Assembly (NCBI GenBank): GCA_017883205.1 | Contig: JADGNZ010000002.1 | Location: forward strand, 124,001-188,000 | Direction of reading: 5' to 3' | DNA: 64,000 nt | Source of the DNA: Thermoanaerobaculia bacterium | Lineage (GTDB): Bacteria; Acidobacteriota; Thermoanaerobaculia; Gp7-AA8 | The notes under the pieces: generated by a model | What the model was told of the DNA's origin: nothing | The model's database searches: none | What the model saw: the letters and a program-made list of their open reading frames with translations, nothing else | Shown: positions 1-64,000 of the stretch, in pieces | How the letters are laid out: the number at the start of each line of letters is the position of its first letter | How positions within the stretch are numbered: position 1 is the stretch's first letter | Program-made: the position numbers and the translations under genes

Positions 1-206
1 GCTCCATTTGGCCAGACGAGGGTGCCGGCCTCCGAGTCGAGCGTCACGGCGTTGAAGGTTTCCGGAACCTGAAGAGGTCCGAACAGCGCTCCGTGCAAAA
101 CCGGCCGGAAGTCGATCTGTTGCTCGGTGCCGTCCTCAAATTCCACCTTGAGAGTGTAGGAACCGGTGATTGCGAACCGCGCGACGCGATGGATAGGGTG
201 GCTCAT
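1..206 (-). CDS. DUF2442 domain protein (partial)
   Basis: The ATG is at 204-206 and the frame is open to the window edge, so only the first 68 residues are present. The translation begins MSHPIHRVARFAITGSYTL and continues through a VEFEDGTE segment, a FRPVLHGALFGPL segment and a WPNG motif. This order (basic start, acidic strand, F-x-x-L, then v-x-WpnG) is that of DUF2442, a small domain of unknown function often found beside DUF4160 or in toxin-antitoxin-like pairs. Its start lies 14 bp after the stop of the TPR gene, so the two may be co-transcribed. Confidence 0.8.
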   Translation of the reverse strand, partial: MSHPIHRVARFAITGSYTLKVEFEDGTEQQIDFRPVLHGALFGPLQVPETFNAVTLDSEAGTLVWPNG

Positions 207-220
207 GGCTTAACCCGATC

Positions 221-1036
221 TCACTTTCCCGCCCCCGCCAGCTTCCTTGCCGTCTCCTGCTGCATCGCCATCAGCTCGTTGATCTCTGGCGCGCCTGCCG
301 GGATCTCGGAGAGGCGCTGCGAGATTTCGAGGGCGTTTCGGGCGCACTCCCAGTTCTCGAGGCGGACGTGCTCGCGGGCGATGTGAAAGTAGGGGTAGTA
401 GTCGATCAGCCACATTCCGTACATGCGGGCGTGGCGTTGCGGATTCGGGCGGAGGGCGACGGCGTCGATGAGCTGCCGGAGTGCGCGGGGATAGTCGCCC
501 TTGTGCTCGAGCTCCAGCGCCAGTTCGTAGCGCGCGTACCACGGCGCATCGGAGAGCTTCGCGTCAGGGAGGTTGCACTTGTTCAGGACGTCGTTGCGCA
601 ACGTGTTGAACTCCGCCTCGCTGAGAATCGGCGGCCGCTCGGCGTAGACGGCATAGGCAGGCCGCGCGAACTTGCCCGTGCTATCGCCTCGCAACAGCAG
701 TTGATACGCGACGAGCAGCGGCCGGCCCGCCTCGCTCCTGATCGCCACCCCGCTATCCTCGGCGAGCGCGAGCTGCTTCCGCGCCGCCACGACATCGCCC
801 GACATCTGATCGGCGATGGCGAGATACAAATGGGGCAGATAGTCGGTGTACTGCCGCGGCGCCGTAGCGAGCTGCAATCCTTCCGCGGGATGCGCCGCCA
901 GCGCCGCCTCCAGCTCCGAACGTGCGCCAGCGGCATTGCCCTGCTCGATGAGACGGACACCGCGCTCGTAGTGTTCGTACCAGCTCGCCGTGGGCGTAGC
1001 GAAGAAGAGCGCGACCGCAAGGATCGTTGGGATCAT
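221..1036 (-). CDS. Secreted TPR-like protein
   Basis: 271 residues. A hydrophobic N-terminus of about 18 residues (MIPTILAVALFFATPTAS) looks like a signal peptide. After it comes helical, TPR-like sequence: YERGVRLIEQGNAAGARSEL at about 24-43, and a second block around ALELEHKGDYPRALRQLIDA in the middle. No catalytic motif is visible. An extracytoplasmic scaffold role is inferred from the TPR character only. It is directly upstream of the DUF2442 gene on the same strand, with 14 bp between them. Confidence 0.65.
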   Translation of the reverse strand: MIPTILAVALFFATPTASWYEHYERGVRLIEQGNAAGARSELEAALAAHPAEGLQLATAPRQYTDYLPHLYLAIADQMSGDVVAARKQLALAEDSGVAIRSEAGRPLLVAYQLLLRGDSTGKFARPAYAVYAERPPILSEAEFNTLRNDVLNKCNLPDAKLSDAPWYARYELALELEHKGDYPRALRQLIDAVALRPNPQRHARMYGMWLIDYYPYFHIAREHVRLENWECARNALEISQRLSEIPAGAPEINELMAMQQETARKLAGAGK

Positions 1037-1094
1037 CGTGATTCTCCAAGGTTGGGATGGGGGATTCTAACCTCGACGCCACTGTCGGACCCGC

Positions 1095-1367
1095 TTAGTT
1101 GGCGATGAGCGGCGCGACATCCTCAGGCTTGACTGGCGGAAGGCCTAACTCGCGCAACACCCGGTTGAAGATGGAGACTGAAAACGTATGAGGGGTTGTG
1201 ATCTCCACGCCTACCGGTCTCCCGCCTCGGGCGAAGTCGATCAAGAGACCGCCGTGCGAGCGCTGCGTTCGTACGCTACGTTGACCGGGACAGCGCGGAA
1301 GATAGTAGTAGGCGGCAATCGCTCGCCCTTTTCGATACGTCACTTCGAGGTAGGGAGTGTTGATCAT
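1095..1367 (-). CDS. DUF2283-like small protein
   Basis: 90 residues, starting MINTPYLEVTYRKGRAIAAY. The order of a Y-x-x-G-R-A-xx-A-Y-Y-Y strand, a GGLLIDFARGGRPVGVEI strand-turn-strand and a short C-terminal helix (LRELGLPP) resembles DUF2283, whose members usually carry 'GvlvdyDedGrpVGiEi'. Many DUF2283 proteins are small stand-alone genes or sit beside toxin-like partners. No partner is visible here. It is divergent from the antitoxin-like gene at 1428. The family match is by eye and moderate. Confidence 0.55.
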   Translation of the reverse strand: MINTPYLEVTYRKGRAIAAYYYLPRCPGQRSVRTQRSHGGLLIDFARGGRPVGVEITTPHTFSVSIFNRVLRELGLPPVKPEDVAPLIAN

Positions 1368-1427
1368 GTCTGACTAGCACTGGGGCTGCCGTTTGTTGGA
1401 CTCCGTAGGAAGTCTACAATCGATGCG

Positions 1428-1673
1428 ATGACGGATCGAGCGCAAGCCATCCTCCGAGAGGCGATGTCGTTGCCGGCAAAAGAGCGCGCCCGAGTCGCTG
1501 CGGAATTGCTAGCCAGCCTCGACGACGGCACGCCCGAGGACCCGGCCGCGGTTCAGGCTGCGTGGGCGAAGGAAATCGAAAGGCGCGCCCGCCGGGTCCT
1601 GGCTGGTGAATCCTCGGGTCAGCCGTGGGACGACGTGCGCGACCGAGTGGCGCGACGCCTCAAACAGCGGTAA
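1428..1673 (+). CDS. Putative addiction-module antitoxin component (PF09720-like)
   Basis: 81 residues. The N-terminal helix 'AQAILREAMSLPAKERARVA' followed by ELLASLDD matches the 'addiction module component' family (TIGR02574/PF09720), normally paired with a RelE/ParE-type toxin. The second half is charged and helical (AAWAKEIERRARRVLAGES). No toxin gene follows; the next gene is a hydrolase whose likely start is at 1705. It therefore looks like an orphan antitoxin, or one whose toxin has been lost. The family is confident, the function inferred. Confidence 0.75.
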   Translation: MTDRAQAILREAMSLPAKERARVAAELLASLDDGTPEDPAAVQAAWAKEIERRARRVLAGESSGQPWDDVRDRVARRLKQR

Positions 1674-1704
1674 CCCTTCCGAGCGCCGGCGCTACACTTC
1701 GCCA

Positions 1705-2733
1705 ATGCGCCACCTTGCCGCCCTCGCTCTCCTTGTCTTCGCCTTTGCCGTTCATGCGCAAACGCCTGCGCCGGTCGAAGCCGACTTTCTCGTCAAAGAC
1801 TTTCACTTTGCCAGCGGCGAGGTGATGCCCGAGGCGAGGATTCACTATGCGACGATCGGGACGCTGCGGAAGACGGCGCACGGGACGAACGCGGTGCTCG
1901 TGCTGCACGGGACGGGCGGATCGCTGAAGCAGTTTCTCAACGACCACTTCTCCGGAGTGCTTTTCGCGCCGGGTGGCCTGCTCGACGCCAATCGGTACTT
2001 CATCGTCATCCCGGACAACATCGGCCACGGGAAGTCGAGCAAGCCCAGCGATGGATTGCGCGCGAAGTTTCCGCACTACGGCTACAACGACATGGTCGAG
2101 CTGCAGCATCGGCTGCTGTCCGAGGGGCTCGGCATCGATCATCTGGCAGTGGTCATGGGGACGTCGATGGGCGGGATGCAGACGTGGATGTGGGGCGAGC
2201 GCTGGCCGGACGCCGCGGACGCGCTCGTGCCGCTGGCAAGTGCACCGGCGCAGATCGCGGGGCGCAACCGCATCTGGCGGAAGATGATGATCGACGATCT
2301 GCAGCGCAACGATCTCCCGGCCGCGCTGCAGATTCTCATCCTCGTCGGCAGCAGTCCGCTGCAATGGCAGAAGGCTGCGCCGGCGCGCGATGATGCCGAC
2401 CGCTGGATCGCGGAGCAGATGAAGTCGCGCACAGCAACGAACGATGTCGACGATCTCCTCTACGCCATCGAGTCGTCGCGCGACTACGACCCCGCGCCGC
2501 AGCTCGATCGCATCGCCGCGCCTCTGCTGGCCATCAACTCGGCGGACGATTTCATCAACCCGCCGGAGCTCGGCATCATGGAGAGCGCGATCAAACGCGT
2601 GAAGCACGGACGCTACCTGCTGCTGCCGATCAGCGATGCCACGCGCGGGCATGGGACGCACACGTGGGCTCCCGTCTGGGAGAAGCAGTTGCGGGAGTTT
2701 CTGGACGGGACGACAGCCGCAGCTTGGCGGTGA
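1705..2733 (+). CDS. Secreted alpha/beta hydrolase, MetX-like fold
   Basis: 342 residues from the ATG at 1705, chosen because the signal peptide MRHLAALALLVFAFAVHA begins there; the frame extends upstream but overlaps the antitoxin gene. Motifs in order: VLVLHGTGG oxyanion loop, the nucleophile elbow GTSMGGMQ (Ser at about residue 155), an acidic NSADDFINPPE segment that could supply the catalytic Asp, and RGHGTH with the catalytic His near the C-terminus. The arrangement is that of homoserine O-acetyltransferase (MetX)-type hydrolases, but the signal peptide makes a biosynthetic role unlikely. The substrate is unknown. The stop codon touches the 21-bp repeat array. Confidence 0.8.
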   Translation: MRHLAALALLVFAFAVHAQTPAPVEADFLVKDFHFASGEVMPEARIHYATIGTLRKTAHGTNAVLVLHGTGGSLKQFLNDHFSGVLFAPGGLLDANRYFIVIPDNIGHGKSSKPSDGLRAKFPHYGYNDMVELQHRLLSEGLGIDHLAVVMGTSMGGMQTWMWGERWPDAADALVPLASAPAQIAGRNRIWRKMMIDDLQRNDLPAALQILILVGSSPLQWQKAAPARDDADRWIAEQMKSRTATNDVDDLLYAIESSRDYDPAPQLDRIAAPLLAINSADDFINPPELGIMESAIKRVKHGRYLLLPISDATRGHGTHTWAPVWEKQLREFLDGTTAAAWR

Positions 2734-3197
2734 CTCAAATTTCTTGAGTCCGGACCTTCGTTTCTTGAGTCCGGACCTTCCTTTCTTGAGTCCGGACCTT
2801 CGTTCTTGGGTCCGGACCTTCGTTTCTTGAGTCCGGACCTTCCTTTCTTGGGTCCGGACCTTCGTTCTTGGGTCCGGACCTTCGTTCTTGGGTCCGGACC
2901 TTCCTTTCTTGGGTCCGGACCTTCGTTCCTTGGGTCCGGACCTTCGTTTCTTGAGTCCGGACCTTGGTTTTTGAGTCCGGACCTTGGTTTCTTGAGTCCG
3001 GACCTTGGTTTCTTGAGTCCGGACCTTGGTTTCTTGAGTCCGGACCTTGGTTTCTTGAGTCCGGACCTTGGTTTCTTGGGTCCGGACCTCGGTTTCTTGG
3101 GTCCGGACCTTAGATTCTTGGGTCCGGACCTTCGTTTTTGAGTCCCGACTCAAGACTTGTGAGTCGAAAGCATCGATTTTGGAATACATCGCGGCAA
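2732..3197. repeat. 21-bp tandem array 1 (about 19 units plus decayed end units)
   Basis: Core 2740-3134 holds 19 tandem units of consensus TTTCTTGAGTCCGGACCTT plus two variable bases (CG, CC or GG). Fifteen units are 21 bp and four are 20 bp (19x21-4=395, the exact core length). Each unit contains the 8-bp palindrome GTCCGGAC. Units vary mainly at GAG/GGG and in the last two bases. The left end has GACTCAA (2732-2738) facing TTGAGTC (2744-2750); the right end has TTGAGTC (3138-3144) facing GACTCAA (3147-3153). Two further diverged 21-bp blocks follow to 3197. The array starts inside the stop codon of the hydrolase gene. Confidence 0.95.
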
Positions 3198-3215
3198 AAC
3201 TTGCCGAATGCATCA

Positions 3216-3290
3216 ATCTGCGTCCATCTGCGTCATCTGCGGATCGGTCCCCACCTGATTGATCCGCAGATGTCGCAGATGGACGCAGAT
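3216..3290. repeat. Dispersed palindrome with 30-bp arms (ATCTGCGTCC type)
   Basis: Arms 3216-3245 and 3261-3290 are reverse complements with one mismatch, separated by a 15-nt loop. Each arm is itself built from repeats of ATCTGCG. It could fold as a long hairpin upstream of the efflux operon. The rest of the gap to 3384 shows no further gene. Confidence 0.9.
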
Positions 3291-3384
3291 AAAGGCCTGG
3301 TACGCCGCGTTGCGCACCCAACTTCATCGTTAACCAAACGTCCAATCCTCCGTACAAGCCCTTCGGAGCTCGGAGAGATCACCT

Positions 3385-4476
3385 ATGCGGAAGCTATGGA
3401 GAACGTTGTTCATACTGGTCGTGCTGGCGGGCGCGAGTGCGGGCGTGTATGCCTGGACGCGCAGCGGGAAGAAAGACGACGGCTTCAAGCAGGTCGAAGT
3501 CATCCAGGGATCGATCGTCGAAAAGGCGGTCGCTGTCGGGCAGATCCAGCCGCGGCAGAAGTTCGCGGTCAAATCGAAGATATCGGGCATCGTCAAACGT
3601 GCCCTGGCAGAGGTCGGCGATACGGTGCACGCCGGCGATCCGCTTTTCGAGATCGCGCCTGACCCGACGCCGATGGAAGTGACCGAGGTCGATCGGCAGG
3701 TCGAATCGGCCTCGGCGTCGTATCGAAAGGCGGAAGGCGACTACCAGCGCTCGCTGCAACTCTCGCGCTCCGGCGTGCTGCCGAAGTCCGACGTCGAAGC
3801 GAAGAAAGAATCGTATGACCTCGCGAGTGTGGCCATGACGAAGGCCGAGCAGAACCGCGACCTCACGCGCAAAGGGCGACTCACCGTCTCCGGAACCGAA
3901 TCGATCATCCGCGCACCGGCGGCCGGCACGATCCTCACGCGCACCGTCAATCCGGGTGATCCGATCGTTCCGCTCACCTCGTACCAGCCCGGTACCGAGA
4001 TGGCCACCGTCGCCGACATGCGCGATCTCATCTTCAAAGGAACGGTCGACGAGATCGATGTAGGCAAACTCTCCGTCGGCATGCAGACGCGCATCAAAGT
4101 CGGTGCGCTACCCACCGACGTCGTCACCGGCCACGTCTCGCGTATCGCTCCGCAAGCGCAGCAGAAAGAGGGAGCAACGCTCTTCGACGTCGAGGTCGAG
4201 CTCGAGCCGAGCAAAATCACCTTGCGCGCCGGCTACTCCGCAAACGCCGACGTCATCATCCGCGAGCACAAAGACGTGCTGGTCATCCCGGAGCGCCTCG
4301 TCACCTTCGGCGATGGCGGCAAGACCGCCAGCGTCGAAGTGCCGGGCAGCGATCCGAAGTCTCCGAAGAAGGTCGGCATCAAAACCGGCATCAGCGACGG
4401 CCTGAATGTCGAGGTGTTGTCCGGACTGAAGAAGGGCGAGAAGGTCGTGGAGAGACCGCCGAAGGAGATTTCCTAG
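3385..4476 (+). CDS. macA: Efflux periplasmic adaptor subunit (MacA/HlyD family)
   Basis: 363 residues. One N-terminal membrane anchor (about 5-25, TLFILVVLAGASAGVYAW) is followed by a lipoyl-like half (QPRQKFAVKSKISGIVKR), a helical hairpin (about 105-160, ESASASYRKAEGDYQRSLQL), the second lipoyl half with PAAGTILTRTVNPGDPI, a beta-barrel domain and a membrane-proximal domain. This is the layout of MacA-type adaptors joining an inner-membrane ABC transporter to an outer-membrane channel. It is the first gene of a four-gene set with two permeases and an ATPase. No TolC-like gene is present in the window. Confidence 0.9.
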   Translation: MRKLWRTLFILVVLAGASAGVYAWTRSGKKDDGFKQVEVIQGSIVEKAVAVGQIQPRQKFAVKSKISGIVKRALAEVGDTVHAGDPLFEIAPDPTPMEVTEVDRQVESASASYRKAEGDYQRSLQLSRSGVLPKSDVEAKKESYDLASVAMTKAEQNRDLTRKGRLTVSGTESIIRAPAAGTILTRTVNPGDPIVPLTSYQPGTEMATVADMRDLIFKGTVDEIDVGKLSVGMQTRIKVGALPTDVVTGHVSRIAPQAQQKEGATLFDVEVELEPSKITLRAGYSANADVIIREHKDVLVIPERLVTFGDGGKTASVEVPGSDPKSPKKVGIKTGISDGLNVEVLSGLKKGEKVVERPPKEIS

Positions 4477-4606
4477 CGGGGTGTGGGGGGTCGGGGGTGG
4501 GGAGTAGGAGAAGAATCAAAACCAAACCAAGACCCGAACCACAAACCCCGACACCCGACACCCGACATAACAGATTCCACACCCCACACCCCACAACCCA
4601 CACCCC
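4474..4606. repeat. Dispersed GGGGTGTGG / CCACACCCC palindromic repeat
   Basis: The gap between adaptor and permease begins with G-rich GGGTGTGGGGGGTCGGGGG and ends with the complementary C-rich sequence (CCCGACACCCGACA, then CCACACCCCACACCCCAC). The whole gap can fold back on itself. Relatives occur at 13373, 18491, 28862, 47713 and 58266. No Shine-Dalgarno sequence precedes the permease ATG at 4607, so the repeat fills the translation-initiation region. Confidence 0.85.
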
Positions 4607-5830
4607 ATGAAGGACGTCCTCAAACAGCTTGCCCGCGACCTCAAAGCTGAGAAGCTGCGAACCTTCCTCACGATCTTTGGCATCGTCTGGGGGACCGTCG
4701 CTATCAGCCTGATGCTCGCCTTCGGCACGGGGCTGCACACGCAGCTCATCAAGTCGACTGCCGGTCTCGGCGACCGCATCGTGATCGCCTGGCCGGGCCT
4801 CACCTCGATTCCCTTCGAGGGTCTCGGTAAGGGGCGGAAAATTCGCATCACCGACGACGACCTCACTACCGCGCGCGGCAATGTTCCGGGACTGAAAGCG
4901 CTCTCCGCCGAATACTCGAACAACCTTAAGGTCGAGTACGGGACGAAAACCCTCTCCGTCGATACCTCGGGGGTCGCGCCCGAGTTCGGATCGATGCGCA
5001 ATCTGATCCCCCAGGCCGGCGGACGCTTCATCGACGACATCGATCTCGCCGAGCAGCGGCGCACTGCCTTCATCGGCAACAAACTGGCCAAAGACATCTT
5101 CGGTGAGACTCCCGCGGTCGGAAAGACCATCACCGTCAACCAGTCGCCATTTCTCGTCGTCGGCGTTCTCGTGGAGAAGGATCAGGACTCGAGCTACAGC
5201 GGCCGTGACAACGAGAAGATGTTCATCCCGTCGACCACGTTTCGCGCCCTGAACGGCGACAAGTACGTCGACAACTTCGTCTTTCAAGCCGCGGCGTCGA
5301 CCGATACAAAAGCAGTGATCGAGAAGCTGCGCTCCGCACTCGGGGGCCGTCTCCGCTTCGACGCCAAGGACAAAGAAGCACTCTCGATGTGGGACACCAC
5401 CGAGCAGTTTCAGTTCTTCGACACGTTCATGCTGGCCTTCAACGCCTTCCTCGGCATCATCGGCGTGCTGACCCTCGTCGTCGGTGGCATCGGCGTGTCG
5501 AACATCATGAACGTCGTCGTCGAGGAGCGCACCCGCGAGATCGGCATCAAGATGGCCCTCGGCGCCAAGCAGCGCTGGATCCTCTCGCAATTCCTCTTCG
5601 AGACGATGCTGGTCACGTTCCTCGGCGGCGCGATCGGATTCGCCATCTCACTGACCGTCTGCGCCATCTTCCCGAAACTGGGCCTCGCCGAGTACGTCGG
5701 CAACCCCGTCGTTTCCCCACTCGTCGCCGCGCTGACATCACTCGCGCTCGGCCTGGTCGGATTGGTGGCCGGCTACTTCCCAGCGAGAGACGCAGCGAGG
5801 CTGGACCCGGTAGTCGCGATGAAACTCTGA
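4607..5830 (+). CDS. ABC transporter permease, MacB/FtsX type
   Basis: 407 residues. TM1 lies at about 18-42 (TFLTIFGIVWGTVAISLMLA). A long periplasmic MacB-type core domain follows to about residue 275, then three C-terminal TM segments, including GIIGVLTLVVGGIGVSNIMN and the conserved cytoplasmic loop EERTREIGIKMALGAKQRWI that contacts the ATPase. The ending is PARDAARLDPVVAMKL, typical of the family. Unlike E. coli MacB it has no fused ATPase; that is the separate gene at 7294. It is paired with a second homologous permease, suggesting a heterodimeric exporter of lipids, peptides or antibiotics. Confidence 0.92.
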   Translation: MKDVLKQLARDLKAEKLRTFLTIFGIVWGTVAISLMLAFGTGLHTQLIKSTAGLGDRIVIAWPGLTSIPFEGLGKGRKIRITDDDLTTARGNVPGLKALSAEYSNNLKVEYGTKTLSVDTSGVAPEFGSMRNLIPQAGGRFIDDIDLAEQRRTAFIGNKLAKDIFGETPAVGKTITVNQSPFLVVGVLVEKDQDSSYSGRDNEKMFIPSTTFRALNGDKYVDNFVFQAAASTDTKAVIEKLRSALGGRLRFDAKDKEALSMWDTTEQFQFFDTFMLAFNAFLGIIGVLTLVVGGIGVSNIMNVVVEERTREIGIKMALGAKQRWILSQFLFETMLVTFLGGAIGFAISLTVCAIFPKLGLAEYVGNPVVSPLVAALTSLALGLVGLVAGYFPARDAARLDPVVAMKL

Positions 5831-5832
5831 AG

Positions 5833-6019
5833 AATTGACAATGGACAATTGAGAATTGACAACGGTGAAGCAGAGATAAACAGAGATAAGAGAATAGAGA
5901 TTAGAGATCAGGCCGGCGACGAAAGTCTGTGATCTCTAGTCTCTGATTACCAATCGACAACGCGCGAAGCGCAACCAACCGACAATAGACAACGCGCGGC
6001 CCGCAGGGCCGCGCAACAA
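5833..6019. repeat. Composite of three dispersed repeat types between the permease genes
   Basis: The gap holds, in order: GACAATGGACAATTGAGAAT (an inverted relative lies at 14664-14695), an AGAGATnA-rich part that pairs with GTGATCTCTAGTCTCTGATT, and CGACAACGCGCGAAGCGCAA followed by a GCGCGGCCC/GGGCCGCGC hairpin. The last type recurs at 35922 and 36827. No coding potential or clear promoter was seen. Confidence 0.8.
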
Positions 6020-6020
6020 A

Positions 6021-7277
6021 ATGAATACCGACCTCCACGTCATCCTCAACCTCTTCGCCACGTCGTCGCGATTGCAGAAGAAGCGCGCCTACCTCACGAT
6101 CGCGGCGATCGCCTGGGGAACGGTGGCCATCCTGCTACTGCTTGCGTTCGGCGAAGGACTCAAACGCCAACTCGATAAGAACCGGCGCTCGACCGGCGAG
6201 AATCTCGCCGTCATGTGGCCGAGCGAGACGACGAAACCATGGAAGGGTTTGCCTCCCGGCCGGCCCATCCGCCTTCGCATCGACGACGTCGATTTCGTCC
6301 GCGAGCGCATGCCCGAGCTCAAAGCGATTCACGGAGAGGTACAGGCCGGGCGCGTCGCGCTCACATACGGCCGCAAGACCGTCAACGGCCGCATCATTGG
6401 CGTCAATTACGTCTACGGCGAAGACCGCAAACACTATCCCCTTGCCGGTGGCCGCTTTCTCAGTGTCGAAGATGAAGTCCAGCGCCGCCGCGTGATTTTT
6501 CTCGGCGACGAGATGGCCAAAGACATCTTCGGCGATGAGCCTCCCGTTGGAAAAACGCTTCTCCTGAACAACGCGCCGTACACCGTCATCGGCGTGATGC
6601 AGAAGAAAACGCAGATGGGGATGTACGGCGGCCCCGACGCGAACCATGCAGTCATTCCAATCACAACGTTCCGCGCGCAGTTCGGCCGCGATCAGCTCAA
6701 CGTGATGGTCGTCGAGACCGAACGGGCACAGCAAATGAAGCAGGCGCTGGCACGTGTCAATCAACTGCTCGGCGCACGATACGGCTACGACCCCACCGAC
6801 GACCGCGCGCTCTCGACCTGGGACATGACCAAGAGCGCGAACGTGACCGCCAACATCGCCGTCGGCATCCAGCTCTTCCTCGGCATCGTCGGCGCGCTCA
6901 CTCTGCTCATCGGCGGCGTTGGCGTCGCCAACATCATGTACGCCGTCGTCAAAGAGCGGACGCGCGAGATCGGCGTGAAGATGGCTCTCGGCGCGAAGCA
7001 GCGCTGGATCATCGCCCCGTTCGTGCTCGAAGCGCTCGTCTACACCTTCATCGGCGGCGCGCTCGGCATCATCATCGCCACGATCCTCGTGTCACTTACG
7101 AGCTTCGTACCGATCGAGAGCAACAAAGTGCTCTCGTTCCTCGGCCGTCCCACGCTGTCGCCACAAATCGGCGTCGCTACATCCGCGATACTCGGCCTGA
7201 TCGGCCTCGCCGCTGGCTATTTCCCCGCAAGACGCGCGGCCAGAATCGATCCGGCGTCGACGTTGAGGTACGAGTAA
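6021..7277 (+). CDS. ABC transporter permease, MacB/FtsX type (second)
   Basis: 418 residues, homologous to the preceding permease throughout: TM1 with YLTIAAIAWGTVAILLLLAF, a periplasmic core with GDEMAKDIFGDEPPVGKT (compare GNKLAKDIFGETPAVGKT in the first), then three TMs and the loop KERTREIGVKMALGAKQRWI. The end is PARRAARIDPASTLRYE. The duplicated permease pair with one ATPase is common in MacB-like exporters of Acidobacteriota and Bacteroidota. The pair most likely arose by gene duplication. It is followed after 16 bp by the ATPase. Confidence 0.92.
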   Translation: MNTDLHVILNLFATSSRLQKKRAYLTIAAIAWGTVAILLLLAFGEGLKRQLDKNRRSTGENLAVMWPSETTKPWKGLPPGRPIRLRIDDVDFVRERMPELKAIHGEVQAGRVALTYGRKTVNGRIIGVNYVYGEDRKHYPLAGGRFLSVEDEVQRRRVIFLGDEMAKDIFGDEPPVGKTLLLNNAPYTVIGVMQKKTQMGMYGGPDANHAVIPITTFRAQFGRDQLNVMVVETERAQQMKQALARVNQLLGARYGYDPTDDRALSTWDMTKSANVTANIAVGIQLFLGIVGALTLLIGGVGVANIMYAVVKERTREIGVKMALGAKQRWIIAPFVLEALVYTFIGGALGIIIATILVSLTSFVPIESNKVLSFLGRPTLSPQIGVATSAILGLIGLAAGYFPARRAARIDPASTLRYE

Positions 7278-7293
7278 TCAGCTCGGAGACCGC

Positions 7294-7998
7294 ATGACCA
7301 CGCAAAACCACATCATCCGCATGGACGACATCCGGAAAACCTACGACACCGGCAAGGTGAAAGTCGACGCCTTGAAAGGCATCCACCTGGAGATCGAAAA
7401 GGGCGAGATGATCGCCATCGTCGGTCCGTCCGGCTCCGGCAAATCGACGCTGATGAATCTCATCGGCTGTCTCGACACGCCGACGTCCGGCACGTACGAG
7501 ATCGGTGGACAGGCTGTCTCCGGCGTCACGCGCGACGAGCTGGCCGAGATCCGCAATCGCCGCGTCGGCTTCGTCTTCCAGGCCTTCAATCTCCTGCCGC
7601 ACATCACCGCGCTCGAAAACGTCGAGCTGCCGATGCTTTTCGGCGGCATCAAACCGGCCGAGCGCCACAAGCGCGCATCCGAGCTCCTCGAAAGAGTTGG
7701 ACTCGGCGACCGCCTCGATCACAAACCGACCGAGCTTTCCGGCGGTCAGATGCAGCGCGTCGCCATCGCCCGCGCGCTGGCCATGGAGCCCGACATCGTT
7801 CTCGCCGACGAGCCCACCGGCAACCTCGATTCATCCGCCGGCGGCGACATCATGTCGATCTTCACCGACCTCTGGCAGCAAGGCCGCACGATCGTGATCA
7901 TCACCCACGACCCCGCCCTCTCCCGCCGTGCCAGCCGCGTGGTCGAGATCCACGACGGCAGGATCACCTCGGATCAAGCCACGAACGCGGCCGCGTAG
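7294..7998 (+). CDS. ABC transporter ATP-binding protein (MacB/LolD type)
   Basis: 234 residues with all ATPase motifs: Walker A GPSGSGKST (44-52), Q-loop Gln96, signature LSGGQMQR (148-155), Walker B IVLADEPTG (168-176) and the switch His in ITHDP. Length and the segment QAFNLLPHITALENVELPML are typical of the MacB/LolD/FtsE group. It presumably powers the two permeases just upstream; the cognate adaptor is the gene at 3385. It is the last gene of the operon. Confidence 0.95.
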   Translation: MTTQNHIIRMDDIRKTYDTGKVKVDALKGIHLEIEKGEMIAIVGPSGSGKSTLMNLIGCLDTPTSGTYEIGGQAVSGVTRDELAEIRNRRVGFVFQAFNLLPHITALENVELPMLFGGIKPAERHKRASELLERVGLGDRLDHKPTELSGGQMQRVAIARALAMEPDIVLADEPTGNLDSSAGGDIMSIFTDLWQQGRTIVIITHDPALSRRASRVVEIHDGRITSDQATNAAA

Positions 7999-8053
7999 TG
8001 GCCTTTACGAGCTGGAGCAGCGCAGAATAGGTGGCTGTTTCGGCCGCCAAGAC

Positions 8054-8944
8054 TTAAACGGCCATCAGTTTGGCGAGAATTGGCAGAACACTTTTCAGTG
8101 ACTCGATTATCGCAGTGCCTTCTTCCCAAAAGTGAGCAAAAGACCTTCCACCATCCATGACGAGTTGCCAACGCTGAAGAGCACGAAGGCGCCGCAGGGC
8201 GTCATCAATCGTCTTCGAGAGGTCCGAGTTGTCCTCGATGATCTTCGCTCGAAGAGTAACGAGGTCCGAGAGTCGGAATCGTGCTATTGACTGACCTTCG
8301 TTTATGGAGTGTGGGGCACTATCCCGCTCGGACGACCACTCGGTTTCAAATCGACGCAGAAAAGACTCGTATTGATTTCGGAAGGTCCGCAGTTCTCGTT
8401 TAGAGTCGAGGTCTTGCGCTGCCGGCGCCGGACCTTTGTGTAGTTTTGCCATTTTAGAGCTGAGGTGGCGAAACAGGTCGTTTCGCAGTTCAGCTAGCGA
8501 TGCATAAGTTGAGAACAACCCTTCTGACGCTAGCCGCCTTTTGTATTCGACAAGCGCTTGGAGTTGTTGCTGGTCCACCGTTTCGAGTACTGCCGGCTGC
8601 TGCGAAAAGTAGAGAAGGACAGGCTTGCCCGCCTTGCGAAACTCCTCGATCTCTTCAGCAGTGCCCGACTCGGCGACGCCGGTGCTCGTTCCAAGGCGGG
8701 TCCAAAATGTCCCGACGAGGAGGTCTGATATCTCTCCGAGCTGTTTGTTGATTATTCCTTGCGGACGATCGCCCATCTCTGGCGTGGAGTGAGTCTCCCA
8801 AGACACCGGCTCTAGAATGGCGCCCGTTTGGCGCGAGTGAACTGCGTTCCAGTAGTGGACGACTTCCGGAATCAGTTTTCTTTCGGCATCACAATCTGCT
8901 GGCGACGCGACAAGAATGCGGTAAATAACGGCGTTCTGAGACAC
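8054..8944 (-). CDS. DUF4062 domain protein, possible defence effector
   Basis: 296 residues from the GTG at 8944. This start is chosen because GGAGG lies four bases upstream and because family members begin just before the motif ILVASP. The frame is open to 9088 but has no better start. Residues 7-105 form a DUF4062-type domain: YRILVASPADCDAERKLIP, then LEPVSWETHSTPEMG, INKQLGEISDLLVGTFWTRL and the GTAEEIEEF helix. This Rossmann-like domain is related to TIR/SLOG-type sensors and effectors. The remaining 190 residues are helical with no recognised domain. Flanking genes do not suggest an obvious partner. Confidence 0.75.
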   Translation of the reverse strand: MSQNAVIYRILVASPADCDAERKLIPEVVHYWNAVHSRQTGAILEPVSWETHSTPEMGDRPQGIINKQLGEISDLLVGTFWTRLGTSTGVAESGTAEEIEEFRKAGKPVLLYFSQQPAVLETVDQQQLQALVEYKRRLASEGLFSTYASLAELRNDLFRHLSSKMAKLHKGPAPAAQDLDSKRELRTFRNQYESFLRRFETEWSSERDSAPHSINEGQSIARFRLSDLVTLRAKIIEDNSDLSKTIDDALRRLRALQRWQLVMDGGRSFAHFWEEGTAIIESLKSVLPILAKLMAV

Positions 8945-9147
8945 AAAACCTCCAAAGATTGCTATTGATAACATATCGCATAGCTCTGCCAATCTCATGG
9001 CAAGCAAGGGGGTTTGTGATAGCAAACTTTGGTTGCCGTCTACGGCGTGTAGAAATTGGGGTAGAAAGTGAAACGCACGGGAAGTCAACCTGCGGGCGGC
9101 GTAACGAGAGTGCCGCCGTTACGGCACCCTCCTCGACTGTCTAAACA

Positions 9148-9885
9148 CTACGATGCCTTCCCCGCGTCGATCGCCTTCTGGATGTACGGGAACATCCTCG
9201 GATCGAGGCCGTACTGCTGCGCCACGCCCGGTTCGCTGCGATACATATTCGCTGCGCTCTTCTCGATCTCGCGATTGCCGCCGCTGAACGCTTGCAGCAA
9301 CTCCATCCACCGCTTGGCCAGCGCCTGCACACGCGGATCCGCCGGATCGGTGTCGTTCTCCATCTCCGTGCGGACTTTGGCCAGGAGCTGCGGCCACTCC
9401 TGCTCGACAGCCTTGATAGCATCGGCGCCGAGTACGCCCTTGCGCTGCTCGAGCTCTTCCAGTTGTTCTTTCGTGTAGTACTTTTCCATCATGGTCATTG
9501 CCTCGATTGCTTGAATGAATTCTTCGGCGGAGACAGCCTCCGCCGCGCCATACCGCGCAGCGATCGATTCCAGACGGGCGCGCAGCCGTTGCTGCAACGC
9601 GATCTCCTGATCGAGCCTCCCGAGGTGGAGAGCGATCACCTGCTGCGGTGAAAACTGCCGTTGGCCGAGGCACGCGCGGATCTCGTCGAGCGAGAACCCG
9701 AGCTGTCTCAGCGACCGGATCTGCTGCAGGCGGCCGAGATCTTCAGCCGCATACAGCCGGTGCCCCGCCTCCGAGCGTTTCGATGGCGACATCAGCCCGA
9801 TCTCCTCGTACCAGTGCAAGGTCCGAACAGAAACGCCGGTCCGCTTCGCCAGCTCGCCCACCCGCCAGAGGCCGGAGCGCGTCAT
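9148..9885 (-). CDS. MerR-family regulator with TipAS domain
   Basis: 245 residues. The N-terminal winged helix (WRVGELAKRTGVSVRTLHWY, then IGLMSPSKRSEAGHRLYA) and the dimerisation helix to about 120 are MerR-type. The C-terminal 130 residues (MMEKYYTKEQLEELEQRKG, a WPQLLAKVRTEME helix, ending in FPYIQKAIDAG) match the TipAS drug-recognition domain of TipAL, Mta and SkgA. Such proteins activate multidrug efflux or stress genes on binding thiopeptides or other drugs. The putative operator at 9938 is upstream of its own start, suggesting autoregulation. The divergent gene starts at 10093. Confidence 0.92.
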   Translation of the reverse strand: MTRSGLWRVGELAKRTGVSVRTLHWYEEIGLMSPSKRSEAGHRLYAAEDLGRLQQIRSLRQLGFSLDEIRACLGQRQFSPQQVIALHLGRLDQEIALQQRLRARLESIAARYGAAEAVSAEEFIQAIEAMTMMEKYYTKEQLEELEQRKGVLGADAIKAVEQEWPQLLAKVRTEMENDTDPADPRVQALAKRWMELLQAFSGGNREIEKSAANMYRSEPGVAQQYGLDPRMFPYIQKAIDAGKAS

Positions 9886-9906
9886 GAAACCTCCTCAAAA
9901 TCGTGA

Positions 9907-9926
9907 TCGTTCGTGCGCACGAACGA
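9907..9926. promoter_or_regulatory. Perfect 20-bp palindrome upstream of the MerR/TipAS gene
   Basis: TCGTTCGTGC followed by its exact reverse complement, 22 bp before the MerR gene start. It could be a protein-binding site or an mRNA hairpin in the 5' leader. No homologue is known to me. Confidence 0.55.
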
Positions 9927-9937
9927 CAAGATAGAAC

Positions 9938-9952
9938 CTCACGTTACGTGAG
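9938..9952. promoter_or_regulatory. Putative MerR-family operator
   Basis: CTCACGTTACGTGAG is a perfect inverted repeat (7 bp, 1-bp centre) within ACCTCACGTTACGTGAGAGG. MerR-family drug regulators such as Mta and TipAL bind CTCACGTnACGTGAG-like palindromes placed between stretched -35 and -10 elements. Its place in the divergent gap beside the tipA-like gene supports the assignment. Promoter boxes were not resolved with confidence. Confidence 0.65.
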
Positions 9953-10092
9953 AGGCAAGAGGTATTTTGACGACGGTCCGGATGGTCGCTGCAGAACCCT
10001 TTCTTTTCCGCTGCCGGGACGACTTCCTGAAGGGCGGCCCGGGCCCGGCGAGCTTTGAGGCATGATTCCAGTCCTAACGAAGGGGAGGACCC

Positions 10093-11340
10093 ATGCACGG
10101 TTTGCGAACCCTCGCCGGCACTCTGGCGATGCTCGTTTCGACAACACTCCTGGCCCAGCCTGTCGGATCAGGAGTCAGCATCGGCGAGTTGCCGTTCGGT
10201 CAGACATTCACCACTCTCGGAAGCTCCCTCGGAGCTTCGACCCTCGTCGACATCACGCAGCCCGCTTCATCGGATGGCTCGCTCACCTCCGCGACCGTTC
10301 GCTGGCAGCTCTCCGGCACGCCCTGCGCGAATGGCTACAAGATCAAAGCTCTGAGGCAGGGGACACAGCTGGGAACGTTCACGGTTGTCGGCGAGCGCGG
10401 ACCGTTTCCCACGGGATCCGGTGACCTGACTACGACGCTCAACCCGCCAATCGCAGTGCAGGCCGGTGACCTGCTCGCGGTGACGCAGATCAACCCAACA
10501 TCAGGCAACTGCGGAGGTGCGGCCCTGAGCGCCAGTGACTCGACGCACACAGCGCTCCGAATCACTGGTGACGTCCAGACGGGAGCAGCGAGCGTCGGTT
10601 CTCTGCTGCGTGGCTATCAAATCAATGCCAGGGCATCAGGAACGCTGCCCACACTCGTCGGTGTCATTCCAGGGGTTGGCTCGTTACAGGGCGCATCGGG
10701 CTCTTCCTTCCGCACGTCGATTCAAATCGCGAGCGGCGGAGCAGGCGGCCAGACCGTCAGCGGCCGGCTCGTATTTCATCCTCGCGGCACCGGCGCAAGC
10801 GCGTCGGATCCGGGCGTCGACTTCTCCCTTCAGAATCGAGACACGGTGGAGTTTGACGACATCGGCACGACGCTCAACGTTTCCGGCCTGGGAACACTTG
10901 ATGTTCTCAGCACGGGATCGTTACCTCTTGTGACCGTCCGCGTTTTCAACGACAACGGCTCTGCAGGCACTCAGGGATTCTTTGAGCCGTTCGTTCGAAC
11001 GCGCGATGCCGCCGGCCCAAATAGTCAGGTGTTGCTCACCACGCCGCACGATCCGAACAACTTTCGCATGAACATCGGCGTGCGCACATTCGAGCAGGGC
11101 GTCAGTTTTATTGTCGTGTATGCATCGAAGAGCGGCACGTCTCTCGGAACAATCGCCGCAAAGACGTTCCCTCCGAACTACTTCGAACAGTTCGGTCTGC
11201 AGCAATTCGTCGACAACATTCCAGCCAGTCCCGACGCCCTTCTCTCCTTTTTTGTCACGAACGGAAGTGCCGTGATTTATGGATCGACAACCGACAACCG
11301 CACGAACGACAGCGCCGTCGTCATCGCCAGCCGGCCGTAG
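10093..11340 (+). CDS. Secreted protein of unknown function
   Basis: 415 residues, preceded by a strong GGGGAGG ribosome-binding site. A signal peptide (MHGLRTLAGTLAMLVSTTLLA) is followed by Gly/Ser/Thr-rich sequence that appears all-beta, with two cysteines in the first part (GTPCANG and SGNCGGA). The middle linker (LPTLVGVIPGVGSLQGASGS) is followed by FRTSIQIASGG-like beta segments and RMNIGVRTFEQG. No family was recognised. Similar two-part beta proteins are common in Acidobacteriota secretomes. It converges with the SnoaL-like gene with 18 bp between stops. Confidence 0.6.
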   Translation: MHGLRTLAGTLAMLVSTTLLAQPVGSGVSIGELPFGQTFTTLGSSLGASTLVDITQPASSDGSLTSATVRWQLSGTPCANGYKIKALRQGTQLGTFTVVGERGPFPTGSGDLTTTLNPPIAVQAGDLLAVTQINPTSGNCGGAALSASDSTHTALRITGDVQTGAASVGSLLRGYQINARASGTLPTLVGVIPGVGSLQGASGSSFRTSIQIASGGAGGQTVSGRLVFHPRGTGASASDPGVDFSLQNRDTVEFDDIGTTLNVSGLGTLDVLSTGSLPLVTVRVFNDNGSAGTQGFFEPFVRTRDAAGPNSQVLLTTPHDPNNFRMNIGVRTFEQGVSFIVVYASKSGTSLGTIAAKTFPPNYFEQFGLQQFVDNIPASPDALLSFFVTNGSAVIYGSTTDNRTNDSAVVIASRP

Positions 11341-11358
11341 GGCAGGCTCATCCGCCCG

Positions 11359-11730
11359 TCATGCTTCACGATTCGTAGTGCCGCGTGCGAAGCGCCAGCG
11401 CCCATCGTCACACCGTCGCGCCAGCGTCCAGCCCCGTTGTGTGACGACGATCGGCTCGCCGCCGTCGGGAGTCACCTGAGTGACCTCGAGGCCGACGCTG
11501 ACGATGAAGTCGTCGCCGCTGAGGCGCTCGATCTCGTTCCACGTCTGCTCGAACGATCTCGCCGCGAATGCGTTGCGAAACGCTGCGGCGACGGCATCGC
11601 GACCGCGCAGGGCCGGTGCGCCATGCGCCCAGAACTCGCAATCCTCCGTAACCATCGCGGCCAACCCCTCGGCGTCCTTCCTGCGAACTGCCTCGGCCCA
11701 GTCAGCAAACAGTCGTTCGATGTCGTCCAT
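11359..11730 (-). CDS. SnoaL-like/DUF4440 (NTF2 fold) protein
   Basis: 123 residues. The N-terminal helix IERLFADWAEAVRRKDAEGL followed by AAMVTEDCEFWAHGAPALRG, an IVSVGLEVTQVTP strand and a C-terminal WRFARGT strand is the classic SnoaL/DUF4440 layout (NTF2-like cone, often isomerase or hydrolase-like). It is the last gene in the run 14476-11359 and starts 8 bp after the MoaD/ThiS-like stop, so it is probably in the same transcript. The substrate is unknown. Confidence 0.8.
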   Translation of the reverse strand: MDDIERLFADWAEAVRRKDAEGLAAMVTEDCEFWAHGAPALRGRDAVAAAFRNAFAARSFEQTWNEIERLSGDDFIVSVGLEVTQVTPDGGEPIVVTQRGWTLARRCDDGRWRFARGTTNREA

Positions 11731-11738
11731 GGGCCAGT

Positions 11739-11966
11739 TTATCCGCCGGCGAAGGCGACGACGATCTCGACCTCGTCGCCGTTTTTCAGCGTGACGTTTT
11801 TCTCGCCGTGGAGAATCAGTTCGCCGTTGACCGCGAAGTTGAACAACTCATCGCGGTCGCCTGCGAGATCGAGACGGGCGATGATGTCATCGAGCGAGAC
11901 GGCGTTCATCGTCATGACATCGCCGCGGCCTTCGCGCAAGGGCTCGGGGAGATGGACCGTGATCAT
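11739..11966 (-). CDS. MoaD/ThiS-family sulfur-carrier protein
   Basis: 75 residues from the ATG at 11966; the longer upstream frame overlaps the TIR gene and is rejected. It begins ITVHLPEPLREG and ends in VEIVVAFAGG; the C-terminal Gly-Gly is the thiocarboxylation site of MoaD/ThiS proteins. The body has the ubiquitin-like pattern (TMNAVSLDDIIARLDL, then ELILHGEKNVTLKNGDEVEI). MoaD-like genes often accompany tungsten aldehyde oxidoreductases, where they likely serve pterin cofactor synthesis. Here the AOR gene lies upstream in the same operon, separated by the TIR gene. Confidence 0.88.
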   Translation of the reverse strand: MITVHLPEPLREGRGDVMTMNAVSLDDIIARLDLAGDRDELFNFAVNGELILHGEKNVTLKNGDEVEIVVAFAGG

Positions 11967-11974
11967 CGGACCCG

Positions 11975-12376
11975 TCACGCAGCTTTCTTCAGGAACTTGA
12001 CGATTCTCTCCGCTGCCCGTTGCGGGTCCTGGGCCTCTTTGATGAAGGGCAAGTCGCGAAGGATCCATGGATAGCGGAAGGGCACCTGCGACGGCGCCCT
12101 TCGTTCGACAGTGATGACGCGATTTTCAAAGCGCGGCGTCGTCAGTGCGAATTCGAACGCCTTTTTCAGATCGGGCGAGCCGCTCGTCTTCGCTGAGATA
12201 ACGAGGACCATCGCGTCGGCCCGATCGAGTGCTCGTGCTCCCGATCGAAGCCAATTCGTTCCCGGCTCGACATCACTGGCATCGAGCCATGCGTCCACGC
12301 CGGCGTTGCGCAACGAATCGGCAATCTCGGCTGCGAACTCCCGGTCGGCATCGCCGTGGCTGATGAATACGAACAT
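11975..12376 (-). CDS. Stand-alone TIR-domain protein
   Basis: 133 residues, all one domain. MFVFISHGDADREFAAEIAD is box 1 of a TIR domain, LRNAGVDAWLDASDVEPGTN covers box 2, and DAMVLVISAKTSGSPDLKK is the strand and turn before the catalytic helix. In NADase TIRs this turn normally reads S-x-W-C-x-x-E; here it reads SPDLKKAFEFA, with Ala at the usual Glu position and Glu two residues later, so enzymatic activity is uncertain. It lies 12 bp after the AOR stop and 8 bp before the MoaD/ThiS start, an unusual operon position. Confidence 0.85.
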   Translation of the reverse strand: MFVFISHGDADREFAAEIADSLRNAGVDAWLDASDVEPGTNWLRSGARALDRADAMVLVISAKTSGSPDLKKAFEFALTTPRFENRVITVERRAPSQVPFRYPWILRDLPFIKEAQDPQRAAERIVKFLKKAA

Positions 12377-12388
12377 GGCGGTCCTATT

Positions 12389-14476
12389 CTACGACGCCAA
12401 CACGCCTTCGAGCTCCTCGCGCCACTCCGGTTTCGGCACGCCTTCCTCGGTGAGGTTCGAGATCTCGTAGAAGCGGGAGAGCATCTTGTCGAACTCGGCG
12501 CGGTCGATCTTTTCGCCTTTGTATGGGCCGACGCCGATCGCTTCCTCGAACCAGCGTTTGGGCAGCGTGTCGTCCGCGCGCGTGACACCGATTCTCTCGT
12601 TGATAAGGCGCTCCACGCCCATCACGTTGAGGCCGATGGCGTCGATCTGTTCGGCGGTCAGCGAGATGCCGGTGACGTTCTCGACTTGATCGACAAACTC
12701 GGGGTAGCCCGGGAGCGACGGAGAGTTGAAAAGCTTCGTCGTGAAGCGGCACATGCCGACTGAATCGCCGACGGCGTAGATGTTCTCGCATCGGCGGACG
12801 GCGATCTCTTTGCCTTCGTAGCTATTCGGCTCCGCGGAAACCGGGCCGCCGTAGAGCTCCGCTTTGAAGTCGGGCGAGTCGTTGATCTTGGCGTTGATCT
12901 CGAGCGTGACGCGGTTGCGCAGGTGGTCCATGCCGCGCGTGGCGACGGCGAGCCCGAGGGCGAAGGCTTTGAGGATGCGCGCATCGTGCGGATCGCTCTG
13001 CGTCAATCCTTTCACCGCCATCAAATAGTCGAGCGCCTCGGCTGGATACTTGCCGTTAGCCACCGCCTGCGACGAATCGGCGATCGTGTCGCCGATGCCC
13101 TCGCGTTTAGCGATCATGAAAAGGAGCTTCTCGATGACGTCGTAGTTGCCCCACGTCAGATCGAGCTTCGTCTGTTCCTGCGTGATGATGCCGCGCTGGT
13201 AGAGCTCCATCGCCCACGCGATCGCCGAACCGGCTGATGCTGTATCGAGCCCGAGGTCGTTGCAGATGTTGTTGAGCCGCAGAACCTGAGTGACTTCGGT
13301 GATGCCGATATTCGGACCGAACTTGCCGAGGGTCACGTATTCGGGGCCGTCACCTTTGATGTACTTGTCGGGCGGGGGGGTGGGGTGTGGGGTGTCGGGG
13401 GTGGAAGAAGACGCCGACGCGCCCGCGCTCTCTGGCTGTCCAGCTTGAAATGCGGAGTTCGGCAAATGGGCCGAGTGACGGTTCTCCGACTCCCCACTCC
13501 CCACTCCCCACTCCCCAACACCAGACATATCGTTCAGCGGCCGGCAATTCACGGGACAGGCGAAGCAGCCCTCCATCCCGGGGCGATACGGATCGATGTT
13601 CTCGGCATCGAGCTTGTCGGTCCAGGTGGTCTCCTGATTGTTCTTCGTTCCCATCGCGCCGAGCATGCGCGACGGTTTATAGAGGAACGGCGTACCGCGA
13701 ATCTTCAGCGCGTTCTTGACGACCGAGGTCGAGAGCAGCTTCAGCGCGACATCGCGGTTGCGCAGCTTGTGCGGGCGGGCGGTGGTGAGGTCGGCGGCGC
13801 GGCCCTGAATGAGGACCGCCTTGAGATGCAGGCCGCCCATCTTCGCGCCCGGTCCGCCGCGCGCATAAATCGCTTTCGGGCCGGCCATGATGCCGGAGCA
13901 GAGGACGAGGTTCTCGCCCGCGGTGGTGATCGCGGCGAGGCCGTAGTCCTTCCCTTCGACGCCCTTGAAATCTTCTGCGAGCCGCGCGCGAAGATCGAGA
14001 TTGTCGAGACCAACCCAAGGAGCGGCATCGACGAACTTCGGTTCGTTTCCTTCAAAGTGCAGCAGCGTCCACTTCGCCGCTTTGCCGTAGAGCACGAGGT
14101 GATCGATGCCGTTGAGCTTCATGAACGACGGGAAGTAGTCGCCGGCGTTCGAATCCATCAACACGCGTGACTCTGGCGACCACGATGTGACGTTGCCGCG
14201 CGATGCCGAGGGCACCATCGACGTCAGGATGCCGGTGCCGAAGATGAGAGGAACGTGAGGATGGATAGGCTCGAGGGTCTCATCGAGCAGGTTGTGGAGC
14301 AGAAACATGTTCACGCCGCGCCCGCCGAGGAGGGTCTCGACGACGCGGAGGGGGATGTAAGCGCGCCTCACTTCCTGATGCTCGAGGTCGACGAAGATCG
14401 TCTGGCCCTGCGTAGGAAACTGCGGATCGGAGGCGAGCCGCCCGAGGAGCGCATCGACGCGCGCGTGGATGGACAT
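12389..14476 (-). CDS. aor: Aldehyde:ferredoxin oxidoreductase, tungsten-type, with in-frame insert
   Basis: 695 residues; family members are usually about 600-630. The N-terminal domain (IFVDLEHQEVRRAYIPLRVV, then the LLGGRGVNMFLLHNLL cofactor segment) and GPGAKMGGLHLKAV are AOR signatures. The [4Fe-4S] cysteines are CFACPVNC (about 302-308) and the Cys of GMCRF (about 574). These enzymes oxidise aldehydes to acids with ferredoxin, using a tungsten bis-pterin, in the cytoplasm. Residues about 316-368 (Gly/Ser/Pro-rich, starting SGVGEWGVGS and ending DTPHPTPPPD) are encoded by a dispersed palindromic repeat and have no counterpart in the family. Downstream are TIR and MoaD genes. Confidence 0.92.
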   Translation of the reverse strand: MSIHARVDALLGRLASDPQFPTQGQTIFVDLEHQEVRRAYIPLRVVETLLGGRGVNMFLLHNLLDETLEPIHPHVPLIFGTGILTSMVPSASRGNVTSWSPESRVLMDSNAGDYFPSFMKLNGIDHLVLYGKAAKWTLLHFEGNEPKFVDAAPWVGLDNLDLRARLAEDFKGVEGKDYGLAAITTAGENLVLCSGIMAGPKAIYARGGPGAKMGGLHLKAVLIQGRAADLTTARPHKLRNRDVALKLLSTSVVKNALKIRGTPFLYKPSRMLGAMGTKNNQETTWTDKLDAENIDPYRPGMEGCFACPVNCRPLNDMSGVGEWGVGSGESENRHSAHLPNSAFQAGQPESAGASASSSTPDTPHPTPPPDKYIKGDGPEYVTLGKFGPNIGITEVTQVLRLNNICNDLGLDTASAGSAIAWAMELYQRGIITQEQTKLDLTWGNYDVIEKLLFMIAKREGIGDTIADSSQAVANGKYPAEALDYLMAVKGLTQSDPHDARILKAFALGLAVATRGMDHLRNRVTLEINAKINDSPDFKAELYGGPVSAEPNSYEGKEIAVRRCENIYAVGDSVGMCRFTTKLFNSPSLPGYPEFVDQVENVTGISLTAEQIDAIGLNVMGVERLINERIGVTRADDTLPKRWFEEAIGVGPYKGEKIDRAEFDKMLSRFYEISNLTEEGVPKPEWREELEGVLAS
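13373..13528. repeat. Dispersed palindrome inserted inside the AOR coding region
   Basis: The left part is GGGGGGTGGGGTGTGGGGTG; the right part is CCGACTCCCCACTCCCCACT followed by CCCCACTCCCC. The two can pair. The same family fills intergenic gaps at 4474 and 58266. Here the reading frame of the oxidoreductase stays open through the element, adding about 50 residues after the first three Fe-S cysteines. Confidence 0.85.
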
Positions 14477-14802
14477 GAGGGTCAGAGTTTAGAACAGGTG
14501 CCGAGAGGGCGCTGTTCCGAGGCAATAACGAGGAGCGGTTCGCGGTGATCTGATCGTATCGTTGGTTCACGCGGAGACGCGGAGGGCGCGGAGGAACCGA
14601 CTCCGTGTTCTCCGCGTCTCCGCGTGACAATTCTTTTGTGGTCGACGGTTCGGCCTGCCCGCGTTGTCCATTGTCCATTGTCAATTGTCAATTCAGCGCG
14701 AAATTCGCCGAAGTGTCCGTCCAATCACACAGTATCGTGATCGTCCGTGCCCGCGATCAAGGGTTTGACCCCCTATCCTTGCGCGGGTAGCCTTCGCGCG
14801 GG
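14477..14802. repeat. Intergenic region with two dispersed palindromic repeats
   Basis: TCACGCGGAGACGCGGA (14567-14583) faces its perfect 17-bp complement at 14611-14627. The same arms recur at 23768-23824. It is followed by GTTGTCCATTGTCCATTGTC and AATTGTCAATTC (about 14663-14695), related in inverted orientation to 5838-5860. Nothing coding was seen. The 100 bp before the TetR gene presumably carries its promoter. Confidence 0.85.
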
Positions 14803-15417
14803 GTGTCAATGCAGAGAGAGGAGAAGTCTGAGCGCAGCCGGCGGCAGGTGCTCGACGCCGCTCTGCAGTTGTTCTCGCATCAAGGATTTCGTGCGACGAC
14901 CGTACGCGAGATCTCAGAAGGCGCCGGCGTGTCGACCGGCAACGTCTACCATCACTTTCCCGACAAGGAATCGATCTTCCGTTCGCTGCTCGACGAGTTC
15001 TGGCGCATCACGGAGACGAAGCGCTACCCGTACACGCGCGCGCTGTCGATCGGCCAGTTCCCCGACAACATCGAGCAGCTTGGGCTCGCCGCGCGCGATT
15101 CGATCCGTGAGTTCAAGCCCTACTTTGCACTGATTTTCGTCGACGTGATCGAGTTCGAAGGAACGCACATCCGCAAGTTCTATGGCGGACTCGGCCAGCG
15201 CTTTGGCGCCTTCGTCGGCGAAGAAGCCCTCGGTACCATGAAACAGCGCCTCCGTCCCTCGGTCTCGCCAATCTCAGCACTCCTGATTGCCTCGCGCGTC
15301 TTCTTCAACTACTTCACGATCGAGATCCTCTTCAACGTCCCGGAACCGTTCGGAAACCCGGCCTCGCAAATCATCAAAGAGCTTTCGGACATCGTGAGAA
15401 ACGGGATACTGATGTGA
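14803..15417 (+). CDS. TetR-family transcriptional regulator
   Basis: 204 residues from GTG 14803 (ATG at 14809 is equally possible; neither has a clear Shine-Dalgarno). N-terminal helices 1-3 carry the DNA-binding motif: VLDAALQLFSHQGFRATTVR, EISEGAGVSTGNVYHHFPDK and ESIF. The rest is a helical ligand-binding domain with no visible subfamily. It is upstream of the M14 carboxypeptidase gene with a 170-bp gap of repeat-like sequence (GTGCGG/CCGCAC hairpin at 15507-15533). Its targets cannot be read from the sequence. Confidence 0.9.
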   Translation: MSMQREEKSERSRRQVLDAALQLFSHQGFRATTVREISEGAGVSTGNVYHHFPDKESIFRSLLDEFWRITETKRYPYTRALSIGQFPDNIEQLGLAARDSIREFKPYFALIFVDVIEFEGTHIRKFYGGLGQRFGAFVGEEALGTMKQRLRPSVSPISALLIASRVFFNYFTIEILFNVPEPFGNPASQIIKELSDIVRNGILM

Positions 15418-15587
15418 GTCGGTGAGTGGCAAGGTCCCCGCAAGTCCCAGCAACCCACTAACCCTGCCACCCAACCTCCAAAACCGGTAACCTTGCAACC
15501 TCGTTCGTGCGGTCTCGCCCTGCGCATCCGCACGAGCACCTCGAGACCCCGCGACCTCGCTACACCGCAACCGCATGAGGAGGCTCC

Positions 15588-18497
15588 TTGAAACGTTTCG
15601 CACTCCTGATTCTGATCGCCACCAGTGCCGTGGCTCAGCAGCAGAATGACGCCGATTACACGCGGCAGATCCAGCAGTTCACGACCGGACCGCAGTTCAC
15701 GACCGAGATGGTCGACCACCTGCCGGCCTCCGCGCACGTGCCGACCCCGCTGAAGTTCTTCGGCTACGTCGCCGGCGCTGACGGACATCTCACCTATTCG
15801 CAGGACGTGAACCGCTACATGCGTGCGCTCGAGGCAGCCTCGCCGCGCGTGAAGGTCTTCTCGATCGGCAAGAGCGAAGAGGGGCGCGAGATGATCGCCG
15901 TCGCCGTCGCGTCCGACGAAGCGATCGCGCACCTGGACCACTACCGCGACGTCACCAAACGGCTAGCTGATCCTCGCAAACTCACCGACGACGATGCGTC
16001 CAAGCTCATCGCCTCGGGCAAGCCGATCTACTACATCACCGGGTCGATTCACTCGCCTGAGACGGGAAGCCCGGAGATGCTGATGGAGCTGGCCTACCGG
16101 CTGGCTGTCGAGGATTCGCCCCTCATCCGCAAAATCCGCGACAACGTCATCGTCGTCATTACACCGGTCGTCGAAGTGGACGGGCGCGATCGTCAGGTCG
16201 ATCTGGCCCGTTGGCGCGACGCCAATCCCAACCGTCCCGTTCCGCCGCTCGTCTACTGGGGCCACTACGTCGCCCACGACAACAACCGCGACAACCTCGG
16301 CCTGGCACTCGCGCTCAGCCGCAACGTGCTGCATACATTCTTCGAGTTCCACCCGCAGGTCCTCCACGATCTTCACGAGTCCGTGCCCTTCATGTACATC
16401 TCCACCGGCACCGGGCCGTACAACCCATCGCTCGATCCTCTCGTCATCGATGAGTGGCAGCGGATGGCGTGGCACGAAGTGCAGGAGCTGACCAAGCGCG
16501 GGCTGCCCGGCGTCTGGACCTACGGCTTCTACGATGGCTGGGCGCCGAACTACATGATGTGGGCCGGACAGGGACACAACGCCATCGGCCGCTTCTACGA
16601 GACGTTCGGCAATCGTTTTCCGATGACCGCGGACCGCGTCGTCCGTGGACAAAGCGACCGCGCCTGGTTCCGTCCTAATCCACCGCTCGGCACCGTGAAG
16701 TGGTCGCTTCGCAACAACATCAATTATCAGCAGAGCGGTCTGCTGCTCGCGCTCTCCGATTTCGCCGACCGGCGCCAGCACTTCCTCGATCAGTTCTATC
16801 TGCTCGGCAAACGCTCGATCGCCAAGGCGGCGAACGAAGGACCTGCCGCCTGGGTCTTCGACGGCGCGCAGAAGCGGCAGGGACAGCTCACCGATCTCAT
16901 GAACCTCCTGCGCACGCACGGCATCGAGGTGCAGCAGTCGGATGCGCCGTTCAGCATCGCGACGAATTGGCCGCCGCCAGCGCCGAAGTCCGAAGGCTCC
17001 TCGGAACGTAGGTCGGACTCTCCAGTCCGACAGGCTTCTGAAGCGACGACGGAAAAGAGTCGGACTGGAGAGTCCGACCTACGTTCGTCGGAGGCTCGTC
17101 CCGCGAAACCCGACCCGAGCCAACCGGTCAACTTCGCAAAAGGCAGCTTCATCATCCGGATGGACCAGCCCTACGCGCGGCTTGCAGACGCCATGCTCGA
17201 CGTCCAATACGTTCGCAGCGATGAGAAGGTGTACGACGACACCGGCTGGACGCTTGGCTATCTCAAGAACGTCGATTTCAATCGCGTCGCTAATCCCGAC
17301 GTGCTGAAGGTGGCGGCTCACGAGTGGACGGGAGGCACGCCGAAATCATCGTCACCGCTAATTCTCGAGAACGACGCCGACACCAGCCTTCCGCGCGCTG
17401 TATGGTCCACTCCTCAGGCTCGCTGGCTCGTCGCAGACGAAGCGTTCACAGCCGGGACGAAGAAGTACGCAACAGGGACGATCGTCGCCGCGTCATCGGC
17501 ACCGACCACGAAGACGCACGAGCTCCATCTCCCTCGCATCGCCATCCTCCACACCTGGCTTCGCACCCAGGACGAAGGCTGGTTCCGACTTGGGCTCGAA
17601 TCGCTCGGCATCCCATTCACCTATCTCTCCACGCAGGAAGTCGCGAAAATGCCGAGTCTTCGCGATCGATTCGACGTCATCCTCTTCGCCCCAACCGGCG
17701 GCGCGAATTCATCCGCCGAGATCGTGAACGGACTTCCTCCCGGCCCACCGCTCCCATGGCACAAAACGGCTATCACTCCGAACCTCGGCGGCATCGACGA
17801 GACCGACGACATGCGTCCCGGCCTCGGCCTTTCCGGCGTCGATCATCTGACGCGCTTCGTCGAAGACGGCGGCCTGCTGATCACTGCGCGCGACACGTCG
17901 ATCTGGGCCGTGCAGTACGGCTTGGCGCGATGGGTGCGTGTCATCGAACCGCAGAAGCTGCGTGCCCCCGGCACGATCCTGCTCGCCAGCATCACCGATA
18001 AGAAGAGCCCGATCGCCGCCGGCTACGACGACACGATGCCGGTCTACTACGCCGGCGCGCCGATCTTCCAGGTTGGATTCAGCGCGCCGCCGCCCGAGTC
18101 ACGGCCTAGTGGCCGCGGCAGCAAGAACGATCCCGATGTCGCGCAAGGCCGTTCGTTCACGCCGATGCCAGAACGGCCGAAACCGGCCCCGGGCGAGGAA
18201 GGATTCCAGACGCCGGAAGATGCGCCCTGGAACTCCGACTACGCCTTGATTCGCGCCGAAGATCGACCGCGCGTCATCGTCTCCTTCGCCAAACAGGCCG
18301 ACCAGCTCCTCCTGTCAGGCATGCTCGAAGGCGGCGACGAGATCGCCGGCAAACCGCTCGTCATCGACTCGCCCCGCGGCAAAGGCCACATCCTCCTCTT
18401 CGCCAACAACCCGATGTGGCGTCAGAACACGCAAGGCAGCTACGCACTGGTGACAAACGCGATCATGAATTGGGATCGGCTGGGCGGGGGTCGCTAG
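15588..18497 (+). CDS. Secreted M14 zinc carboxypeptidase, with in-frame palindrome insert
   Basis: 969 residues. It starts at TTG 15588, preceded by GAGGAGG; a signal peptide follows (MKRFALLILIATSAVA). The N-terminal M14 domain (about 60-400) has the zinc motif HSPETGSPE (HxxE), HDNNRDN and HDLHES, and YGFYDGWAP; the second half is a large C-terminal extension with a GATase1-like segment (VILFAPTGGANSS). This is the large M14 type frequent in Acidobacteriota, with a degradative exoenzyme role. Residues about 472-500 are coded by a 27-bp perfect inverted repeat (17005-17085) and are probably a linker insertion. Confidence 0.9.
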   Translation: MKRFALLILIATSAVAQQQNDADYTRQIQQFTTGPQFTTEMVDHLPASAHVPTPLKFFGYVAGADGHLTYSQDVNRYMRALEAASPRVKVFSIGKSEEGREMIAVAVASDEAIAHLDHYRDVTKRLADPRKLTDDDASKLIASGKPIYYITGSIHSPETGSPEMLMELAYRLAVEDSPLIRKIRDNVIVVITPVVEVDGRDRQVDLARWRDANPNRPVPPLVYWGHYVAHDNNRDNLGLALALSRNVLHTFFEFHPQVLHDLHESVPFMYISTGTGPYNPSLDPLVIDEWQRMAWHEVQELTKRGLPGVWTYGFYDGWAPNYMMWAGQGHNAIGRFYETFGNRFPMTADRVVRGQSDRAWFRPNPPLGTVKWSLRNNINYQQSGLLLALSDFADRRQHFLDQFYLLGKRSIAKAANEGPAAWVFDGAQKRQGQLTDLMNLLRTHGIEVQQSDAPFSIATNWPPPAPKSEGSSERRSDSPVRQASEATTEKSRTGESDLRSSEARPAKPDPSQPVNFAKGSFIIRMDQPYARLADAMLDVQYVRSDEKVYDDTGWTLGYLKNVDFNRVANPDVLKVAAHEWTGGTPKSSSPLILENDADTSLPRAVWSTPQARWLVADEAFTAGTKKYATGTIVAASSAPTTKTHELHLPRIAILHTWLRTQDEGWFRLGLESLGIPFTYLSTQEVAKMPSLRDRFDVILFAPTGGANSSAEIVNGLPPGPPLPWHKTAITPNLGGIDETDDMRPGLGLSGVDHLTRFVEDGGLLITARDTSIWAVQYGLARWVRVIEPQKLRAPGTILLASITDKKSPIAAGYDDTMPVYYAGAPIFQVGFSAPPPESRPSGRGSKNDPDVAQGRSFTPMPERPKPAPGEEGFQTPEDAPWNSDYALIRAEDRPRVIVSFAKQADQLLLSGMLEGGDEIAGKPLVIDSPRGKGHILLFANNPMWRQNTQGSYALVTNAIMNWDRLGGGR
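17003..17087. repeat. 27-bp perfect inverted repeat inside the M14 gene
   Basis: Arms 17005-17031 and 17059-17085 (AACGTAGGTCGGACTCTCCA then GTCCGAC, and the exact complement) are separated by 27 nt. The element looks like a transposable or REP-like palindrome that has entered a coding region in frame. Confidence 0.92.
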
Positions 18498-18573
18498 TCG
18501 GGGGTCGGGAGTCGTAGTAGAACAGCGTCTCTAATCTCCGACGTCCGACTCCCGAAACCTCGACACCCGAACA
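18491..18573. repeat. Dispersed GTCGGGGGTCGGGAGTC / GACTCCCGA palindrome
   Basis: AGTCGGGGGTCGGGAGTCG is followed by CGACGTCCGACTCCCGAAAC and CTCGACACCCGAAC. The arms can pair. It belongs to the same broad family as the repeats at 4474 and 47713 and fills the whole gap between the M14 and methyltransferase genes. Confidence 0.8.
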
Positions 18574-18576
18574 CAC

Positions 18577-19320
18577 ATGTGGGATCCAACCCAATACGAA
18601 CGATTCAAAGACGAGCGTGCGCAGCCGTTTCATGACTTGGTCTCATTGATCGAGCCTCGCCCGCGCATGCGCGTCGTCGACCTCGGCTGCGGCACAGGCG
18701 AGCTCACGCGCTCGCTGCACGAGAAGCTCGCCGCCGAAGAGACGATCGGGATCGACAGCTCGGAGACGATGCTACTCAAGGCGGATTCCTTCGATTCCGA
18801 AGTCCTGCACTTCAAGCGCGGCGAGATCGAAGGCTTCGTCGCTGACCGCCCATTCGATCTCGTCTTCTCCAACGCCGCGCTTCATTGGATCGCCGATCAT
18901 GAGCATCTCTTTGCACGGCTCGTCGCCCTCCTCGCCCCACACGGCCAGCTCGCCGTGCAGATGCCCGCCAATCACGACCATCCCTCGCACCGCATTGCCG
19001 CCGAGCTCGCAACCTCGTTCGGCCTCGAATCACGCGGAGTCAACGTCCTCCCCCCCGAGCGCTACGCATCGCTCCTTCACCACCTCGGCTTCGCGCGCCA
19101 ACACGTCCGCCTCCAGGTCTACGGACACGTCCTCCACTCAACCCGCGACGTCGTCGAATGGACCAAAGGCACGACCCTGACGCCCTACCGCGAAGCCCTT
19201 TCACCCGAGCGCTACGAGGAGTTCCTCGCGCAATACACGGCGAGGCTCGTCGAGCAGCTCGGCGAGGAGAGGCCGTATTTCTACACGTTCAAGCGCGTGC
19301 TGCTGTGGGCGACGTTCTGA
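18577..19320 (+). CDS. tam: SAM-dependent methyltransferase, trans-aconitate methyltransferase-like
   Basis: 247 residues, close to Tam length. SAM motif I is VVDLGCGTGELTRSL (about 34-48), followed by GIDSSETML (motif II), FDLVFSNAALHWI (motif III/IV) and a post-I LAVQMP. The start WDPTQYERFKDERAQPFHDL is typical of trans-aconitate 2-methyltransferases, which use SAM to detoxify trans-aconitate in the cytoplasm. Other class I methyltransferases can look alike, so the substrate is a moderate inference. Confidence 0.82.
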   Translation: MWDPTQYERFKDERAQPFHDLVSLIEPRPRMRVVDLGCGTGELTRSLHEKLAAEETIGIDSSETMLLKADSFDSEVLHFKRGEIEGFVADRPFDLVFSNAALHWIADHEHLFARLVALLAPHGQLAVQMPANHDHPSHRIAAELATSFGLESRGVNVLPPERYASLLHHLGFARQHVRLQVYGHVLHSTRDVVEWTKGTTLTPYREALSPERYEEFLAQYTARLVEQLGEERPYFYTFKRVLLWATF

Positions 19321-19404
19321 GCGCAGATCGATTTTGGGGGTAGGGAACAACCCTTCCTGAGCATCTCCTAATCAAGTCCGTCCAACCGATCGAGGAGAAC
19401 CGCC

Positions 19405-21600
19405 ATGACGTTCATGCGTTGGCTGCAGAAGATCTGGCACACGGTGAGTGAACCGTTCGTCTTCCTGAAACCGATACGCTTCGTCGTCATCCCGCTCGCG
19501 ATTCTGCTCTGGGCGTTGATCTACTCCGCGGAAGGGCAGGATTCGATTCGCGCGGTCGTGGAGTTCGATCGAAACTGTCCGCACTGGGGCGCGCTGGCGT
19601 GGTTCGTCGTCTGCGTATCGCTGCTGGCGCTGCAATCGTGGTACTGGGCGCGCCAGATGCTCCGCGTCAACTTCCCGCAAAGTGGCGCCGCCGCTGCGAT
19701 GGCGGAAACGGGCGCGCCGCGAGCAAAGACGACCGAGGAGCTTGCAACGATCTATTCGGTGACGCAGACGTGGACGCCGCGATTAGTCGGCATCGCCGCG
19801 TTTCTCATCGCCATCGGCGCGCTTCTTCGCACTGCGTACCTCGACTACTCAGGCGGATGGGATTACACGATGACGGTAATTGCGATCACGATCGCAATCC
19901 TCATCGTCGCGATGATTCTCTTCATTGTGTTCGTCGTGAAGCGGCGATCCAAAGTCGGACGGTCGCCACGTGTCAGCTCGCATGATCAACTGGCCACCGT
20001 CACCCGCATCATTCTTCGGCTCACGTTGCTCGTTGCACTCGTCTTCGTGATCTGGACTGCGCTTTCTCCGCTGACGGCCGGCATGTTCCTCCCCTCGCCG
20101 TCCATGTTGATGATCTCCGCGGCCCTCTGGATCGGCATCGGAAGCTGGCTCATTTACTGGGCCGATCTCTATCGTGTTCCCATCATCGCCATACTCCTTC
20201 TTCTCGCCTTCGGCTTCAGCTTCTTCAACGATAACCACGCCGTGCGGAAGCTGCCAAATGGTGGCGGGCCCGGAAATCCCATCGCTCGCAAAGACATCGC
20301 AATAACCTTCAGCGATTGGCTGGGAAAACTCAACGCGAAGTACCCGACCGAACCGAACCATCCCGTCTACATCGTGGCAACCGAGGGTGGTGGCATTCGC
20401 GCGGCGTACTGGACCGCGTCTGTGCTGACGGCGCTTCAGGACGCGGCGCCTCAGTTCTCCGACCATGTGTTTGCGATCAGCGCCGTTTCCGGCGGCTCGC
20501 TCGGCGCGACGACCTTCACATCGCTCGTCGCCGACAGCAATCGCGTAAAGGCTGAAAGCGATTGCGACACGCTGAACAAACCGGAGAACCAGAAGACGTT
20601 CCGATTCGCCGCGCAGCAAGCCCTTTCGTACGACTTCCTCGCGCCGACTCTGGCATCGCTGCTCCACGCGGATCTGGTCCAGCGTTTCCTTCCCGTCGGC
20701 TTCATCCCCGACCGCGCGAAAGCACTCGAGACCGGATGGGAGCGTGGATGGCGGACGCACATCCGCACGGCGAGCGGTGCGGACGACGACTTCTTCTCCG
20801 GAGGCTTCGCGAAGATGTACGCGGACCACGGCAACGCGCTGGTTCCGTCGCTCTTTCTCAACGGCACGATCGTCGAACAGGGCCGGCGCACGATCACCAG
20901 CAACTGCCTGCTCGGCGACGACATCCCCGACTCGTATGACACGCTCAGCCAACTCGGCAGCGATGTGCGGCTGAGCACCGCTGCGCACAACAGCGCCCGC
21001 TTCACCTACGTATCACCGGCTGGATCGATGCTGAATCCGGGTCTCATCGATCACATCGTCGACGGCGGCTACTTCGAGAACTCCGGCGGGCAGACAGCGG
21101 CCGACATTATTCGGAAGGTGTTGCCACTGAAGCCTCCCAACGTGACGATCAAACTCATCCTCATTCGTTTCCAGGAAGTCGGTACGGACGGAAGGCCGTT
21201 CGTGCCAAAAGGCCCGACGCGCTTTGCCAACGAAGTGCTCTCGCCGTTGCGAGCGCTGCTGAATGTTCGCGGCGCGCATGCCACGCTTGCGTACTCCGAG
21301 GTCGAGCGCCTCGTGGCGCCGGCCGACCAGTTCGAGTTCCTCCTGACGCAGGAGCAGAAGGGGATCGTTCTTCCGCTCGGATGGCTTCTCGCGCAGCGAA
21401 CTCGCAGCGCGATTGATGAGCAGGTCGGTCCTGACGTGCCGTCGAATCTCAGCCCCGCCATCAAACCGTTCGTCGAACGAAATCGCGGCTTCCTTGTGAA
21501 GATCGCAACCGATCTTGCGCCACAGGGCGCACTGCCCGCGGTCAAACACGACTCGGTTCAGACCGAAGCAAGCCAAAGCGAAGACAGGATGAAGCAATGA
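19405..21600 (+). CDS. Membrane-bound patatin-like phospholipase
   Basis: 731 residues. The N-terminal 280 residues hold several TM segments (for example VVIPLAILLWALIYS, WFVVCVSLLALQSWYWA and VGIAAFLIAIGALLRTAYL, with others around 165-190 and 210-270). The catalytic domain follows: EGGGIRAAYW oxyanion loop, nucleophile elbow VSGGSLGAT (GxSxG) and DGGYFENSGG with the catalytic Asp. Patatin enzymes are Ser-Asp lipid acyl hydrolases. The membrane anchor suggests action on inner-membrane lipids. The gene overlaps the next by ATGA and probably forms a two-gene unit. Confidence 0.85.
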   Translation: MTFMRWLQKIWHTVSEPFVFLKPIRFVVIPLAILLWALIYSAEGQDSIRAVVEFDRNCPHWGALAWFVVCVSLLALQSWYWARQMLRVNFPQSGAAAAMAETGAPRAKTTEELATIYSVTQTWTPRLVGIAAFLIAIGALLRTAYLDYSGGWDYTMTVIAITIAILIVAMILFIVFVVKRRSKVGRSPRVSSHDQLATVTRIILRLTLLVALVFVIWTALSPLTAGMFLPSPSMLMISAALWIGIGSWLIYWADLYRVPIIAILLLLAFGFSFFNDNHAVRKLPNGGGPGNPIARKDIAITFSDWLGKLNAKYPTEPNHPVYIVATEGGGIRAAYWTASVLTALQDAAPQFSDHVFAISAVSGGSLGATTFTSLVADSNRVKAESDCDTLNKPENQKTFRFAAQQALSYDFLAPTLASLLHADLVQRFLPVGFIPDRAKALETGWERGWRTHIRTASGADDDFFSGGFAKMYADHGNALVPSLFLNGTIVEQGRRTITSNCLLGDDIPDSYDTLSQLGSDVRLSTAAHNSARFTYVSPAGSMLNPGLIDHIVDGGYFENSGGQTAADIIRKVLPLKPPNVTIKLILIRFQEVGTDGRPFVPKGPTRFANEVLSPLRALLNVRGAHATLAYSEVERLVAPADQFEFLLTQEQKGIVLPLGWLLAQRTRSAIDEQVGPDVPSNLSPAIKPFVERNRGFLVKIATDLAPQGALPAVKHDSVQTEASQSEDRMKQ

Positions 21601-22154
21601 TTCCGAAGACTGCCCTGCTCCTCGTATTCGTGACTCTCATCGCCGGGACGTCGGCAATGATGGTCGTCCTTGGACGCCACGGCGCGCCGCTCAAACGTTG
21701 CGGCGGTTACAAGATCCTCTGCCTTGAGCTTGCACCCACTGCCGACCGTGCAAAGACCGTCGTTGAATCGTGGGATTTCAACGATCTGATCGGTCTCGCC
21801 TACGAAGACATCCGCTTCGACTACGCCTTCATCGCGCTCTATACCGCCACGCTGGCGCTGGCCGGTTTCTATGGCGCCATCGTCTGGAATGGTTGGCTCT
21901 CGCGCGCTGGCAGATTCCTCGGCTGGGCAATGTTTGTCGCCGGACCGATGGACGTTCTCGAGAACATCGGGATGACATTCGAGCTCAACGGTCACTACGC
22001 CATCGCGCCGTTTGTCTGCACCGTCTCCTCGATCAAATGGATCATCACTCTGGTTGCCTTCCCCTACGCAGTGGCAACCGTTGTCCGGATGCTCTTCAGT
22101 CTTCCCCTACTCCTCCGCGAGGATGGTGTGCATAGCGACACCAACGCTCGCTGA
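21597..22154 (+). CDS. Integral membrane protein of unknown function
   Basis: 185 residues with about four hydrophobic segments: ALLLVFVTLIAGTSAMMVVL, FIALYTATLALAGFYGAIVW, FLGWAMFVAGPMDVLENIGM, and a final IKWIITLVAFPYAVATVV. There are polar residues in the third (D-V-L-E-N). No family was recognised. The ATG overlaps the phospholipase stop. Its 3' end overlaps the anti-sigma gene tail-to-tail by 48 bp. Confidence 0.7.
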   Translation: MIPKTALLLVFVTLIAGTSAMMVVLGRHGAPLKRCGGYKILCLELAPTADRAKTVVESWDFNDLIGLAYEDIRFDYAFIALYTATLALAGFYGAIVWNGWLSRAGRFLGWAMFVAGPMDVLENIGMTFELNGHYAIAPFVCTVSSIKWIITLVAFPYAVATVVRMLFSLPLLLREDGVHSDTNAR

Positions 22155-22589
22155 CGCCAGCGCGATGATGGCGACGAGGACGCTCAGCGAGAGCGATGTC
22201 GTCTCCGCGCCGGTTGCGCCGAGGATCAGGTGGCCGGGAGAGAAGTGATTGATCCAGGCCTGGAGGGCGGCCGATTTCCAGGTCAGGACCGCGGCCCAGC
22301 CGGCGGCGATGATCAGGTAGGCGGCGATCTGGAGGCGGGTGATCGGCAGCGAGGCTCGCTCGACTGCGGCGCTCGTCTGCAGCACTTTCGCTTTCAGCCA
22401 GAGCACCGCCGGATCAGGAAGGACGTGCGTACGCTCGTCCATCCCCGCGAAGCGCGTCAGCCACGGCGCTACCTCGGCAGCCGCTGCACAATCGGCGCAC
22501 GAGGCCACATGCGCGCGAAGTGACTCGGTCCACGAACCGGCCGTGACGGCGTCGATGACGTTTGATTCGAATGGGCATTCCGTCGTCAT
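22107..22589 (-). CDS. Anti-sigma factor with zinc-binding N-terminus
   Basis: 160 residues. HVASCADC (about 27-34) is the HxxxCxxC zinc motif of ZAS-type anti-sigma factors. A TM segment, LQIAAYLIIAAGWAAVLTW, comes at about 86-104, and a second hydrophobic stretch near the C-terminus. It is directly downstream of, and overlaps by 4 bp, the ECF sigma gene; this pairing is diagnostic. It presumably holds the sigma factor at the inner membrane until a signal frees it. Confidence 0.85.
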   Translation of the reverse strand: MTTECPFESNVIDAVTAGSWTESLRAHVASCADCAAAAEVAPWLTRFAGMDERTHVLPDPAVLWLKAKVLQTSAAVERASLPITRLQIAAYLIIAAGWAAVLTWKSAALQAWINHFSPGHLILGATGAETTSLSLSVLVAIIALASASVGVAMHTILAEE

Positions 22590-23083
22590 CGCGTCACCTC
22601 AGGAGCCAGACCTTTCTTCGTCAACAATTCGCCGAGCCGTTTGCGGGCACGGAACAGCATCACTTTGATGCTCTTCGACTTCACGCCGATCGCCTCGGCG
22701 ATCTCTTCGTGCGAGTTACCTTCCACATGCGCCAGCCACAGCAAGGCGCGCTCCTGCGGCTTCAGATCCGAGAACACCCGCGCCATGTCGTGACGCAGAT
22801 CGCCCCGGTCCGGCCGCGCCTCGGCGGGCATCCACTCGATGGCACGCGTCCGTTCGCGCTTCGTTTCCCGAAAGTGATCGAACACCAGATTCGTCGCGGT
22901 CTTGTAGACGTAGCGGCGCAGATGGTCCGGGTCCGTGATCCCCGGATTGCTGCGGATGAAGCGGAAGAACGTCTTCTGCAGCAGATCGTCGGCCATCGCG
23001 GGATCACCAGTCATTCGATAGATGTACGACCAGATACCTCCGGCCGTCTTGCGATAGAAGGCCTCGAATGCCGGTTCGTCCAT
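22586..23083 (-). CDS. ECF-family RNA polymerase sigma factor
   Basis: 165 residues from the ATG at 23083. Region 2 includes YIYRMTGDPAMADDLLQKTF and FFRFIRSN, then LRRYVYKTATNLVFDHFRE; region 4 includes LKPQERALLWLAHVEGNSHE and IAEAIGVKSKSIKVMLFRAR. An alternative ATG at 23194 would add 37 residues and overlap the upstream membrane-protein gene by 26 bp; the shorter start fits the family better. The neighbours are an unknown membrane protein and the anti-sigma factor, which probably form one autoregulated operon. Confidence 0.88.
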   Translation of the reverse strand: MDEPAFEAFYRKTAGGIWSYIYRMTGDPAMADDLLQKTFFRFIRSNPGITDPDHLRRYVYKTATNLVFDHFRETKRERTRAIEWMPAEARPDRGDLRHDMARVFSDLKPQERALLWLAHVEGNSHEEIAEAIGVKSKSIKVMLFRARKRLGELLTKKGLAPEVTR

Positions 23084-23168
23084 CGGTCTTTCAGGCCGTT
23101 GCGGAGAAGCCGTTCGCACGGCGGCTCCGAACGGCGAGGTCAGAGCATTTTCCAGCAACACGTCGGCC

Positions 23169-23675
23169 TCACGCCTGCGTTTCCGTCGCATCACGGCGGT
23201 CGAGCCTGTGGTTCACGATCTCACGCGGCGTCGGCGTATCGTTGCCGATGAGGCCAAACTTCTGCGACATCTTGAGCGAGATCAGGGTGGAGATGAAGAA
23301 GCCGATGCCGAGGCCGATGAGAATGAAGCCCGGGTACATGAAGCCGATTTCGCTGCCGGCAATCCAGATGGCGATGAACGCCGCGCCGAGGAGCGTCATG
23401 ATCACGCCGCGGGAAACACCGCCGACGATGCGGTCGCGCGCCATGAGCTGCGGCATCTTGTCGACGCCGGTCAGAAACTGCTTGCCGGTATCGGAGTTGA
23501 GAAAATCGACGAACTCGGGAGCGTTGCTGAACTTGTCGATGAGCCGCGTCTGCACGTCGGCCTGCAGCGCTGCACGCCGGCTCTTCGCGTTCGTGCTTGC
23601 CCAGACGATGAATGCCACCATCGCGAAGAACGTGATCGAAATGGTGATGGGGATGAGGAAGACTGTGCTTTCCAT
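23169..23675 (-). CDS. Membrane protein of unknown function, upstream of the sigma factor
   Basis: 168 residues. TM1 lies at about 5-26 (VFLIPITISITFFAMVAFIV). A cytoplasmic helical segment (TRLIDKFSNAPEFVDFLNS, then GKQFLTG) follows. Two further TM segments (GVIMTLLGAAFIAIWIAG and GFILIGLGIGFFISTLI) come before a charged tail. The helical part resembles that of DUF6249-type and related proteins next to ECF sigma genes, but I do not assign a family. It precedes the sigma and anti-sigma genes and may be a sensor or target of that regulon. Confidence 0.65.
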   Translation of the reverse strand: MESTVFLIPITISITFFAMVAFIVWASTNAKSRRAALQADVQTRLIDKFSNAPEFVDFLNSDTGKQFLTGVDKMPQLMARDRIVGGVSRGVIMTLLGAAFIAIWIAGSEIGFMYPGFILIGLGIGFFISTLISLKMSQKFGLIGNDTPTPREIVNHRLDRRDATETQA

Positions 23676-23767
23676 GAAACCTCCAGGTTGAAACTCGGGA
23701 GCTAATACGGTGGTGGGTGGGGTTGGTTAACAGTGGCTGCTCTGGGGTGACGGTTGTGAGAACCGTT

Positions 23768-23824
23768 TCACGCGGAGACGCGGAGGACGCGGGTGTTTCT
23801 CCGCGACTCCGCGTCTCCGCGTGA
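23768..23824. repeat. TCACGCGGAGACGCGGA hairpin, second copy
   Basis: Arms 23768-23784 and 23808-23824 are perfect 17-bp complements with a 23-nt loop. They are identical in arm sequence to 14567/14611. The element ends 35 bp before the purS start and may sit in its 5' leader. Confidence 0.9.
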
Positions 23825-23859
23825 CCGTTCTCTCTTTCGTCCGAGATATCATCAAAACC

Positions 23860-24108
23860 ATGAAAGCCACCGTCATCGTCGAGCTCAAGCCGTCCGTTCT
23901 CGATCCGCAGGGGAAGGCCATCCAGCATTCGCTGAGCACGCTGGGCTTCGAAGGGGTGGAAGATGTGCGCGCGGGCAAGCTGTTTCGGGTCACGCTTGCG
24001 GACAACGGACAGCCTCGTGAAGACATCGAACGTCAGCTCCGGCAGATGTGCGAGCGTCTCCTCGCCAACACCGTCATCGAGAACTTCTCGTATTCGATCG
24101 ACGAGTAG
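23860..24108 (+). CDS. purS: Phosphoribosylformylglycinamidine synthase subunit PurS
   Basis: 82 residues from the ATG at 23860. ATVIVELKPSVLDPQGKAIQ is followed by LSTLGFEGVEDVRAGKLFRV and [20 protein letters not shown], which is PurS from end to end. PurS bridges PurL and PurQ in the three-subunit FGAM synthase of de novo purine synthesis. purQ lies 1.2 kb downstream with a beta-propeller gene between them; purL is not in the window. Confidence 0.95.
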   Translation: MKATVIVELKPSVLDPQGKAIQHSLSTLGFEGVEDVRAGKLFRVTLADNGQPREDIERQLRQMCERLLANTVIENFSYSIDE

Positions 24109-25174
24109 CTTCGCGCTGTTTCTGGCTCTGGCCCTACCGCTCGCCGCGCAGCCGCTCACTCCCGTCACCACGCACGACCAGAAAATCGTCAAGCGCTGGG
24201 AGCTTCCCGGCGATCCGCACGGCATCGCCATCGGACCGGACGGCACCATCTACGCCGGCCTCGCGCAGCCGCAGGCAGTTGTCGCCATCGATCCGAAAAC
24301 GGGCATGGTCAAGCAACGACTCGTGCTCGACTCCGCGGAGATCGCCTCGACCAAAGAGCTCGTGACGATGCGTATCAACCACGCCGGAACGCGCCTCTAC
24401 ATCGCCAACGGCAGCGATGAGAGCGCGACGATCCTCTCGATCCCCGATCTGGCCGTGCGCCGCGAGATCACCACCGAGGGAGAGCAGATCCGCGACGCCG
24501 TTCCCGATCCGAAGGGGCGCTATCTCTACCTCCTCGGGCGTCACGTCCACGTCTACGACGCCGAGGGTGAGAAAGAACTGCACACGATCAATCTCGACGA
24601 TCCGATGGCGATCGCTGCCAGCGAGAACGGGTCGCTGCTCGCGGTCGTGGCCACCGAGGATTTCGGCAACACGAAAGCGACGTCGGTAGCGCTCTACGAC
24701 ACGACCACCTTCGCCGAGCTGGCCCGCGAACCACTGCAAACCGACAAGACGATCGAAGAAGCGCTCTTCGCAGCCGGCGATCAGGCCTTCATCGCGCTCA
24801 GCCGCGGATCGTTGTTCGAAAAGCCGATCGCTGCAGGCAAACCGGTCAAGCAGATGACCGCAGGAACGAACGGCCAGATGCGGATGGCCATCGACTTCGG
24901 CGATCTCACCAACAGCGACTCGATCTGCCTCCCCGAGGGAAGCGGCGCGCAGATCGCCACGCTGGCGTCACCCGACCTGCTCCTCTTCGCCGAGCGCCGC
25001 TGCAGCGCCAGCAGCGCATTCGGCGGATCGAGCCGCCACGTCACCCCCGCCTCCCTCTACGGCGTCGCCGCCTACGCCATGGCCTACGACCCGAAGAGCA
25101 ACACGGTAGCCGTCACCGACCGGGCCGGCTTCCTCACGATCTACAAGGCGCCGCGGGCGGCGGTGGCGAAGTAG
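24017..25174 (+). CDS. Secreted beta-propeller protein (YVTN/lactonase-like)
   Basis: About 385 residues from GTG 24017; the only ATG in frame is 23963. Either start lies well inside purS in another frame. A signal-peptide-like stretch ([15 protein letters not shown]) comes just after the purS stop, so the coding overlap is at least 90 bp; the exact start is uncertain. The mature part holds repeated beta-propeller motifs: [45 protein letters not shown] and [12 protein letters not shown]. No catalytic residues were assigned. Its place between purS and purQ is odd and may reflect insertion rather than function. Confidence 0.75.
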
Positions 25175-25228
25175 CCAGCGGAACGCTGGCGTCCCGCCGG
25201 CTGGCTCGGCGGCGTCCTCGCCGCCGCG
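25175..25228. repeat. Short palindromic repeat before purQ
   Basis: CCAGCGGAACGCTGG and GGCGGCGTCCTCGCCGCC are two adjacent inverted repeats. The second is a hairpin candidate in the purQ leader. They resemble other dispersed GC-rich palindromes in the window. Confidence 0.6.
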
Positions 25229-25265
25229 AATGACAGTTCATCACGCGCCGCTTAGAATCAACCTG

Positions 25266-25961
25266 ATGAAATTCGGCGTCGTCCTCCTTCCCGGCTCGAA
25301 CTGCGATCACGATGCCGTTCACGTCACGCGCGACCTGCTCGGCGCGGACGTCGACGTGCTCTGGCACAAAGAGACCGATTTGCGCGGTGCCGAGTGCGTG
25401 ATCATTCCGGGCGGCTTTGCGTACGGCGATTACCTTCGCGCTGGTGCGCTGGCCAAGTTCGCGCCGATCATGGATTCGATCCGGTCGCATGCGGCGAGCG
25501 GCGGGCTCGTCTTCGGCATCTGCAACGGATTTCAGGTGCTCACGGAAGTGGGGTTGCTGCCGGGGGCGCTGATGCGCAATCAGCACCTGCGCTTTCTCGG
25601 CCGCGATGTGTTGATCCGCGTCGAAGAGACCGACACGCCGTTCACCGGCTCCCTCGAGCGCGGCGCGGTGCTGCGCATGCCGATCGCGCATGGTGAGGGA
25701 AACTTCTTCGCCGACGACGCCACGCTCGATGCGCTGGAGCGCAACCGGCAGGTCATCTTCCGCTACTGCGACGCCGAGGGACGGCTCACGAGCGAGGCGA
25801 ACCCGAACGGCTCGGCGCGGAGCATCGCCGGCATCTGCAACAGCGGCCGCAACGTTCTGGGCATGATGCCGCATCCGGAGCGATGCGCCGAGGCGCTGCT
25901 CGGCAACAGCGACGGACTGGGCATCTTTCAGTCGATCGCGACCGCGATGGCAAAAGTCTGA
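25266..25961 (+). CDS. purQ: Phosphoribosylformylglycinamidine synthase subunit PurQ
   Basis: 231 residues from ATG 25266; an in-frame ATG at 25230 lacks family support. [19 protein letters not shown], the [11 protein letters not shown] loop, the nucleophile Cys in FGICNGFQ and the catalytic His-Pro-Glu in [10 protein letters not shown] are all present. It is the glutaminase subunit that supplies ammonia to PurL in step four of purine synthesis. The stop overlaps the start of the next gene (TGATG), so translation is likely coupled. Confidence 0.96.
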
Positions 25962-28861
25962 TGCAGCGCCGCATCCTTGTTGCTGCGCTGCTCATGACCG
26001 CGCTACTCGCGCCTATTGCGCGTTCTCAGGAAATGCCCGAGGTTGCGCGCGGCCTGATGGAAGACGCCGATCGCGCCCGGGAAACAAACCATCTCGACGA
26101 CGCGATCGCTAAGTACAAACGCGTCATCGAGGTCGCTCCGGCACTGGCGTCGGCATACGTCAACCTCGGCGCTCTCTACTTTCAACAGGGGAAGATCGCC
26201 GAGGCGTACGAGACATTCGTGCATGGCGTCGCGAACGCGCCTTCCAATCGAACGCTGCTCACGAACGCGGCGGCCGCGGGGCAGCAACTCGGCAAATCGG
26301 AGGACGCGCTCAAATACATCGACGCGGCGATCGAGAAGAACCCGCGCGACGCCGCGCTCCACTCGCTCCGCTCGTCGATTCTGCGCTCGATGAACCGGAA
26401 CGACGACGCGCTCGCCGCGATCCAGAAGGCAACGCAGCTTGCGCCGGACGAGGCAAAGTATCAGTTCAGCCTCGGTAATCTGCTCGTTCCGCTCGGGCGA
26501 AAAGACGACGCAATCACCGCGTTCCGAAAGGCGGTCGATCTCGATCACAACCTCCTGCGCGCCTACTACAACCTCGGCGCCGTCCTTTTCGAAGCGGGCC
26601 GCTACGAGGAGGCGCTCGGCGCGTACCGGATGGCGCTCGCGCCGATCGATCAGGCCTTCGCTAAGCATCAACCGGTGGAAGCGATTCAAGCCCGCGCCTA
26701 CGCCAACCTCGGCGCGATCTATCTCAAGCAACAGAAGTGGCCCGAGGCCATCGACGCCTACCAGAAATCCGCGAGTCTTGAGAACAGTACCGCCGCCCAC
26801 TACAACCTCGGCTTCCTCTTTTTCACGACCGGGAAGAACGATCGTGCGCAGGACGAGTATCGAAAGGCGCTGGCGGGCGATCCGTCGCTGCCGTTGGCGT
26901 ACCTGCACCTCGGCACGATTGCGTTTCGCGCGGCGAAGTACGACGAAGCGATCAAGGTGCTGAGCGATGGAATGCCGCACTATGACGCCGACTCGAAGCA
27001 CACGGCGCTCCGGCTACTCGGGCGAGCCCAACTCGCACACGCCGATCGTGAAGCCGCACGCCAGTCGTTGGAAGAGGCGTTGAAGCTCGACGCGAATGAT
27101 TCCGAGTCACTTCTTCTCCTCGGCCGGATGGCTCGACACGACAAGCGTCTCGACGACGCGAAATCGCTCCTCGAGCGCGCCCAGGCAGCGGCGCCGTCGA
27201 ATGCGGTCGTTACGCTCGAGCGCGCACTCGTGGCGCGCGACGCGAATGACCTGGCCAAGGAGCGGGCTGCGCTCGAAGCGCTTCTCGCGCACGATCCGAG
27301 CCGTGCGCCACTGCGCACCGAACTGAACGTCGTCATTGCACGCCAGAATCCGAGTGCCTCGACGCTTCGCGCTCTCCACGTCACCAATCCCGAAGTCACC
27401 GCGGTGCTCGACGCGTTGGATGGGAAGCGCGATGCGGCAGCAGCAGCGCTGGCGCACAGCACGTCGCCGGTCGCGCGAGGCGACGCCGGCATCCTGCTGT
27501 GGCAATTGGGGCGAAATGGTGAAGCAGTACCGCATCTCGCAGCGGCTCACAAAGCGTTGGCCGATTGGAATGAGGTGGCGCTCGCAGCAGGCGAAGTGGC
27601 GCTCGCCGAAAAGCGATTCGACGATGCAGCGGAGGCGTTGTCGGCAATCCGCTGCGAATCCGCGCTAAAGCCGACGGAGAACCGTGGCGCCACATTGGAG
27701 CTCGTGCTCGGATCCGCCGTTGACGTTTGCGCGCGCGCTCGCAGGTCGTTGACGAACGCGCTTCTGTCGCAGGCCGCCACTGTTCTCGATCAGGCGGCAA
27801 AGCGGCAGGACGAAGCCGGAGCCCGGCGCGCGCGTCAGATCGTCGAACGAGTGGCCTCGACCGACGAGCGCGAAAAGTCGCTCGCGCTCTTCCTCCGCGG
27901 GACGGCCGATCTCGCCGCGGGTGCGGACGCGTCTGCACGCGATGCGCTCGCGCGCGCGATCGCCGGCGATCTGCCCACTGCGATCGCAACCATGGCCAAG
28001 AAGAACCTGGAAGCCGCGCGGCCCGTCGAAGAAGCCCCGCAATCAACCGAGCCCTCGGCGCCGCAGCAGCGAAACACGGTCGTCGTCTTTCTTCCTGACA
28101 CGCCGGCGGAGAACGAGAAGAAGCTCGCAGAAGGCGCCACGGCCGTCGTCGGCAGCCTTGCCGCGGCGTCGTCGCTGCCGCTGAAGCCGGAGCTCTTTCG
28201 GCGTGCCGAGGATGCCCGCGCGTTCATCAATGCAAACCGCGAGAGCGTCGGCGTCGTCATCGCCAATCCCGAGTTTCTGCCGGGCGAATTCGCGCCGCGC
28301 TATGCCTTCAGCCACGATGGCCGGACGACGTATCGCCGCGTCGTGGTCGTGCCTGTGCGCAGCCAGGCGAAAGCACTGGCCGATCTCCGCGGAAAAACGG
28401 TCAGCGGTGTCGAAGCCCTCGGCGATGACGGCGCCGGCGTGACCAACCGCGTAGCCGACGATCTCACCGCACTCGCGAACGCACTCTACGGCCGCACCGA
28501 CGCGGCGCTCGTATCTGAATCAAACCCGCTGCTCGCCGATCACACGAAGGACCTACGCATCGTTCACACCACCGCACCGCAACCGATGCCGGTGGCCGCA
28601 TTTGGCCCGATGCCGGCCGCGGAGCGCACCGCGTTGGACGAGGCCTTCCGCTCGCTCTCCCGTTTGACGCTCGCACCACTGCAGATGAGCAGCGCTGTTC
28701 GCATCGGCGCCGAGCCACGTGTCGCCGCCAGGCGCGAGGTCCAGACGCCGCCGGCAGCAGCGCTCGGCCTCAAGATCGAGCCTCCCATCGAGCTGCCGTT
28801 TCGCGTGTCAGTCGAGTTACCGCGAGTCGAGATTCCGGAAGATATGTTCGGGCCGCCGTGA
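25961..28861 (+). CDS. Large secreted TPR protein with substrate-binding-like C-terminus
   Basis: 966 residues from the ATG overlapping the purQ stop. Signal peptide [20 protein letters not shown]. Residues about 30-650 are TPR repeats with typical motifs (ASAYVNLGALYFQQGKIAEA, ARAYANLGAIYLKQQKWPEA). A Pro/Glu linker follows, then a C-terminal domain of about 230 residues resembling periplasmic phosphate/phosphonate-type binding proteins (VGVVIANPEFLPGEFAPRYA, LADLRGKTVSGVEALG, DAALVSESNPLLAD). It is likely a periplasmic or surface scaffold. Why it is translationally coupled to purQ is not clear. Confidence 0.75.
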   Translation: MQRRILVAALLMTALLAPIARSQEMPEVARGLMEDADRARETNHLDDAIAKYKRVIEVAPALASAYVNLGALYFQQGKIAEAYETFVHGVANAPSNRTLLTNAAAAGQQLGKSEDALKYIDAAIEKNPRDAALHSLRSSILRSMNRNDDALAAIQKATQLAPDEAKYQFSLGNLLVPLGRKDDAITAFRKAVDLDHNLLRAYYNLGAVLFEAGRYEEALGAYRMALAPIDQAFAKHQPVEAIQARAYANLGAIYLKQQKWPEAIDAYQKSASLENSTAAHYNLGFLFFTTGKNDRAQDEYRKALAGDPSLPLAYLHLGTIAFRAAKYDEAIKVLSDGMPHYDADSKHTALRLLGRAQLAHADREAARQSLEEALKLDANDSESLLLLGRMARHDKRLDDAKSLLERAQAAAPSNAVVTLERALVARDANDLAKERAALEALLAHDPSRAPLRTELNVVIARQNPSASTLRALHVTNPEVTAVLDALDGKRDAAAAALAHSTSPVARGDAGILLWQLGRNGEAVPHLAAAHKALADWNEVALAAGEVALAEKRFDDAAEALSAIRCESALKPTENRGATLELVLGSAVDVCARARRSLTNALLSQAATVLDQAAKRQDEAGARRARQIVERVASTDEREKSLALFLRGTADLAAGADASARDALARAIAGDLPTAIATMAKKNLEAARPVEEAPQSTEPSAPQQRNTVVVFLPDTPAENEKKLAEGATAVVGSLAAASSLPLKPELFRRAEDARAFINANRESVGVVIANPEFLPGEFAPRYAFSHDGRTTYRRVVVVPVRSQAKALADLRGKTVSGVEALGDDGAGVTNRVADDLTALANALYGRTDAALVSESNPLLADHTKDLRIVHTTAPQPMPVAAFGPMPAAERTALDEAFRSLSRLTLAPLQMSSAVRIGAEPRVAARREVQTPPAAALGLKIEPPIELPFRVSVELPRVEIPEDMFGPP

Positions 28862-29432
28862 AGGGGGGTCGGGGGTCGGGGAAAGGCACGGTACCTGACT
28901 CTGACTGGTTCCCAGGCTCTCGCAAACGACGACGTCAACTTCTCGAATGACTCCATTCCTTACGATATCCGAAACGCAAGTCTCGATATTGAAGACTAGC
29001 CGTTCAACATTGCGGAGTCTTCGTTCAATATCGCAGAGTCTCCGTTTCGAAACGAAAAGTCTCCGTTTAACATTGGAGAGCCTCCGTTTCACATCAGAGA
29101 GCTTCCGTTTCACTTTGGAAAGCCTCTGTTTGACATTGGAAAGCCTCCGTTTGACATTGGAAGGCTTCCGTTTAACATTGGAGAGCTTCCGTTTGACATT
29201 GGAAGGCTTCCGTTTAACATTGGAGAGCTTCCGTTTAACATTGCAAAATTGCCGTTTAACTTTGGAAAGTCGTGGTGATTCGCGAGCCAGGATCAACGGC
29301 TTCAGCAATCTCTGTCTTGCCAAGGGGCGAATTGGCTTTATCTGATTCCAAAAGAATCGGGTTCGCTGACTTCGGGACGGATTTCGAGTGCGAGACCGCG
29401 TTAGGGATGATGGCGCCGATAGCGGGCCGTCG
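28862..29432. repeat. Intergenic region between convergent genes, holding array 2
   Basis: Starts with GGGGGGTCGGGGGTCGGGG, a partial copy of the family at 18491. The 21-bp array lies at 28964-29278. The remaining 150 bp to the kinase stop has no gene that I can support. Confidence 0.7.
28964..29278. repeat. 21-bp tandem array 2 (15 units, no indels)
   Basis: Fifteen consecutive 21-bp units without a single indel. The consensus starts AACATTGGAGAGCTTCCG and ends TTT. Units alternate between a GACATTGGAAGG form and an AACATTGGAGAG form; at 29153-29236 the pair is repeated exactly (42-bp higher-order repeat). The first five units are more diverged, including one with TTCGAAACG. It lies between the convergent TPR and kinase genes. 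The open heptad frame through part of it is a by-product of the 21-bp period. Confidence 0.95.
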
Positions 29433-30971
29433 TCACCCCATCTTGATCAGGCTAAGCGCGCCGCGCACGTCCATCGTCGAAAGGGGTCTTCGCATCACGC
29501 CGGCGACGCCGGCTTTTTCGAAGGTGTTGTCGAGTTGGGCGAGCATCTCGTCGGTCATGAGCACGATGGGGACGGGACGGAGGCGCTCGTCGCGCTGGAC
29601 GACGCGGACGAAGCCGAGGCCGTCGGCGGCGGGCTCTTCGCCTTTCGCCTCGGTGGGCAGATCGAAGCCGCCACGGATCCGGCTGTCGAGAAAGATGATG
29701 GCCGGGCTCTGCTCGAACGCGAGGTTGACGCCTTCGCGCGCGTTGTCCGTGGCCAGCACGCGGTAGCCCTCGGTCTTCAGAACACCGCTGAGAAGCGCCA
29801 GAGCCGCCGGATCGTGATCGATCACGAGCGCCGTCACGCGCTTCGAAGCGCTGCGCGTCATCGTCGCGGCCTTCTGCATGATGTCGATCCGGTCGAGCAG
29901 TTCGCGGGCGCTGCGCGGCCGGTCCGCAACTTTCTTCTGCAACATCGACGAGACGAGCTCGCGCGTGTCGTTGGAGATATTGAGCGAGCGATCGATCGGC
30001 TCCGGCGCGGCGTAGAGATGCGCCTCCAGCACTTCCTTGATCGACTTCGCGCGATACGGCAACTCACCCGTCAGCAGGCGGTAGAGCACGACGCCGCACG
30101 AATAGAGGTCCGACGCCGCCACGACCGGCTCGCAACGGAGCTGCTCGGGTGCCATGTAGTCCGGCGTGCCGGCCAACTCCTTCTGAACGATGTCCTGCGA
30201 CGTGGCCACGCCGAAGTCGGTGATGAAGGCCATCCGATCTTTGTTGAGCAGAATGTTCTCGGGCTTGATGTCGCGGTGCACGATCCCGAGGTCGTGGGCC
30301 GCGCGCAGCCCGCGCAACACCTGGCGCATGATCGCCAGCGCCGACTGTTCATCGAATGTCGTACGCCGCGTCAGATGCTTGAGGAGATTGTCGGCATCGA
30401 TGTACTCCATCGAGATGAATGGATAGCCCTCGGCGAACCCGAGGTCGAAACTCTGCACGACGTTGCGATGGCGGATGCGGCGCGCCAGCTTCAGCTCCGT
30501 CTTGAATCGATCGTACGCGTCGGGGTCCTCGTGGATCGGCAGCGAGAGCACTTTCAACGCCACCACCTCATCGATCGACTCATCGATCGCGCAGCAAACG
30601 TAGCCCATCGCGCCCGAGCCAAGGAAGCGCTGGATGCGATAGCGCCGCGCGAAGATCGTTCCCGGCGCCAGCATCGTCTCGACCGCGAGCGTGTTCAGGC
30701 GCGTCGAGTGCTCCCGCCGGACGGACTTGATCAGCGTTCCCTGCCCCATCGCCTCCTCGGGAGCGATGAACGTCGGGTACGTGTCTTCGTTGGTGGGGCC
30801 GTCGCTCACCAGCGTTGTCGACGTCAAGCTGCCGTCATGGCTCTGCACTCCCTGCAAGTGCGCAGGATCGCGCCGTCCGCACTGGCTGCAGAACTGGTCG
30901 ATGGGCCGCACTGCGGCGCCACAGGCATGGCACGTCAGGTCGTAACCCGGCGCGCGTTCAACGTCAGGCAT
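29433..30971 (-). CDS. Ser/Thr protein kinase with zinc ribbon and C-terminal receiver domain
   Basis: 512 residues from ATG 30971, which overlaps the STAS gene stop (ATGCCTGA). Zinc ribbon: C14, C17, C28, C31. Kinase domain about 111-370: FLGSGAMGY glycine loop, Lys140 in VVALKVL, HRDIKPEN 232-239, DFG 252-254, YMAPEQ. The last 130 residues are a CheY-like receiver: TALVIDHD acidic pair, LDSRI phospho-Asp, MTDE Thr; the conserved Lys is Arg (MRRPLS) and there is an insert of about 20 residues after the Asp. It likely phosphorylates the neighbouring STAS or other partners. Confidence 0.9.
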   Translation of the reverse strand: MPDVERAPGYDLTCHACGAAVRPIDQFCSQCGRRDPAHLQGVQSHDGSLTSTTLVSDGPTNEDTYPTFIAPEEAMGQGTLIKSVRREHSTRLNTLAVETMLAPGTIFARRYRIQRFLGSGAMGYVCCAIDESIDEVVALKVLSLPIHEDPDAYDRFKTELKLARRIRHRNVVQSFDLGFAEGYPFISMEYIDADNLLKHLTRRTTFDEQSALAIMRQVLRGLRAAHDLGIVHRDIKPENILLNKDRMAFITDFGVATSQDIVQKELAGTPDYMAPEQLRCEPVVAASDLYSCGVVLYRLLTGELPYRAKSIKEVLEAHLYAAPEPIDRSLNISNDTRELVSSMLQKKVADRPRSARELLDRIDIMQKAATMTRSASKRVTALVIDHDPAALALLSGVLKTEGYRVLATDNAREGVNLAFEQSPAIIFLDSRIRGGFDLPTEAKGEEPAADGLGFVRVVQRDERLRPVPIVLMTDEMLAQLDNTFEKAGVAGVMRRPLSTMDVRGALSLIKMG

Positions 30972-31353
30972 CGATCTCCATCGGTACGACGACATTCGGA
31001 GCGAGCTTCGCCAACGTGGGGATGGAAGCGCGCTGCCAGGTTACGTTGCGGTCATAGCGCAACACCAGACGGTAGCAATCAGGCGTCGATTTGCAGCGTG
31101 TGATCCAGCGAACGAGGGTGAGGATGCCCGAGCTGTTCATGAAATTGAGATCCTGAACATCGAGCTCGACCACTTTCACGTTGCGGCGCCGCGCTTCCTC
31201 ATCGATCAGCGTCCAGTAAGGATTCAGCGCATCGCCGGGATCGCGCATCTCCACCGCGCCACTCATGGCGATGCGCAGCGTGTCGCCGTCGAGCCTGGGG
31301 ACGATCGAGAGCGACTCGACCGTGAGAGGAACGAAACCACGCTCGGCGCTCAT
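30964..31353 (-). CDS. STAS-domain protein (anti-sigma factor antagonist-like)
   Basis: 129 residues. The middle holds VVELDVQDLNFMNSSGILTL, the STAS signature with the phosphorylatable Ser in NSSG, as in SpoIIAA/RsbV. About 20 extra N-terminal residues and a longer C-terminus (WQRASIPTLAKLAPN) than in RsbV. The cognate HATPase overlaps upstream and the SpoIIE phosphatase is next, so this is the switch protein of the module. Its stop overlaps the kinase start. Confidence 0.85.
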   Translation of the reverse strand: MSAERGFVPLTVESLSIVPRLDGDTLRIAMSGAVEMRDPGDALNPYWTLIDEEARRRNVKVVELDVQDLNFMNSSGILTLVRWITRCKSTPDCYRLVLRYDRNVTWQRASIPTLAKLAPNVVVPMEIDA

Positions 31354-31832
31354 GCTCCCTCCAGTTTGAAGATGGCGTGAATGGAGACTTCGTCGTCGTG
31401 GACGTCAAGCCGCAATCGCGCGCCCGCTTCGTAGAGAATCCGGATCAGACCGAGACGGCTCTGTCCCTCGGTCATCGCCGCCTCCTCCATTTTCTTCAGA
31501 TAGACCTGCTCCGGCTGACCGGTCTGGATGAGAGCGAGCTCGCGGCGCAGCGTGTTGATGTGATGCGGCTCGGCCTTGTTCTTCACGCAGACGTCGACCT
31601 CGTTCTCGGCCTTGGCGATCGAGATCTTGAGGTAGCCCTCTTCTTCCGAGGCGTACTTGACGGCGTTTTCGAGAAGCTCGGAAGCAGCCATCGAGATCTG
31701 CTCGGCGCGCTCTTTGTCCGAGAGCCCGATCATGAAAAAGCTCGCCACAAACTTGCGCACACAACTGATGTACGTCCATCGCGGCCCGAACCGCATCTCG
31801 ACGTAGTCGGAAGATAGCCGCTCCGTGATCAT
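31350..31832 (-). CDS. HATPase domain protein, RsbW/SpoIIAB-like partner-switch regulator
   Basis: 160 residues. ERAEQISMAASELLENAVKY holds the N-box of GHKL ATPases (E-L-x-E-N-A). The G-box region is atypical: there is no GxGG, only SRLGLIRILYEAGARL. Such proteins often bind STAS partners and may not be strong kinases. Its start is 4 bp downstream of the phosphatase stop, and its stop overlaps the STAS gene. Confidence 0.8.
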   Translation of the reverse strand: MITERLSSDYVEMRFGPRWTYISCVRKFVASFFMIGLSDKERAEQISMAASELLENAVKYASEEEGYLKISIAKAENEVDVCVKNKAEPHHINTLRRELALIQTGQPEQVYLKKMEEAAMTEGQSRLGLIRILYEAGARLRLDVHDDEVSIHAIFKLEGA

Positions 31833-31835
31833 TCT

Positions 31836-33284
31836 TCAGCTCCTTTTGACTGCCATCAGGCTGACGTCATCCTTCGGCGTCCCGGCCCACTGCCATGCCG
31901 TCGCGGCGATCGATGCGACGATCGTCTCCGCCGGCGCATCGTGAAGTCTCTTCAGTTCCGCGGTCAGCCGTTCGATGTCGTAACACTCTCCGGCCGTGTT
32001 GCGCGATTCGGTCACTCCGTCGGTGTGCAGCAATGCCACGTCGCCGCGGCGAAGCGAGATCGACCGGTCGATCGTGTGCGGCTCGACGTCGGCCGAAATG
32101 CCGAGCCACAACCCCTCGGTCGGCAGCCTCTCGACGCTCTTGTCCGCGGCACGATAGACGAGCAGATCGGTGTGCGCGCCGGCGTAGACGATCTTCCCGT
32201 CGTCTTCGATGCGCGCCACGACCATCGTCATGAACTTCTCCTGCCCGAGACGGGATTTGAGGTTGTAGAACATGGCGCGATTCAGAAGCGAGACGAATTT
32301 TGCGGGCGACTGGTGATGCCCATTCTGCTCGCAAAGCATCGTGAACATTGCCTGCGCCATCATCATGATCAGACCCGATGTCACGCCATGGCCGGTGACG
32401 TCACCGACACCAATCCACGCGCCGGCGCCTGTGCGGCGGAACTCATAAAAATCACCGCCCACTTCTTCGGCCGGCAGCATGATCGCCGAGATGTCGTAGC
32501 CGGGCAGCTCGAACGTCCGCGGCAAGACGGACGTCTGGATCGCCCTTGCCAGCGCCATTTCCTGATCGTGCTTTGCCAGGATCTCCGCGTCGCGCGCGCG
32601 GATCTCCGCCAGCATCTCGTTGAATCCATCGATGAGAAGGCCGATCTCATCGTTCGCTTCCTTCTCGACGCGTAGCGTGTAGTCCTTCTCGCGCGAGACG
32701 CGCTTCTCGGCGCGCAGCAGCCTGTGGATGGGACGCGTGATCGCGCGTTGGAAAAGCGATGCGAGGAGGAGCGCCAGAAACGCCGCGCCGACGTAGATAC
32801 CGCCGGCGATCTGCAGCGTGCGCGTCCGCCGCACGGCCATCTCGCTCAGATCGGAACGGACCGTGACGGTCCCGACGCGTGCGCCGTTGAAGAGCACCGG
32901 CCGCGTGACACCGATGTGCTGGGCATCAATCCACGCGCCATCGCGCGGCAACGCACCCGGCGTGTCGCCATCTTTCGCACGTGCGTACGTCGCGAACAAT
33001 GCGCCGTTGCTGTCGTAGATCGCAGCGCCGGTAATCTGCGGCTGCGCGCGCAACGCCGCGAGCGAGGCTTTCGCGCTCTCCTTATCGTTGAACGCGACCG
33101 ACGACGACGCGTTCTCGCCGATGATGCCGGCCAGAGTGTTGACGTCGCGCAGAACTTCGTCGCGAAAGGTGGAGCGATCGTACGCAGCCAGCGCGCCGAT
33201 CGTCAGCAGCAGCGCTGCCAGACTCGTCAGCATGAAGCCGGTCATCAACTTGCTGCGAATGGAGAGATCGCGAAAACGGACCAT
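31836..33284 (-). CDS. Membrane sensor with HAMP and SpoIIE-type PP2C phosphatase domain
   Basis: 482 residues. TM1 at about 13-35, a CHASE8-like extracytoplasmic domain (DRSTFRDEVLRDVNTLAGII, NASSSVAFNDKESAKASLAA, GAAIYDSNGALFATY), TM2 at about 158-178, then HAMP with ITRPIHRLLRAEKRVS, and a PP2C domain with ALARAIQTSVLPRTFELPGY, VGGDFYEF, GVGDVTGHG and LLHTDGVTES. It dephosphorylates a STAS partner. This is the sensory input of the four-gene overlapping operon; no sigma factor is encoded with it. Confidence 0.92.
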   Translation of the reverse strand: MVRFRDLSIRSKLMTGFMLTSLAALLLTIGALAAYDRSTFRDEVLRDVNTLAGIIGENASSSVAFNDKESAKASLAALRAQPQITGAAIYDSNGALFATYARAKDGDTPGALPRDGAWIDAQHIGVTRPVLFNGARVGTVTVRSDLSEMAVRRTRTLQIAGGIYVGAAFLALLLASLFQRAITRPIHRLLRAEKRVSREKDYTLRVEKEANDEIGLLIDGFNEMLAEIRARDAEILAKHDQEMALARAIQTSVLPRTFELPGYDISAIMLPAEEVGGDFYEFRRTGAGAWIGVGDVTGHGVTSGLIMMMAQAMFTMLCEQNGHHQSPAKFVSLLNRAMFYNLKSRLGQEKFMTMVVARIEDDGKIVYAGAHTDLLVYRAADKSVERLPTEGLWLGISADVEPHTIDRSISLRRGDVALLHTDGVTESRNTAGECYDIERLTAELKRLHDAPAETIVASIAATAWQWAGTPKDDVSLMAVKRS

Positions 33285-33418
33285 TTGTGTGAGTGGCTGA
33301 GTTTATCGCGGGCCCGGACGAATCATCGCTTCGACAAGTTTCTTGCGTTCTTTCCGGCGATGACACCAAACACGGCGCTCACCAGAAGGCCAGCCGAGCC
33401 CGCAACGCGCAACTCCTG

Positions 33419-35893
33419 CTAACGACTCATCTCCGCAGGCTTGATGTTCCAGATCTCCTGCGCGTACTCGCTGATCGTGCGATCCGAGGAGAACTTGCCC
33501 ATCCGCGCGATGTTGAGGAGCGCCTTGCGGTTCCACTGCGCGCGGTCGCGCCAGGTGATATCGACTCGCTGCTGCGCCTCGATGTACGGCTCGAGGTCGG
33601 CGAGGTGCACGTACTCGTCGCGCGCGCTGAGCAGGTTGGCGACGATGGGGCGGAAGATGTCTTTGTCGCCTCGGGAAAAATGGCCGGAGGCGATGGAGTC
33701 GACGACGCGGCGCAGGTCGCGGCTGGAGCCGAGGTAGTGCTCGGGGTGATAGCCCTCGGCGACGAGGCGCGCCACCTCGTCCGCGCGAAGGCCGAAGATG
33801 AAGATGTTCTCCTCGCCCACCTCATCGCGGATCTCGATGTTCGCCCCGTCCAGCGTGCCGATCGTCAGCGCGCCGTTGAGTGCGAGCTTCATGTTGCCGG
33901 TACCCGAGGCCTCTTTTCCCGCTGTCGAAATCTGCTCGCTCAGCTCGGCCGCCGGAATGATCGCCTCGGCCAACGTAACCCGGTAATCGGGAAGGAACAC
34001 GACGCGCAGCCAGTCGCGCGTTCGCGGGTCAGCGTTCACGACCTCGCCGACGGAGTGAATCAACTTGATGATCAGCTTGGCCATGAAATAGCCGGGCGCC
34101 GACTTGCCGGCAAAGAAAAACGTGCGCGGCACCAGCGGCGTTTGCCGGTCTTCGGCAAGCTGCCAATAGCGGTCGACGACGTGGAGGATGTTCAGCAGTT
34201 GTCGCTTGTACTCGTGCATCCGCTTGACTTGCACATCGAACAGCGAGCTCGGATCGATGACGATGTTGGTCATCTTCTTCGTCAGGTGCGCGAGCGCGAG
34301 CTTGTTCCGGCTCTTGACCGAATCGAGGCGGTCCAACAGGCCGGCGTCATCGACGAACCCTTCGAGCTGCCGCAAGTCGTCGAGATTGCGGATCCAACTG
34401 TCGCCGATGGCACGCGTGATGAGCGAGGCCAGCGGCCGGTTCGCGTGCAGCAGCCAGCGGCGCGGCGTGACGCCATTCGTCTTGTTGTTGAAGCGCTCGG
34501 GATAGAGCTTGTGAAACTCCGGAGCCAGCGCGGTCTTCACGAGCTCCGAGTGCAGCGCGGCCACTCCGTTGATCGAATGGCTGCCGGCCATCGCCAGATT
34601 CCCCATCCGCACATTGCGGCGCTCGCTCTCGTCGAAAAGTGAAACGCGCTGCACCATGGCCGTGTCGCCGGGATAACGCCGCTCCACCTCGGCAAGAAGC
34701 CTCCGGTTGATCTCCTGCATGATCTGCAGATGACGCGGCAGCAGCCGCTCGATCAGGTCGAACGGCCACTTCTCCAGCGCCTCCGGCATCAGCGTGTGGT
34801 TCGTGTAGCCGCACGTCGCCACCGTGATCGACCACGCCTGCTCCCACGGCAGGCCGTAGTCGTCGATGAAGAGCCGCATCAGTTCGACGACCGTAAGCGC
34901 CGGGTGCGTGTCGTTCATCTGGATGGCCACCTTCTCCGCAAAGTCGTCGAAGGAGTTGTGCGTCTTCAGATAGCGCTTCACGATGTCGCGCACGGAACAG
35001 GCAACGAGGAAGTACTCCTGCGTCAACCGTAGTTCGCGGCCGCGATCGACGGAGTCCGAGGGATAGAGGATCTTCGAAATTGCCTCGGTGTTGATCTTGT
35101 GCTGCACCGCCGCGATGTAGTCGCCGGAGTTGAAGATGCCGATGTCGAACTCGTCGGAAGAGCGCGCGGTGTAGAGACGGAGGAAGTTCACCGTCCGCCC
35201 GCCAAAGCCGACGATCGGCATGTCGTGAGGAACGCCGACGATCTCCTTGAACCCGACCCACTTCGGCTTGTAGACGCCGTCGATCGTGGTGTGGGCAATG
35301 GAGCCGTAAACCGGGACCGTGATCGATTCGCCGGCACGATCGATGAGCCACGGCGAGCCATCTTCATCGAGCCAGTGATCGGGTTTCTCGTGCTGGTAAC
35401 CGTTGAGGAACGTCTGGCGGAAGAGACCGAACTCGTAGTTGATGCCGTAGCCGAAGCCGGGCATGTCGAGCGACGCCAGCGAATCGAGGAAGCAGGCAGC
35501 CAGTCGCCCGAGGCCGCCGTTGCCCAGTGCCGCATCCTGCTCGAGCTCCTGGATCTCCTCGAAATCGACACCAAGCTCGGCGATGATCGTCTTCGCCTCG
35601 TCGTAGAGCTTCAGACTCGTCAGGTTGTTCCCGAGGGCACGGCCCATGAGGAACTCCATCGAAAGATAATAGAGACGCTTCGAGTCCTGATCGCGATAGC
35701 GCCGTTCGGTATCGCGCATGGCGTCGAGCATCGGCCGGCGCACCGCGATGGAGAGCGCGTGCAACTTCTCATGCCTCGACGCCTCCTGCCACACCTTGCC
35801 CCGCGCGAAACGAAGAAAGGTCTCGATGCCTTCGCGCAGATTGGCGACGGCGTGGGAAGGGGGTACGTCGGGCGGGGATGCGACGGGATTCAT
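33419..35893 (-). CDS. glgP: Glycogen phosphorylase
   Basis: 824 residues from ATG 35893; a longer frame to 36028 lies in a repeat and is rejected. LSMEFLMGRALGNNLTSL, NGGLGRLAACFLDSLASLD, FNDTHPAL-type IQMNDTHPAL and EASGTGNMKLALNGALTIG with the pyridoxal-phosphate Lys (about residue 668) are family signatures. It cleaves alpha-1,4-glucan to glucose 1-phosphate in the cytoplasm. It stands alone: the 985-bp upstream gap carries array 3 and inverted repeats. Confidence 0.97.
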   Translation of the reverse strand: MNPVASPPDVPPSHAVANLREGIETFLRFARGKVWQEASRHEKLHALSIAVRRPMLDAMRDTERRYRDQDSKRLYYLSMEFLMGRALGNNLTSLKLYDEAKTIIAELGVDFEEIQELEQDAALGNGGLGRLAACFLDSLASLDMPGFGYGINYEFGLFRQTFLNGYQHEKPDHWLDEDGSPWLIDRAGESITVPVYGSIAHTTIDGVYKPKWVGFKEIVGVPHDMPIVGFGGRTVNFLRLYTARSSDEFDIGIFNSGDYIAAVQHKINTEAISKILYPSDSVDRGRELRLTQEYFLVACSVRDIVKRYLKTHNSFDDFAEKVAIQMNDTHPALTVVELMRLFIDDYGLPWEQAWSITVATCGYTNHTLMPEALEKWPFDLIERLLPRHLQIMQEINRRLLAEVERRYPGDTAMVQRVSLFDESERRNVRMGNLAMAGSHSINGVAALHSELVKTALAPEFHKLYPERFNNKTNGVTPRRWLLHANRPLASLITRAIGDSWIRNLDDLRQLEGFVDDAGLLDRLDSVKSRNKLALAHLTKKMTNIVIDPSSLFDVQVKRMHEYKRQLLNILHVVDRYWQLAEDRQTPLVPRTFFFAGKSAPGYFMAKLIIKLIHSVGEVVNADPRTRDWLRVVFLPDYRVTLAEAIIPAAELSEQISTAGKEASGTGNMKLALNGALTIGTLDGANIEIRDEVGEENIFIFGLRADEVARLVAEGYHPEHYLGSSRDLRRVVDSIASGHFSRGDKDIFRPIVANLLSARDEYVHLADLEPYIEAQQRVDITWRDRAQWNRKALLNIARMGKFSSDRTISEYAQEIWNIKPAEMSR

Positions 35894-36878
35894 AGGGACA
35901 TTATTGCGCGGCCTGGCGGCCGCGCGTTGTCGGTTGTCGGTTGATTGCGCTTCGCGCGTTGCCGGGGGACGAACAATGCTCCCGCCAAGGCTTGTCAGCA
36001 AAGACGAACAAACATCGTCAACGGACAACTGCTAGCCCCTGCTAGCCCGCATTTCTCACACGCTTGCGACTTCTTGCTACACCTCGTCCTTTTCTAGACT
36101 CACGATCGATGGTTCGAAACACAGCATCGTGGGTGCAGTCCGCAGCATCGCGGGTGGAAACAGCAGCATCGCGGGAACAAAACGCTGCATCGTGGGTACA
36201 GAACGCTGCATCGCGGCTGCAAACCGCTGCATCGCGGGTGCAAACAGCAGCATCGTGAGTGCAGACCGTAGCATCGTGGGTGCAGTCCGCAGCATCGTGA
36301 GTGCAGGCCACATAATCGTGGGTGCAGGCCGCATCATCGTGGGTGCAGGCCGCATCATCGTGAGTGCAGACCACATCATCGTGGGTGCAGAACACTTCAT
36401 CGTGGGTTCAGAACACTTCATCGTGGGTGCAGAACATCTCATCGGGGGTGCAGAACATCTCATCGGGGGTGCACAACATCTCATCGGGGGTGCACAACAT
36501 CTCATCGGGGGTGCACAACATCTCATCGGGGGTGCACAACATCTCGTCGTGAGTGCAGACCACATCATCGTGGGTGCAGAACATCTCATCGCGGGTGTGA
36601 ATCACGTGATCGCGGGTGAAAGACACAGCGTCGAGGGTCTGAAACATTGGATCGATGCTTCGAAACGTGCCCAGCCGGCTCACGGACGGCGCGACGCCAA
36701 CAACATCAGCAGCAGCCAAGGGTCCCGCGGTTTGCTCCCGCCCGTTTTAACTTGTCATTTGTCACAGTTGTCGATCAAAGGAGCCCCAAGAGTGTAAGAA
36801 ATGCCGGCTAGCGCAACCAAGCGCGACAACGCGCGAAGCGCAACCAACCGACAACCGACAACGCGCGAAGCGCAAGAA
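35894..36878. repeat. 985-bp intergenic region holding array 3 between 40-bp inverted repeats
   Basis: Inverted repeats at 35922-35961 and 36827-36866 match at 39 of 40 positions (right arm CAACGCGCGAAGCGCAACCA, then ACCGACAACC). A relative lies at 5955-6000. Between them is the 27-unit array (36100-36666) and two short non-repetitive flanks. Open frames in the array are by-products. I see no supported gene. The glgP promoter must lie near the left arm. Confidence 0.9.
36100..36666. repeat. 21-bp tandem array 3 (27 units, no indels)
   Basis: 567 bp, exactly 27 x 21 with no indel. Consensus core CATCGTGGGTGCAGAAC preceded by a variable 4 bases. The middle is homogenised: four identical neighbours (17th-20th after the first). 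The first and last units differ from the rest but resemble each other: both contain GATCGATGSTTCGAAAC (36104-36120 and 36650-36666). Reading frames through it give long heptad repeats in several frames, with stops in some units, so coding is not supported. Confidence 0.97.
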
Positions 36879-39275
36879 CTACATTTCCTCGAACAACTTC
36901 AGAATCCGCTTGTACTCATCCGCCCAGCTCGTCGGCTCGACGAAGCCGTGGTTCTCGACGGGGTATGGCGCCAGCTCCCAGTTCGTTTTGCGCAGCTCGA
37001 TGAGTCGTTGCGCCAAGCGGACGCTGTCCTGGAAGTGCACGTTCGTGTCGACCATTCCGTGGCAGATCAGCAGCTTTCCTTTGAGTCCCTGCGCGAAGTA
37101 GATCGGCGACGATTTCCGATACGCCTCGGCGTCGGTCTGCGGGAAGTTGAGGATGCCCGAGGTGTAGCCGTTGTTGTATTGGGCCCAGTCGGTGACGGGG
37201 CGGAGCGCGGCGCCGGCCGCGAAGACATCCGGCGTCGTGAACATCGCCATCAGGGTGATGAAGCCGCCGTAACTGCCGCCGTAGACGCCGATTCGTTTCG
37301 GATCGACGCCGTGCTCCTTCACGAGCCAGCGCGCGGCATCGACCTGATCGTCGAGATCCTTGCCGCCCATGTGCCGGTAGATCGCGGTGCGCCAGTCGCG
37401 TCCGTAGCCGCGCGAGCCGCGGTAATCGACGTCGAGCACGAGGTAGCCCATCGACATCAGCAGGTGATGAAACATGAATTCGCGCGAATAGCTCGACCAC
37501 CAGCGATGCACGTTCTGCAGATAGCCGGCGCCGTGCACGAAGACCACCGCTTTGCCGCCCGGCTTCCAGTTCGCCGGCTTGTAGATGCGGGCCGGAACAT
37601 TCACTCCGTCGCGCGCGGGAACGTTGACGATCGGGACGTCGAGCCATGCCTGCTTCGCGAAGTCGGGCGCGGGCGACGTCGTCACTCGCTTCGTCCCGAT
37701 GTACAGCTCGGGCGGTTTGTTCGTGTACGAGTAGACGTTGGCGATGGCGCCTCCGTCGCGCGAAACATCGGTCTCGTTGTCGCCCGTCATCGACGTCAGC
37801 TTCGTCGATCGTCCGCCGGTGACCGGCATCTGGTAGAGATGCCGCTCGAAGGGACTCCCTTCGCTGGTCGTCAGGTAGAACGATTTCTTGTCGTCCGACA
37901 ACGTCACATTGTCGACTTCCCACTTGCCGCTGGTCACCGCCTTTGCCACGCCGCCGTCGAACCCGACTTCGTACAGATGCATGAAGCCGGTCGCTTCGGA
38001 GAGGTAGTAAATCGTGGCGTTGTCGGCCAGCCAGCCAAACGAAATGTCGAAGCGTAGCCAGGCGTCGTCGTGCATCGTGACGATGATTCGTCCCTTCGCC
38101 GTAGCCGGATCGAAGGCCATGATCCAGGCGTCTTTGTTGTCGGAGGAGCGGACGACGACGAAGGCGTGCTTGCCGTCCTCCGACCAGATCGGCGCACGCA
38201 GATTGACCTCGCGCTCCTTCGGCTGCGTGCTCTCCTTCTGCGTGTCGGCGCTCTTCTCGGTCTTCTGTTCGCTCGCCTTCCCCTGATCTTCGGTCGTCGC
38301 CTTCGCAGCAGTCGTCGATTCTTTTTCTGCCGGCGTCGGCGGCTTGAGGCCGTGATCGAACCACTTGACTTCGCCATTGGCGGTACTGACCACGGCGATG
38401 CGCGATGGCGGCTGCGCGTCGCCAACCTTCTCGCGGCCAGGAATCGTGTCCGTGTACACGGCCTCGGTGATGTAATTCGGCACGATCGTCTTCTTCGCCT
38501 TGTCCGATTCGTTGTTGATCACGAGGACGACGTACTTGCCGTCCGGAGTGAGGCGCGCCGTGGCGACGGTCTGTTTCTTGTCCAGCTTGAACGGCTTGAT
38601 CGGATGCTCGCGTTTCCGTTTGGCCTCTTCCTCTTCACGTTTCTTTGCCTTGCGGTCGACGATGTCGAGCAGCTTGCGCTCCTCGGCTTTGATGTACTCC
38701 TGACTGGCCGTTCCCTTCTTCGCAGCGTCATCCCACAACGTGACGTTCGGCCCCTTGTCGTCAGGCGCCACGATGTTCGTGAGCTGCATCAACGATCCGT
38801 TCGCGAGATCGATGGCGAAGACGTTGTTGGAGCGGACGAACGTCACGCGCGTCTCATCGAATGTGAACTGTGGCGAGCTCTCGCTCTCGTTGGTCTGCGT
38901 CAGCGCGCGGCGTTTGTTCGTCGCCGAATCCCAGAGAAAGACATCACCTTCATCGGTGTAAACAGCGCGATGCTTGTCGCGCGTCCACTGCGCATTCGCC
39001 GGCGGCGCGTCCTTTTTCTCCTCATCGCTCAGCTTGCGCAGTCCGCTGCCATCGCGGTTGACGACGTAGGTGTCGCGATCCTTTTCCAGCGTGTCGGTGT
39101 AGAGCTTCCACGAAAAGTAGACATGCTGTCCGTCAGGCGACCATCGCACCTCCTCAGGTGTCCAGCCGTAAAGCCCCGAACCTCGCATGATGTTGTCGAT
39201 CGAGAGATCGAACTGCTGCGCGGCTGCGGCGAGCGCGACGATGGTCAAAACGATTGCGAGAGCAAGCTTTTTCAA
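36879..39275 (-). CDS. Secreted S9 prolyl oligopeptidase family peptidase (DPP IV-like)
   Basis: 798 residues from TTG 39275, with GGAGG six bases upstream and a signal peptide (LALAIVLTIVALAAAAQ) immediately after. The first 530 residues form a DPP IV-type beta-propeller (PDGQHVYFSWKL, RTLTQTNESESSPQFTFDE and others). The catalytic domain has the nucleophile in GVYGGSYGGF (about 664-672), Asp in CHGMVDTNVHF and His in VENHGF. It cleaves peptides, probably in the periplasm, and fits a protein-degrading lifestyle with the M14 enzyme. The start overlaps the pxpA stop. Confidence 0.93.
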   Translation of the reverse strand: MKKLALAIVLTIVALAAAAQQFDLSIDNIMRGSGLYGWTPEEVRWSPDGQHVYFSWKLYTDTLEKDRDTYVVNRDGSGLRKLSDEEKKDAPPANAQWTRDKHRAVYTDEGDVFLWDSATNKRRALTQTNESESSPQFTFDETRVTFVRSNNVFAIDLANGSLMQLTNIVAPDDKGPNVTLWDDAAKKGTASQEYIKAEERKLLDIVDRKAKKREEEEAKRKREHPIKPFKLDKKQTVATARLTPDGKYVVLVINNESDKAKKTIVPNYITEAVYTDTIPGREKVGDAQPPSRIAVVSTANGEVKWFDHGLKPPTPAEKESTTAAKATTEDQGKASEQKTEKSADTQKESTQPKEREVNLRAPIWSEDGKHAFVVVRSSDNKDAWIMAFDPATAKGRIIVTMHDDAWLRFDISFGWLADNATIYYLSEATGFMHLYEVGFDGGVAKAVTSGKWEVDNVTLSDDKKSFYLTTSEGSPFERHLYQMPVTGGRSTKLTSMTGDNETDVSRDGGAIANVYSYTNKPPELYIGTKRVTTSPAPDFAKQAWLDVPIVNVPARDGVNVPARIYKPANWKPGGKAVVFVHGAGYLQNVHRWWSSYSREFMFHHLLMSMGYLVLDVDYRGSRGYGRDWRTAIYRHMGGKDLDDQVDAARWLVKEHGVDPKRIGVYGGSYGGFITLMAMFTTPDVFAAGAALRPVTDWAQYNNGYTSGILNFPQTDAEAYRKSSPIYFAQGLKGKLLICHGMVDTNVHFQDSVRLAQRLIELRKTNWELAPYPVENHGFVEPTSWADEYKRILKLFEEM

Positions 39276-39973
39276 TGGGTTCCTCCGAGGCGTTGCCGTA
39301 TCGCACGCAGCCTCTCGACGGCGTGCTCCATGTCGGCGTGAATGCAGATCGTGTCGAACGGGATGGTGATGCGGGTGCCGTCTTTCGCGACGACGGTATT
39401 TTCATTCGCGAGCATCGCGGCTTGCGTGGCGGCTTCCAAAACATCGAGCAGCGAACCAGGCTCGCTGCGGGCGACGAGGGAGCCGTCGGCGTTGTAGCGG
39501 CGATCGGCGAAGGCCTCGCGGATGACGAGTGTGCCGGCGGCGCGCGCGGCGGCGGCCATTTGCGAGGAATCGCTGCAGACGATCGGCAGCGATGGATCGA
39601 CGGCGCGAATCGCATCGATGACGACTTCGGCGAGTGCTCGGTCTTTGTGCGCGTCGTTGTAAAGCGCGCCGTGCGGTTTGACGTGGCTCAACTCGCCCGC
39701 GATATCGCGAAGCGCGTTGATTTGTTCGATGATCGATGAACGGAGCGCTTGCGGCAGCATCGTCATCGACTTACGACCGAAGTTTGCGCGGTCGGGATAC
39801 GACGGGTGCGCACCGATGTGTGTACCAAGCTCGCGCGCGCGGCGAGTAGCGTGCGTCATCGAATCGGTATCGCCGAAGTGACCGCCGCAGGCGACGTTCG
39901 CGGATGTGATGAGCGGCCAGATCTCTGGTTCGTCCGGCGCGCCTTCGCCGAGGTCGGCACTGAGATCGATCAC
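39272..39973 (-). CDS. pxpA: 5-oxoprolinase subunit A (LamB/YcsF family)
   Basis: 233 residues from GTG 39973, which overlaps the MFS stop (GTGA); the longer frame upstream runs in the MFS gene out of phase. IDLSADLGEGAPDEPEIWPL, ITSANVACGGHFGDTDSM, GAHPSYPDRANFGRKSM, HVKPHGALYN and DTICIHADMEHAVE are the LamB/YcsF signatures. It acts with PxpB and PxpC in the cleavage of 5-oxoproline to glutamate; these subunits are not here. The neighbours, an MFS transporter and a peptidase, suggest peptide or amino acid use. Confidence 0.93.
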   Translation of the reverse strand: MIDLSADLGEGAPDEPEIWPLITSANVACGGHFGDTDSMTHATRRARELGTHIGAHPSYPDRANFGRKSMTMLPQALRSSIIEQINALRDIAGELSHVKPHGALYNDAHKDRALAEVVIDAIRAVDPSLPIVCSDSSQMAAAARAAGTLVIREAFADRRYNADGSLVARSEPGSLLDVLEAATQAAMLANENTVVAKDGTRITIPFDTICIHADMEHAVERLRAIRQRLGGTH

Positions 39974-41178
39974 AGTTCGGCTCCTTTCGTTTCGGGTAGC
40001 AGCCAGACCAGCACCGCGCCGACCGCGAAGAAGAGCGCGGCGCAGGTGATGACCGTTGCGAAGCTGTGCGTCAACGATGCTTTGCCGATCGCGAACGTCG
40101 CAGCCGCGGATGCGAAACGGCCACCGTTGTAGCAGAAGCCCTGCGCGCCGGCGCGGATGCGCGTCGGGAAGAGCTCCGCGAGCATCGCACCGAAGAGCGA
40201 GAAGTAGCCGTGCGCGAAGAAGCCGAGGAGCGGCCCGAGGACCAGGAGCAAAGTTGGCGTCCGGGCATAGAAGGCGAAGAGAGGAACGAGAATCGTCGAC
40301 GCGATCATGAAGAACGTGAACGCGGGACGGCGTCCGATGCGGTCGGCGATCCATCCGAAGCTGATGTAGCCGAAGAACGCGCCGACCTGGAGCGCGATCA
40401 GCCAGCTCGCCGAGGTGGCGACGGTGAGACCTGCGCCGCCTTTCACCAATGGCGTCGCCAGAAACGTCGGCAGCCACGACGTCACACCCCAAAAGGCCAT
40501 CAGCACGCTGCTGGCAAGAAGCGTCGCGATCGCCGTGCGGCGCAGGAACGGCGCCTCGAACATCTCAATCCACCGCGACGCCTCGCGCGGCCGCTCGCGC
40601 CAGACCTGCGGCTCTTCGACGTTACGGCGGATGAAGAACGCGGCGACGGCAGGCAGCGCACCGATGAGAAACAGCACCCGCCAGCCGAAGCGCTCGATGG
40701 TCAGGGCCGACACCGCGGCAGCGATCAACGCCCCGATCGCCCAGCCGGATTGCATGAATCCCATCGCTTTGCCGCGATGCTCCGCCGGCCAAGTTTCGGC
40801 GACCAGCACCGAGCCTGCAGACCACTCGCCGCCCATGCCGAGGCCGACCAGAATGCGCCACGCGACGAGTTGCCAGAGCGCGGCGCTCGTCGCCAGACCG
40901 GCGGTGGCAGCGGAATAGAGCAGGATCGAGAGCGTCAGTGCTCGCACGCGGCCAAGGCGGTCGGCAAGGCGTCCGAAGACCATTCCGCCGATGGCGCTGG
41001 CGATCAGCGCGACGGAGGTGAGCGCGCCCATCGTGGAGTTCGTGAGGTGGAACTCTTCGCGGATCGGAATGACCGCGAAGCTGAACAGCAGAAAATCCAT
41101 CGCGTCGAGCATCCAGCCGAGCTGCGCGGCAAAGAGCGCATGCCACGCGCGGCGGTCGACGGAGCGAAGCGACGACAT
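39970..41178 (-). CDS. MFS transporter, metabolite:proton symporter-like
   Basis: 402 residues with 12 predicted TM segments. The loop GRLADRLGRVRALTLSILLY is the MFS A-motif between TM2 and TM3, and GWIADRIGRRPAFTF is the repeat between TM8 and TM9. The start AQLGWMLDAMDFLLFSFAV with D residues in TM1 is typical of sialic acid/aromatic acid/proline symporters (SHS/AAHS). The substrate is not determined; the adjacent pxpA suggests an organic acid or amino acid derivative. Confidence 0.88.
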   Translation of the reverse strand: MSSLRSVDRRAWHALFAAQLGWMLDAMDFLLFSFAVIPIREEFHLTNSTMGALTSVALIASAIGGMVFGRLADRLGRVRALTLSILLYSAATAGLATSAALWQLVAWRILVGLGMGGEWSAGSVLVAETWPAEHRGKAMGFMQSGWAIGALIAAAVSALTIERFGWRVLFLIGALPAVAAFFIRRNVEEPQVWRERPREASRWIEMFEAPFLRRTAIATLLASSVLMAFWGVTSWLPTFLATPLVKGGAGLTVATSASWLIALQVGAFFGYISFGWIADRIGRRPAFTFFMIASTILVPLFAFYARTPTLLLVLGPLLGFFAHGYFSLFGAMLAELFPTRIRAGAQGFCYNGGRFASAAATFAIGKASLTHSFATVITCAALFFAVGAVLVWLLPETKGAEL

Positions 41179-41202
41179 GAAGGGCGCAGTTTAGCGTGGG
41201 GA

Positions 41203-41372
41203 AGCAGAGAGCAGCGACAAGAGATCAGAGATCAGAGATCAGAGATCAGAGATCAGAGATCAGAACAACCACCTGATCTCTTGTCTCTGATCTCTTGCAT
41301 GAGCCGAAAGTGAAAGAGATCAGAGATCAGGAGCAAACAGCCCGATCTATTGTCTCTGATCTCTGCGTCACC
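41203..41372. repeat. AGAGATC microrepeat forming long hairpins
   Basis: AGAGATC recurs several times at 8-bp spacing (41218-41263), followed by the complementary TGATCTCTTGTCTCTGATCT at 41274-41293, and again AAGAGATCAGAGATCAGG with GATCTATTGTCTCTGATCTC at 41340-41363. The two pairs can form nested hairpins between the divergently placed holA 3' end and the MFS start. The motif recurs at 5870-5946. Confidence 0.85.
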
Positions 41373-42747
41373 CACGCAGCCGCTGCAGCAGGAACGTCTC
41401 GATCCCGAGGTCGGCCGGGATTCCTCCCGACTTCCGCTTGATCTCTAGGTCGGCCAGAGCGGCCAGGGCGCGAAACAGACTCGCCTCCGTCTGGTTCCGC
41501 GCTGCCTCCCACTTTTTGTGCAACGGGAAGGGATGCGGTTTCTGGCGCACCAGGCCGTTGGCTTTGAGAGAGTCGCCGAGCCGGTCGGCCAGCGTGTCCT
41601 TGAAGCGGTTGTAATTCATTGGCGCGCGGAGATCGATGCGGTTCGTGCGCGCGAAGGAGACCACGCCGATCATCTGGCGTACTTCGTCGGCGAGCGGGAA
41701 AAGGAACTTGCCGTACTGGATGTCGAGCGGTGCTTTCGGATCGTCGCGCCGGGCTTGCGCCACGAGATCGCGCAGCTTGGCGATCGCTTCGATGATCTTC
41801 CCTTCCGTGAACAGCGATCCGAACTCGTAGCGTGCACCGCCTTCGACGGCAGCCACTTCGTGCTCCACCATCTCCGCTGTCACGCGCCCGCCCGTACCCG
41901 CGAGCGTGGCCAGCCGCTCGGCCTCGGACACGGCAGGGCGCAAGTCCGGGACATCCTTCGCGAACTTGTCGGCCAGCAGCCGCTCGATGCCGAGACGTTG
42001 CCGCAGCATCCCCAGCGCCCTCGGGTCGAAGCGCACCTGCGCCTCTTCCGCCACCTCTGCGATGGCGCGGTCGAGCGCGCCGGCAAACGTCTCGCGCGTC
42101 AGATCCATGACGACGACGGCACCATTACGGTCGATCAGCTCGACCGTGGCAGACTCGCGCGGCACTTCACCGCTGCGCATCAAGAGCCACGTGTTCGGCG
42201 CGCCGCCGCGCGAGATCGCCTCGGTGAGCAGCGCAGCATCATCCTCGCCGCGCGACGCTTTCTTCCCCGTAGTGCGGCAGAACGCGAGCATGTCTGTAAG
42301 CACTGGATCGAGCGTCGCACCGAGGGCCGTCGCGATCTCGCGATCGGTCATGTCGAAGTCCGCGCCGACGAGTCCGAGCACGTGCAAAAGCTTGGCCGCT
42401 GCCGACGAGCGCTTCCGGTCCGTCTTCGCCGATTTCCAATCCGCGACCGACTTGTCGTACAGCGACGCCAGCTCCTTCGCGGAGACGAACGCGTTTACGT
42501 CGGAGACGACGATCAGCCGCGCCGATCCGAAGAGCGACATCGTCCGGTAGGAGTCGAGGATCGCGGCGAGCTCGCTGCCGGCTTCGTACGATTCGACCGA
42601 CACACCCGGCTTCGCTGCGACGATCGCGTCGCGCAGATCGCGGAACGCGTCCTCGGCAAGAAAGTCGCTCGACCCGCCGACGAGGATCACCGGCGGGATC
42701 TTTCCCGCTGTGATCTGTGCGATGACGGCTGCTAGCGGTTTCGGCAT
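41368..42747 (-). CDS. holA: DNA polymerase III subunit delta (HolA-like)
   Basis: 459 residues; E. coli HolA is 343, so this is long. The N-terminal clamp-loader fold appears (PVILVGGSSDFLAEDAFRDL, then a LFGSARLIVVSDVNAF strand). The middle has an insertion (about 105-160, charged helical), and the C-terminal helical domain includes EGGARYEFGSLFTEGKIIEA and HKKWEAARNQTEASLFRALA, which match the delta domain III. It loads the beta clamp on DNA. Identification rests on the C-terminal half, so it is a confident family call with unusual length. Confidence 0.82.
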   Translation of the reverse strand: MPKPLAAVIAQITAGKIPPVILVGGSSDFLAEDAFRDLRDAIVAAKPGVSVESYEAGSELAAILDSYRTMSLFGSARLIVVSDVNAFVSAKELASLYDKSVADWKSAKTDRKRSSAAAKLLHVLGLVGADFDMTDREIATALGATLDPVLTDMLAFCRTTGKKASRGEDDAALLTEAISRGGAPNTWLLMRSGEVPRESATVELIDRNGAVVVMDLTRETFAGALDRAIAEVAEEAQVRFDPRALGMLRQRLGIERLLADKFAKDVPDLRPAVSEAERLATLAGTGGRVTAEMVEHEVAAVEGGARYEFGSLFTEGKIIEAIAKLRDLVAQARRDDPKAPLDIQYGKFLFPLADEVRQMIGVVSFARTNRIDLRAPMNYNRFKDTLADRLGDSLKANGLVRQKPHPFPLHKKWEAARNQTEASLFRALAALADLEIKRKSGGIPADLGIETFLLQRLRG

Positions 42748-42775
42748 TCGTATCTCAAGTGCAGTGAATGAAAGT

Positions 42776-43351
42776 CTAGACCTCGGGCGCCTGCTCCTCG
42801 CGCCGGTCTTTCCAGCGGTGATACGCCCAGAGACTGACCCCGATGACTGCGAGCAGCAGCAGACCGTATTTCTCGATGTGCGCGGCCCGGCCGAGCACCC
42901 GCTCGACCGCGCGGCCGAAGTAGAAGCCTGCGGTACCGATGACGATTGCCCAGACCATACAGGTCAGCGCCTCGTAGAGCAGAAACTTGATCGTCGAGAT
43001 CTTCGAGATCCCGATGATCACCGCACAGGTAATGCGCAGTCCGTAGAGCCACTGCGTGATGAAGATCGCCGGCGCGCCGTAGCGCTCGAACAGGCGGACC
43101 CCCTTCCCGAAATGCTTCTTCAATCTGGGGAAACGGTCGAGCAGACGCACCCCTTGCGTGCGTCCAAGCCAGAACCAGCAGACATGGCCGACATACGAGC
43201 CCCCGAAGGCCGTGACGATCACAAGCGGGAGGGCCAGGTATCGGCGCTCCGCGAAGAAGCCGCCCATCACCAGAATCGTCTCGCCTTCGAGGAACGTCCC
43301 CACGAAGACGGCGAGGTATCCAAACTTCTGGAGCAGTAGCTCGGGCGACAT
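42776..43351 (-). CDS. DedA-family membrane protein
   Basis: 191 residues. FGYLAVFVGTFLEGETILVM, then GSYVGHVCWFWLGRTQGVRL, and FKKHFGKGVRLFERYGAPAI-type LKKHFGKGVRLFERYGAPAI, FITQWLYGLRITCAVIIGIS and YEALTCMVWAIVIGTAGFYF are DedA/SNARE-associated (VTT) signatures. The family is implicated in membrane lipid flipping or recycling, such as undecaprenyl phosphate. It is downstream of gpsA-plsY by genomic order but not by operon. Confidence 0.93.
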   Translation of the reverse strand: MSPELLLQKFGYLAVFVGTFLEGETILVMGGFFAERRYLALPLVIVTAFGGSYVGHVCWFWLGRTQGVRLLDRFPRLKKHFGKGVRLFERYGAPAIFITQWLYGLRITCAVIIGISKISTIKFLLYEALTCMVWAIVIGTAGFYFGRAVERVLGRAAHIEKYGLLLLAVIGVSLWAYHRWKDRREEQAPEV

Positions 43352-43434
43352 TCAAACCCGCAGAGTGCAAGATTCGGGGTATCTCATGAAATTTGGCGGG
43401 CGAAGCGTAACATTGAACCTTACCGGAGGCCCCG

Positions 43435-43986
43435 ATGAAGCCGATCGCGCTCACAGCCAGCCTGATCCTGGCGACCCTTTCCCTTTACGCAAGCGACCCG
43501 CAGTCCAAGCCAAAAGAGGCGGCAAAGGCACAACCTACCGCTCCCGCTCCAGCGGTGTTGTCCGCCTCAAGCGCCACGGGCGCCGACTCGCCGCTGGTAC
43601 GCGCCGCCAAGGCCGCCCACAAACCCGGAATCAAGGCCTCGACGGTCATCACGAACGAGACTCTCATCCGCACAGGTGGTCATTTCACGACCGCCGCGTC
43701 CCTGCAGCCGATGGCGCCGGTGCGCATCGCACCCGGTCAGTCCGAGGAGCAATGGCTCGCTGACAGACGAAGAAAGGAAATCGAGGCAGCGACTGCGGCC
43801 GCCGTAGCGGCCAAGTCCGAACAGCAGAAGAAGCTCGCCGCCGCGCGGCTGGAACAGCTCATGGAAGGCGATACGCCGGAAGGAATGCTGAACGATCAGC
43901 CGGGGCAGATGAAAGGTCCGGTCCAGACGATGAAACCGGCGACGCCGGCTACGATGCAGCCGACCTCGCCGAGGCCGCCCCTCTAG
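43435..43986 (+). CDS. Secreted Ala/Pro-rich protein of unknown function
   Basis: 183 residues. Signal peptide MKPIALTASLILATLSLYA. The next 60 residues are low-complexity Lys/Ala/Pro-rich. A charged helical stretch (WLADRRRKEIEAATAAAVAA, then KSEQQKKLAAARLEQLMEG) is likely coiled coil. The end is Pro/Thr/Met-rich. No family was recognised. Its stop overlaps the gpsA stop tail-to-tail by 4 bp. Confidence 0.65.
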   Translation: MKPIALTASLILATLSLYASDPQSKPKEAAKAQPTAPAPAVLSASSATGADSPLVRAAKAAHKPGIKASTVITNETLIRTGGHFTTAASLQPMAPVRIAPGQSEEQWLADRRRKEIEAATAAAVAAKSEQQKKLAAARLEQLMEGDTPEGMLNDQPGQMKGPVQTMKPATPATMQPTSPRPPL

Positions 43987-44984
43987 AGTGCCGCTTCCGC
44001 CTTGAGCGACCTCGTCATCAGGCGCTGCAGGGCCACGCGCGGCGATTCGTTTTCGTGAAGCACGCGAACCATTTCGACGGTGATCGGCATGTCGATGTGA
44101 TGCCGTTCGGCGAGCTCTTTGGCCGCTTTCGATGTCCTCACGCCCTCCGCCACCGCCCGTGTCTCGGACAGAATTTCAGTGAGCGGCTTTCCTTTGCCGA
44201 GGGCGACGCCGACGCTGCGATTGCGGGAAAGTGAGCCCGTGCAGGTGAGGACCAGATCGCCCATCCCCGCCAATCCCGCCAGAGTCTCCAGACGTCCGCC
44301 GAGGGCGATGGCTAGCTTCGTCATCTCATGGAGGCCGCGGGTGATCAGCGCTGCAGTCGTGTTCGATCCCAGCCCGAGCCCTTCGAGCACTCCGGCGGCG
44401 ATTGCGATCACGTTCTTCAACGAGCCCGCGAGCTCCACACCGGCAACGTCGTTCGAGTTGTAGAGACGAAACGTCGGGCACGACATCGCATGCTGCACCT
44501 GTTCCGCGAGCGCAAGGTCGGTCGACGCCACGACCGCTGCCGTTGGGTCGCCGCGTGCCGTCTCGAGCGCAAAGGTCGGTCCTGACAGAACGGCAAAACT
44601 GCGCAGCGCGTCCTTCAACTCGATCTCCGTGACCTCAGACATCCGCATCAGCGTGTCGTTCTCGATTCCTTTCGTGCCACTCACGATCGAGACAGGGCGC
44701 TGCAGGTGCGGCCGGATCTGCGCAAGCACCCCTCGGAAGTGGTGGCTCGGCACAATCATGAAGAGAACGTCGCTGAACCCGACTGCCTCCGCAAGGGAGT
44801 TGGTGGCGTGCACGTGCGCGTCAAGAGCGATGGTGGGCAAATAGATCGGATTGTGGCGCGTCTGCTCGATCTCAACCGCGATATTCGGGTCGTGGGCCCA
44901 GAGAACCACGTCATTGCCGCAACTCGCTGCGACCGCAGCCATCGCCGTTCCGAACGAGCCCGCGCCGATGATCGAGATTTTCAT
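43983..44984 (-). CDS. gpsA: NAD(P)-dependent glycerol-3-phosphate dehydrogenase
   Basis: 333 residues. MKISIIGAGSFGTAMAAVA is the Rossmann GxGxxG motif. IVSGTKGIENDTL and SGPTFALETARGDPTA cover the cofactor and substrate loops, and VELAGSLKNVIAIAAGVLEG is the catalytic Lys helix of GpsA. It reduces dihydroxyacetone phosphate to sn-glycerol 3-phosphate for phospholipid synthesis. It follows plsY with overlapping ATGA (44981-44984); the two form an operon for the next step, G3P acylation. Confidence 0.96.
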   Translation of the reverse strand: MKISIIGAGSFGTAMAAVAASCGNDVVLWAHDPNIAVEIEQTRHNPIYLPTIALDAHVHATNSLAEAVGFSDVLFMIVPSHHFRGVLAQIRPHLQRPVSIVSGTKGIENDTLMRMSEVTEIELKDALRSFAVLSGPTFALETARGDPTAAVVASTDLALAEQVQHAMSCPTFRLYNSNDVAGVELAGSLKNVIAIAAGVLEGLGLGSNTTAALITRGLHEMTKLAIALGGRLETLAGLAGMGDLVLTCTGSLSRNRSVGVALGKGKPLTEILSETRAVAEGVRTSKAAKELAERHHIDMPITVEMVRVLHENESPRVALQRLMTRSLKAEAAL

Positions 44985-45643
44985 CCCTCTTCCCCTTTTC
45001 CCATCCTGCGTTCCGTGCCCGCGGCCAGCCGGGCGATGTTGGAGTGATGTTTGAGGATGATGGCGAAGGCGATGACGATGCTGATGATGATCGTCCAGAA
45101 CGGCGCGTGAACGAGAAAACGAAAAAAAATCGGAATCGACGAAGCGCTGAGAATCGACGCCAACGACACGAAGCGCGTCGCCAGAATGACGATCAGAAAC
45201 ACCAGCACGCCCGCCATGATCACGAGCGGATCGAGCGCCAGAAAGGCACCCGTGGCCGTGGCCACACCTTTGCCGCCATGAAAGCGAAGCCAGACCGGGA
45301 ACATGTGTGCGAGCACGGCAACGAGCGCCGCCATTGAGACCCAGAACGAGGTCGAATAGAACGCCGGCATGTGCGCGCTATCGGCGATCAGCGGCCAGTC
45401 CGGCCGCTGCACGATCCAGACGGACAGTGCTACGACGGCGTAGCCTTTGGCGATGTCCAGAGCCAGAGCGATGACTCCAGGCACCTTCCCGAACGTGCGG
45501 GCCACATTCGTCGCTCCCACATTGCGGCTGCCGTGGTACCGGATATCCGCTCCCGCAGCGAGCTTGACCACGAGATAGCTGAACGGAACGGACCCGATCA
45601 GATACGCCGCAATGAGCAGCAGATACGGGAGAGCGGGCGCCAT
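44981..45643 (-). CDS. plsY: Acyl-phosphate:glycerol-3-phosphate acyltransferase
   Basis: 220 residues, five TM segments. LLIAAYLIGSVPFSYLVVKL at the start, then the catalytic motifs SRNVGATNVARTFG and VWLRFHGGKGVATATGAFL are PlsY hallmarks. It transfers acyl groups from acyl-phosphate to G3P, the first membrane step of phosphatidate synthesis. It is longer than usual at the C-terminus (charged GTERRMGKGEEG). It overlaps gpsA. Confidence 0.96.
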   Translation of the reverse strand: MAPALPYLLLIAAYLIGSVPFSYLVVKLAAGADIRYHGSRNVGATNVARTFGKVPGVIALALDIAKGYAVVALSVWIVQRPDWPLIADSAHMPAFYSTSFWVSMAALVAVLAHMFPVWLRFHGGKGVATATGAFLALDPLVIMAGVLVFLIVILATRFVSLASILSASSIPIFFRFLVHAPFWTIIISIVIAFAIILKHHSNIARLAAGTERRMGKGEEG

Positions 45644-45664
45644 GGAGTCTGTATTGTAGAGCGC

Positions 45665-46186
45665 TCAGAGGCGCGGGAGTCGTTCGACGGCCGCGCGCAA
45701 CGAACGTGGATCAACTGCAGGATATCGATAGAGGAGATCTTCGACTTCCTTGAACAACGCCTTCAGGCGCTCGGGGTCGACAAGTCCATCTCGAATCATC
45801 GCGCTCACGTCCAGAAGATCCTTCCGATGCGAGCGCTCCAGCTTCGACAGCGCTTGCGAATAGAAATCGTAGTGATGAAATGAAATCGGACCTTCAAGCG
45901 CGATGAAAGGACTGCGTGTCTCCCAACCCGGCAACGGCGGAACGAAGTCGGCCGGCGACGCCAGCTCGACATTGACGTGAAGAAGTTCCTTCAGATCAGG
46001 AATCGTTCGGAGAATGCGGTCACTCTCCGGCAGAATCGTGATGTCGATGTCGAGCGTGCTCTCGCGCCAGTGTTGCAACACTGCGCAGGCCCCGCCGGTG
46101 AAATAGATACGGCCCGGCTCGCGCGCCTCGGCAGCGATGGCGCGCATGAACGTGCGCAGCCGCGGCTCGGTTACGGCTTCACGCAT
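45665..46186 (-). CDS. Nucleotidyltransferase-like protein (DUF6036 type)
   Basis: 173 residues. GRIYFTGGACAVLQHWREST followed by LDIDITILPESDRIL is the nucleotidyltransferase core (G-G-x8-R-x-T-x-D-I-D). HHYDFYSQALSKLERSHRKD and LLDVSAMIRDGLVD form the helical tail. DUF6036/AbiEii-like proteins of this size act as predicted toxins or nucleotidyl-transferring partners. Its N-terminus overlaps the gene at 46171 by 16 bp; the two likely form a coupled pair. Confidence 0.82.
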   Translation of the reverse strand: MREAVTEPRLRTFMRAIAAEAREPGRIYFTGGACAVLQHWRESTLDIDITILPESDRILRTIPDLKELLHVNVELASPADFVPPLPGWETRSPFIALEGPISFHHYDFYSQALSKLERSHRKDLLDVSAMIRDGLVDPERLKALFKEVEDLLYRYPAVDPRSLRAAVERLPRL

Positions 46187-46452
46187 TCCGCAGCCCGCTC
46201 GAAGCTGACCAGCCTTCTGATCAACGCGTTGTAGCGCGAGTGCGCCGAATCGGAATCCTCTTCCGACAAAATCGCGTAAAGGCGGTCCTCGGGGAGAAAC
46301 GGCGTGTCATCGGGCACATCGAATCCGATGCGCCGCAAACGTGGCGCGCCGACAAGGACAAGGAGCGATGGGATGGATTCGACGCCTGCGGCAAGGTCGC
46401 TCAATCCTTTGCGAATCAGATCCGCGCCGGGCAATGCATCTGAGACTTCCAC
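46171..46452 (-). CDS. Small partner of the nucleotidyltransferase, unknown function
   Basis: 93 residues. SLLVLVGAPRLRRIGFDVPD and LYAILSEEDSDSAHSRYNAL followed by IRRLVSFERA. I recall such proteins, with 'GAPRLRRLG' and 'AHSRYNAL-RRLVSFERA', next to nucleotidyltransferase genes in several phyla, but the function is unknown. The 16-bp overlap with the downstream gene fits a toxin-antitoxin-type pair; this is inference. Confidence 0.68.
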   Translation of the reverse strand: MEVSDALPGADLIRKGLSDLAAGVESIPSLLVLVGAPRLRRIGFDVPDDTPFLPEDRLYAILSEEDSDSAHSRYNALIRRLVSFERAAECVKP

Positions 46453-46487
46453 GGCGAACAGTCTACGAGAGTTGACCCAGAATCATG

Positions 46488-46545
46488 AACCACAGAGACA
46501 CTGAGGACACAGAGACTTCTCCGTGATCTCTGCGTCTCTGTGGTT
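46488..46545. repeat. CCACAGAGAC hairpin (dispersed repeat)
   Basis: AACCACAGAGAC (46488-46499) pairs perfectly with GTCTCTGTGGTT (46534-46545). Inner ACACAGAGA and TCTCTG parts can extend the stem. It lies between the small partner gene and the cystathionine enzyme stop and may also serve as a terminator for the latter. Confidence 0.85.
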
Positions 46546-46556
46546 GCTATTGGAGC

Positions 46557-47696
46557 CTAGATGCCGTCGAACGCGTTCTTCACATCCGCGATCAGATCCT
46601 CGACATCCTCGATTCCCACCGAGATTCGCACGAGGCCCGGAGTGATGCCGAGGCGGGTGCGCGTTTCGAGGGGGACGGAGGCGTGCGTCATCGTCTCCGG
46701 ATGCGAGATCAGCGTTTCCACGCCGCCGAGGGATTCTGCGAGTGAGCAGAGGCGAACGCGGTCGAGGAACTTCTTGGCATTCGCGAATGAACCGACGTCG
46801 AACGAGATCATCGAGCCGAAGCCGCGCATCTGCCGCTTCGCCAACTCGTGCTGCGGATGATCGGGGAGCCCGGGGTAATAGACCTTCAAGGCTTTCGGAT
46901 GCTGCGAGATGTACTCAGCCATGGCCATCCCGTTTTCTTCGTGCTGCCTCATTCGGACAGCCAGCGTCTTCACGCCGCGCAGTACGAGCCATGAATCGAA
47001 CGGGGAGAGAATCGCGCCGACCGCATTCTGCAGGAATCCGATCTGCTCCGCGATCGCGTCGTCGTTGGAAATGACCACACCGCCCACCGAGTCCGAGTGG
47101 CCGTTCAGGAACTTCGTCGTCGAATGAACGACGAGGTCGGCCCCAAGCTCGATCGGACGCTGAAGGTACGGTGAACAGAACGTATTGTCGACGACCACGA
47201 GCGCGCCACCGGCATGCGCGACTTCGGCGCACGCGGCGATGTCGGTCAGCGTCATCATCGGATTCGTCGGCGTCTCCAGAAAGACGATTTTCGTTTCCGG
47301 CCGCAACGCCACGCGGACGTTTTCGACGTTCGATGTGTCGACGTACGTGAAGTGGACCCCAAATTTCTCGCAGACTTTGCTGAAGAGCCGGTACGAACCG
47401 CCGTACATGTTCTCGCCGGCGATGACGTGATCGCCTGACTTCAGCAGCCGGAAGACCGTGTCGGTCGCCGACATGCCCGAGGCGAAGCAGTGTGCGTGCT
47501 TTCCACGCTCGAGCGCGGCGAGATTGGCCTCGAGCACCGAGCGCGTCGGATTCTTCGTGCGCGCGTACTCGAAACCCTTGTTCTTTCCGAGCTCCGGCTG
47601 CACGTAGGTCGAGGTCTGGAAAATCGGATAAGTGACCGAGCCGGTGACCGGCTCCGGCTCCTGCCCGGCGTGAATGCAATCAGTGGAGAAGGCCAT
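46557..47696 (-). CDS. Cystathionine gamma-synthase/lyase (PLP-dependent)
   Basis: 379 residues. STDCIHAGQEPEPVTGSVTY is the family N-terminus. EYARTKNPTRSVLEANLAAL, FASGMSATDTVFRLL, VVDNTFCSPYLQRPIELGAD, the PLP Lys in VVHSTTKFLNGHSDS, and SLAESLGGVETLISHPETMT are Cys/Met-metabolism PLP signatures. Whether it acts as MetB or as a lyase cannot be settled by sequence. It is next to a cysteine synthase/CBS-like gene on the same strand, which favours reverse transsulfuration (cystathionine to cysteine). Confidence 0.93.
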   Translation of the reverse strand: MAFSTDCIHAGQEPEPVTGSVTYPIFQTSTYVQPELGKNKGFEYARTKNPTRSVLEANLAALERGKHAHCFASGMSATDTVFRLLKSGDHVIAGENMYGGSYRLFSKVCEKFGVHFTYVDTSNVENVRVALRPETKIVFLETPTNPMMTLTDIAACAEVAHAGGALVVVDNTFCSPYLQRPIELGADLVVHSTTKFLNGHSDSVGGVVISNDDAIAEQIGFLQNAVGAILSPFDSWLVLRGVKTLAVRMRQHEENGMAMAEYISQHPKALKVYYPGLPDHPQHELAKRQMRGFGSMISFDVGSFANAKKFLDRVRLCSLAESLGGVETLISHPETMTHASVPLETRTRLGITPGLVRISVGIEDVEDLIADVKNAFDGI

Positions 47697-47712
47697 GGAG
47701 TTCCTTTCGCGA

Positions 47713-47840
47713 GGGTCGTTAGTCGGGAGTCGGGGGTCGGAGTCTGTGCGCGTCGAATGTCGGACGTCGGGTAATCGAAGTCGGGAGTCGGGTTTTGAAT
47801 CTACTCCGACTCCCTACCCCCGACCTCCGAATCCCGGCCA
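47713..47840. repeat. Dispersed GTCGGGAGTCGGG palindrome reaching into the cysteine synthase-like gene
   Basis: GTTAGTCGGGAGTCGGGGGT, GTCGGACGTCGGGTAATCGA and AGTCGGGAGTCGGGTTTTGA are followed by the complementary ACTCCGACTCCCTACCCCCG and TCCGAATCCC. It overlaps the 3' end of the next gene (its stop is at 47801), so that its last residues are encoded by the repeat. Confidence 0.85.
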
Positions 47841-48787
47841 CCCACCTTCGCCCACTTCGTGTAGATGCCTTTCGACATGTAGCGCTCGGAAGCATCAGGG
47901 ATGAGCGTGACGACACGCTTGCCGGGGCCGAGCTTTTCGGCAACCTGCAGCGCGGCGGCCACGTTCGCTCCCGCTGAAGACGCGCCCAGCACGCCCTCCT
48001 CGGCAGCAAGGCGCCGCACCATGACGAAGGCGGGATCGTCGTAGATCTGGATCACGTCATCGGCCAGAGACATGTCGAGAACCGGCGGGATGAATGATGA
48101 GGCGCCGATGCCTTCGACTTCATGCGGTCCCGCCTCGCCCCCTTTGAGAATCGATCCCTGCGGCTCGACGACGACGCACCAACAGGCGGGATTGCGCTCC
48201 TTGAGATATTTCGCAACGCCGCTGAACGTGCCGCCGGTACCTGCCCCTGCCAGCCAGGCATCGACGCGGCCTTCCATCTGCTCCCAGATCTCAGGACCGG
48301 TCGTGGCGTAATGCGCGTCGCTGTTGTAGTGATTCGTGAACTGCTGCGGCACGTAGGAATCGGGGATGGACCGCGCCAGCTCCTCAGCCTTCGCGATCGC
48401 CCCTTTCATCCCGTCGTCCTTCGGCGTCAGCACCACTTCGCCGCCGAGCGCCTTCATCACCTCGCGCTTTTCGAGCGAGAAGTTTTCCGGGACGCACAGG
48501 ATGACGCGGTAGCCCATACGCGTGCCGGCCAGCGCCAGCGCGATGCCGGTGTTGCCCGCCGTCGGCTCGATGATCGTGCCCCCCTTGGCGAGCTTCCCAT
48601 CCCGCACGGCGCGCTCGATCATCCCGACGCCGATGCGGTCTTTGACGGAAAAGCCGGGACTGAGGAACTCAAGCTTCACGAAGAGGTCAGCCATACCGGC
48701 ACTCGGGATGTTCGTGAGCTGGAGCATCGGCGTGTTGCCGACGAGATCGAGGATGTTGCGGACGGGTTTCAGAAGAGGCCGGCTCAA
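47801..48787 (-). CDS. Cysteine synthase / cystathionine beta-synthase-like PLP enzyme
   Basis: 328 residues. LDLVGNTPMLQLTNIPSAGM, FLSPGFSVKDRIGVGM (PLP Lys), the TAGNTGIALALAG loop and AGAGTGGTFSGVAKYLKERN are family signatures. The segment EVEGIGASSFIPPVLD is CBS-like; no CBS domains are present. With the adjacent lyase it fits reverse transsulfuration or O-acetylserine-based synthesis. The last 12 or so residues (GGRDSEVGGRESE) are encoded by the dispersed repeat at 47713 and are probably a mobile-element extension of the C-terminus. Confidence 0.92.
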   Translation of the reverse strand: MSRPLLKPVRNILDLVGNTPMLQLTNIPSAGMADLFVKLEFLSPGFSVKDRIGVGMIERAVRDGKLAKGGTIIEPTAGNTGIALALAGTRMGYRVILCVPENFSLEKREVMKALGGEVVLTPKDDGMKGAIAKAEELARSIPDSYVPQQFTNHYNSDAHYATTGPEIWEQMEGRVDAWLAGAGTGGTFSGVAKYLKERNPACWCVVVEPQGSILKGGEAGPHEVEGIGASSFIPPVLDMSLADDVIQIYDDPAFVMVRRLAAEEGVLGASSAGANVAAALQVAEKLGPGKRVVTLIPDASERYMSKGIYTKWAKVGGRDSEVGGRESE

Positions 48788-48836
48788 GCGCGCGGGATTG
48801 TATACGCGGTGGCGGGGTTACGTGGTTGCTACCACA

Positions 48837-48868
48837 GAAACAAAACGGCGGGCCCGAGAGCCCGCCGT
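48837..48868 (-). terminator. Rho-independent terminator of the zinc-ribbon gene
   Basis: ACGGCGGGC (48845-48853) pairs with GCCCGCCGT (48860-48868) over a 6-nt loop. Read on the minus strand the stem is followed by TTTTGTTTC. It lies 22 bp after the stop of the zinc-ribbon gene. Confidence 0.85.
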
Positions 48869-48890
48869 CGTCGTGATCGATGTAGGAAAC

Positions 48891-49214
48891 TTACGCCCAG
48901 CTCGACGAGCGGGCGCCTGTGCGGCGCTGGTTGTAGCAATCGCGGCAGTACACGGGCTTGCCGCTGACCGGCGTGAACGGCACTTCCGTACCGACGCCGC
49001 AGCCATCGCATGTCACACTCACCATCTGGCGCTCACGGCCACCGCCGCCGCCGTTTCCGTCGCGCGCCGTCTTCCGTTTGTCGCGGCAGTTCTTGCAGCG
49101 CTTCGGCTCGTTCGTGAAACCGCGCTCTGAATAGAACGCCTGTTCGTTCTTGCTGAACACGAATTCCTGTCCACAGTCGGCGCAGTTGAGAGACTTATCG
49201 TTGAATGTATCCAT
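48891..49214 (-). CDS. Zinc-ribbon protein (CxxC-rich)
   Basis: 107 residues with four CxxC pairs: LNCADCGQEF, RCKNCRDKRK, TCDGCGVGTE and YCRDCYNQRR. The N-terminal half (SLNCADCGQEFVFSKNEQAF, YSERGFTNEPKRC) matches the 'probable zinc-ribbon' domain (zf-trcl), and a Gly-rich linker precedes a second ribbon of the type CxxC_CxxC_SSSS. Such proteins are usually abundant, single-copy, and of unknown function, often close to cold-shock genes. AGGAGA precedes the start. It carries a clear terminator. Confidence 0.88.
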   Translation of the reverse strand: MDTFNDKSLNCADCGQEFVFSKNEQAFYSERGFTNEPKRCKNCRDKRKTARDGNGGGGGRERQMVSVTCDGCGVGTEVPFTPVSGKPVYCRDCYNQRRTGARSSSWA

Positions 49215-49526
49215 GAACCTTGATCTCCTAAAATTGTTCCTTTGAATCTACGATCAGATGGTGGTGCCGCAGCGCAGAATGTGTGCGGGGTGCCGCGACC
49301 TTCTCCCCGCTTTTGTGTTCACAAGCGAATCGGTTAGGTCGACCAGCCTCCCTTCGGTAGCGAATACAGCGGTACCCCTGGAACGCTTTGTCGCAGTCCT
49401 GAGGTTTTGTTCTTTTGCTGGATTCGTTGCGTCGAGTTTTAGCATAGATGCCTAACGCAGGCAATGAATTACGAGTTGCTCAAAATAAGTTCGTCAACGT
49501 ATTGACCATCAATTTGACCATCAATC
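49215..49526. other. 312-bp divergent gap, mostly without recognisable features
   Basis: Between the zinc-ribbon gene (minus) and the DUF72 gene (plus). It is less GC-rich than its surroundings. I see the 12-bp tandem repeat at 49502 and a leader with AGGAGA before the zinc-ribbon gene, but no gene, tRNA or clear riboswitch. Confidence 0.5.
49502..49525 (+). repeat. Perfect tandem 12-mer directly upstream of the DUF72 start
   Basis: TTGACCATCAAT occurs twice, head to tail, ending one base before the ATG. There is no Shine-Dalgarno sequence. It may be a protein-binding site or a leader feature; TTGACC also resembles a -35 box, but no -10 fits, as the start codon follows at once. Confidence 0.7.
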
Positions 49527-50360
49527 ATGGAACATCAGATCCGCATCGGGCCCGCTGGCTGGAGCTACTCCGATTGGGAGGGAATCGTCTATCCACCGCA
49601 CGGATCGAAGTTCGATCCGCTCGCCTACCTGGCCTCGTTCTTCGACACGATCGAGATCAACTCGCCCTTCTACCGAATCCCGCCACCCTCGCACGCGAAG
49701 TCGTGGGTGCGCCGCGTGGCCGCCAATCCGGCGTTCAAGTTCACGACGAAAGTCTTTCGCGGCTTCACGCATGACGCCGCTGGTTTCACCGAGAACGACG
49801 TCAGAGCCTTTCGCGATTACCTCGACCCGCTCGCCGAATCCAACCGCCTCGGCGCGGTGCTGATCCAGTACCCATGGAGCTTCCGGAACAACGAGGAGAG
49901 TCGCGGCCAGTTGGAGCGTCTCTTCGATGGCTTCGACGGCTACCCGCTATCACTCGAGGTGCGCCACTCCACGTTTCAGAATGACGCCTTCCTGCAGTTT
50001 CTCGAGGAGCGCAAGGTGTCGTGGGTGAACATCGATCAGCCGCTCTTTCACGATTCAGTCAAGCCGTCAGACACGCTGACGGGACCCGTTGGATATGTGC
50101 GTCTTCACGGCCGCAACTTCGAGAAATGGTTTGCGCACGGCGAGTCGTGGGAGCGTTACAACTACCTCTACTCGAGCGAAGAGCTGACGCCGTGGGTCGA
50201 TCGAATTCAGCGGATGTCCGACGCGAAAGAGACCTACGTCATCACGAACAATCACTTCCGCGGCCAGGCGATCGTGAATGCCGTCGAGCTCGAAGCATCG
50301 CTGGGGATGGACGCGAAGATGCCGCCGCAATTGAAAGGTACGTATCCGGACAGAGCGTGA
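49527..50360 (+). CDS. DUF72 (YecE-like) protein
   Basis: 277 residues. IRIGPAGWSYSDWEGIVYPP, FFDTIEINSPFYRIPP, FKFTTKVFRGFTHD and SLEVRHSTFQND, then YVRLHGRN and YNYLYSSEELTPWVDRI, are DUF72 from end to end. DUF72 proteins are TIM-barrel-like with unknown activity, present in many bacteria. It stands alone and converges with the GerMN gene. Confidence 0.93.
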   Translation: MEHQIRIGPAGWSYSDWEGIVYPPHGSKFDPLAYLASFFDTIEINSPFYRIPPPSHAKSWVRRVAANPAFKFTTKVFRGFTHDAAGFTENDVRAFRDYLDPLAESNRLGAVLIQYPWSFRNNEESRGQLERLFDGFDGYPLSLEVRHSTFQNDAFLQFLEERKVSWVNIDQPLFHDSVKPSDTLTGPVGYVRLHGRNFEKWFAHGESWERYNYLYSSEELTPWVDRIQRMSDAKETYVITNNHFRGQAIVNAVELEASLGMDAKMPPQLKGTYPDRA

Positions 50361-50366
50361 CGATGC

Positions 50367-50894
50367 CTACTTCGCCACGAACACCGGCAACGGCGTGAGC
50401 GCGTGCTGGAGGTTCACGTGGCCGGCGAGTGTTTCCGCGGGCTCTCCGTTGACGAGAATGCGAACGCGCTTTGCTTCAGGAAAATCGGTGGTGACGGTCT
50501 GCACGACGGAGTAGACGGCCATGAGCTCTTCGTGGCTGCCGGTTGCCCAGCCCTGGGTCAGCGTGGGGCCGCCGAGGTCGACGAAGGCGGTGCCGTCGGG
50601 GAGAAGGAAGGTGGCGCGAACGACGGTGTCGCGGGGGAAGATGTGCGGCACACCGGCGTTGGCTGACCCTTTGAGAAGCTCGCGGGCTACGATCGACAAT
50701 GCGCCACCGGGGTTCTCCGGCAGTGCCACGCTCCGCGTTTCGCGCACCAGCAGCATCTCGGGACCCTCGAAGAAGAGCGTCACGGGGCGAACTTCAACCT
50801 TGTTCTCGACATTGAGGTTCTGGGTAAGCTCGCGCTTCCTGCATCCGCCGCCGAGCGCGAGAAGCGCGATCAGGATCGCGATGGAGCGGCGCAC
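50367..50894 (-). CDS. GerMN-domain lipoprotein
   Basis: 175 residues from GTG 50894, overlapping the amidase stop. A lipobox (ALGGGC, Cys about 18) follows a hydrophobic stretch. The GerMN domain has the typical TRSVALPENPGG, ELLKGSANAG and DGTAFVDLGGPT, then YSVVQTVTTDFPEAKRVRIL and LAGHVNL. GerMN domains occur in GerM and related envelope proteins. With the upstream N-acetylmuramoyl-L-alanine amidase it probably works at the cell wall. Confidence 0.87.
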   Translation of the reverse strand: MRRSIAILIALLALGGGCRKRELTQNLNVENKVEVRPVTLFFEGPEMLLVRETRSVALPENPGGALSIVARELLKGSANAGVPHIFPRDTVVRATFLLPDGTAFVDLGGPTLTQGWATGSHEELMAVYSVVQTVTTDFPEAKRVRILVNGEPAETLAGHVNLQHALTPLPVFVAK

Positions 50895-52498
50895 TACGTC
50901 CCTGTCCTCGTCGTCGCGGCTGTCGTCGTACCCGTCGTGGTTGGTACAGCCGGCTTTGACGGCGGCGCGGTCACAGTCGGCGCAAGCGGTGCCGGCGGCG
51001 GCTGAGCGACGCCGATCCGCGTTTCGTAGTCGACTTTGTACCGCGCCACGGCGGTCGTCAGAGCCTCGACGACCGTCTTCTGGAACGCGTCCGACTTGAT
51101 CTTCGCCTCTTCATCGGGATTCGTGATGAACGCAACCTCGACCAACGCGGCGGGCATCGTCGCTCCGACGAGCACCTTGAATGGTGCCTGCTTCACGCCG
51201 CGGCTCTGAATGCCGGTGATCCGGTTCATCTCTTCCTGCACGGCCTGCGCGAGACGGCTCGATTCGTTGAGGTACTCCTGCTGCGCGAGATCCCAGAGGA
51301 TGAGTTTCAAATCGCTCGAAGAGGCGGGCGTGGCCAGGGTTTTCGCCGAGTTGTTTTCGACCTCGGCCGCCTTCTCTGCGAGTTTGTCCGAGGCATCGAG
51401 CGAAAGGAAGTAGGTCTCAGCTCCGTGCGCGCCTTTGACGATGGCGGCGTTCATGTGCACGGAGAGAAAAAGATCGGCGTGGTATTGGTTGGCGATAGCC
51501 GTGCGCTGATCGAGCGGCACGACCGTATCGTCATTGCGCGTCAGGACCACGCGTGTTTTCAACCTGGCTTCGAGCGAAGCCGCCAGCAGCCTGCAGACTG
51601 CAAGCGTGGCGTCCTTCTCCATCAATCCGCCGGGCCCGATCGCGCCGACCTCTTTCCCGCCGTGGCCGGGATCGATGACGATCGTACGGATCCCGGGTGG
51701 TTCGACCGGCCGCGACGACGTGAGCGGCTGCGGCGTCCCCGGTGCGGCTGCGGCACCTTTGCGAAGATCGAGGACGATGCGGAACGGATTCTCGAGTCGG
51801 TAGGCATCGCCGACGACGTCGGGGGCGGTGAGCTGGATGCGAAGGTCGTTACCGATGAATGATGTCTTCGCGACGTACGGATCTTCGTGCGTTTGCTCGA
51901 CGTACGGCGCTTTGATGGCACTCTTGAATCGAACCGTGTACGCGCCCGGCTCTTTGACGATGGCGTACTCCGCCGGCGCGGTGAGCGTCAGCACCAGCTT
52001 CGAGATTCCCTGCACATTGGCGACAGAGACCTGAACTCCGACCGCAGAGGTCTGCGCGGGATGAATCTGCAGCAGACGCGCGGCCGGATCCCACGTTGCA
52101 TCGAGCCCCGAGGAGCGAAGCAGGAAGCCCTGGAAGAACTGCCAGGGGACGAACGGCCGGTTGTCGATCGTCACCGGCGGAACAGGCATCTCGATCAGAT
52201 CGTCTTTGACGACAGCGAAGCGGCTGTCGGTTCCAAATGCTGCCACCGAGTTGTTGAGCGCTGCCTTGAAGCCGTTTCCTTCGTGAGCCAGGGTCCCGCC
52301 GAGCGCGGCGATGACCTCGTCGGCGGCAAAGTAGGTCTGGCCGTTCTGCTGCGCGATGGTGACTTTGTGATCGCCATTCGCGGCGCGCACAGTGGCCTGA
52401 TTGGCGGGATTCGGTGGCGGCGCCGTTGGGGGAGCTTGCGCGAGAAGGAAAAGCGCGGAAGCAAGAGCGATTGAGGTCAGAGAGAGGGCACGGGTCAT
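50894..52498 (-). CDS. N-acetylmuramoyl-L-alanine amidase (AmiC-like) with N-terminal Cu-amine-oxidase-like and AMIN domains
   Basis: 534 residues. Signal peptide; a copper-amine-oxidase N-like domain (about 30-130, FAADEVIAALGGTL, PFVPWQFFQGFL); an AMIN domain (about 155-245, KLVLTLTAPAEYAIVKEPGA); and an Amidase_3 catalytic domain from about 268. Zinc ligands: His in DPGHGGKE, Glu in GGLMEKDATL, His in SVHMNA; Glu in VEVAFITNPDEE. It cleaves the peptide from N-acetylmuramate in the periplasm during cell division. A Pro/Thr-rich tail follows. It starts 4 bp before the patatin stop. Confidence 0.93.
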   Translation of the reverse strand: MTRALSLTSIALASALFLLAQAPPTAPPPNPANQATVRAANGDHKVTIAQQNGQTYFAADEVIAALGGTLAHEGNGFKAALNNSVAAFGTDSRFAVVKDDLIEMPVPPVTIDNRPFVPWQFFQGFLLRSSGLDATWDPAARLLQIHPAQTSAVGVQVSVANVQGISKLVLTLTAPAEYAIVKEPGAYTVRFKSAIKAPYVEQTHEDPYVAKTSFIGNDLRIQLTAPDVVGDAYRLENPFRIVLDLRKGAAAAPGTPQPLTSSRPVEPPGIRTIVIDPGHGGKEVGAIGPGGLMEKDATLAVCRLLAASLEARLKTRVVLTRNDDTVVPLDQRTAIANQYHADLFLSVHMNAAIVKGAHGAETYFLSLDASDKLAEKAAEVENNSAKTLATPASSSDLKLILWDLAQQEYLNESSRLAQAVQEEMNRITGIQSRGVKQAPFKVLVGATMPAALVEVAFITNPDEEAKIKSDAFQKTVVEALTTAVARYKVDYETRIGVAQPPPAPLAPTVTAPPSKPAVPTTTGTTTAATTRTGT

Positions 52499-53352
52499 AC
52501 GGGGTGACGGATTATCGCACGGAGGATTCGCCGGGCCCTGGCGCTGGGAGCTTCCCCCTCGGCGCGCACGTTCGTTTCTTCATGCTCCTCATCGAGCAGC
52601 ACTTCGCGCGTGCGCAGGTAGCCGATCCGCGCAAGAACATCGAGGATGTGCCAGCGCCGTTCGGTGAATCGGAAGGGAAGCCGGTGGCGCGGGCGGATGA
52701 CGACGACGCGCGGATCGGTGACCACGTGGTCGTAGTCGCCTTTCGCTTTGAAGAGGCCACCCTCTGATTCCCCCTTCTGCGCCACGACGACCACGGCATC
52801 GCATCCCAGCTCCAACGCTTTCTCGTACGGCGCGTTGTCGGAGATTCCGCCGTCGCCGTAGGCCTCGCCGGCGATGCGCGGCCGATGCGTGTAAAACGGC
52901 GGAAAGTAGTTCGTGGCCATGAGGAGCTGAAGCGGATCGTCGACGTCGCGCGCATCGAAGATGACGTTGGCACCGTCGCGGAAGCGCGTCACCGAGACGA
53001 GCAACGGCAGCGCGTCAGGTTGTTTGAATCGATCGCGGCCCATGAACCGGCCGAAGGTTCGCTCGTGCAAATGCCGGAAGCGCCACGGCGAATGATCGAT
53101 GAGGAGGTTGCGCAGGTCGATGTGGGGCATGCGCATGAAGGAGCGCCAGTAGTAGCGGATGCGTTTCTCGGAGCGCGCCGCAACCATCGCCGCGTTCCAG
53201 GCGCCCGCCGAGACGCCAATCGCCAGCGCCGGTGTGACACCGAGCTCGGCGAGCGCTTCGATGACGCCGATCTGAAAGGCACATCGCGAGGAGCCGCCCG
53301 AAAAAACATACCCAACGCGTTTTGCGTTTTGCAGCAGAGCGAGCCGATCCAA
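52495..53352 (-). CDS. Patatin-like phospholipase (RssA type)
   Basis: 285 residues from TTG 53352; no Shine-Dalgarno is visible and no other start is better. VGYVFSGGSSRCAFQIGV is the oxyanion loop (GGSSRCAFQ), AIGVSAGAWNA carries the nucleophile (GxSxG) and DGGISDNAPYE the catalytic Asp. It has the size of RssA/YlbK soluble esterases. Its stop overlaps the amidase start. The substrate is unknown. Confidence 0.9.
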   Translation of the reverse strand: MDRLALLQNAKRVGYVFSGGSSRCAFQIGVIEALAELGVTPALAIGVSAGAWNAAMVAARSEKRIRYYWRSFMRMPHIDLRNLLIDHSPWRFRHLHERTFGRFMGRDRFKQPDALPLLVSVTRFRDGANVIFDARDVDDPLQLLMATNYFPPFYTHRPRIAGEAYGDGGISDNAPYEKALELGCDAVVVVAQKGESEGGLFKAKGDYDHVVTDPRVVVIRPRHRLPFRFTERRWHILDVLARIGYLRTREVLLDEEHEETNVRAEGEAPSARARRILRAIIRHPV

Positions 53353-53375
53353 GGATCTCAGTCTATGCTTTTGGG

Positions 53376-53972
53376 GTGAACATAAAACGATGCGTCGTTT
53401 ACTTTCTCGCGCTCCTCACCATCGCCTGTGATTTCGGGACGAAATCGGGGCCACACGTGGCGAAGGAGCCGATCAGCGTCCGCGGCTGGATCACCGACGT
53501 CGATGCCGGCGAGAACGCGGCGGCTTACCACACGATCGAAACGGAGTCCGCGCGCAAAGCGAGTCTCTTCCACGATACGAATGTCTGGGTCGAGAACGCT
53601 CCGTATGTCTCCGGAGGCGTCGCCGAGACCGGCGCTTTTCTCCTGCTCGACGTGCCGCCCGGAAACGTGACGATCACCTTCACCGCCCCGAACGCCCCCG
53701 CCGCCCACCTGGTCCTGGCCGACGTTCCCGGCAACGCCGACGTCTTTGTGCCGTCGATGCTGCTGAAGAAAGGATCGGTCGTTCTTCTCGATCCGAAGAG
53801 CGTGAAAGTGCGCATGGCAATGCAGATCGAAAAAGAAGTTCCCAGCGGCAAGTTCGTCACTGTCGCCGACCAGCGCATCCCGATCATGAACACACCGATC
53901 GCGCAAATGTCCGACCGCCACGACTATCCGATGGCGCCTGCAACGTATCAACCGCTGGCGAAGGTGAAGTAG
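53376..53972 (+). CDS. Lipoprotein of unknown function
   Basis: 198 residues from GTG 53376, selected because it gives a lipoprotein signal (VYFLALLTIAC, Cys at about 18). The mature part has a carboxypeptidase-regulatory-like beta structure: ISVRGWITDVDAGENAAAYH, AFLLLDVPPGNVTITFTAP. The ending is Pro-rich. It starts 23 bp from the divergent patatin start. No family was recognised. Confidence 0.68.
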   Translation: MNIKRCVVYFLALLTIACDFGTKSGPHVAKEPISVRGWITDVDAGENAAAYHTIETESARKASLFHDTNVWVENAPYVSGGVAETGAFLLLDVPPGNVTITFTAPNAPAAHLVLADVPGNADVFVPSMLLKKGSVVLLDPKSVKVRMAMQIEKEVPSGKFVTVADQRIPIMNTPIAQMSDRHDYPMAPATYQPLAKVK

Positions 53973-54322
53973 GGCTCACATCCGCCCTCAACGTCAACGC
54001 TCACTCACGGCAGGTACCCCCTCATCCGGCCTTCGGCCACCTTCTCCCCCACTGAAAAGCGTGGGGGAGAAGGCGCTCGATTGGAGGGTTGGGGTAGATT
54101 GCGAGAGTTGGGCTCAATTGAATTGGAGAGTTGTGCCCGATTGGAGAGTTGGCATTCATGATCGAACGTTGTGCGCCCAACTCGCACAGCTCCTTCTCGA
54201 ATCCTCGCGCCACCCACTCATCGAGCGCGAAGCCGGATGAGGGGGCGCCCGCAACGCCACGCCACGCCATCATTTCGCACGATCACCTCGGCGAAAGAGA
54301 AATCCGCGCAAAACAACGCCGT
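53973..54322. repeat. Intergenic region with decayed array 5 between inverted repeats
   Basis: CCCCCTCATCCGGCC (54017-54031) faces GCCGGATGAGGGGG (54232-54245). Inside lie a hairpin around GGGGGAGAAGG and about four imperfect units around ATTGGAGAG at 54080, 54098, 54122 and 54140 (mean spacing 20 bp). The unit core matches ATTGGAGAG of array 2. No gene is supported. Confidence 0.7.
54079..54150. repeat. Decayed 18-24-bp tandem array 5
   Basis: ATTGGAGGG, ATTGCGAGA, ATTGGAGAG and ATTGGAGAG at spacings of 18, 24 and 18 bp. The core ATTGGAGAG is shared with array 2. The period is loose, so this may be a decayed relative. Confidence 0.5.
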
Positions 54323-54922
54323 TCACCGCCGCCGCAAATTCGTCCCGACGAAAAAGCCGTTCACATTGAGACCTGGGTTGCGGCCGGTCACCCCCCCGTT
54401 CGAGATGTGGAAGAAGCGATAGCCGGCGTAGACGGGGATGCGGGCGTTGGGAAAGAGGACTACCCCGAGTCCGAGCTGCGAGTTGGCATTGAGCTTCGAC
54501 GTCGCTGCGGGAATCCGCCTGTTCGACCACATCGGTCCCGTACCGAGATCGGCGTAGGGCCGAATCAGATTGGACGACGTGAGCCAGTACTGCCGCACGA
54601 AAAAATGCGCCCACTCGGCGCGCACGGAGTCGTCAGGATCACCGTACGTGTGACCGAACCAACTCCGCGGCTGGCGGACGTCGGCGTAGTCGATATCGAC
54701 GCCGACTCGGGCATTTGGCAGCCAGCGGTCGACGTAGCGCTTGAAGAAGTGTGGCTCTGTGAGCAACTCGAAGCTGATCGTGCGGAAGCGGGACCGGCCG
54801 TGACGGTTCGTCTCGCTGCTGGCGTTGCCGAGGTAAATGTTGAAGTCACGAGGATGCGTGGCGGCGAGCGCAGGCAGCGAACAGAGAAGGATCGCAACAC
54901 ATCGAAAAAGGTGACGGACCAT
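54323..54922 (-). CDS. pagL: PagL-like lipid A 3-O-deacylase
   Basis: 199 residues. Signal peptide (VAILLCSLPALA). The rest has outer-membrane barrel character with aromatic-ended strands (IRPYADLGTGPMW, LGLGVVLFPNARIPVYAGYR). The segment YRFFHISNGG, then GRNPGLNVN and GFFVG, matches PagL (His and Ser in HIS, about residue 170). PagL removes the 3-O acyl chain of lipid A at the outer membrane. This shows that the cell has lipopolysaccharide. Confidence 0.85.
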   Translation of the reverse strand: MVRHLFRCVAILLCSLPALAATHPRDFNIYLGNASSETNRHGRSRFRTISFELLTEPHFFKRYVDRWLPNARVGVDIDYADVRQPRSWFGHTYGDPDDSVRAEWAHFFVRQYWLTSSNLIRPYADLGTGPMWSNRRIPAATSKLNANSQLGLGVVLFPNARIPVYAGYRFFHISNGGVTGRNPGLNVNGFFVGTNLRRR

Positions 54923-54971
54923 GGCGGCGCATTCTAAACGGCGTTGGCACCGCGCGTGAACAGTCTCTGCT

Positions 54972-55463
54972 GTGAAACCGATGGCCGACCGGCGACATCA
55001 CGATCACCGCAACATTCTTTCCCGCTTCGCCAGCGCTGCGACGGCGTGGACCGGCTCGACGCTGGCCTTTGTCTGTGCGGCCTCGATCATCCTCATCTGG
55101 ATCATCACCGGTCCGCTCTTTCACTTTTCCGATACCTGGCAACTGGTCATCAACACCGGCAGCTCGATCGTCACGTTTCTGATGGTCTTTCTCATTCAGC
55201 GCGCGCAGAACCGCGACGCCCTGGCCGTGCAGTTGAAGCTCGACGAGATCGTCGCCGCGCTGGAAGGAGCGAGCAACCGGCTGATCTCCGTCGAAGATCT
55301 GTCAGAGGAAGAGCTGAAAGTGCTGCGCATTCACTATCAGCGCCTCGCCGAGATGGCGAAACGCGCCGAGAAGATCACCGAGTCGCACTCGATCGAGGAG
55401 GCGGAGGCGAGGCACAACTTCAAGGTAGATCGACGAAAGAAGAAGCTCCTCGTCAAGAGCTAA
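54972..55463 (+). CDS. Low-affinity iron permease-like membrane protein (PF04120)
   Basis: 163 residues. Two TM segments (WTGSTLAFVCAASIILIWII and LVINTGSSIVTFLMVFLIQ) are followed by RAQNRDALAVQLKLDEIVAA, the conserved stretch of the iron-permease family PF04120. The tail is helical and basic. Bacterial members have not been shown to transport iron. It overlaps the threonine dehydratase stop by 4 bp. Confidence 0.88.
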   Translation: MKPMADRRHHDHRNILSRFASAATAWTGSTLAFVCAASIILIWIITGPLFHFSDTWQLVINTGSSIVTFLMVFLIQRAQNRDALAVQLKLDEIVAALEGASNRLISVEDLSEEELKVLRIHYQRLAEMAKRAEKITESHSIEEAEARHNFKVDRRKKKLLVKS

Positions 55464-56431
55464 GCCGCGCCAATCAACTCCGCGAATTTCTTCAGATCGA
55501 TGTTGCCGCCGGAGATGACCGCGACGATCGGGCCTTCGCCTGCTTTACCGCTGAGCGCGGCGGCGACGGCAAGCGCGCCGGCGCCTTCTGCGATGACGCG
55601 AACCTTCTCGGCCACCATGCGCATGGCGCGCTTGGTTTCGTCGAGCGTGACGACGATCGAGCCGTCGACGATTCCCTGCATCCGCTCCCACATCCGCGGG
55701 AACATGCTCTTGCCGCCGGCGCCATCGACGAACGATGGTTGCCACTCCTCGAATTGTTGCGCGGATGCCTTCTCGAACGAACGAGCGCCCGGCGCGGCAG
55801 TCTCTGGCTCGGCGCCGAGGATCTTCACGGATGGAGCGAGTTGCCGGATGGCGCTGCCGATTCCGGAGACGAGTCCGCCGCCGCCGATCGCCGCGATCAC
55901 GGTGCGCACGGTCGGCAGGTCTTCGAGGATCTCCAGCCCCAGCGAGGCGTTGCCGGCGATGAAGTTGTGATCGTCGAAGGGATGCACAAACGAGCCTTCC
56001 ATCCCTTCGAATCGCCGCTCTTCCATCGCTTTCCAACAGGCGTCGAATGGCGCCTTGACGATGCGCGCGCCGAGGTTGCGCATCCGCTCGATCTTGGTCT
56101 CGGGAGCGGTCTCAATCGCCAGGACCGAGCAGGGAATGCCGTACTCGCGCGCAGCGTAGGCCACACCCTGCCCCGCATTTCCCGCGCTGATCGTCCACAC
56201 GCCTTTCGCCCGCTCCTCGGGTGTCAGCATCGCCACGGCATTCGCCGCACCGCGGATCTTGAACGCATTGATCGGCTGCAGGTTGTCGAGCTTCAGCCAG
56301 ATCTCCGGCGCCGCCGCGTCATGCCGCAACTTGATCAGCGGCGTCCGCGTGATGACGCCGCGAATGCGCTCGCGGGCAGCGTAGATCTCATCGAGCGTGA
56401 CAGGGCGGACGGGTGGCGCAGCAGTCGGCAT
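55460..56431 (-). CDS. PLP-dependent threonine/serine dehydratase (or serine racemase)
   Basis: 323 residues from ATG 56431; a longer frame lies in a dispersed repeat. ITRTPLIKLRHD, NAFKIRGAANAVAML with the PLP Lys, SAGNAGQGVAYAAREYGI, IGGGGLVSGIGSAIR and PIVAVISGGNIDL are fold type II signatures. It has no C-terminal ACT domain, so it is catabolic-type (TdcB-like) or a serine racemase. It deaminates threonine or serine to the keto acid. Confidence 0.92.
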   Translation of the reverse strand: MPTAAPPVRPVTLDEIYAARERIRGVITRTPLIKLRHDAAAPEIWLKLDNLQPINAFKIRGAANAVAMLTPEERAKGVWTISAGNAGQGVAYAAREYGIPCSVLAIETAPETKIERMRNLGARIVKAPFDACWKAMEERRFEGMEGSFVHPFDDHNFIAGNASLGLEILEDLPTVRTVIAAIGGGGLVSGIGSAIRQLAPSVKILGAEPETAAPGARSFEKASAQQFEEWQPSFVDGAGGKSMFPRMWERMQGIVDGSIVVTLDETKRAMRMVAEKVRVIAEGAGALAVAAALSGKAGEGPIVAVISGGNIDLKKFAELIGAA

Positions 56432-56447
56432 CCGCGGATTGTAGGCC

Positions 56448-56499
56448 AAGGAGTGCGTGCGTCTCGCACGCGGGCAGCCGACCGTCTCGCCCGGGTGCT
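56448..56499. repeat. 52-bp dispersed repeat H, copy 1
   Basis: AAGGAGTGCGTGCGTCTCGC is followed by ACGCGGGCAGCCGACCGTCT. It matches copy 2 (56729-56780) at 50 of 52 positions in the same orientation. The two bracket the HicB-like gene. Confidence 0.92.
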
Positions 56500-56528
56500 T
56501 CGTTCCCGGCCATGCGATACTCACAGGT

Positions 56529-56795
56529 GTGGGCTCGATCAAGATCATCGTCGAAAAACACGAGGATGGTTACGTCTCCTATGCGGTGGGGATGCGCGGA
56601 ATCGTCGTAGGCGAAGGCGATACCTACGACGAAGCCCTCGCCGATGTTCGCTCGGCAATCAGACTTCACATCGAGACGTTCGGAGCGCGCACTCGCAGCC
56701 CCAACTTGACGATCGTCTCTTCGCGCGCAAGGAGTGCGTGCGTCTCGCACGCGGGCAGCCGGGCGTCTCGCCCGGGTGCTCGGTATCGCGGGTAA
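56529..56795 (+). CDS. HicB-like antitoxin protein
   Basis: 88 residues from GTG 56529. SIKIIVEKHEDGYVSYAVGM, then GIVVGEGDTYDEALADVRSA and IRLHIETFG match the HicB fold (partly RNase H-like), usually paired with HicA. No HicA toxin is near. The last 25 or so residues (SACVSHAGSRASRPGARYRG) come from dispersed repeat H copy 2, so the C-terminus looks newly acquired. It could be a solitary HicB-type protein. Confidence 0.72.
   Translation: MGSIKIIVEKHEDGYVSYAVGMRGIVVGEGDTYDEALADVRSAIRLHIETFGARTRSPNLTIVSSRARSACVSHAGSRASRPGARYRG
56729..56780. repeat. 52-bp dispersed repeat H, copy 2 (in the HicB-like gene)
   Basis: Differs from copy 1 at two positions. Overlaps the end of the HicB-like frame. 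A third related copy in inverted orientation lies at 56934-56981. Confidence 0.92.
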
Positions 56796-56933
56796 CGATC
56801 GGATCTTGCCGGGCGGGGAGGGTGGAATCAACCAGCGGGAGTGGACGTGCGGCGGGGCCGGATGTCGCCCGAGTGCACCAGTATCACGTGCTGCAAACGG
56901 ACGTTGGCGCTCAAGCGGCGCGAAATCAACCAC

Positions 56934-56981
56934 CGGGGCGAGGACGCCCCGCTGGCCGCGAGCGAGACGCTCGCACTCCTT
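56934..56981. repeat. Dispersed repeat H, inverted copy 3
   Basis: CGGGGCGAGGACGCCCCGCT, then GCGAGCGAGACGCTCGCACT. Its reverse complement resembles copies 1 and 2 (AAGGAGTGCGAGCGTCTCGC). It contains hairpins GGGGCG/CGCCCC and GCGAG/CTCGC. It overlaps the last codons of purA. Confidence 0.75.
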
Positions 56982-58251
56982 ATCGAACGATTGTTTCTTC
57001 GCGCCTTGGTCCGGTCGAGATGATCGTGGCCGGGCATTCCACTTCGTCCTCGATGAAGCGGACGTAGTCCTTCGCCGCCTGCGGCAGCTCGTCGTACGAC
57101 GTCATGCCGACGGTCGGCGACTTCCAGCCTTTGAACGTGCGGTACACCGGCTTGTAGTCGTTGTGGGCGACTGCGAACGCCGGGAACGTTTTCCAGTTCT
57201 CACCGCGGACGTTATAGCCGGTGCAGACGGGGATCTCGTCGAACTCGTCGAGAACGTCGAGCTTGGTCAGGGCGATGGCATCGAGGCCGCTCAGCATGGC
57301 CGAGGTGCGTAGGACAGGGAGGTCGAGCCAGCCGGTGCGGCGGGGGCGGCCGGTGACGGTGCCAAATTCGTTGCCGCGCGCGCGGAGATGCTCGCCCGAG
57401 GCGTCGTTGAGCTCCGTCGGAAACGCGCCGCCGCCGACGCGCGTCGTGTAGGCCTTTGCCACGCCGATCACTCGGTGAATGTGCTTCGGCGCGACGCCGA
57501 GTCCGGTGCAGATGCCGCCGGCGACCGTGCTCGATGACGTCACGAACGGATACGTGCCGTGATCGATGTCGAGCATCGCGCCCTGCGCGCCTTCGAACAT
57601 CACCTTCTTCCCGGCCCGGATCTGCTCGTTGATCAGAATCGTCCCGTTGGTGATGCGGTCGGCCAGCACTTCGCCGTAGCGCGTGTAATCGTCATAAAGC
57701 TTCTGCGGATCGAACGGTTCTTTCCCATAAACCTCGAGCACCGGATTCTTTTCGGCGCAGGCAAAAACGATGCGGTCGCGCAGAACGTACGGATCGAGGA
57801 GGTCGGCCACGCGGATTCCGTAGCGGCTCACCTTCGTCTCGTACGCGGGACCGATCCCGCGTCCGGTGGTGCCGATCTTTCCGGCGCCGGCCGCTTCCTC
57901 GCGCGCCAAGTCGAGAGCCTTGTGAAACGGAAGGATGACGTGGGCGGAGTCGCTGATCTTGAGGTTCGACTCGATCACGATTCCGAGAGCGCGCAGTTTC
58001 TCGATCTCGTCGAGGAGCGCTTCGGGATCGATGACCATCCCGTTGCCGAGGATGCAGAGTTTGTCAGGATGGAGGATGCCGGAAGGGATGAGCCGCAGCG
58101 CGAAATGTTTGTCGCCGAACTTCACCGTGTGCCCGGCATTGTGCCCGCCCTGGTAGCGGGCCACGACGTCGAAGGATTCGCAGAGAAGATCGACGATCTT
58201 TCCCTTCCCCTCGTCGCCCCACTGAGCGCCAATGACTGCAAGGTTCTTCAT
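56980..58251 (-). CDS. purA: Adenylosuccinate synthetase
   Basis: 423 residues, the usual length. GAQWGDEGKGKIVDLL (P-loop), RYQGGHNAGHTV, GTTGRGIGPAYETKVSRYGI, EGAQGAMLDIDHGTYPFVTS and RVGGGAFPTEL are all present. It converts IMP and aspartate to adenylosuccinate with GTP in AMP synthesis. It stands alone; the other purine genes here lie 31 kb away. Confidence 0.98.
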   Translation of the reverse strand: MKNLAVIGAQWGDEGKGKIVDLLCESFDVVARYQGGHNAGHTVKFGDKHFALRLIPSGILHPDKLCILGNGMVIDPEALLDEIEKLRALGIVIESNLKISDSAHVILPFHKALDLAREEAAGAGKIGTTGRGIGPAYETKVSRYGIRVADLLDPYVLRDRIVFACAEKNPVLEVYGKEPFDPQKLYDDYTRYGEVLADRITNGTILINEQIRAGKKVMFEGAQGAMLDIDHGTYPFVTSSSTVAGGICTGLGVAPKHIHRVIGVAKAYTTRVGGGAFPTELNDASGEHLRARGNEFGTVTGRPRRTGWLDLPVLRTSAMLSGLDAIALTKLDVLDEFDEIPVCTGYNVRGENWKTFPAFAVAHNDYKPVYRTFKGWKSPTVGMTSYDELPQAAKDYVRFIEDEVECPATIISTGPRREETIVR

Positions 58252-58265
58252 GCGGCGGGGAGACT

Positions 58266-58425
58266 AGCATGGGAGGGGGGTGGGGTGTGGGGAGTGGGGG
58301 GTGGGAGCGGGATTGACGGTGGTTGGCAGCCGTAGTGAACGATCACTTCCTACACCTCGGAGAGTTCGGATGCGGAGTCCACTCCCCACTCCCTACTCCC
58401 CAACACCAGCTATAGTTGCACCCGA
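58266..58425. repeat. Dispersed GGGGAGTGGGG / CCCCACTCCC palindrome
   Basis: GGAGGGGGGTGGGGTGTGGG, GAGTGGGGGGTGGGAGC at the start and CCACTCCCCACTCCCTACTC at 58379-58398. The arms can pair across about 90 nt. It is the same family as the inserts at 4474 and 13373. It lies in the leader of the cysteine dioxygenase gene. Confidence 0.85.
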
Positions 58426-58434
58426 GGAACCCGC

Positions 58435-59070
58435 ATGGACCTGCACAACAGCCCCGCCTCTTCCACACAGCCGGTTTACTCGCCGGCGCCGGTTCCGGTC
58501 GAACAGTTCATCGACAGCATCCGCGAGCTGTCGATGGGCGTCATCACCAAGCAGAAGATCTACGACTTTCTGGCCACCTACCAGATCCGCGACGAGGACC
58601 TCGAGCGGTACAAGATGTGGCTGCCCGAGCGCCACACGCGCAACAAAGTCTTCCGCAACGACATGATCGAGGCGATGGTGATCTGCTGGCCCGCCGGCAC
58701 GATCACGCCCCTGCACACGCACAACGGCCAGCTCGGCTGGATGACGATGATCGAAGGGAAGCTCGTCGTCGAGAACTACAAGAAGGTCGACTGCAACCGC
58801 CCCGAGAACCAGCAGGTGGTGGGCATGGACTGCCTGGCCGGAGCGACCCGAATCGAGATGCAAGCCCTCGGCACGGAGCTTTGCGTCCCGGGCGGTCCGG
58901 TGAACACCGTCGACAAGACGCAGACGATCCACCGCATCAAGAATCTGGCCGAGTGGAACGAGCGCGCCGTCAGCCTCCACGTCTACTCGCGTCCCATCGA
59001 CTCGTGCGTCGTCTTCGACGTCGAAGGCGGTACGTGCTTCCGCCGCGAACTGAAGTACGACAACGAGTAA
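58435..59070 (+). CDS. Cysteine dioxygenase type I
   Basis: 211 residues, about 200 in the family. ITPLHTHNGQLGWMTMIEGK has the iron ligands HxH; the third His is in SLHVYSRPIDSCVVFD, with Tyr as in the family active site. Cupin beta-barrel. It oxidises cysteine to cysteine sulfinate. It sits upstream of a glyoxalase-like gene and matches the cysteine-making genes at 46.5-48.8 kb in function. Confidence 0.9.
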   Translation: MDLHNSPASSTQPVYSPAPVPVEQFIDSIRELSMGVITKQKIYDFLATYQIRDEDLERYKMWLPERHTRNKVFRNDMIEAMVICWPAGTITPLHTHNGQLGWMTMIEGKLVVENYKKVDCNRPENQQVVGMDCLAGATRIEMQALGTELCVPGGPVNTVDKTQTIHRIKNLAEWNERAVSLHVYSRPIDSCVVFDVEGGTCFRRELKYDNE

Positions 59071-59075
59071 TCCGC

Positions 59076-59444
59076 GTGCCCGCCATCGCCCTTCACCACG
59101 TTCAGGTGGCCATTCCGCGCGGCGAAGAAGATCGAGCCCGCGCTTTCTACGGCGGCGTGCTTGGCCTGACCGAGATCCCGAAGCCGGCTAACCAGCGCGA
59201 GCGCGGCGGACTTTGGTATCGCGTCGGAACGCTCGAGTTGCACATCGGCGTCGAGGACGATTTCCGCCCGGCGAAGAAAGCGCATCCTGCGCTTCTGGTC
59301 GACGACCTCGCGGCCGTCATCGCGCTCGCCGAGGCGGGAGGCCATCCGTCGCGGCCGGATACGCTCGTGATCGAAGGCTACGACCGCGTGTTCGTCAGCG
59401 ATCCGTTCGGCAATCGGATCGAGTTGCTGGAGAGATTGGGTTAG
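59076..59444 (+). CDS. Glyoxalase/VOC-family protein
   Basis: 122 residues from GTG 59076, 5 bp after the dioxygenase stop. HHVQVAIPRGEEDRARAFYG, LHIGVEDDFRPAKKAHPALL, and DPFGNRIELLE at the end are vicinal-oxygen-chelate signatures with metal ligands at His and Glu. Substrates vary in this family. It is probably co-transcribed with the cysteine dioxygenase. Confidence 0.85.
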   Translation: MPAIALHHVQVAIPRGEEDRARAFYGGVLGLTEIPKPANQRERGGLWYRVGTLELHIGVEDDFRPAKKAHPALLVDDLAAVIALAEAGGHPSRPDTLVIEGYDRVFVSDPFGNRIELLERLG

Positions 59445-59518
59445 CGATAGAGATCAAGTGGATTAGCCTGGATTAGCCCCGTGGGCCGCCGAATCCGTTG
59501 AATACGCTCAAAACGTGA

Positions 59519-59613
59519 GGTGTCATCCTGAGCCAGCCGGAGGCGCCCGCGCTACTCATCACTCTCGCACTGACTCTCCCTCGGCGCCGCAGGACGGCGA
59601 AGGATCTCAAAAT
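59519..59613. repeat. Dispersed TCATCCTGAG palindrome, left copy
   Basis: TGTCATCCTGAGCCAGCCGG at the start, CGGCGCCGCAGGACGGCGAA at the end, then GGATCT. A related copy in inverted orientation lies at 61333-61456, so the two bracket the 516-residue gene. Confidence 0.8.
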
Positions 59614-59722
59614 GCGAAGATCTCGTTCGAGCGTCTTTGATCACGATCGCTCGCGCTGGACGAACACGATCTGCGAAGTTTGAACTACTACTTCCGAAAA
59701 ACGTCGAGCGGCGCGCCGTTTT

Positions 59723-61273
59723 TTACGCGGCTTTAGCGAGAAGTTGGGTGACGTCGGCGTTTCTCGTAGCGAAGATCGCAGCGATGAGTGTTTGACCTTC
59801 TTCCGTGAGTCGGTAGCGCGTTGTTTTCTGGATTTTCTGGACCAGGCCGTGAGCGCGAAGAATGCGTATCTGTCTGCTGACCTTGGCGGCGAGGCGTCGT
59901 TGCTCGATTGCGGAGTCGCCACCGGCAGGGTAGAGCCGGCCGCGGATGTCGCGATTGCGAAAGCCGGAGATTGCGAACTCACCTCGAGCGACGATGTCGA
60001 GCAGAGCAAGATCGTTGGAGTCGGCCAGACGGAGAGCACGAACGCGTCGGCCTTTGCCGGTCACAGGTTGGGAGACGGTATCGAAGATCTTGGAGCATGG
60101 CGTGGTATCGCCCGTTGCGGAGAGAGCATTGAAGTAGGTGTGATTGGCTCGTTGTGAGACCTCGGCCCGGCGATAGAGATCGGCCACTCCCTTGCGCATA
60201 GGGAGCCACTGACGTTTGCCTTTGGGGTGGTTCTGAAGAGGCCGGAAGACCTTGAAGTCCGTGGGGTCCCCGATGGTCGTTTCCACGCGGAGGACACTGC
60301 CGGCTTTGTCGTACATCTTGATGGAGTTGCCGCGTAGCCAGTGTTTGACGCGAACCCCTTCGGCGCGGTCTTTGAAGCTGGTGACGATCTCTCCCGTAAA
60401 GTTCCCCGGAGCTTTCGGAGCAAGGAACCTCATCACGTCGGGGCTTTTCAAAGCGAGCATGCCGTAGCGGACAAGCGGAGGATAGACATCGGCCAGACTG
60501 CGTGGATCTTGGAACATGACATCGGTCGCCAACTCGGTTTGGTAGCCCGTCCAGTAGTAGTCCATGGGTGAGCAGCGGAAGATTGCTTGATGCTGTGGGT
60601 TGATGGAGCGGGCGATGGCGTTGAGCGCCCGAGGCCAGTCGGTGCGGAGTTGATCGTCCATCAGGCGCTGGGCCAGCTTAGGGTTTCCAAGCCAGGTGAA
60701 GCAGTTGTCCGCGCGCTTGAAGTTGTCCTGGCCTTTGCGCAACAACTGGCGGGCAAGCCACTCCCGTCCGTTGATGCAGATCTGAATCGTGAACGGGAAC
60801 CAGGTCTGGATGCGGGCGTTCATGAAACCGAACCGAGGATCAAGCCAGTAGTGATAGAGATGAAGACACTTGCTCGGGTGGAGCCGCAATCCCCTTTCGG
60901 CGAGGTTGGCCGAACGCTGATACTCGAATGTCATGCAGGGCTCGATAGCTTTGAACACACAGATGAGCCCTTGCTCAACAGGGTTCTTGGCCAGGATCTC
61001 GCGTGCCCGCTTTTGCTTGTCGTCGCCTGATTGGAGGTACTCGATCGGCCGGTTCTTCCGATGCGCCTCTGCCATCGAGCCCTCCTTGAGTTGTTCGGTC
61101 GTGGCAAGAGCGAACTTCTTGAAGTCGAGCAGCCTCACCTTCGCGTCCATCAGCAGGAAGTGCATGCCGTCGTGCCGCATCAGACGCTGCAAGATCCCGT
61201 GAAAGACGACCCGGTCGAATCCAGACAGCACACCAGTGACGAGCGAGCGATAGCGTGATAGAAACTTCTCCAC
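59723..61273 (-). CDS. Unclassified 516-residue protein, candidate mobile gene
   Basis: 516 residues. It begins MEKFLSRYRSLVTGVLSGFD and RVVFHGILQRL. The middle has LYHYWLDPRFGFMNARIQTW, FPFTIQICINGREWLARQLL, MDYYWTGYQTELATDVMF and VKHWLRGNSIKMYDK, and the C-terminus is a winged-helix-like segment (LAAKVSRQIRILRAHGLVQK). I recall proteins like this as a widespread multi-copy 'hypothetical' family in bacterial genomes, but it is not a named transposase that I can confirm. The bracketing inverted repeats and stand-alone position suggest mobility; no terminal inverted repeats of its own were found. The adjacent gap has array 4. Confidence 0.6.
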   Translation of the reverse strand: MEKFLSRYRSLVTGVLSGFDRVVFHGILQRLMRHDGMHFLLMDAKVRLLDFKKFALATTEQLKEGSMAEAHRKNRPIEYLQSGDDKQKRAREILAKNPVEQGLICVFKAIEPCMTFEYQRSANLAERGLRLHPSKCLHLYHYWLDPRFGFMNARIQTWFPFTIQICINGREWLARQLLRKGQDNFKRADNCFTWLGNPKLAQRLMDDQLRTDWPRALNAIARSINPQHQAIFRCSPMDYYWTGYQTELATDVMFQDPRSLADVYPPLVRYGMLALKSPDVMRFLAPKAPGNFTGEIVTSFKDRAEGVRVKHWLRGNSIKMYDKAGSVLRVETTIGDPTDFKVFRPLQNHPKGKRQWLPMRKGVADLYRRAEVSQRANHTYFNALSATGDTTPCSKIFDTVSQPVTGKGRRVRALRLADSNDLALLDIVARGEFAISGFRNRDIRGRLYPAGGDSAIEQRRLAAKVSRQIRILRAHGLVQKIQKTTRYRLTEEGQTLIAAIFATRNADVTQLLAKAA

Positions 61274-61332
61274 GGCGTCCTCCTTTTTGGGGCGAAAGGG
61301 TTGTTTGTCACAGCCTTTCTACCCGAAGAGCG

Positions 61333-61456
61333 ACGCCGTTTCATCTTGGGTTGCGGGCGCAGCCCGCGCTAGGATCCTTCGACGTCCTGCGCCGCCGAGC
61401 ACGCACTGCGCAAACATCGCGATTCGAGCGGGCGGCTCCGGCAGCCTCAGGATGAC
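61333..61456. repeat. Dispersed TCATCCTGAG palindrome, right (inverted) copy
   Basis: GGATCCTTCGACGTCCTGCG and GCCGCC at the left, GGCTCCGGCAGCCTCAGGAT followed by GACACC at the right. The ends are the reverse complements of the left copy ends. The spacer sequences differ. Confidence 0.8.
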
Positions 61457-61546
61457 ACCAACTCGATCGGACAGTCGGGATAACATCACACGGAAAGCAC
61501 CAATCGTGGAATGATTCTGCGTCGTTCCACCAAATTTGGCATCAAG

Positions 61547-61756
61547 AACATCGAAATCGTCGTTGACATCCAGATTCTCGACGTTGACATCGAGACCTCT
61601 CGATAAAGATCTCCAGATTCTCGATAAAGATCTCCAGATTCTGGATGAAGATCTCCAGATTCTCGACGTTAACATCCAGATTCTGGATGAAGATATCTAG
61701 ATTCTCAGACGTTGACATCCAGATTCTGGATGAAGATATCTAGATCGACAACTAAA
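61547..61756. repeat. 21-bp tandem array 4 (about 9-10 units)
   Basis: From 61565 units are 21, 22, 21, 21, 21, 21, 22 and 21 bp, then a partial. Heads (GACATCCAGATT, GATCTCCAGATT, AACATCCAGATT, GATATCTAGATT) are combined with tails (CTCGACGTT, CTGGATGAA, CTCGATAAA) in different ways. An 18-bp degenerate unit precedes at 61547 (AACATCGAAATCGTCGTT). It is AT-richer than its surroundings. It lies 120 bp upstream of kbl. Confidence 0.92.
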
Positions 61757-61873
61757 ATTTTGGATATCTCGTCCCCGGTTGTGGCCGTCGCGGCAAGCCA
61801 GGCGGCACCGAAGCCATCCACCACCCCGCTGATACAATCCGCCGCCGCAATTCCAACCCGCCGAGGTGACGCA

Positions 61874-63058
61874 ATGTCGCTGATGTCCACGCTGCAAACC
61901 GAGCTCGATCAGATGGCTGCCGCAGGCACGCTCAAGCGCGAGCTGCTGATGAAATCGCCGCAGGGCCCGATCGTCGACGTCGAAGGATTCGGCGAAGTCA
62001 TCATGCTCACCTCCAACAACTACCTCGGCCTGGCCAACCATCCTGCGATCGGCGAAGCGGCCGCGAAAGCGGAGCACGACTACGGCTACGGCCTGGCCTC
62101 GGTGCGCTTCATCTGCGGCACGCAGACGATTCACCGCCAGCTCGAACAGCGCATCGCCGCGTTCTTCGGGACGGAAGACACGATCCTCTACGGCTCCTGC
62201 TGGAACGCGAACGAAGGACTTTTTCAGACCATCGCGCAGGAGCAGGACGCGATCATCTCCGACGAGCTCAATCACGCCTCGATCATCGACGGCGTGCGCC
62301 TGGCGAAGGCGAAGAAGGAGCGCTACAAGAACCGCGACATGGCCGACCTGCGCCGCGCGCTCGAAGCGACGCGCGATTCGCGCAACAAACTGATTATGAC
62401 CGACGGCGTCTTTTCGATGGAAGGCTCGCTGGCGCCGCTGCCGGAGATGGCCGCGCTGGCCGAGGAGTACGACGCATTCCTCGTCGTCGATGACTCCCAC
62501 GGTACAGGCGTCCTCGGCAAGACAGGCCGCGGAACGGCCGAGGAGCTGGGCGTGCTCGACAAGATCCACGCGCACACTTCGACCCTCGGCAAAGCGCTTG
62601 GCGGATCGCACGGCGGATTCACGACCGGGCCGAAAACGTTGGTCGACTATCTGCGCCAGAAGTCGCGGCCGTACCTTTTCTCGAACACGCTGCCGCCGGC
62701 GGTGGTCATGGGATCGCTGGCCGCGCTCGATCTACTTGAAAACGATCCCAGCTTCGTGACGCGCCTGCGCGAGAACACGACCTACTTTCGCCAGCAACTC
62801 ACGGCAAAGGGTGTGGCCGTGCGCGAAGGAATCCATCCCATCGTCCCGATCATCATCGGCGACACTGCCAAAGCGATCGCCATCTCAGCCGAGCTGTTGA
62901 AGCGCGGCGTCTACGTCTCCGGCTTCGGCTTCCCGGTCGTGCCTCAAGGCGCGGCGCGCCTGCGCTGCCAGATCAGCGCCGCGCACACACGCGAGCACCT
63001 CGACCGGGCCATCGAGGCGATCGTTGAGGTGGGGCGGAAGTTCGAAGTGGTGGGGTGA
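61874..63058 (+). CDS. kbl: Glycine C-acetyltransferase (2-amino-3-ketobutyrate CoA ligase)
   Basis: 394 residues from ATG 61874 with GAGGTGA 5 bp upstream; a longer frame runs in the array and is rejected. LTSNNYLGLANHP, SVRFICGTQTIHRQLEQRIA, YGSCWNANEGLFQ and DELNHASIIDG, then the PLP Lys in TSTLGKALGGSHGGFT and the SAAHTREHLDRAIEAI end, are alpha-oxoamine synthase signatures; VRFICGT and length favour Kbl over BioF. It works with threonine dehydrogenase to make glycine and acetyl-CoA. No tdh is seen here. Confidence 0.9.
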   Translation: MSLMSTLQTELDQMAAAGTLKRELLMKSPQGPIVDVEGFGEVIMLTSNNYLGLANHPAIGEAAAKAEHDYGYGLASVRFICGTQTIHRQLEQRIAAFFGTEDTILYGSCWNANEGLFQTIAQEQDAIISDELNHASIIDGVRLAKAKKERYKNRDMADLRRALEATRDSRNKLIMTDGVFSMEGSLAPLPEMAALAEEYDAFLVVDDSHGTGVLGKTGRGTAEELGVLDKIHAHTSTLGKALGGSHGGFTTGPKTLVDYLRQKSRPYLFSNTLPPAVVMGSLAALDLLENDPSFVTRLRENTTYFRQQLTAKGVAVREGIHPIVPIIIGDTAKAIAISAELLKRGVYVSGFGFPVVPQGAARLRCQISAAHTREHLDRAIEAIVEVGRKFEVVG

Positions 63059-63086
63059 GAAACCAAGGTTCAGAATTGATGGACAA

Positions 63087-63695
63087 ATGAGACTGAGCTA
63101 CGAGTCACGCGAGTTAATCAGCACTCAACACACGATTGCGACGCAAGAAGTCTTCCGGCGCAGTCGCGCTGAGCTTCAACGCCTTGAGCAGTTGGCGCGC
63201 AGTAGCGGTCCTCCACGGAGCGCGATCGACGAAAAATACGCGGAGATTGCAACCGAAGTCCTTGACGCAAAGATAGCGAGTTACTTAGCAGGATTCCGGC
63301 GCGAACACCTGATACCGACCGACGACGACATCCGAGAGATCTGTTCCGATCTGAACGAGGAAGCGAGAAGGATCTGGTTCAGCCACGGTCACTCGCCCAT
63401 GCCAAGTTCCATGGACCTATATACGATGATCGCTCCACGCGCAGAACTGAGGCTGAAGGTGGCGGTCAAGGAAATGTCGATCGAGGCAAAACATGCAGTT
63501 CGTGAGGCCGCCACTCATCGGCAGGTTGCACCCCCGATGAGTGAGCGAACAGCTTCGGCCGAACCTGCCGCGAGCGAAATCACAATTGCCGACGTCGACG
63601 CATTGGAATTGAGACCTAACATCTTTGGCGTCGGAATCAACCTCAACCACATCATCAAGAGAATTGCCGCGTGGCGACGACGACGGGAGAAATAG
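63087..63695 (+). CDS. Hypothetical protein
   Basis: 202 residues from ATG 63087; the longer frame overlaps kbl. It is helical and charged: SYESRELISTQHTIATQEVF, RRSRAELQRLEQLARSS, then FRREHLIPTDDDIREICSDL. The C-terminal end is basic (HIIKRIAAWRRRREK). No family or catalytic motif was recognised. It lies 28 bp after kbl. Confidence 0.55.
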   Translation: MRLSYESRELISTQHTIATQEVFRRSRAELQRLEQLARSSGPPRSAIDEKYAEIATEVLDAKIASYLAGFRREHLIPTDDDIREICSDLNEEARRIWFSHGHSPMPSSMDLYTMIAPRAELRLKVAVKEMSIEAKHAVREAATHRQVAPPMSERTASAEPAASEITIADVDALELRPNIFGVGINLNHIIKRIAAWRRRREK

Positions 63696-63879
63696 ACCGA
63701 CGGTTCCTCGCCACGGCCGAAGCTACGTCGCCGCGTTGTGGTCGGAGGCAACTCAAAGATGCCACAAGCGGTGGGTCGCCAGCTTAGCTTAGGCGCGAGC
63801 TAGCGATAGCGACCACTGTCCTGCCCTTGCGTCAGTACGCGAATTCGGCGCAAGATGGAAACGAACATCAGGGGCCACG

Positions 63880-64000
63880 ATGACACGTTTCACACTGCTG
63901 GTTCTGTGTTGCAGTCAGTTGCTGTCCACGTCACTCAGCGCCGCGTCGCCAACTGCCGGCAAGACACTGCAAAGCACTGTCAGGGCCGGCACTCAAAATG
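63880..64000 (+). CDS. Partial secreted protein, cut by the window edge
   Basis: The ATG at 63880 opens a frame to the end of the window (40 residues). MTRFTLLVLCCSQLLSTSLS looks like a signal peptide or lipoprotein signal (two Cys at 10-11). Too little is present for a family. The 185-bp gap before it shows nothing but the leader, which has AGGGG 6 bases upstream. Confidence 0.5.
   Translation, partial: MTRFTLLVLCCSQLLSTSLSAASPTAGKTLQSTVRAGTQN

Follow-up and report, generated by a model that had tools for sequence, protein, structure and literature searches.

Intergenic tandem arrays with a common 21 bp period and unrelated units in a Thermoanaerobaculia lineage: dispersed minisatellites possibly held at two helical turns

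Four tandem arrays in a 64 000-nucleotide stretch of Thermoanaerobaculia DNA (the window) have unrelated units and a shared 21 bp period. This shared period is no local coincidence, as such arrays are not limited to the window and are present elsewhere in the genome and in two relatives. This suggests that length, not sequence, is what is kept. The reading preferred here, to which a probability of roughly 0.38 is given, is that the four arrays may belong to a class of dispersed intergenic minisatellites that occurs genome-wide in this lineage, fast-evolving but held at two helical turns, the likeliest reader being a sequence-tolerant architectural protein.

The four arrays of the window

All four arrays of the preliminary description, each with a 21 bp period, were recovered by TRF, and all four lie between predicted genes, as had been proposed. 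The arrays and their flanks are as follows.

2740–3149, forward strand: array 1, unit TTTCTTGAGTCCGGACCTTCG; 19 complete units, 15 of 21 nt and four of 20 nt (TRF)
3138–3209, forward strand: non-repetitive flank of array 1; 72 bp in common with the other copy of this array, at 83%
29000–29269, forward strand: array 2, unit CCGTTTAACATTGGAGAGCCT; 12 complete units, all 12 of 21 nt (TRF)
36092–36116, forward strand: short left flank of array 3; 25 bp, 96% to a copy on contig C1
36117–36638, forward strand: array 3, unit CATCATCGTGGGTGCAGACCA with drifting variants; 24 complete units, all 24 of 21 nt (TRF)
36639–36812, forward strand: non-repetitive right flank of array 3, carried by several of its copies; up to 174 bp at 91%
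61521–61560, forward strand: left flank of array 4; 40 bp, 87.5% to a copy on contig C82
61565–61745, forward strand: array 4, unit GACATCCAGATTCTCGATGAA; eight complete units, six of 21 nt and two of 22 nt (TRF)
61746–61849, forward strand: right flank of array 4; about 105 bp, 79% to a copy on contig C82

By blastn the four arrays constitute four separate families, in agreement with the earlier statement that their units are unrelated. That two arrays are exact holds for arrays 2 and 3, but the 15 and 27 units counted in them need limits wider than those given by TRF (12 and 24 units). The other two had been described as mixing units of 20, 21 and 22 nt; array 1 contains only the 21 and 20 nt lengths and array 4 only 21 and 22. 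Array 1 has a single other long copy in the genome (G000:C1:106076–106463, 90% identity). Array 2 has five additional genome matches, some of which are fragments of one array, and array 4 has seven. Array 3 has 14 additional matches within its own genome, five copies being aligned over the right flank, and none in the 19 other genomes. No known RNA family reached the gathering threshold in the window.

A common register of the four units, also claimed in the preliminary description, was not borne out: the best same-strand rotation gives four identical columns, a result equalled or bettered by 52 of 60 shuffled sets (P = 0.87). For 24 hand-picked representatives of 21 bp families, with both strands considered, the best joint register yields a weak signal of 9.85 bits, 40 shuffled sets giving 9.13 ± 0.36 (z = 2.0). 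Since random alignment does as well, the suggestion of phased sites for one sequence-specific protein is unsupported.

Period, unit length and setting across the lineage

The array-bearing genome to which the window belongs (G000) is that of a soil Acidobacteriota bacterium. Tandem arrays of at least 80 bp and at least three copies were counted in 818 648 sampled bases of it. A period of 20–22 bp was found in 40 of 55 arrays and a period of exactly 21 bp in 33, one array split by a stretch border being counted twice; the peak at 21 beyond the window, a check named beforehand, is strong in the sampled genome. When no selection on period is applied, 45 of the 55 fall at 20–22 or 40–43 bp. Among longer periods, 43 bp arrays are present and three-turn arrays (31–32 bp) are nearly missing, with a single array of 32 bp. 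By extrapolation, the whole genome would contain about 300 arrays. An assembly artefact was rejected on the position of arrays internal to long contigs in three genomes.

The same period is found in G002, from the genus of G000, and in G009, from a different genus. Within the former genus, two species carry 43–49 arrays of period 20–22 per Mb, whereas the 260 kb sampled from a third (G001) contain none. This absence is probably real, because none of the 22 contig ends inspected in G001 is array-like, as against four of 19 in G002. No such array was present in 280 kb of G012, and no 21 bp array in 60 kb of G010. Outside the class, 65 loci (1.2 Mb) yielded one such array, with a period of 20.

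Unit length was recorded for 758 units of three genomes, in arrays pre-selected for a period of 20–22. It is 21 nt in 598 units and 20–22 nt in 743, and the mean unit of 21.11 bp corresponds to 2 × 10.56. Relative to the mode of their own array, 101 units differ by one and 10 by at least two; the mode itself is 21 in 48 arrays, 22 in nine and 20 in one. Array period is unrelated to predicted twist. Between neighbouring units there are 169 length changes and 2504 substitutions. Gap events per substitution amount to 0.09–0.15 in arrays, compared with 0.31–0.42 in copied flanks (13 pairs, 10 of them from one family, flanks being aligned locally and units globally), and the ratio is not higher in diverged arrays (0.08–0.16). 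A rough hand estimate of neutral drift, which puts unrelated families 1.5 substitutions per site apart, gives a variance of about 2–6 for between-family length differences, as against about 0.3 from modal lengths. Plain drift is argued against, since indels per substitution are fewer than in flanking DNA and the periods are narrowly spread.

With respect to genes, 55 of 60 arrays lie outside predicted ones (<30% overlap) and the remaining five under short ORFs of 180–378 nt. Gene positions, the lack of any lag-3 signal of codon periodicity in the arrays and the units of 20 and 22 nt rule out coding repeats. There is no significant preference for convergent or divergent gaps (convergent, 8 of 33 array gaps vs 32 of 232 others; P = 0.12). 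Of 71 neighbour genes listed, 64 were scanned (56 plus the eight of the window) and seven left out; none recurs, and no Pfam family occurs in more than two of the 56. Array spacing on contigs C1–C3 is somewhat more even than that of random intergenic sites (CV 0.70 vs 0.92–0.93, P 0.02–0.035, 29 gaps). A phage origin was rejected, two array patterns having no exact matches in viral contigs.

The arrays form small dispersed families, and families and sites differ from species to species. One alignment of G000 with G002, poor outside genes, was used for array positions alone. Links by blastn tie 37 of the 60 arrays to another array, one link joining the two parts of an array that a stretch border divides, and 23 are unlinked.

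Explanations for the fixed period

According to the preferred reading, slippage or unequal recombination would allow arrays to grow and homogenize, and copying to other intergenic sites would spread them while the unit sequence changed quickly. An array may be used, or tolerated, only while its unit length equals an integral number of helical turns, which would keep the length, and whole-turn units would present the same DNA face for any unit sequence. The likeliest reader of the phase is a putative abundant, low-specificity DNA-binding or DNA-bending protein of the nucleoid-associated type, through which the arrays could serve as chromosome-organizing elements between genes. This is supported by the recurrence of the 21 bp peak, on diverse units, in three genomes belonging to two genera, and by the low gap to substitution ratio, narrow modal lengths, intergenic sites, even spacing and lack of any internal sub-period, a half-turn sub-repeat (10–11 bp) included, or codon periodicity. 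An excess of dyad symmetry points the same way: the mean z of 37 representatives is 1.36 ± 0.26, compared with 0.13 ± 0.07 for 150 random intergenic 21-mers, with z of at least 2 in 15 representatives and below 2 in 22.

Other observations weaken the case for phase reading. Dyad symmetry is not apparent in the four units of the window (z 0.3–0.9), and predicted curvature, calculated from wedge angles, is not raised above that of shuffled units (mean z 0.27 ± 0.23). A groove-contacting protein might leave a 10/11 bp rhythm of conservation along the unit, and there is none. Phase alone would allow the three-turn arrays that are nearly missing; G001 lacks arrays in spite of belonging to the same genus, two array sites in G002 are merely 4 kb apart, and homogenization alone could purge indels. 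It is a possible but doubtful extension that these arrays are a 'period-only' element, with some 300 intergenic arrays per genome, selected for helical phase (21–22 bp) and not for sequence, and giving rapidly changing, satellite-like chromosome organization through a putative sequence-tolerant reader.

A close rival, tentative in its turn, is a copying or mutational mechanism with a ruler of about two turns, for example an enzyme nicking, priming or template-switching 21–22 bp apart on one DNA face, which would make arrays from arbitrary sequence and leave them functionless and decaying. This accounts for unrelated units at one period, for species-specific families and for the absence from G001 and G012. 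Exact 9-base runs in array-free intergenic DNA are also mildly raised at lag 21 (15 runs, whereas lags 19, 20, 22 and 23 have 1, 8, 5 and 3). However, two-copy duplications of at least 72% identity in such DNA show no excess at 21 (5, compared with 30 at lag 15, 10 at 23, 7 at 18 and 4 at 22), so that no nursery of 21 bp dimers was found; none of the lags between 5 and 69 is prominent in this DNA, and the indel ratio stays low in diverged arrays. There is also no candidate enzyme. Sixteen of 20 genomes, array-poor ones included, carry a Y1 transposase, and reverse transcriptase, absent from G001, is shared by G000, G002 and G009 with G010 and G012, in which no arrays were seen (60 and 280 kb). 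As neither discriminates array-bearing genomes, both were rejected as the array maker. Common descent of all arrays from one ancestral 21 bp array, spread and then drifted by concerted evolution with the period inherited and indels simply rare, is improbable. Families have dispersed together with their flanks, units change gradually along an array, young dimers are few and families resemble one another faintly (12–14 of 21 matches in 109 pairs vs 83 ± 10 for GC-matched intergenic 21-mers), all consistent with such an origin. Against it stand the rough drift variance, a point that indel-purging homogenization would weaken, and the units of G009, which match those of G000 at no more than 14 of 21 positions and those of G002 at no more than 12.

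It is less probable still that the arrays are the variable middle of small mobile elements, either BOX-like or retro-copied non-autonomous RNAs, acting via RNA hairpins or carried as passengers. Copies do share part of their flanking DNA, frequently over a longer distance on one side, and the dyad symmetry of the 15 representatives and the distribution of reverse transcriptase among G000, G002, G009 and G001 would fit. In G002, a 695 bp intergenic interval contains an array, whereas homologous DNA in G000 is 19 bp apart. Yet no flank piece is common to different families in the 200 bp flanks of the searched G000 arrays, sharing being confined to families or to general dispersed repeats. The array 3 copies have ragged right ends, no terminal repeats or target duplications were noticed in an unsystematic look, reverse transcriptase is found in G010 and G012 too, and the fixed 21 would be left unexplained. 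Derivation of the units as threefold multiples of the 7 bp repeats common in this lineage is largely refuted as a general rule and very improbable. Heptamer arrays are indeed frequent (39 per Mb in G000 vs 0.8 per Mb in loci outside the class), G001 is poor in heptamers and 21 bp arrays alike, and one family (L023:17709, L038:13390) has a visible 7 bp sub-period (self-match 0.57 and 0.47). Nevertheless, the lag-7 self-match of the consensus, 0.207 over 32 arrays, falls short of what shuffling predicts (z −1.7); 28 and 35 bp arrays are absent while 22 and 43 bp arrays exist, and G012 and G010 have heptamers but no 21 bp arrays in 280 and 60 kb.

Comparison with known repeat systems

Descriptions of bacterial tandem repeats usually rest on sequence; a fixed length combined with a free sequence, as in this genome, separates length-setting from sequence-setting causes. 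The arrays are a natural test between selection for helical phase alone in bacterial chromosomes and a fixed step in the duplication machinery, and the lineage offers a contrast inside one genus between array-rich species and the array-free G001 sample. Searches of the open-licence PMC literature turned up no account of bacterial chromosomal arrays that combine a 21 bp period with unrelated units.

With tandem units of 10–100 bp at several intergenic places, the arrays qualify as dispersed bacterial (VNTR-like) minisatellites. They are not CRISPR arrays, as the units stand head to tail without unique spacers. Plasmid iterons are direct repeats about two helical turns apart, with one sequence per replicon and a rep gene and origin adjacent. 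The two-turn spacing is alike, but here many unrelated arrays adjoin ordinary genes; the differing sequences, and the lack of a rep family among the eight window neighbours or the families listed (the first 25 of 89) for the 56 other neighbours, speak against iterons. REP and BIME elements are dispersed intergenic repeats, some of them dyad-symmetric, REPs being one palindromic family per genome. Intergenic dispersal and partial dyad symmetry are shared with them, but the arrays are not one palindromic family. A REP-like family is present as a separate entity.

The pneumococcal BOX elements are dispersed intergenic composites in which flanking modules enclose a tandem middle of variable size; they form one family with fixed end modules and a single boxB sequence (PMC3049150). 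The arrays resemble them in dispersal and in a variable tandem middle with flanks, but belong to many unrelated families without common ends; shared modules at the two ends, as expected of a BOX-type composite, were not found in the 200 bp G000 flanks. The heptameric repeats of Xanthomonas and Nostoc likewise have a favoured unit length in intergenic DNA, for which polymerase slippage has been proposed; there is one G-rich 7-mer family per genome, whose sites mostly have the same flanking genes in both of two related genomes (PMC4692102). By comparison, the arrays have 21 bp units of many sequences at sites that are not conserved, and, with the exception of one family, no 7 bp period over 32 arrays. 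Borg elements carry many tandem arrays per genome, nearly all with their own unit, which evolve fast and are absent from relatives; their repeats are perfect, A-rich and of many unit lengths, about half in genes, although intergenic ones of about 20 nt exist (PMC9879509). Many arrays in one genome, mostly differing units, fast evolution and absence from relatives are features that the arrays share with Borgs. However, the arrays are of fixed length (20–22 nt in 743 of 758 units), with diverged units that are often not unique to a locus (37 of 60 arrays linked), and are intergenic in a bacterial chromosome.

Period and distribution of the arrays

Four tandem arrays with unrelated units had been described in the window as intergenic, sharing a 21-bp period and a common register. 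TRF recovers all four at 21 bp, and they do lie between predicted genes (hexamer-based calls made in this analysis), in gaps of 672, 571, 985 and 507 bp. For these four units the register is no better than random (P = 0.87); a joint register across 24 family representatives is weak (z = 2.0). The features in the window are as follows.

2740-3149: array 1
3216-3290: 75-bp imperfect palindrome just past array 1 (inverted self-match of 83%), which may be a hairpin element in its own right
4547-4607, 13489-13517, 41205-41264, 58271-58305 and others: heptamer (7-bp) arrays
29000-29269: array 2
35921-35964, minus strand: REP-like repeat flanking array 3
36117-36638: array 3
36824-36867, plus strand: REP-like repeat flanking array 3, inverted relative to the other
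61565-61745: array 4

The window lies on contig C2 (124001-188000) of the Thermoanaerobaculia genome G000 (6.37 Mb, 105 contigs). The period peak extends beyond it: in 818,648 b of G000 (the window and 40 stretches, a non-random sample beginning with the first contigs), 33 of 55 arrays of at least 80 bp and at least 3 copies have period 21. Five have period 22, two 20, five 40–43, and ten others 7 bp (four), 147 bp (two) and 14, 15, 32 and 381 bp (one each); one array, split at the border between stretches L031 and L032, was entered twice. Extrapolation gives ~300 arrays of period 20–22 in the whole genome. Such arrays also occur in one congener and in another genus, G009, whose units match those of G000 at no more than 14 of 21 positions (21-bp consensuses compared).

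Arrays of period 20–22 bp by source (DNA sampled; arrays)
G000: 818,648 b; 48.9 per Mb
G002, same genus: 327,878 b; 42.7 per Mb
G001, same genus: 259,685 b; 0 (~12 expected at the G000/G002 rate)
G009, another genus: 280,000 b; 14.3 per Mb
G012: 280,000 b; 0
G016 and G010: 60,000 b each; 0
G018 and G013: 40,000 b each; 0
G003: 17,042 b; 0
G004: 5,668 b; 0
13 named loci of the lineage (L046-L058): 184,108 b; 0
65 loci outside the class (L059-L123; L081 and L121 are Acidobacteriota by title): 1,199,181 b; 1 (period 20)

The 21/22-bp arrays of G009 are at L178:17080-17436, L300:3950-4137, L303:1015-1377 and L306:18850-19343. In the G000 stretch L014, two large arrays (1537-3052 and 10607-12198) with units of 381 and 147 bp, both multiples of 3, are probably repeat domains in genes. 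Heptamer arrays, at 39 per Mb in G000, are also common across much of the lineage as sampled, reaching 217 per Mb in 60 kb of G010. They are scarce in G001, at 7.7 per Mb, and outside the class, where the loci give 0.8 per Mb.

Neighbourhood, families and copies

By Pfam, the genes flanking the window arrays are ordinary: alpha/beta hydrolase, HlyD-type adaptor, TPR protein, protein kinase, carbohydrate phosphorylase, prolyl oligopeptidase and a class I/II aminotransferase fold. The last adjoins array 4 and is, as we take it from its sequence, a 2-amino-3-ketobutyrate ligase type enzyme; its nearest named relatives are in MAGs titled Thermoanaerobaculia or Acidobacteriota, with 91% identity in Chersky.31_28 and in CP_BM_ER_20. 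A 516-aa protein, also adjoining array 4, had no match in the Pfam search. Overall, 55 of 60 arrays lie outside predicted genes and five under short ORFs of 180–378 nt; array gaps and other gaps show no significant difference in the orientation of the genes around them. Along contigs C1-C3 (L004-L015, L024-L043 and the window; 32 sites, 29 gaps, mean gap 21 kb), spacing has a CV of 0.70, against 0.92 ± 0.14 and 0.93 ± 0.14 under two null models (uncorrected P = 0.035 and 0.0225). The sites look slightly more even than random intergenic sites, but this is only a hint, because two arrays in G002 sit only 4 kb apart.

Among the 60 arrays (49 from G000, 11 from G002), blastn ties 37 to another and leaves 23 unlinked; the L031/L032 link among the 37 is the single array cut by the stretch border. 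Elsewhere in G000, array 1 has one 25-bp match and one long copy, the latter with 72 bp of right flank in common; arrays 2, 3 and 4 have five, fourteen and seven further matches, some being pieces of one array. Copies of array 3 have common non-repetitive flank of up to 174 bp on the right and 25 bp on the left, and the array 4 copy ~105 and 40 bp, respectively. The pair L007:14290 and L034:7473 lies within a 1.2-kb duplication (87%) extending into a predicted gene. No flank common to the families was found in the 200-bp flanks searched around G000 arrays. None of 19 other genomes, both congeners among them, has the array-3 element. The REP-like repeat (~44–50 bp) bracketing array 3 is not part of the copies on other contigs; its pieces make up most of 57 matches in G000, many as close inverted pairs elsewhere.

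Upstream of the orthologous phosphorylase gene, seven of eight relatives' loci have no 20–22-bp repeat; that of G002 has one of 20 bp (2.2 copies), 26 bp before the gene. At another site, 695 bp in G002 (L157:12909-13603), which hold an array and two GGGCGAGACGCC motifs of REP-like type, correspond to 19 bp in G000 (L039:2382-2400). In G000, homologous DNA of the next gene spans only ~190 bp here and is followed by other arrays, with different units of 22 and 21 bp, ~290 bp away.

Reverse transcriptase is present in five of 20 genomes, the array-bearing G000, G002 and G009 together with G010 and G012, and was not found in G001. The sole G000 match is G000:C42:88763-89560; three of 12 matches exceed the cut-off of a group II intron model and that of G000 falls below it (234.6 of 300 bits). 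A tie to the arrays is a lead, and that the arrays themselves are a mobile or RNA element seems improbable.

Unit length and the forces that may keep it

In 758 complete units from 58 arrays of period 20–22 in three genomes, length is 21 nt in 598, 22 in 109, 20 in 36 and other in 15 (mean 21.11, hand-computed from the counts); 647 units are at their own array's mode, 101 are off by one and ten by at least two. Adjacent units differ at 17% of positions (2504/14532). Gap events per substitution are 0.15 within arrays (linear gaps; 0.09 affine) and, with the same scores, 0.42 (0.31 affine) in non-repetitive flanks copied between family members, where 13 of 15 pairs passed the score filter (linear gaps), ten from the array-3 family, and alignment was local rather than global as for units. 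Gaps longer than 1 nt under affine scoring number 27 of 242 in arrays versus 24 of 62 in flanks. Because diverged arrays keep low indel ratios, continuing constraint is favoured; homogenisation may contribute.

Consensus units have a GC content of 0.53, versus 0.59 in array-free intergenic DNA, and predicted curvature is not increased. On average the units exceed random intergenic 21-mers in dyad symmetry (z of at least 2 in 15 of 37 representatives, the window's four units being below that). Across 32 arrays, conservation is correlated between adjacent positions (lag 1, z 3.3) and has no 10/11-bp or 3-bp rhythm; self-match falls short at lag 9 (z -3.0), is slightly in excess at lag 6 (z 2.1) and is not raised at lag 10. 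Nor is it raised at lag 7, which makes it very improbable that 21 bp represents 3 x 7.

Three forces could each keep the period while sequence changes: descent with drift, copying against a ruler, and selection acting on phase. Common descent of the period with drifting sequence is unlikely: modal lengths (48 arrays at 21, nine at 22, one at 20) give a variance of length differences of ~0.3, against ~2–6 expected between families by a rough hand estimate from 169 length changes and 2504 substitutions, assuming 1.5 substitutions per site between unrelated families. A built-in ruler setting 21 bp during copying is a less doubtful proposal. Working constantly, it should leave young period-21 dimers, and no excess of these was found; there is a mild rise in exact 9-base runs at lag 21 (15), and rapid growth could mask dimers. 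The best fit, with a probability of roughly 0.4, is that the arrays would act as a phased platform for a putative sequence-tolerant DNA-binding protein. It fits best when two turns, one-base tolerance, any sequence, dyad tendency and intergenic placement are taken together.

Relation to known repeats

Iterons have a spacing of two helical turns, as do the arrays. BOX elements (PMC3049150) resemble the arrays in being dispersed with a tandem middle, Borg repeats (PMC9879509) in having their own units and changing fast, and heptamer repeats (PMC4692102) in having a single favoured length. One defining feature of each of these four kinds was looked for in the arrays and was not found. They are filed here among dispersed bacterial minisatellites, set apart by a period that is fixed at two turns and a sequence that is free.

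Follow-up and report, generated by a model that had tools for sequence, protein, structure and literature searches.

Bacterial transposases rely on a handful of chemistries, namely those of the DDE and DEDD enzymes, the tyrosine and serine recombinases, the HUH enzymes and the Cas1-like enzymes. In IS608 and the IS200/IS605 family as a whole, the recognized bases lie 5′ of the cut, and Helitrons end in CTRR. To our knowledge, Rep_trans-like nickases with the TBP fold have so far been known from replication and conjugation alone. The Rep_trans initiators and MOBT relaxases (PF02486: RepD, RepSTK1 and NicK) share a TBP-like catalytic fold and a hairpin substrate; they serve plasmid and phage replication and conjugation, are not known as transposases and carry no MarR-type winged helix. 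The Rep_trans tyrosine is located on a strand, in R-x-Y-x-K (PMC4797284). The motifs of the group are an N′ Asp, RxD (motif I), YxKxxE (III) and [WL]xRxE (IV); the metal ligands of RepD are D46, D142 and E214, and the described residues include the R212-x-E214 motif of RepD, D46 of RepDE and D9 of RepSTK1 (PMC4797284; PMC5714925). The Rep-Arvir initiators of archaeal viruses and plasmids (RepSNJ2; DUF7845, PF25227) consist of a TBP-fold domain and a MarR-like winged helix, and have an acid, acid, Tyr and Glu at positions 25, 207, 283 and 303, of which Y283, E25 and E303 are essential; the fold search of RepSNJ2 also matched the protein A0A2N9QVX7 (PMC13107129).

Here, we describe a mobile element in a window of 64,000 nt, the window being the whole stretch of DNA that was analysed. 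We estimate at roughly three in four the probability that the element represents a new single-gene insertion sequence (IS) family, whose 516-aa transposase is predicted to be a TBP-fold tyrosine nickase that binds DNA through a C-terminal winged helix, related to Rep_trans and Rep-Arvir in fold and active-site layout.

The 516-residue gene that an earlier note on this DNA had described was recovered as an ORF with a GTG start behind AGGAGG (Table 1), and the aromatic-rich motifs quoted there, including YYWTGYQTE, were found in its translation. Searches of Pfam, NCBIfam, PHROGs and PDB sequences with the 516-aa protein returned weak helix-turn-helix (HTH) matches to the C-terminus and nothing else informative, and no transposase family of Pfam, NCBIfam or PHROGs was matched. 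Family searches of 29 members against Pfam and NCBIfam did not match any DDE, serine or tyrosine recombinase profile, in agreement with the earlier reading that the protein belongs to none of these types; a single member gave one weak Phage_int_M match (E 0.084). PF01797 (Y1_Tnp) and PF25227 (Rep-Arvir) were absent among the Pfam families listed for the 29 members, and PF02486 (Rep_trans) was absent among the families listed for members, with none in the window’s genome or in genome G061. An HUH fold was rejected, as PF01797 was unmatched and the 29-member alignment contains no invariant histidine. PADLOC gave winged-helix matches only and did not support a defence function, and an Rfam search over 59000–62000 matched no structured RNA of the bridge or omega type.

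Table 1. Coordinates of the element, its target and its predicted protein features in the window
Feature	Position	Strand	Basis or remark
Target, left part of the interrupted palindromic TCATCCTGAG repeat	59520–59683		Joined to 61373–61458, gives a gap-free junction alignment
Target, right part of the interrupted TCATCCTGAG repeat	61373–61458		Same paralog alignment as the left part
Whole mobile element, 1,689 bp	59684–61372	minus	Removal restores the uninterrupted repeat (three paralogs); ends as in relatives
Left end: CTAGC, hairpin GCGGGC-TGC-GCCCGC (61353–61367), then AACC	61349–61372	minus	
Right end GGAAGTAGTAGT, then target bases TCA on the gene strand	59684–59695	minus	GTAGT-type ends in relatives
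Ribosome-binding site AGGAGG of the 516-aa gene	about 61279–61284	minus	
Putative transposase gene, 516 aa, stop included	59723–61273	minus	GTG start; 53 related loci
Predicted TBP-fold catalytic domain, residues 1–388	60110–61273	minus	AlphaFold2 pLDDT 92.4, pTM 0.90
MarR/ArsR-like winged helix, residues 390–516	59726–60106	minus	Z 8–9 to MepR, CzrA and others
Candidate for the first metal ligand, D20	61214–61216	minus	No variation in alignment A1; at least 90% conserved in A3
Proposed catalytic tyrosine motif K319-M-Y321-D-K323	60305–60319	minus	K319 and Y321 invariant
Proposed metal-site motif R329-V-E331	60281–60289	minus	Invariant

The gene had been thought to be bracketed by inverted, dispersed TCATCCTGAG repeats. 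Exact inverted copies of TCATCCTGAG do occur at 59523 and 61446, exactly two in the window (0.18 expected), as part of longer inverted arms (39 nt, 85%; 27 nt, 93%), and the repeat is dispersed, with 38 exact copies of GTGTCATCCTGAG in the genome, mostly as inverted pairs approximately 200 bp apart that lack the 516-aa gene. When the flanks in the window were joined (GCGAAGTTTGA|GATCC on the plus strand), three palindromic repeats of the same genome (G000:C55, C97 and C2:40870-41121) matched at 87–94%, with an ungapped junction. The element is therefore the 1,689 bp delimited in Table 1. One arm of a TCATCCTGAG palindrome received the insertion, the uninterrupted copies represent the empty site, and the two supposed brackets belong to one intergenic palindromic repeat that the element has split into a left and a right part.

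That the TCATCCTGAG repeats themselves bound a mobile unit was suggested by the inverted copies on both sides of the gene. However, the same repeats exist as inverted pairs without the gene and run uninterrupted through the insertion point, and they are missing from the second copy in this genome (on contig C66) and from the relatives, the true ends being internal to the repeats in the window; we find such a unit hardly credible, and the repeats were rejected as element ends. Palindromic TCATCCTGAG repeats of approximately 110–215 bp, often approximately 207 bp, were seen on contigs C16, C19, C23, C49, C97, C100 and C102 of G000, among others. A REP/RAYT-type origin is plausible for them, because the host genome has 15 Y1_Tnp (HUH) matches.

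On the gene strand, the element reads CTAGCGCGGGC-TGC-GCCCGCAACCC ... GGAAGTAGTAGT, with a right end of ...GTAGTAGT and a hairpin 5 nt inside the left end. An alignment of 23 left ends drawn from several phyla shows the hairpin to be conserved, with covariation across the 4 bp of its stem core (0.395, compared with at most 0.087 in slid controls; 11 double-change cells); the pairs are G-C/C-G, C-G/U-A and G-C/A-U, and 97.8% of cells are paired. As single-stranded DNA, the left-end hairpin folds at −7.6 kcal/mol. The arrangement NYA-nn-hairpin-AACC is found upstream of the gene in relatives from Planctomycetota, Acidobacteriota, Deltaproteobacteria, Myxococcales, Firmicutes, Bacteroidetes and Ignavibacteria, and a GTAGT-type right end is found downstream of the gene in most relatives, as well as in short derivatives. 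Hairpins at the right end were overall not above shuffles (mean z −0.4), and inverted termini are absent from the element. Beyond the two copies, the genome has one further match to one pattern of the left-end hairpin (C57:61448), which was rejected as a left end; the expected start is absent and it looks like chance.

The insertion rule is equally regular. Of 35 left ends, 34 are preceded by C, the lone exception adjoining the right end of another copy, and the right flank begins with NYA in 33 of the 35. The first triplet of the element differs from the flanking triplet in the window (CTA and TCA) and at loci L044 and L049 (CCA and ACG at both), so the cut is placed at C|NYA with no duplication, a frame that is based for the window on the uninterrupted paralogs and for L044 and L049 on a natural repeat sequence inferred from the flanks. 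Where both triplets are equal, as in Lachnospiraceae bacterium A4 (CTAA, ATA), the exact frame is ambiguous. A target-site duplication was rejected for these three insertions with unequal triplets, and shared bases elsewhere are ambiguous.

With exact ends, empty sites and a single gene, the element qualifies as an insertion sequence. Like the IS200/IS605 (Y1 HUH) elements, it has no terminal inverted repeats, no target duplication, a hairpin near an end (supported here for the left end alone), a short specific target and short non-autonomous derivatives. However, IS200/IS605 transposases are small HUH enzymes, whereas the protein described here has a predicted TBP-like fold and no invariant histidine, and the bases recognized at C|NYA lie 3′ of the cut, the mirror of IS200/IS605. 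The rolling-circle elements IS91 and Helitrons also share a replication-initiator-like enzyme, one terminal hairpin and the lack of duplication, but their enzymes are of the HUH type with other motifs, accompanied in Helitrons by a helicase. On its opposite strand, this hairpin end runs hairpin-GCTRN, which recalls the CTRR terminus of Helitrons.

The proposal that the gene is mobile was borne out by multiple copies, different flanks and empty sites. In this genome of 6.37 Mb and 105 contigs, the C66 copy shows 46–47% identity and lies at an unrelated site on another contig, in a different palindromic repeat (CACAGAGGC|ACAGAGGACACAG); two genomes of the same genus have the genes adjoining this insertion and lack the element. 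Lachnospiraceae bacterium A4 has 21 matches, and five copies of one subfamily there are 99.2–99.8% identical over approximately 1.65 kb, then diverge abruptly, at unrelated sites. The L144 site, with one CCTAA, has an element-free counterpart in another genome that is identical at 405 of 405 bases, and the L143 site has an empty counterpart at 93%. Single-copy vertical inheritance with conserved flanks, against which the earlier note had set its claim, is contradicted by the two divergent copies here, by the 21 matches in A4, by the differing flanks and by the empty sites. The window protein is closer to proteins from other phyla (57–66%) than to its own paralog, which is consistent with horizontal movement; because several of the related sequences come from metagenome bins, the hosts given for them could be incorrect.

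The repeat around the C66 copy (L093; approximately 3390–3410 and 5119–5170) is a CACAGAGGACACAGAG palindrome with dispersed copies in related genomes. Insertions into such CCACAGAG/CCACGGAT repeats are also seen for many relatives, as would be expected if palindromes between genes were favoured, or at least tolerated, as targets. Two Ignavibacteria copies (L159 and L160, genome G072) lie inside tandem TAATACC repeats. Diverged or rearranged family members in A4, with ORFs of 591–668 aa, were seen at L088 (1654–3660) and G061:C1:677459 and are perhaps decayed or repurposed copies.

Homologues are present on plasmids of Paraburkholderia, Caballeronia, Rhodococcus and Mycobacterium, where they lie within large plasmids and are annotated as hypothetical proteins or ArsR-family regulators. 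One of them, on a Paraburkholderia plasmid (L226, 3989–5503), is labelled ArsR family transcriptional regulator, likely a misannotation arising from the winged helix. The regulator annotation would suit a passenger gene, perhaps encoding a winged-helix regulator, in elements mobilized by a different enzyme, for which the HUH Y1 transposases of the host would be candidates; the 15 Y1_Tnp matches in the host genome and the movement of short derivatives without the gene point the same way. Against this, the gene is the sole gene of elements of 1.6–2.0 kb, between the same ends each time across phyla, and a passenger regulator would not be expected to possess a 388-residue domain in which more than 25 positions are invariant. 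We consider a passenger role quite improbable, and the encoded protein is probably the enzyme that moves the element.

The element could also be a small replicon that integrates, encoding a replication initiator and inserting as a by-product. Rep-Arvir, with the same domain order, replicates viruses and plasmids (PMC13107129), and offers a precedent. However, such a replicon fits poorly with one-gene elements of this size, with plasmid copies situated within larger plasmids, and with the absence of any match in phage records and of any close relative in IMG/VR, which also gave no indication of a phage origin. This makes an integrating replicon very improbable, and an insertion sequence remains the preferred reading.

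Short non-autonomous derivatives of the element were found in the Deltaproteobacteria genome of locus L042 (G067). The left-end hairpin pattern occurs 177 times in this genome, compared with two occurrences of a control pattern, and there are three gene matches (copies or remnants), one of them full length. A TAGTAG right end lies within 400 bases in 14 of the 34 copies examined, ten of the 14 being elements of 137–179 bp, and C precedes 31 of the 34 (C content 0.36). At least one derivative has stretches at both ends that are identical to the full element of the same genome. These counts and shared ends indicate that short derivatives are mobilized in trans, in a pattern that resembles REP/RAYT amplification. 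REP sequences and TnpA-REP (RAYT) likewise combine many short palindromic non-autonomous copies with few enzyme genes; RAYT, however, is an HUH enzyme that is not flanked by movable ends, whereas here the full-length element is itself mobile. The derivatives in G067 (e.g. L253 and L272) have differing inner hairpins, some are arranged head to tail, and in one case the insertion point coincides precisely with the right end of another derivative.

The protein was modelled with AlphaFold2 (whole-protein pLDDT 88.6). An RNase H fold, for which the earlier note had proposed structure prediction as a check, was not obtained, the predicted fold being TBP-like. In a second-look structure alignment of the predicted model, TBPs came first (Z up to 8.1), directly followed by the Rep_trans structures 4cwe, 4cwc and 4cij (Z 6.8–6.9, 177–189 residues aligned); these are all three of the listed solved Rep_trans structures. 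It should be noted that a fold Z of 7–8 is middling, and that plain Foldseek against the PDB gave no E below 0.018. A viral fold library also returned TBPs, including A0A2N9QVX7, the same viral TBP that the Rep-Arvir fold search had matched. The winged-helix-like C-terminus proposed earlier is supported by the weak HTH sequence matches and by fold matches to MarR/ArsR proteins.

K319, Y321, R329 and E331 are invariant in the 29-, 34- and 8-member alignments and, together with E247, are kept down to 22% identity. According to the prediction, the first half carries D20, the proposed counterpart of D46 of RepDE and D9 of RepSTK1, on its first strand; the second half has E247 on its own first strand, and two adjacent strands of this half bear K319-x-Y321-x-K323 and R329-x-E331, the latter comparable to R212-x-E214 of RepD. 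The alignment start offsets to 4cwe and 4cij both point to D20, provided that the first strand is gapless. The family would share with Rep_trans/MOBT the R/K-x-Y-x-K and R-x-E motifs and, on the first strand, an acidic residue near the N-terminus, a match of active sites that is based on alignment ranges and motif order. D20, YxK and RxE are present, but neither the RxD of motif I nor the Glu of motif III was seen, and the Tyr-to-Glu spacing is 10, compared with 23 in RepDE. Because these two motif elements are unseen and D251 is not invariant (8-member alignment), the assignment of E247 as second metal ligand is uncertain. There is no detectable sequence similarity to Rep_trans/MOBT, and a profile comparison with five Rep_trans reference sequences was negative.

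The likeness to Rep-Arvir extends to domain order, as the predicted models also have a TBP-fold domain followed by a MarR-like winged helix, and the order and spacing of the acid, acid, Tyr and Glu are similar (25/207/283/303 in Rep-Arvir, 20/247/321/331 here). Rep-Arvir, however, is an archaeal replication initiator with an extra C-terminal domain, whereas this family is a bacterial one-gene IS that is unmatched by PF25227.

Alternatively, the protein could be a new IS transposase of different chemistry, in which the TBP-like fold serves to bind DNA and a nuclease site is made up of K86, E111, Y140, Y142 and E247. These residues are as invariant as Y321, TBP is a DNA-binding fold without catalysis, and the fold scores are middling, all of which would be compatible with such an enzyme. 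D20, K-x-Y-x-K and R-x-E nevertheless follow the same order as the Rep_trans catalytic residues, and the three solved Rep_trans structures rank next after the TBPs; we regard the different chemistry as rather unlikely and favour the tyrosine nickase. The earlier suggestion of a new recombinase or DNA-binding enzyme holds insofar as a new nucleic-acid enzyme is the best reading.

A tyrosine nickase of this kind would recognize the left-end hairpin and cut a single strand immediately 5′ of NYA at three places, the left end, the right junction and the target C|NYA, with Y321 as the candidate nucleophile holding the 5′ phosphate of NYA. The 3′-OH ends would then be passed to the phosphotyrosine links, freeing the element as a single-stranded circle in which its 3′ end is joined to its own 5′ NYA. 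On insertion between C and NYA, the target C would be joined to the NYA of the element, and the 3′ end of the element to the target NYA. NYA would form the 5′-phosphate side of every cut, owned by the element at the left end and by the host at the right end and target. An enzyme that holds 5′-NYA ends would therefore leave neither inverted termini nor duplications. Excision could proceed either by peel-and-paste or by rolling-circle copying.

No transposase of TBP-like fold was found in the open PMC literature. It is probable, if somewhat less so than the family assignment itself, that we are dealing with a new major transposase class: a TBP-fold, Rep_trans-like tyrosine nickase that acts as an IS transposase in many bacterial phyla, follows a C|NYA rule of its own on single strands and has given rise to its own REP-like families of non-autonomous repeats. 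If so, the TBP-fold nickase would add one more transposase chemistry, and a second great family of rolling-circle nickases would, like HUH, serve replication, transfer and transposition. Genes annotated as ‘hypothetical’ or ArsR in many phyla would become testable transposases, an enzyme domain order so far known from archaeal initiators would have a bacterial instance, and some short palindromic repeats unexplained by HUH enzymes would have an origin.

Finally, a separate repeat array was seen close to the element. Six imperfect 38-nt units, GATAAAGATCTCCAGATTCT-like and spaced by 21 or 43 nt, occupy 61559–61745 of the window, just upstream of a 2-amino-3-ketobutyrate CoA ligase-like gene.
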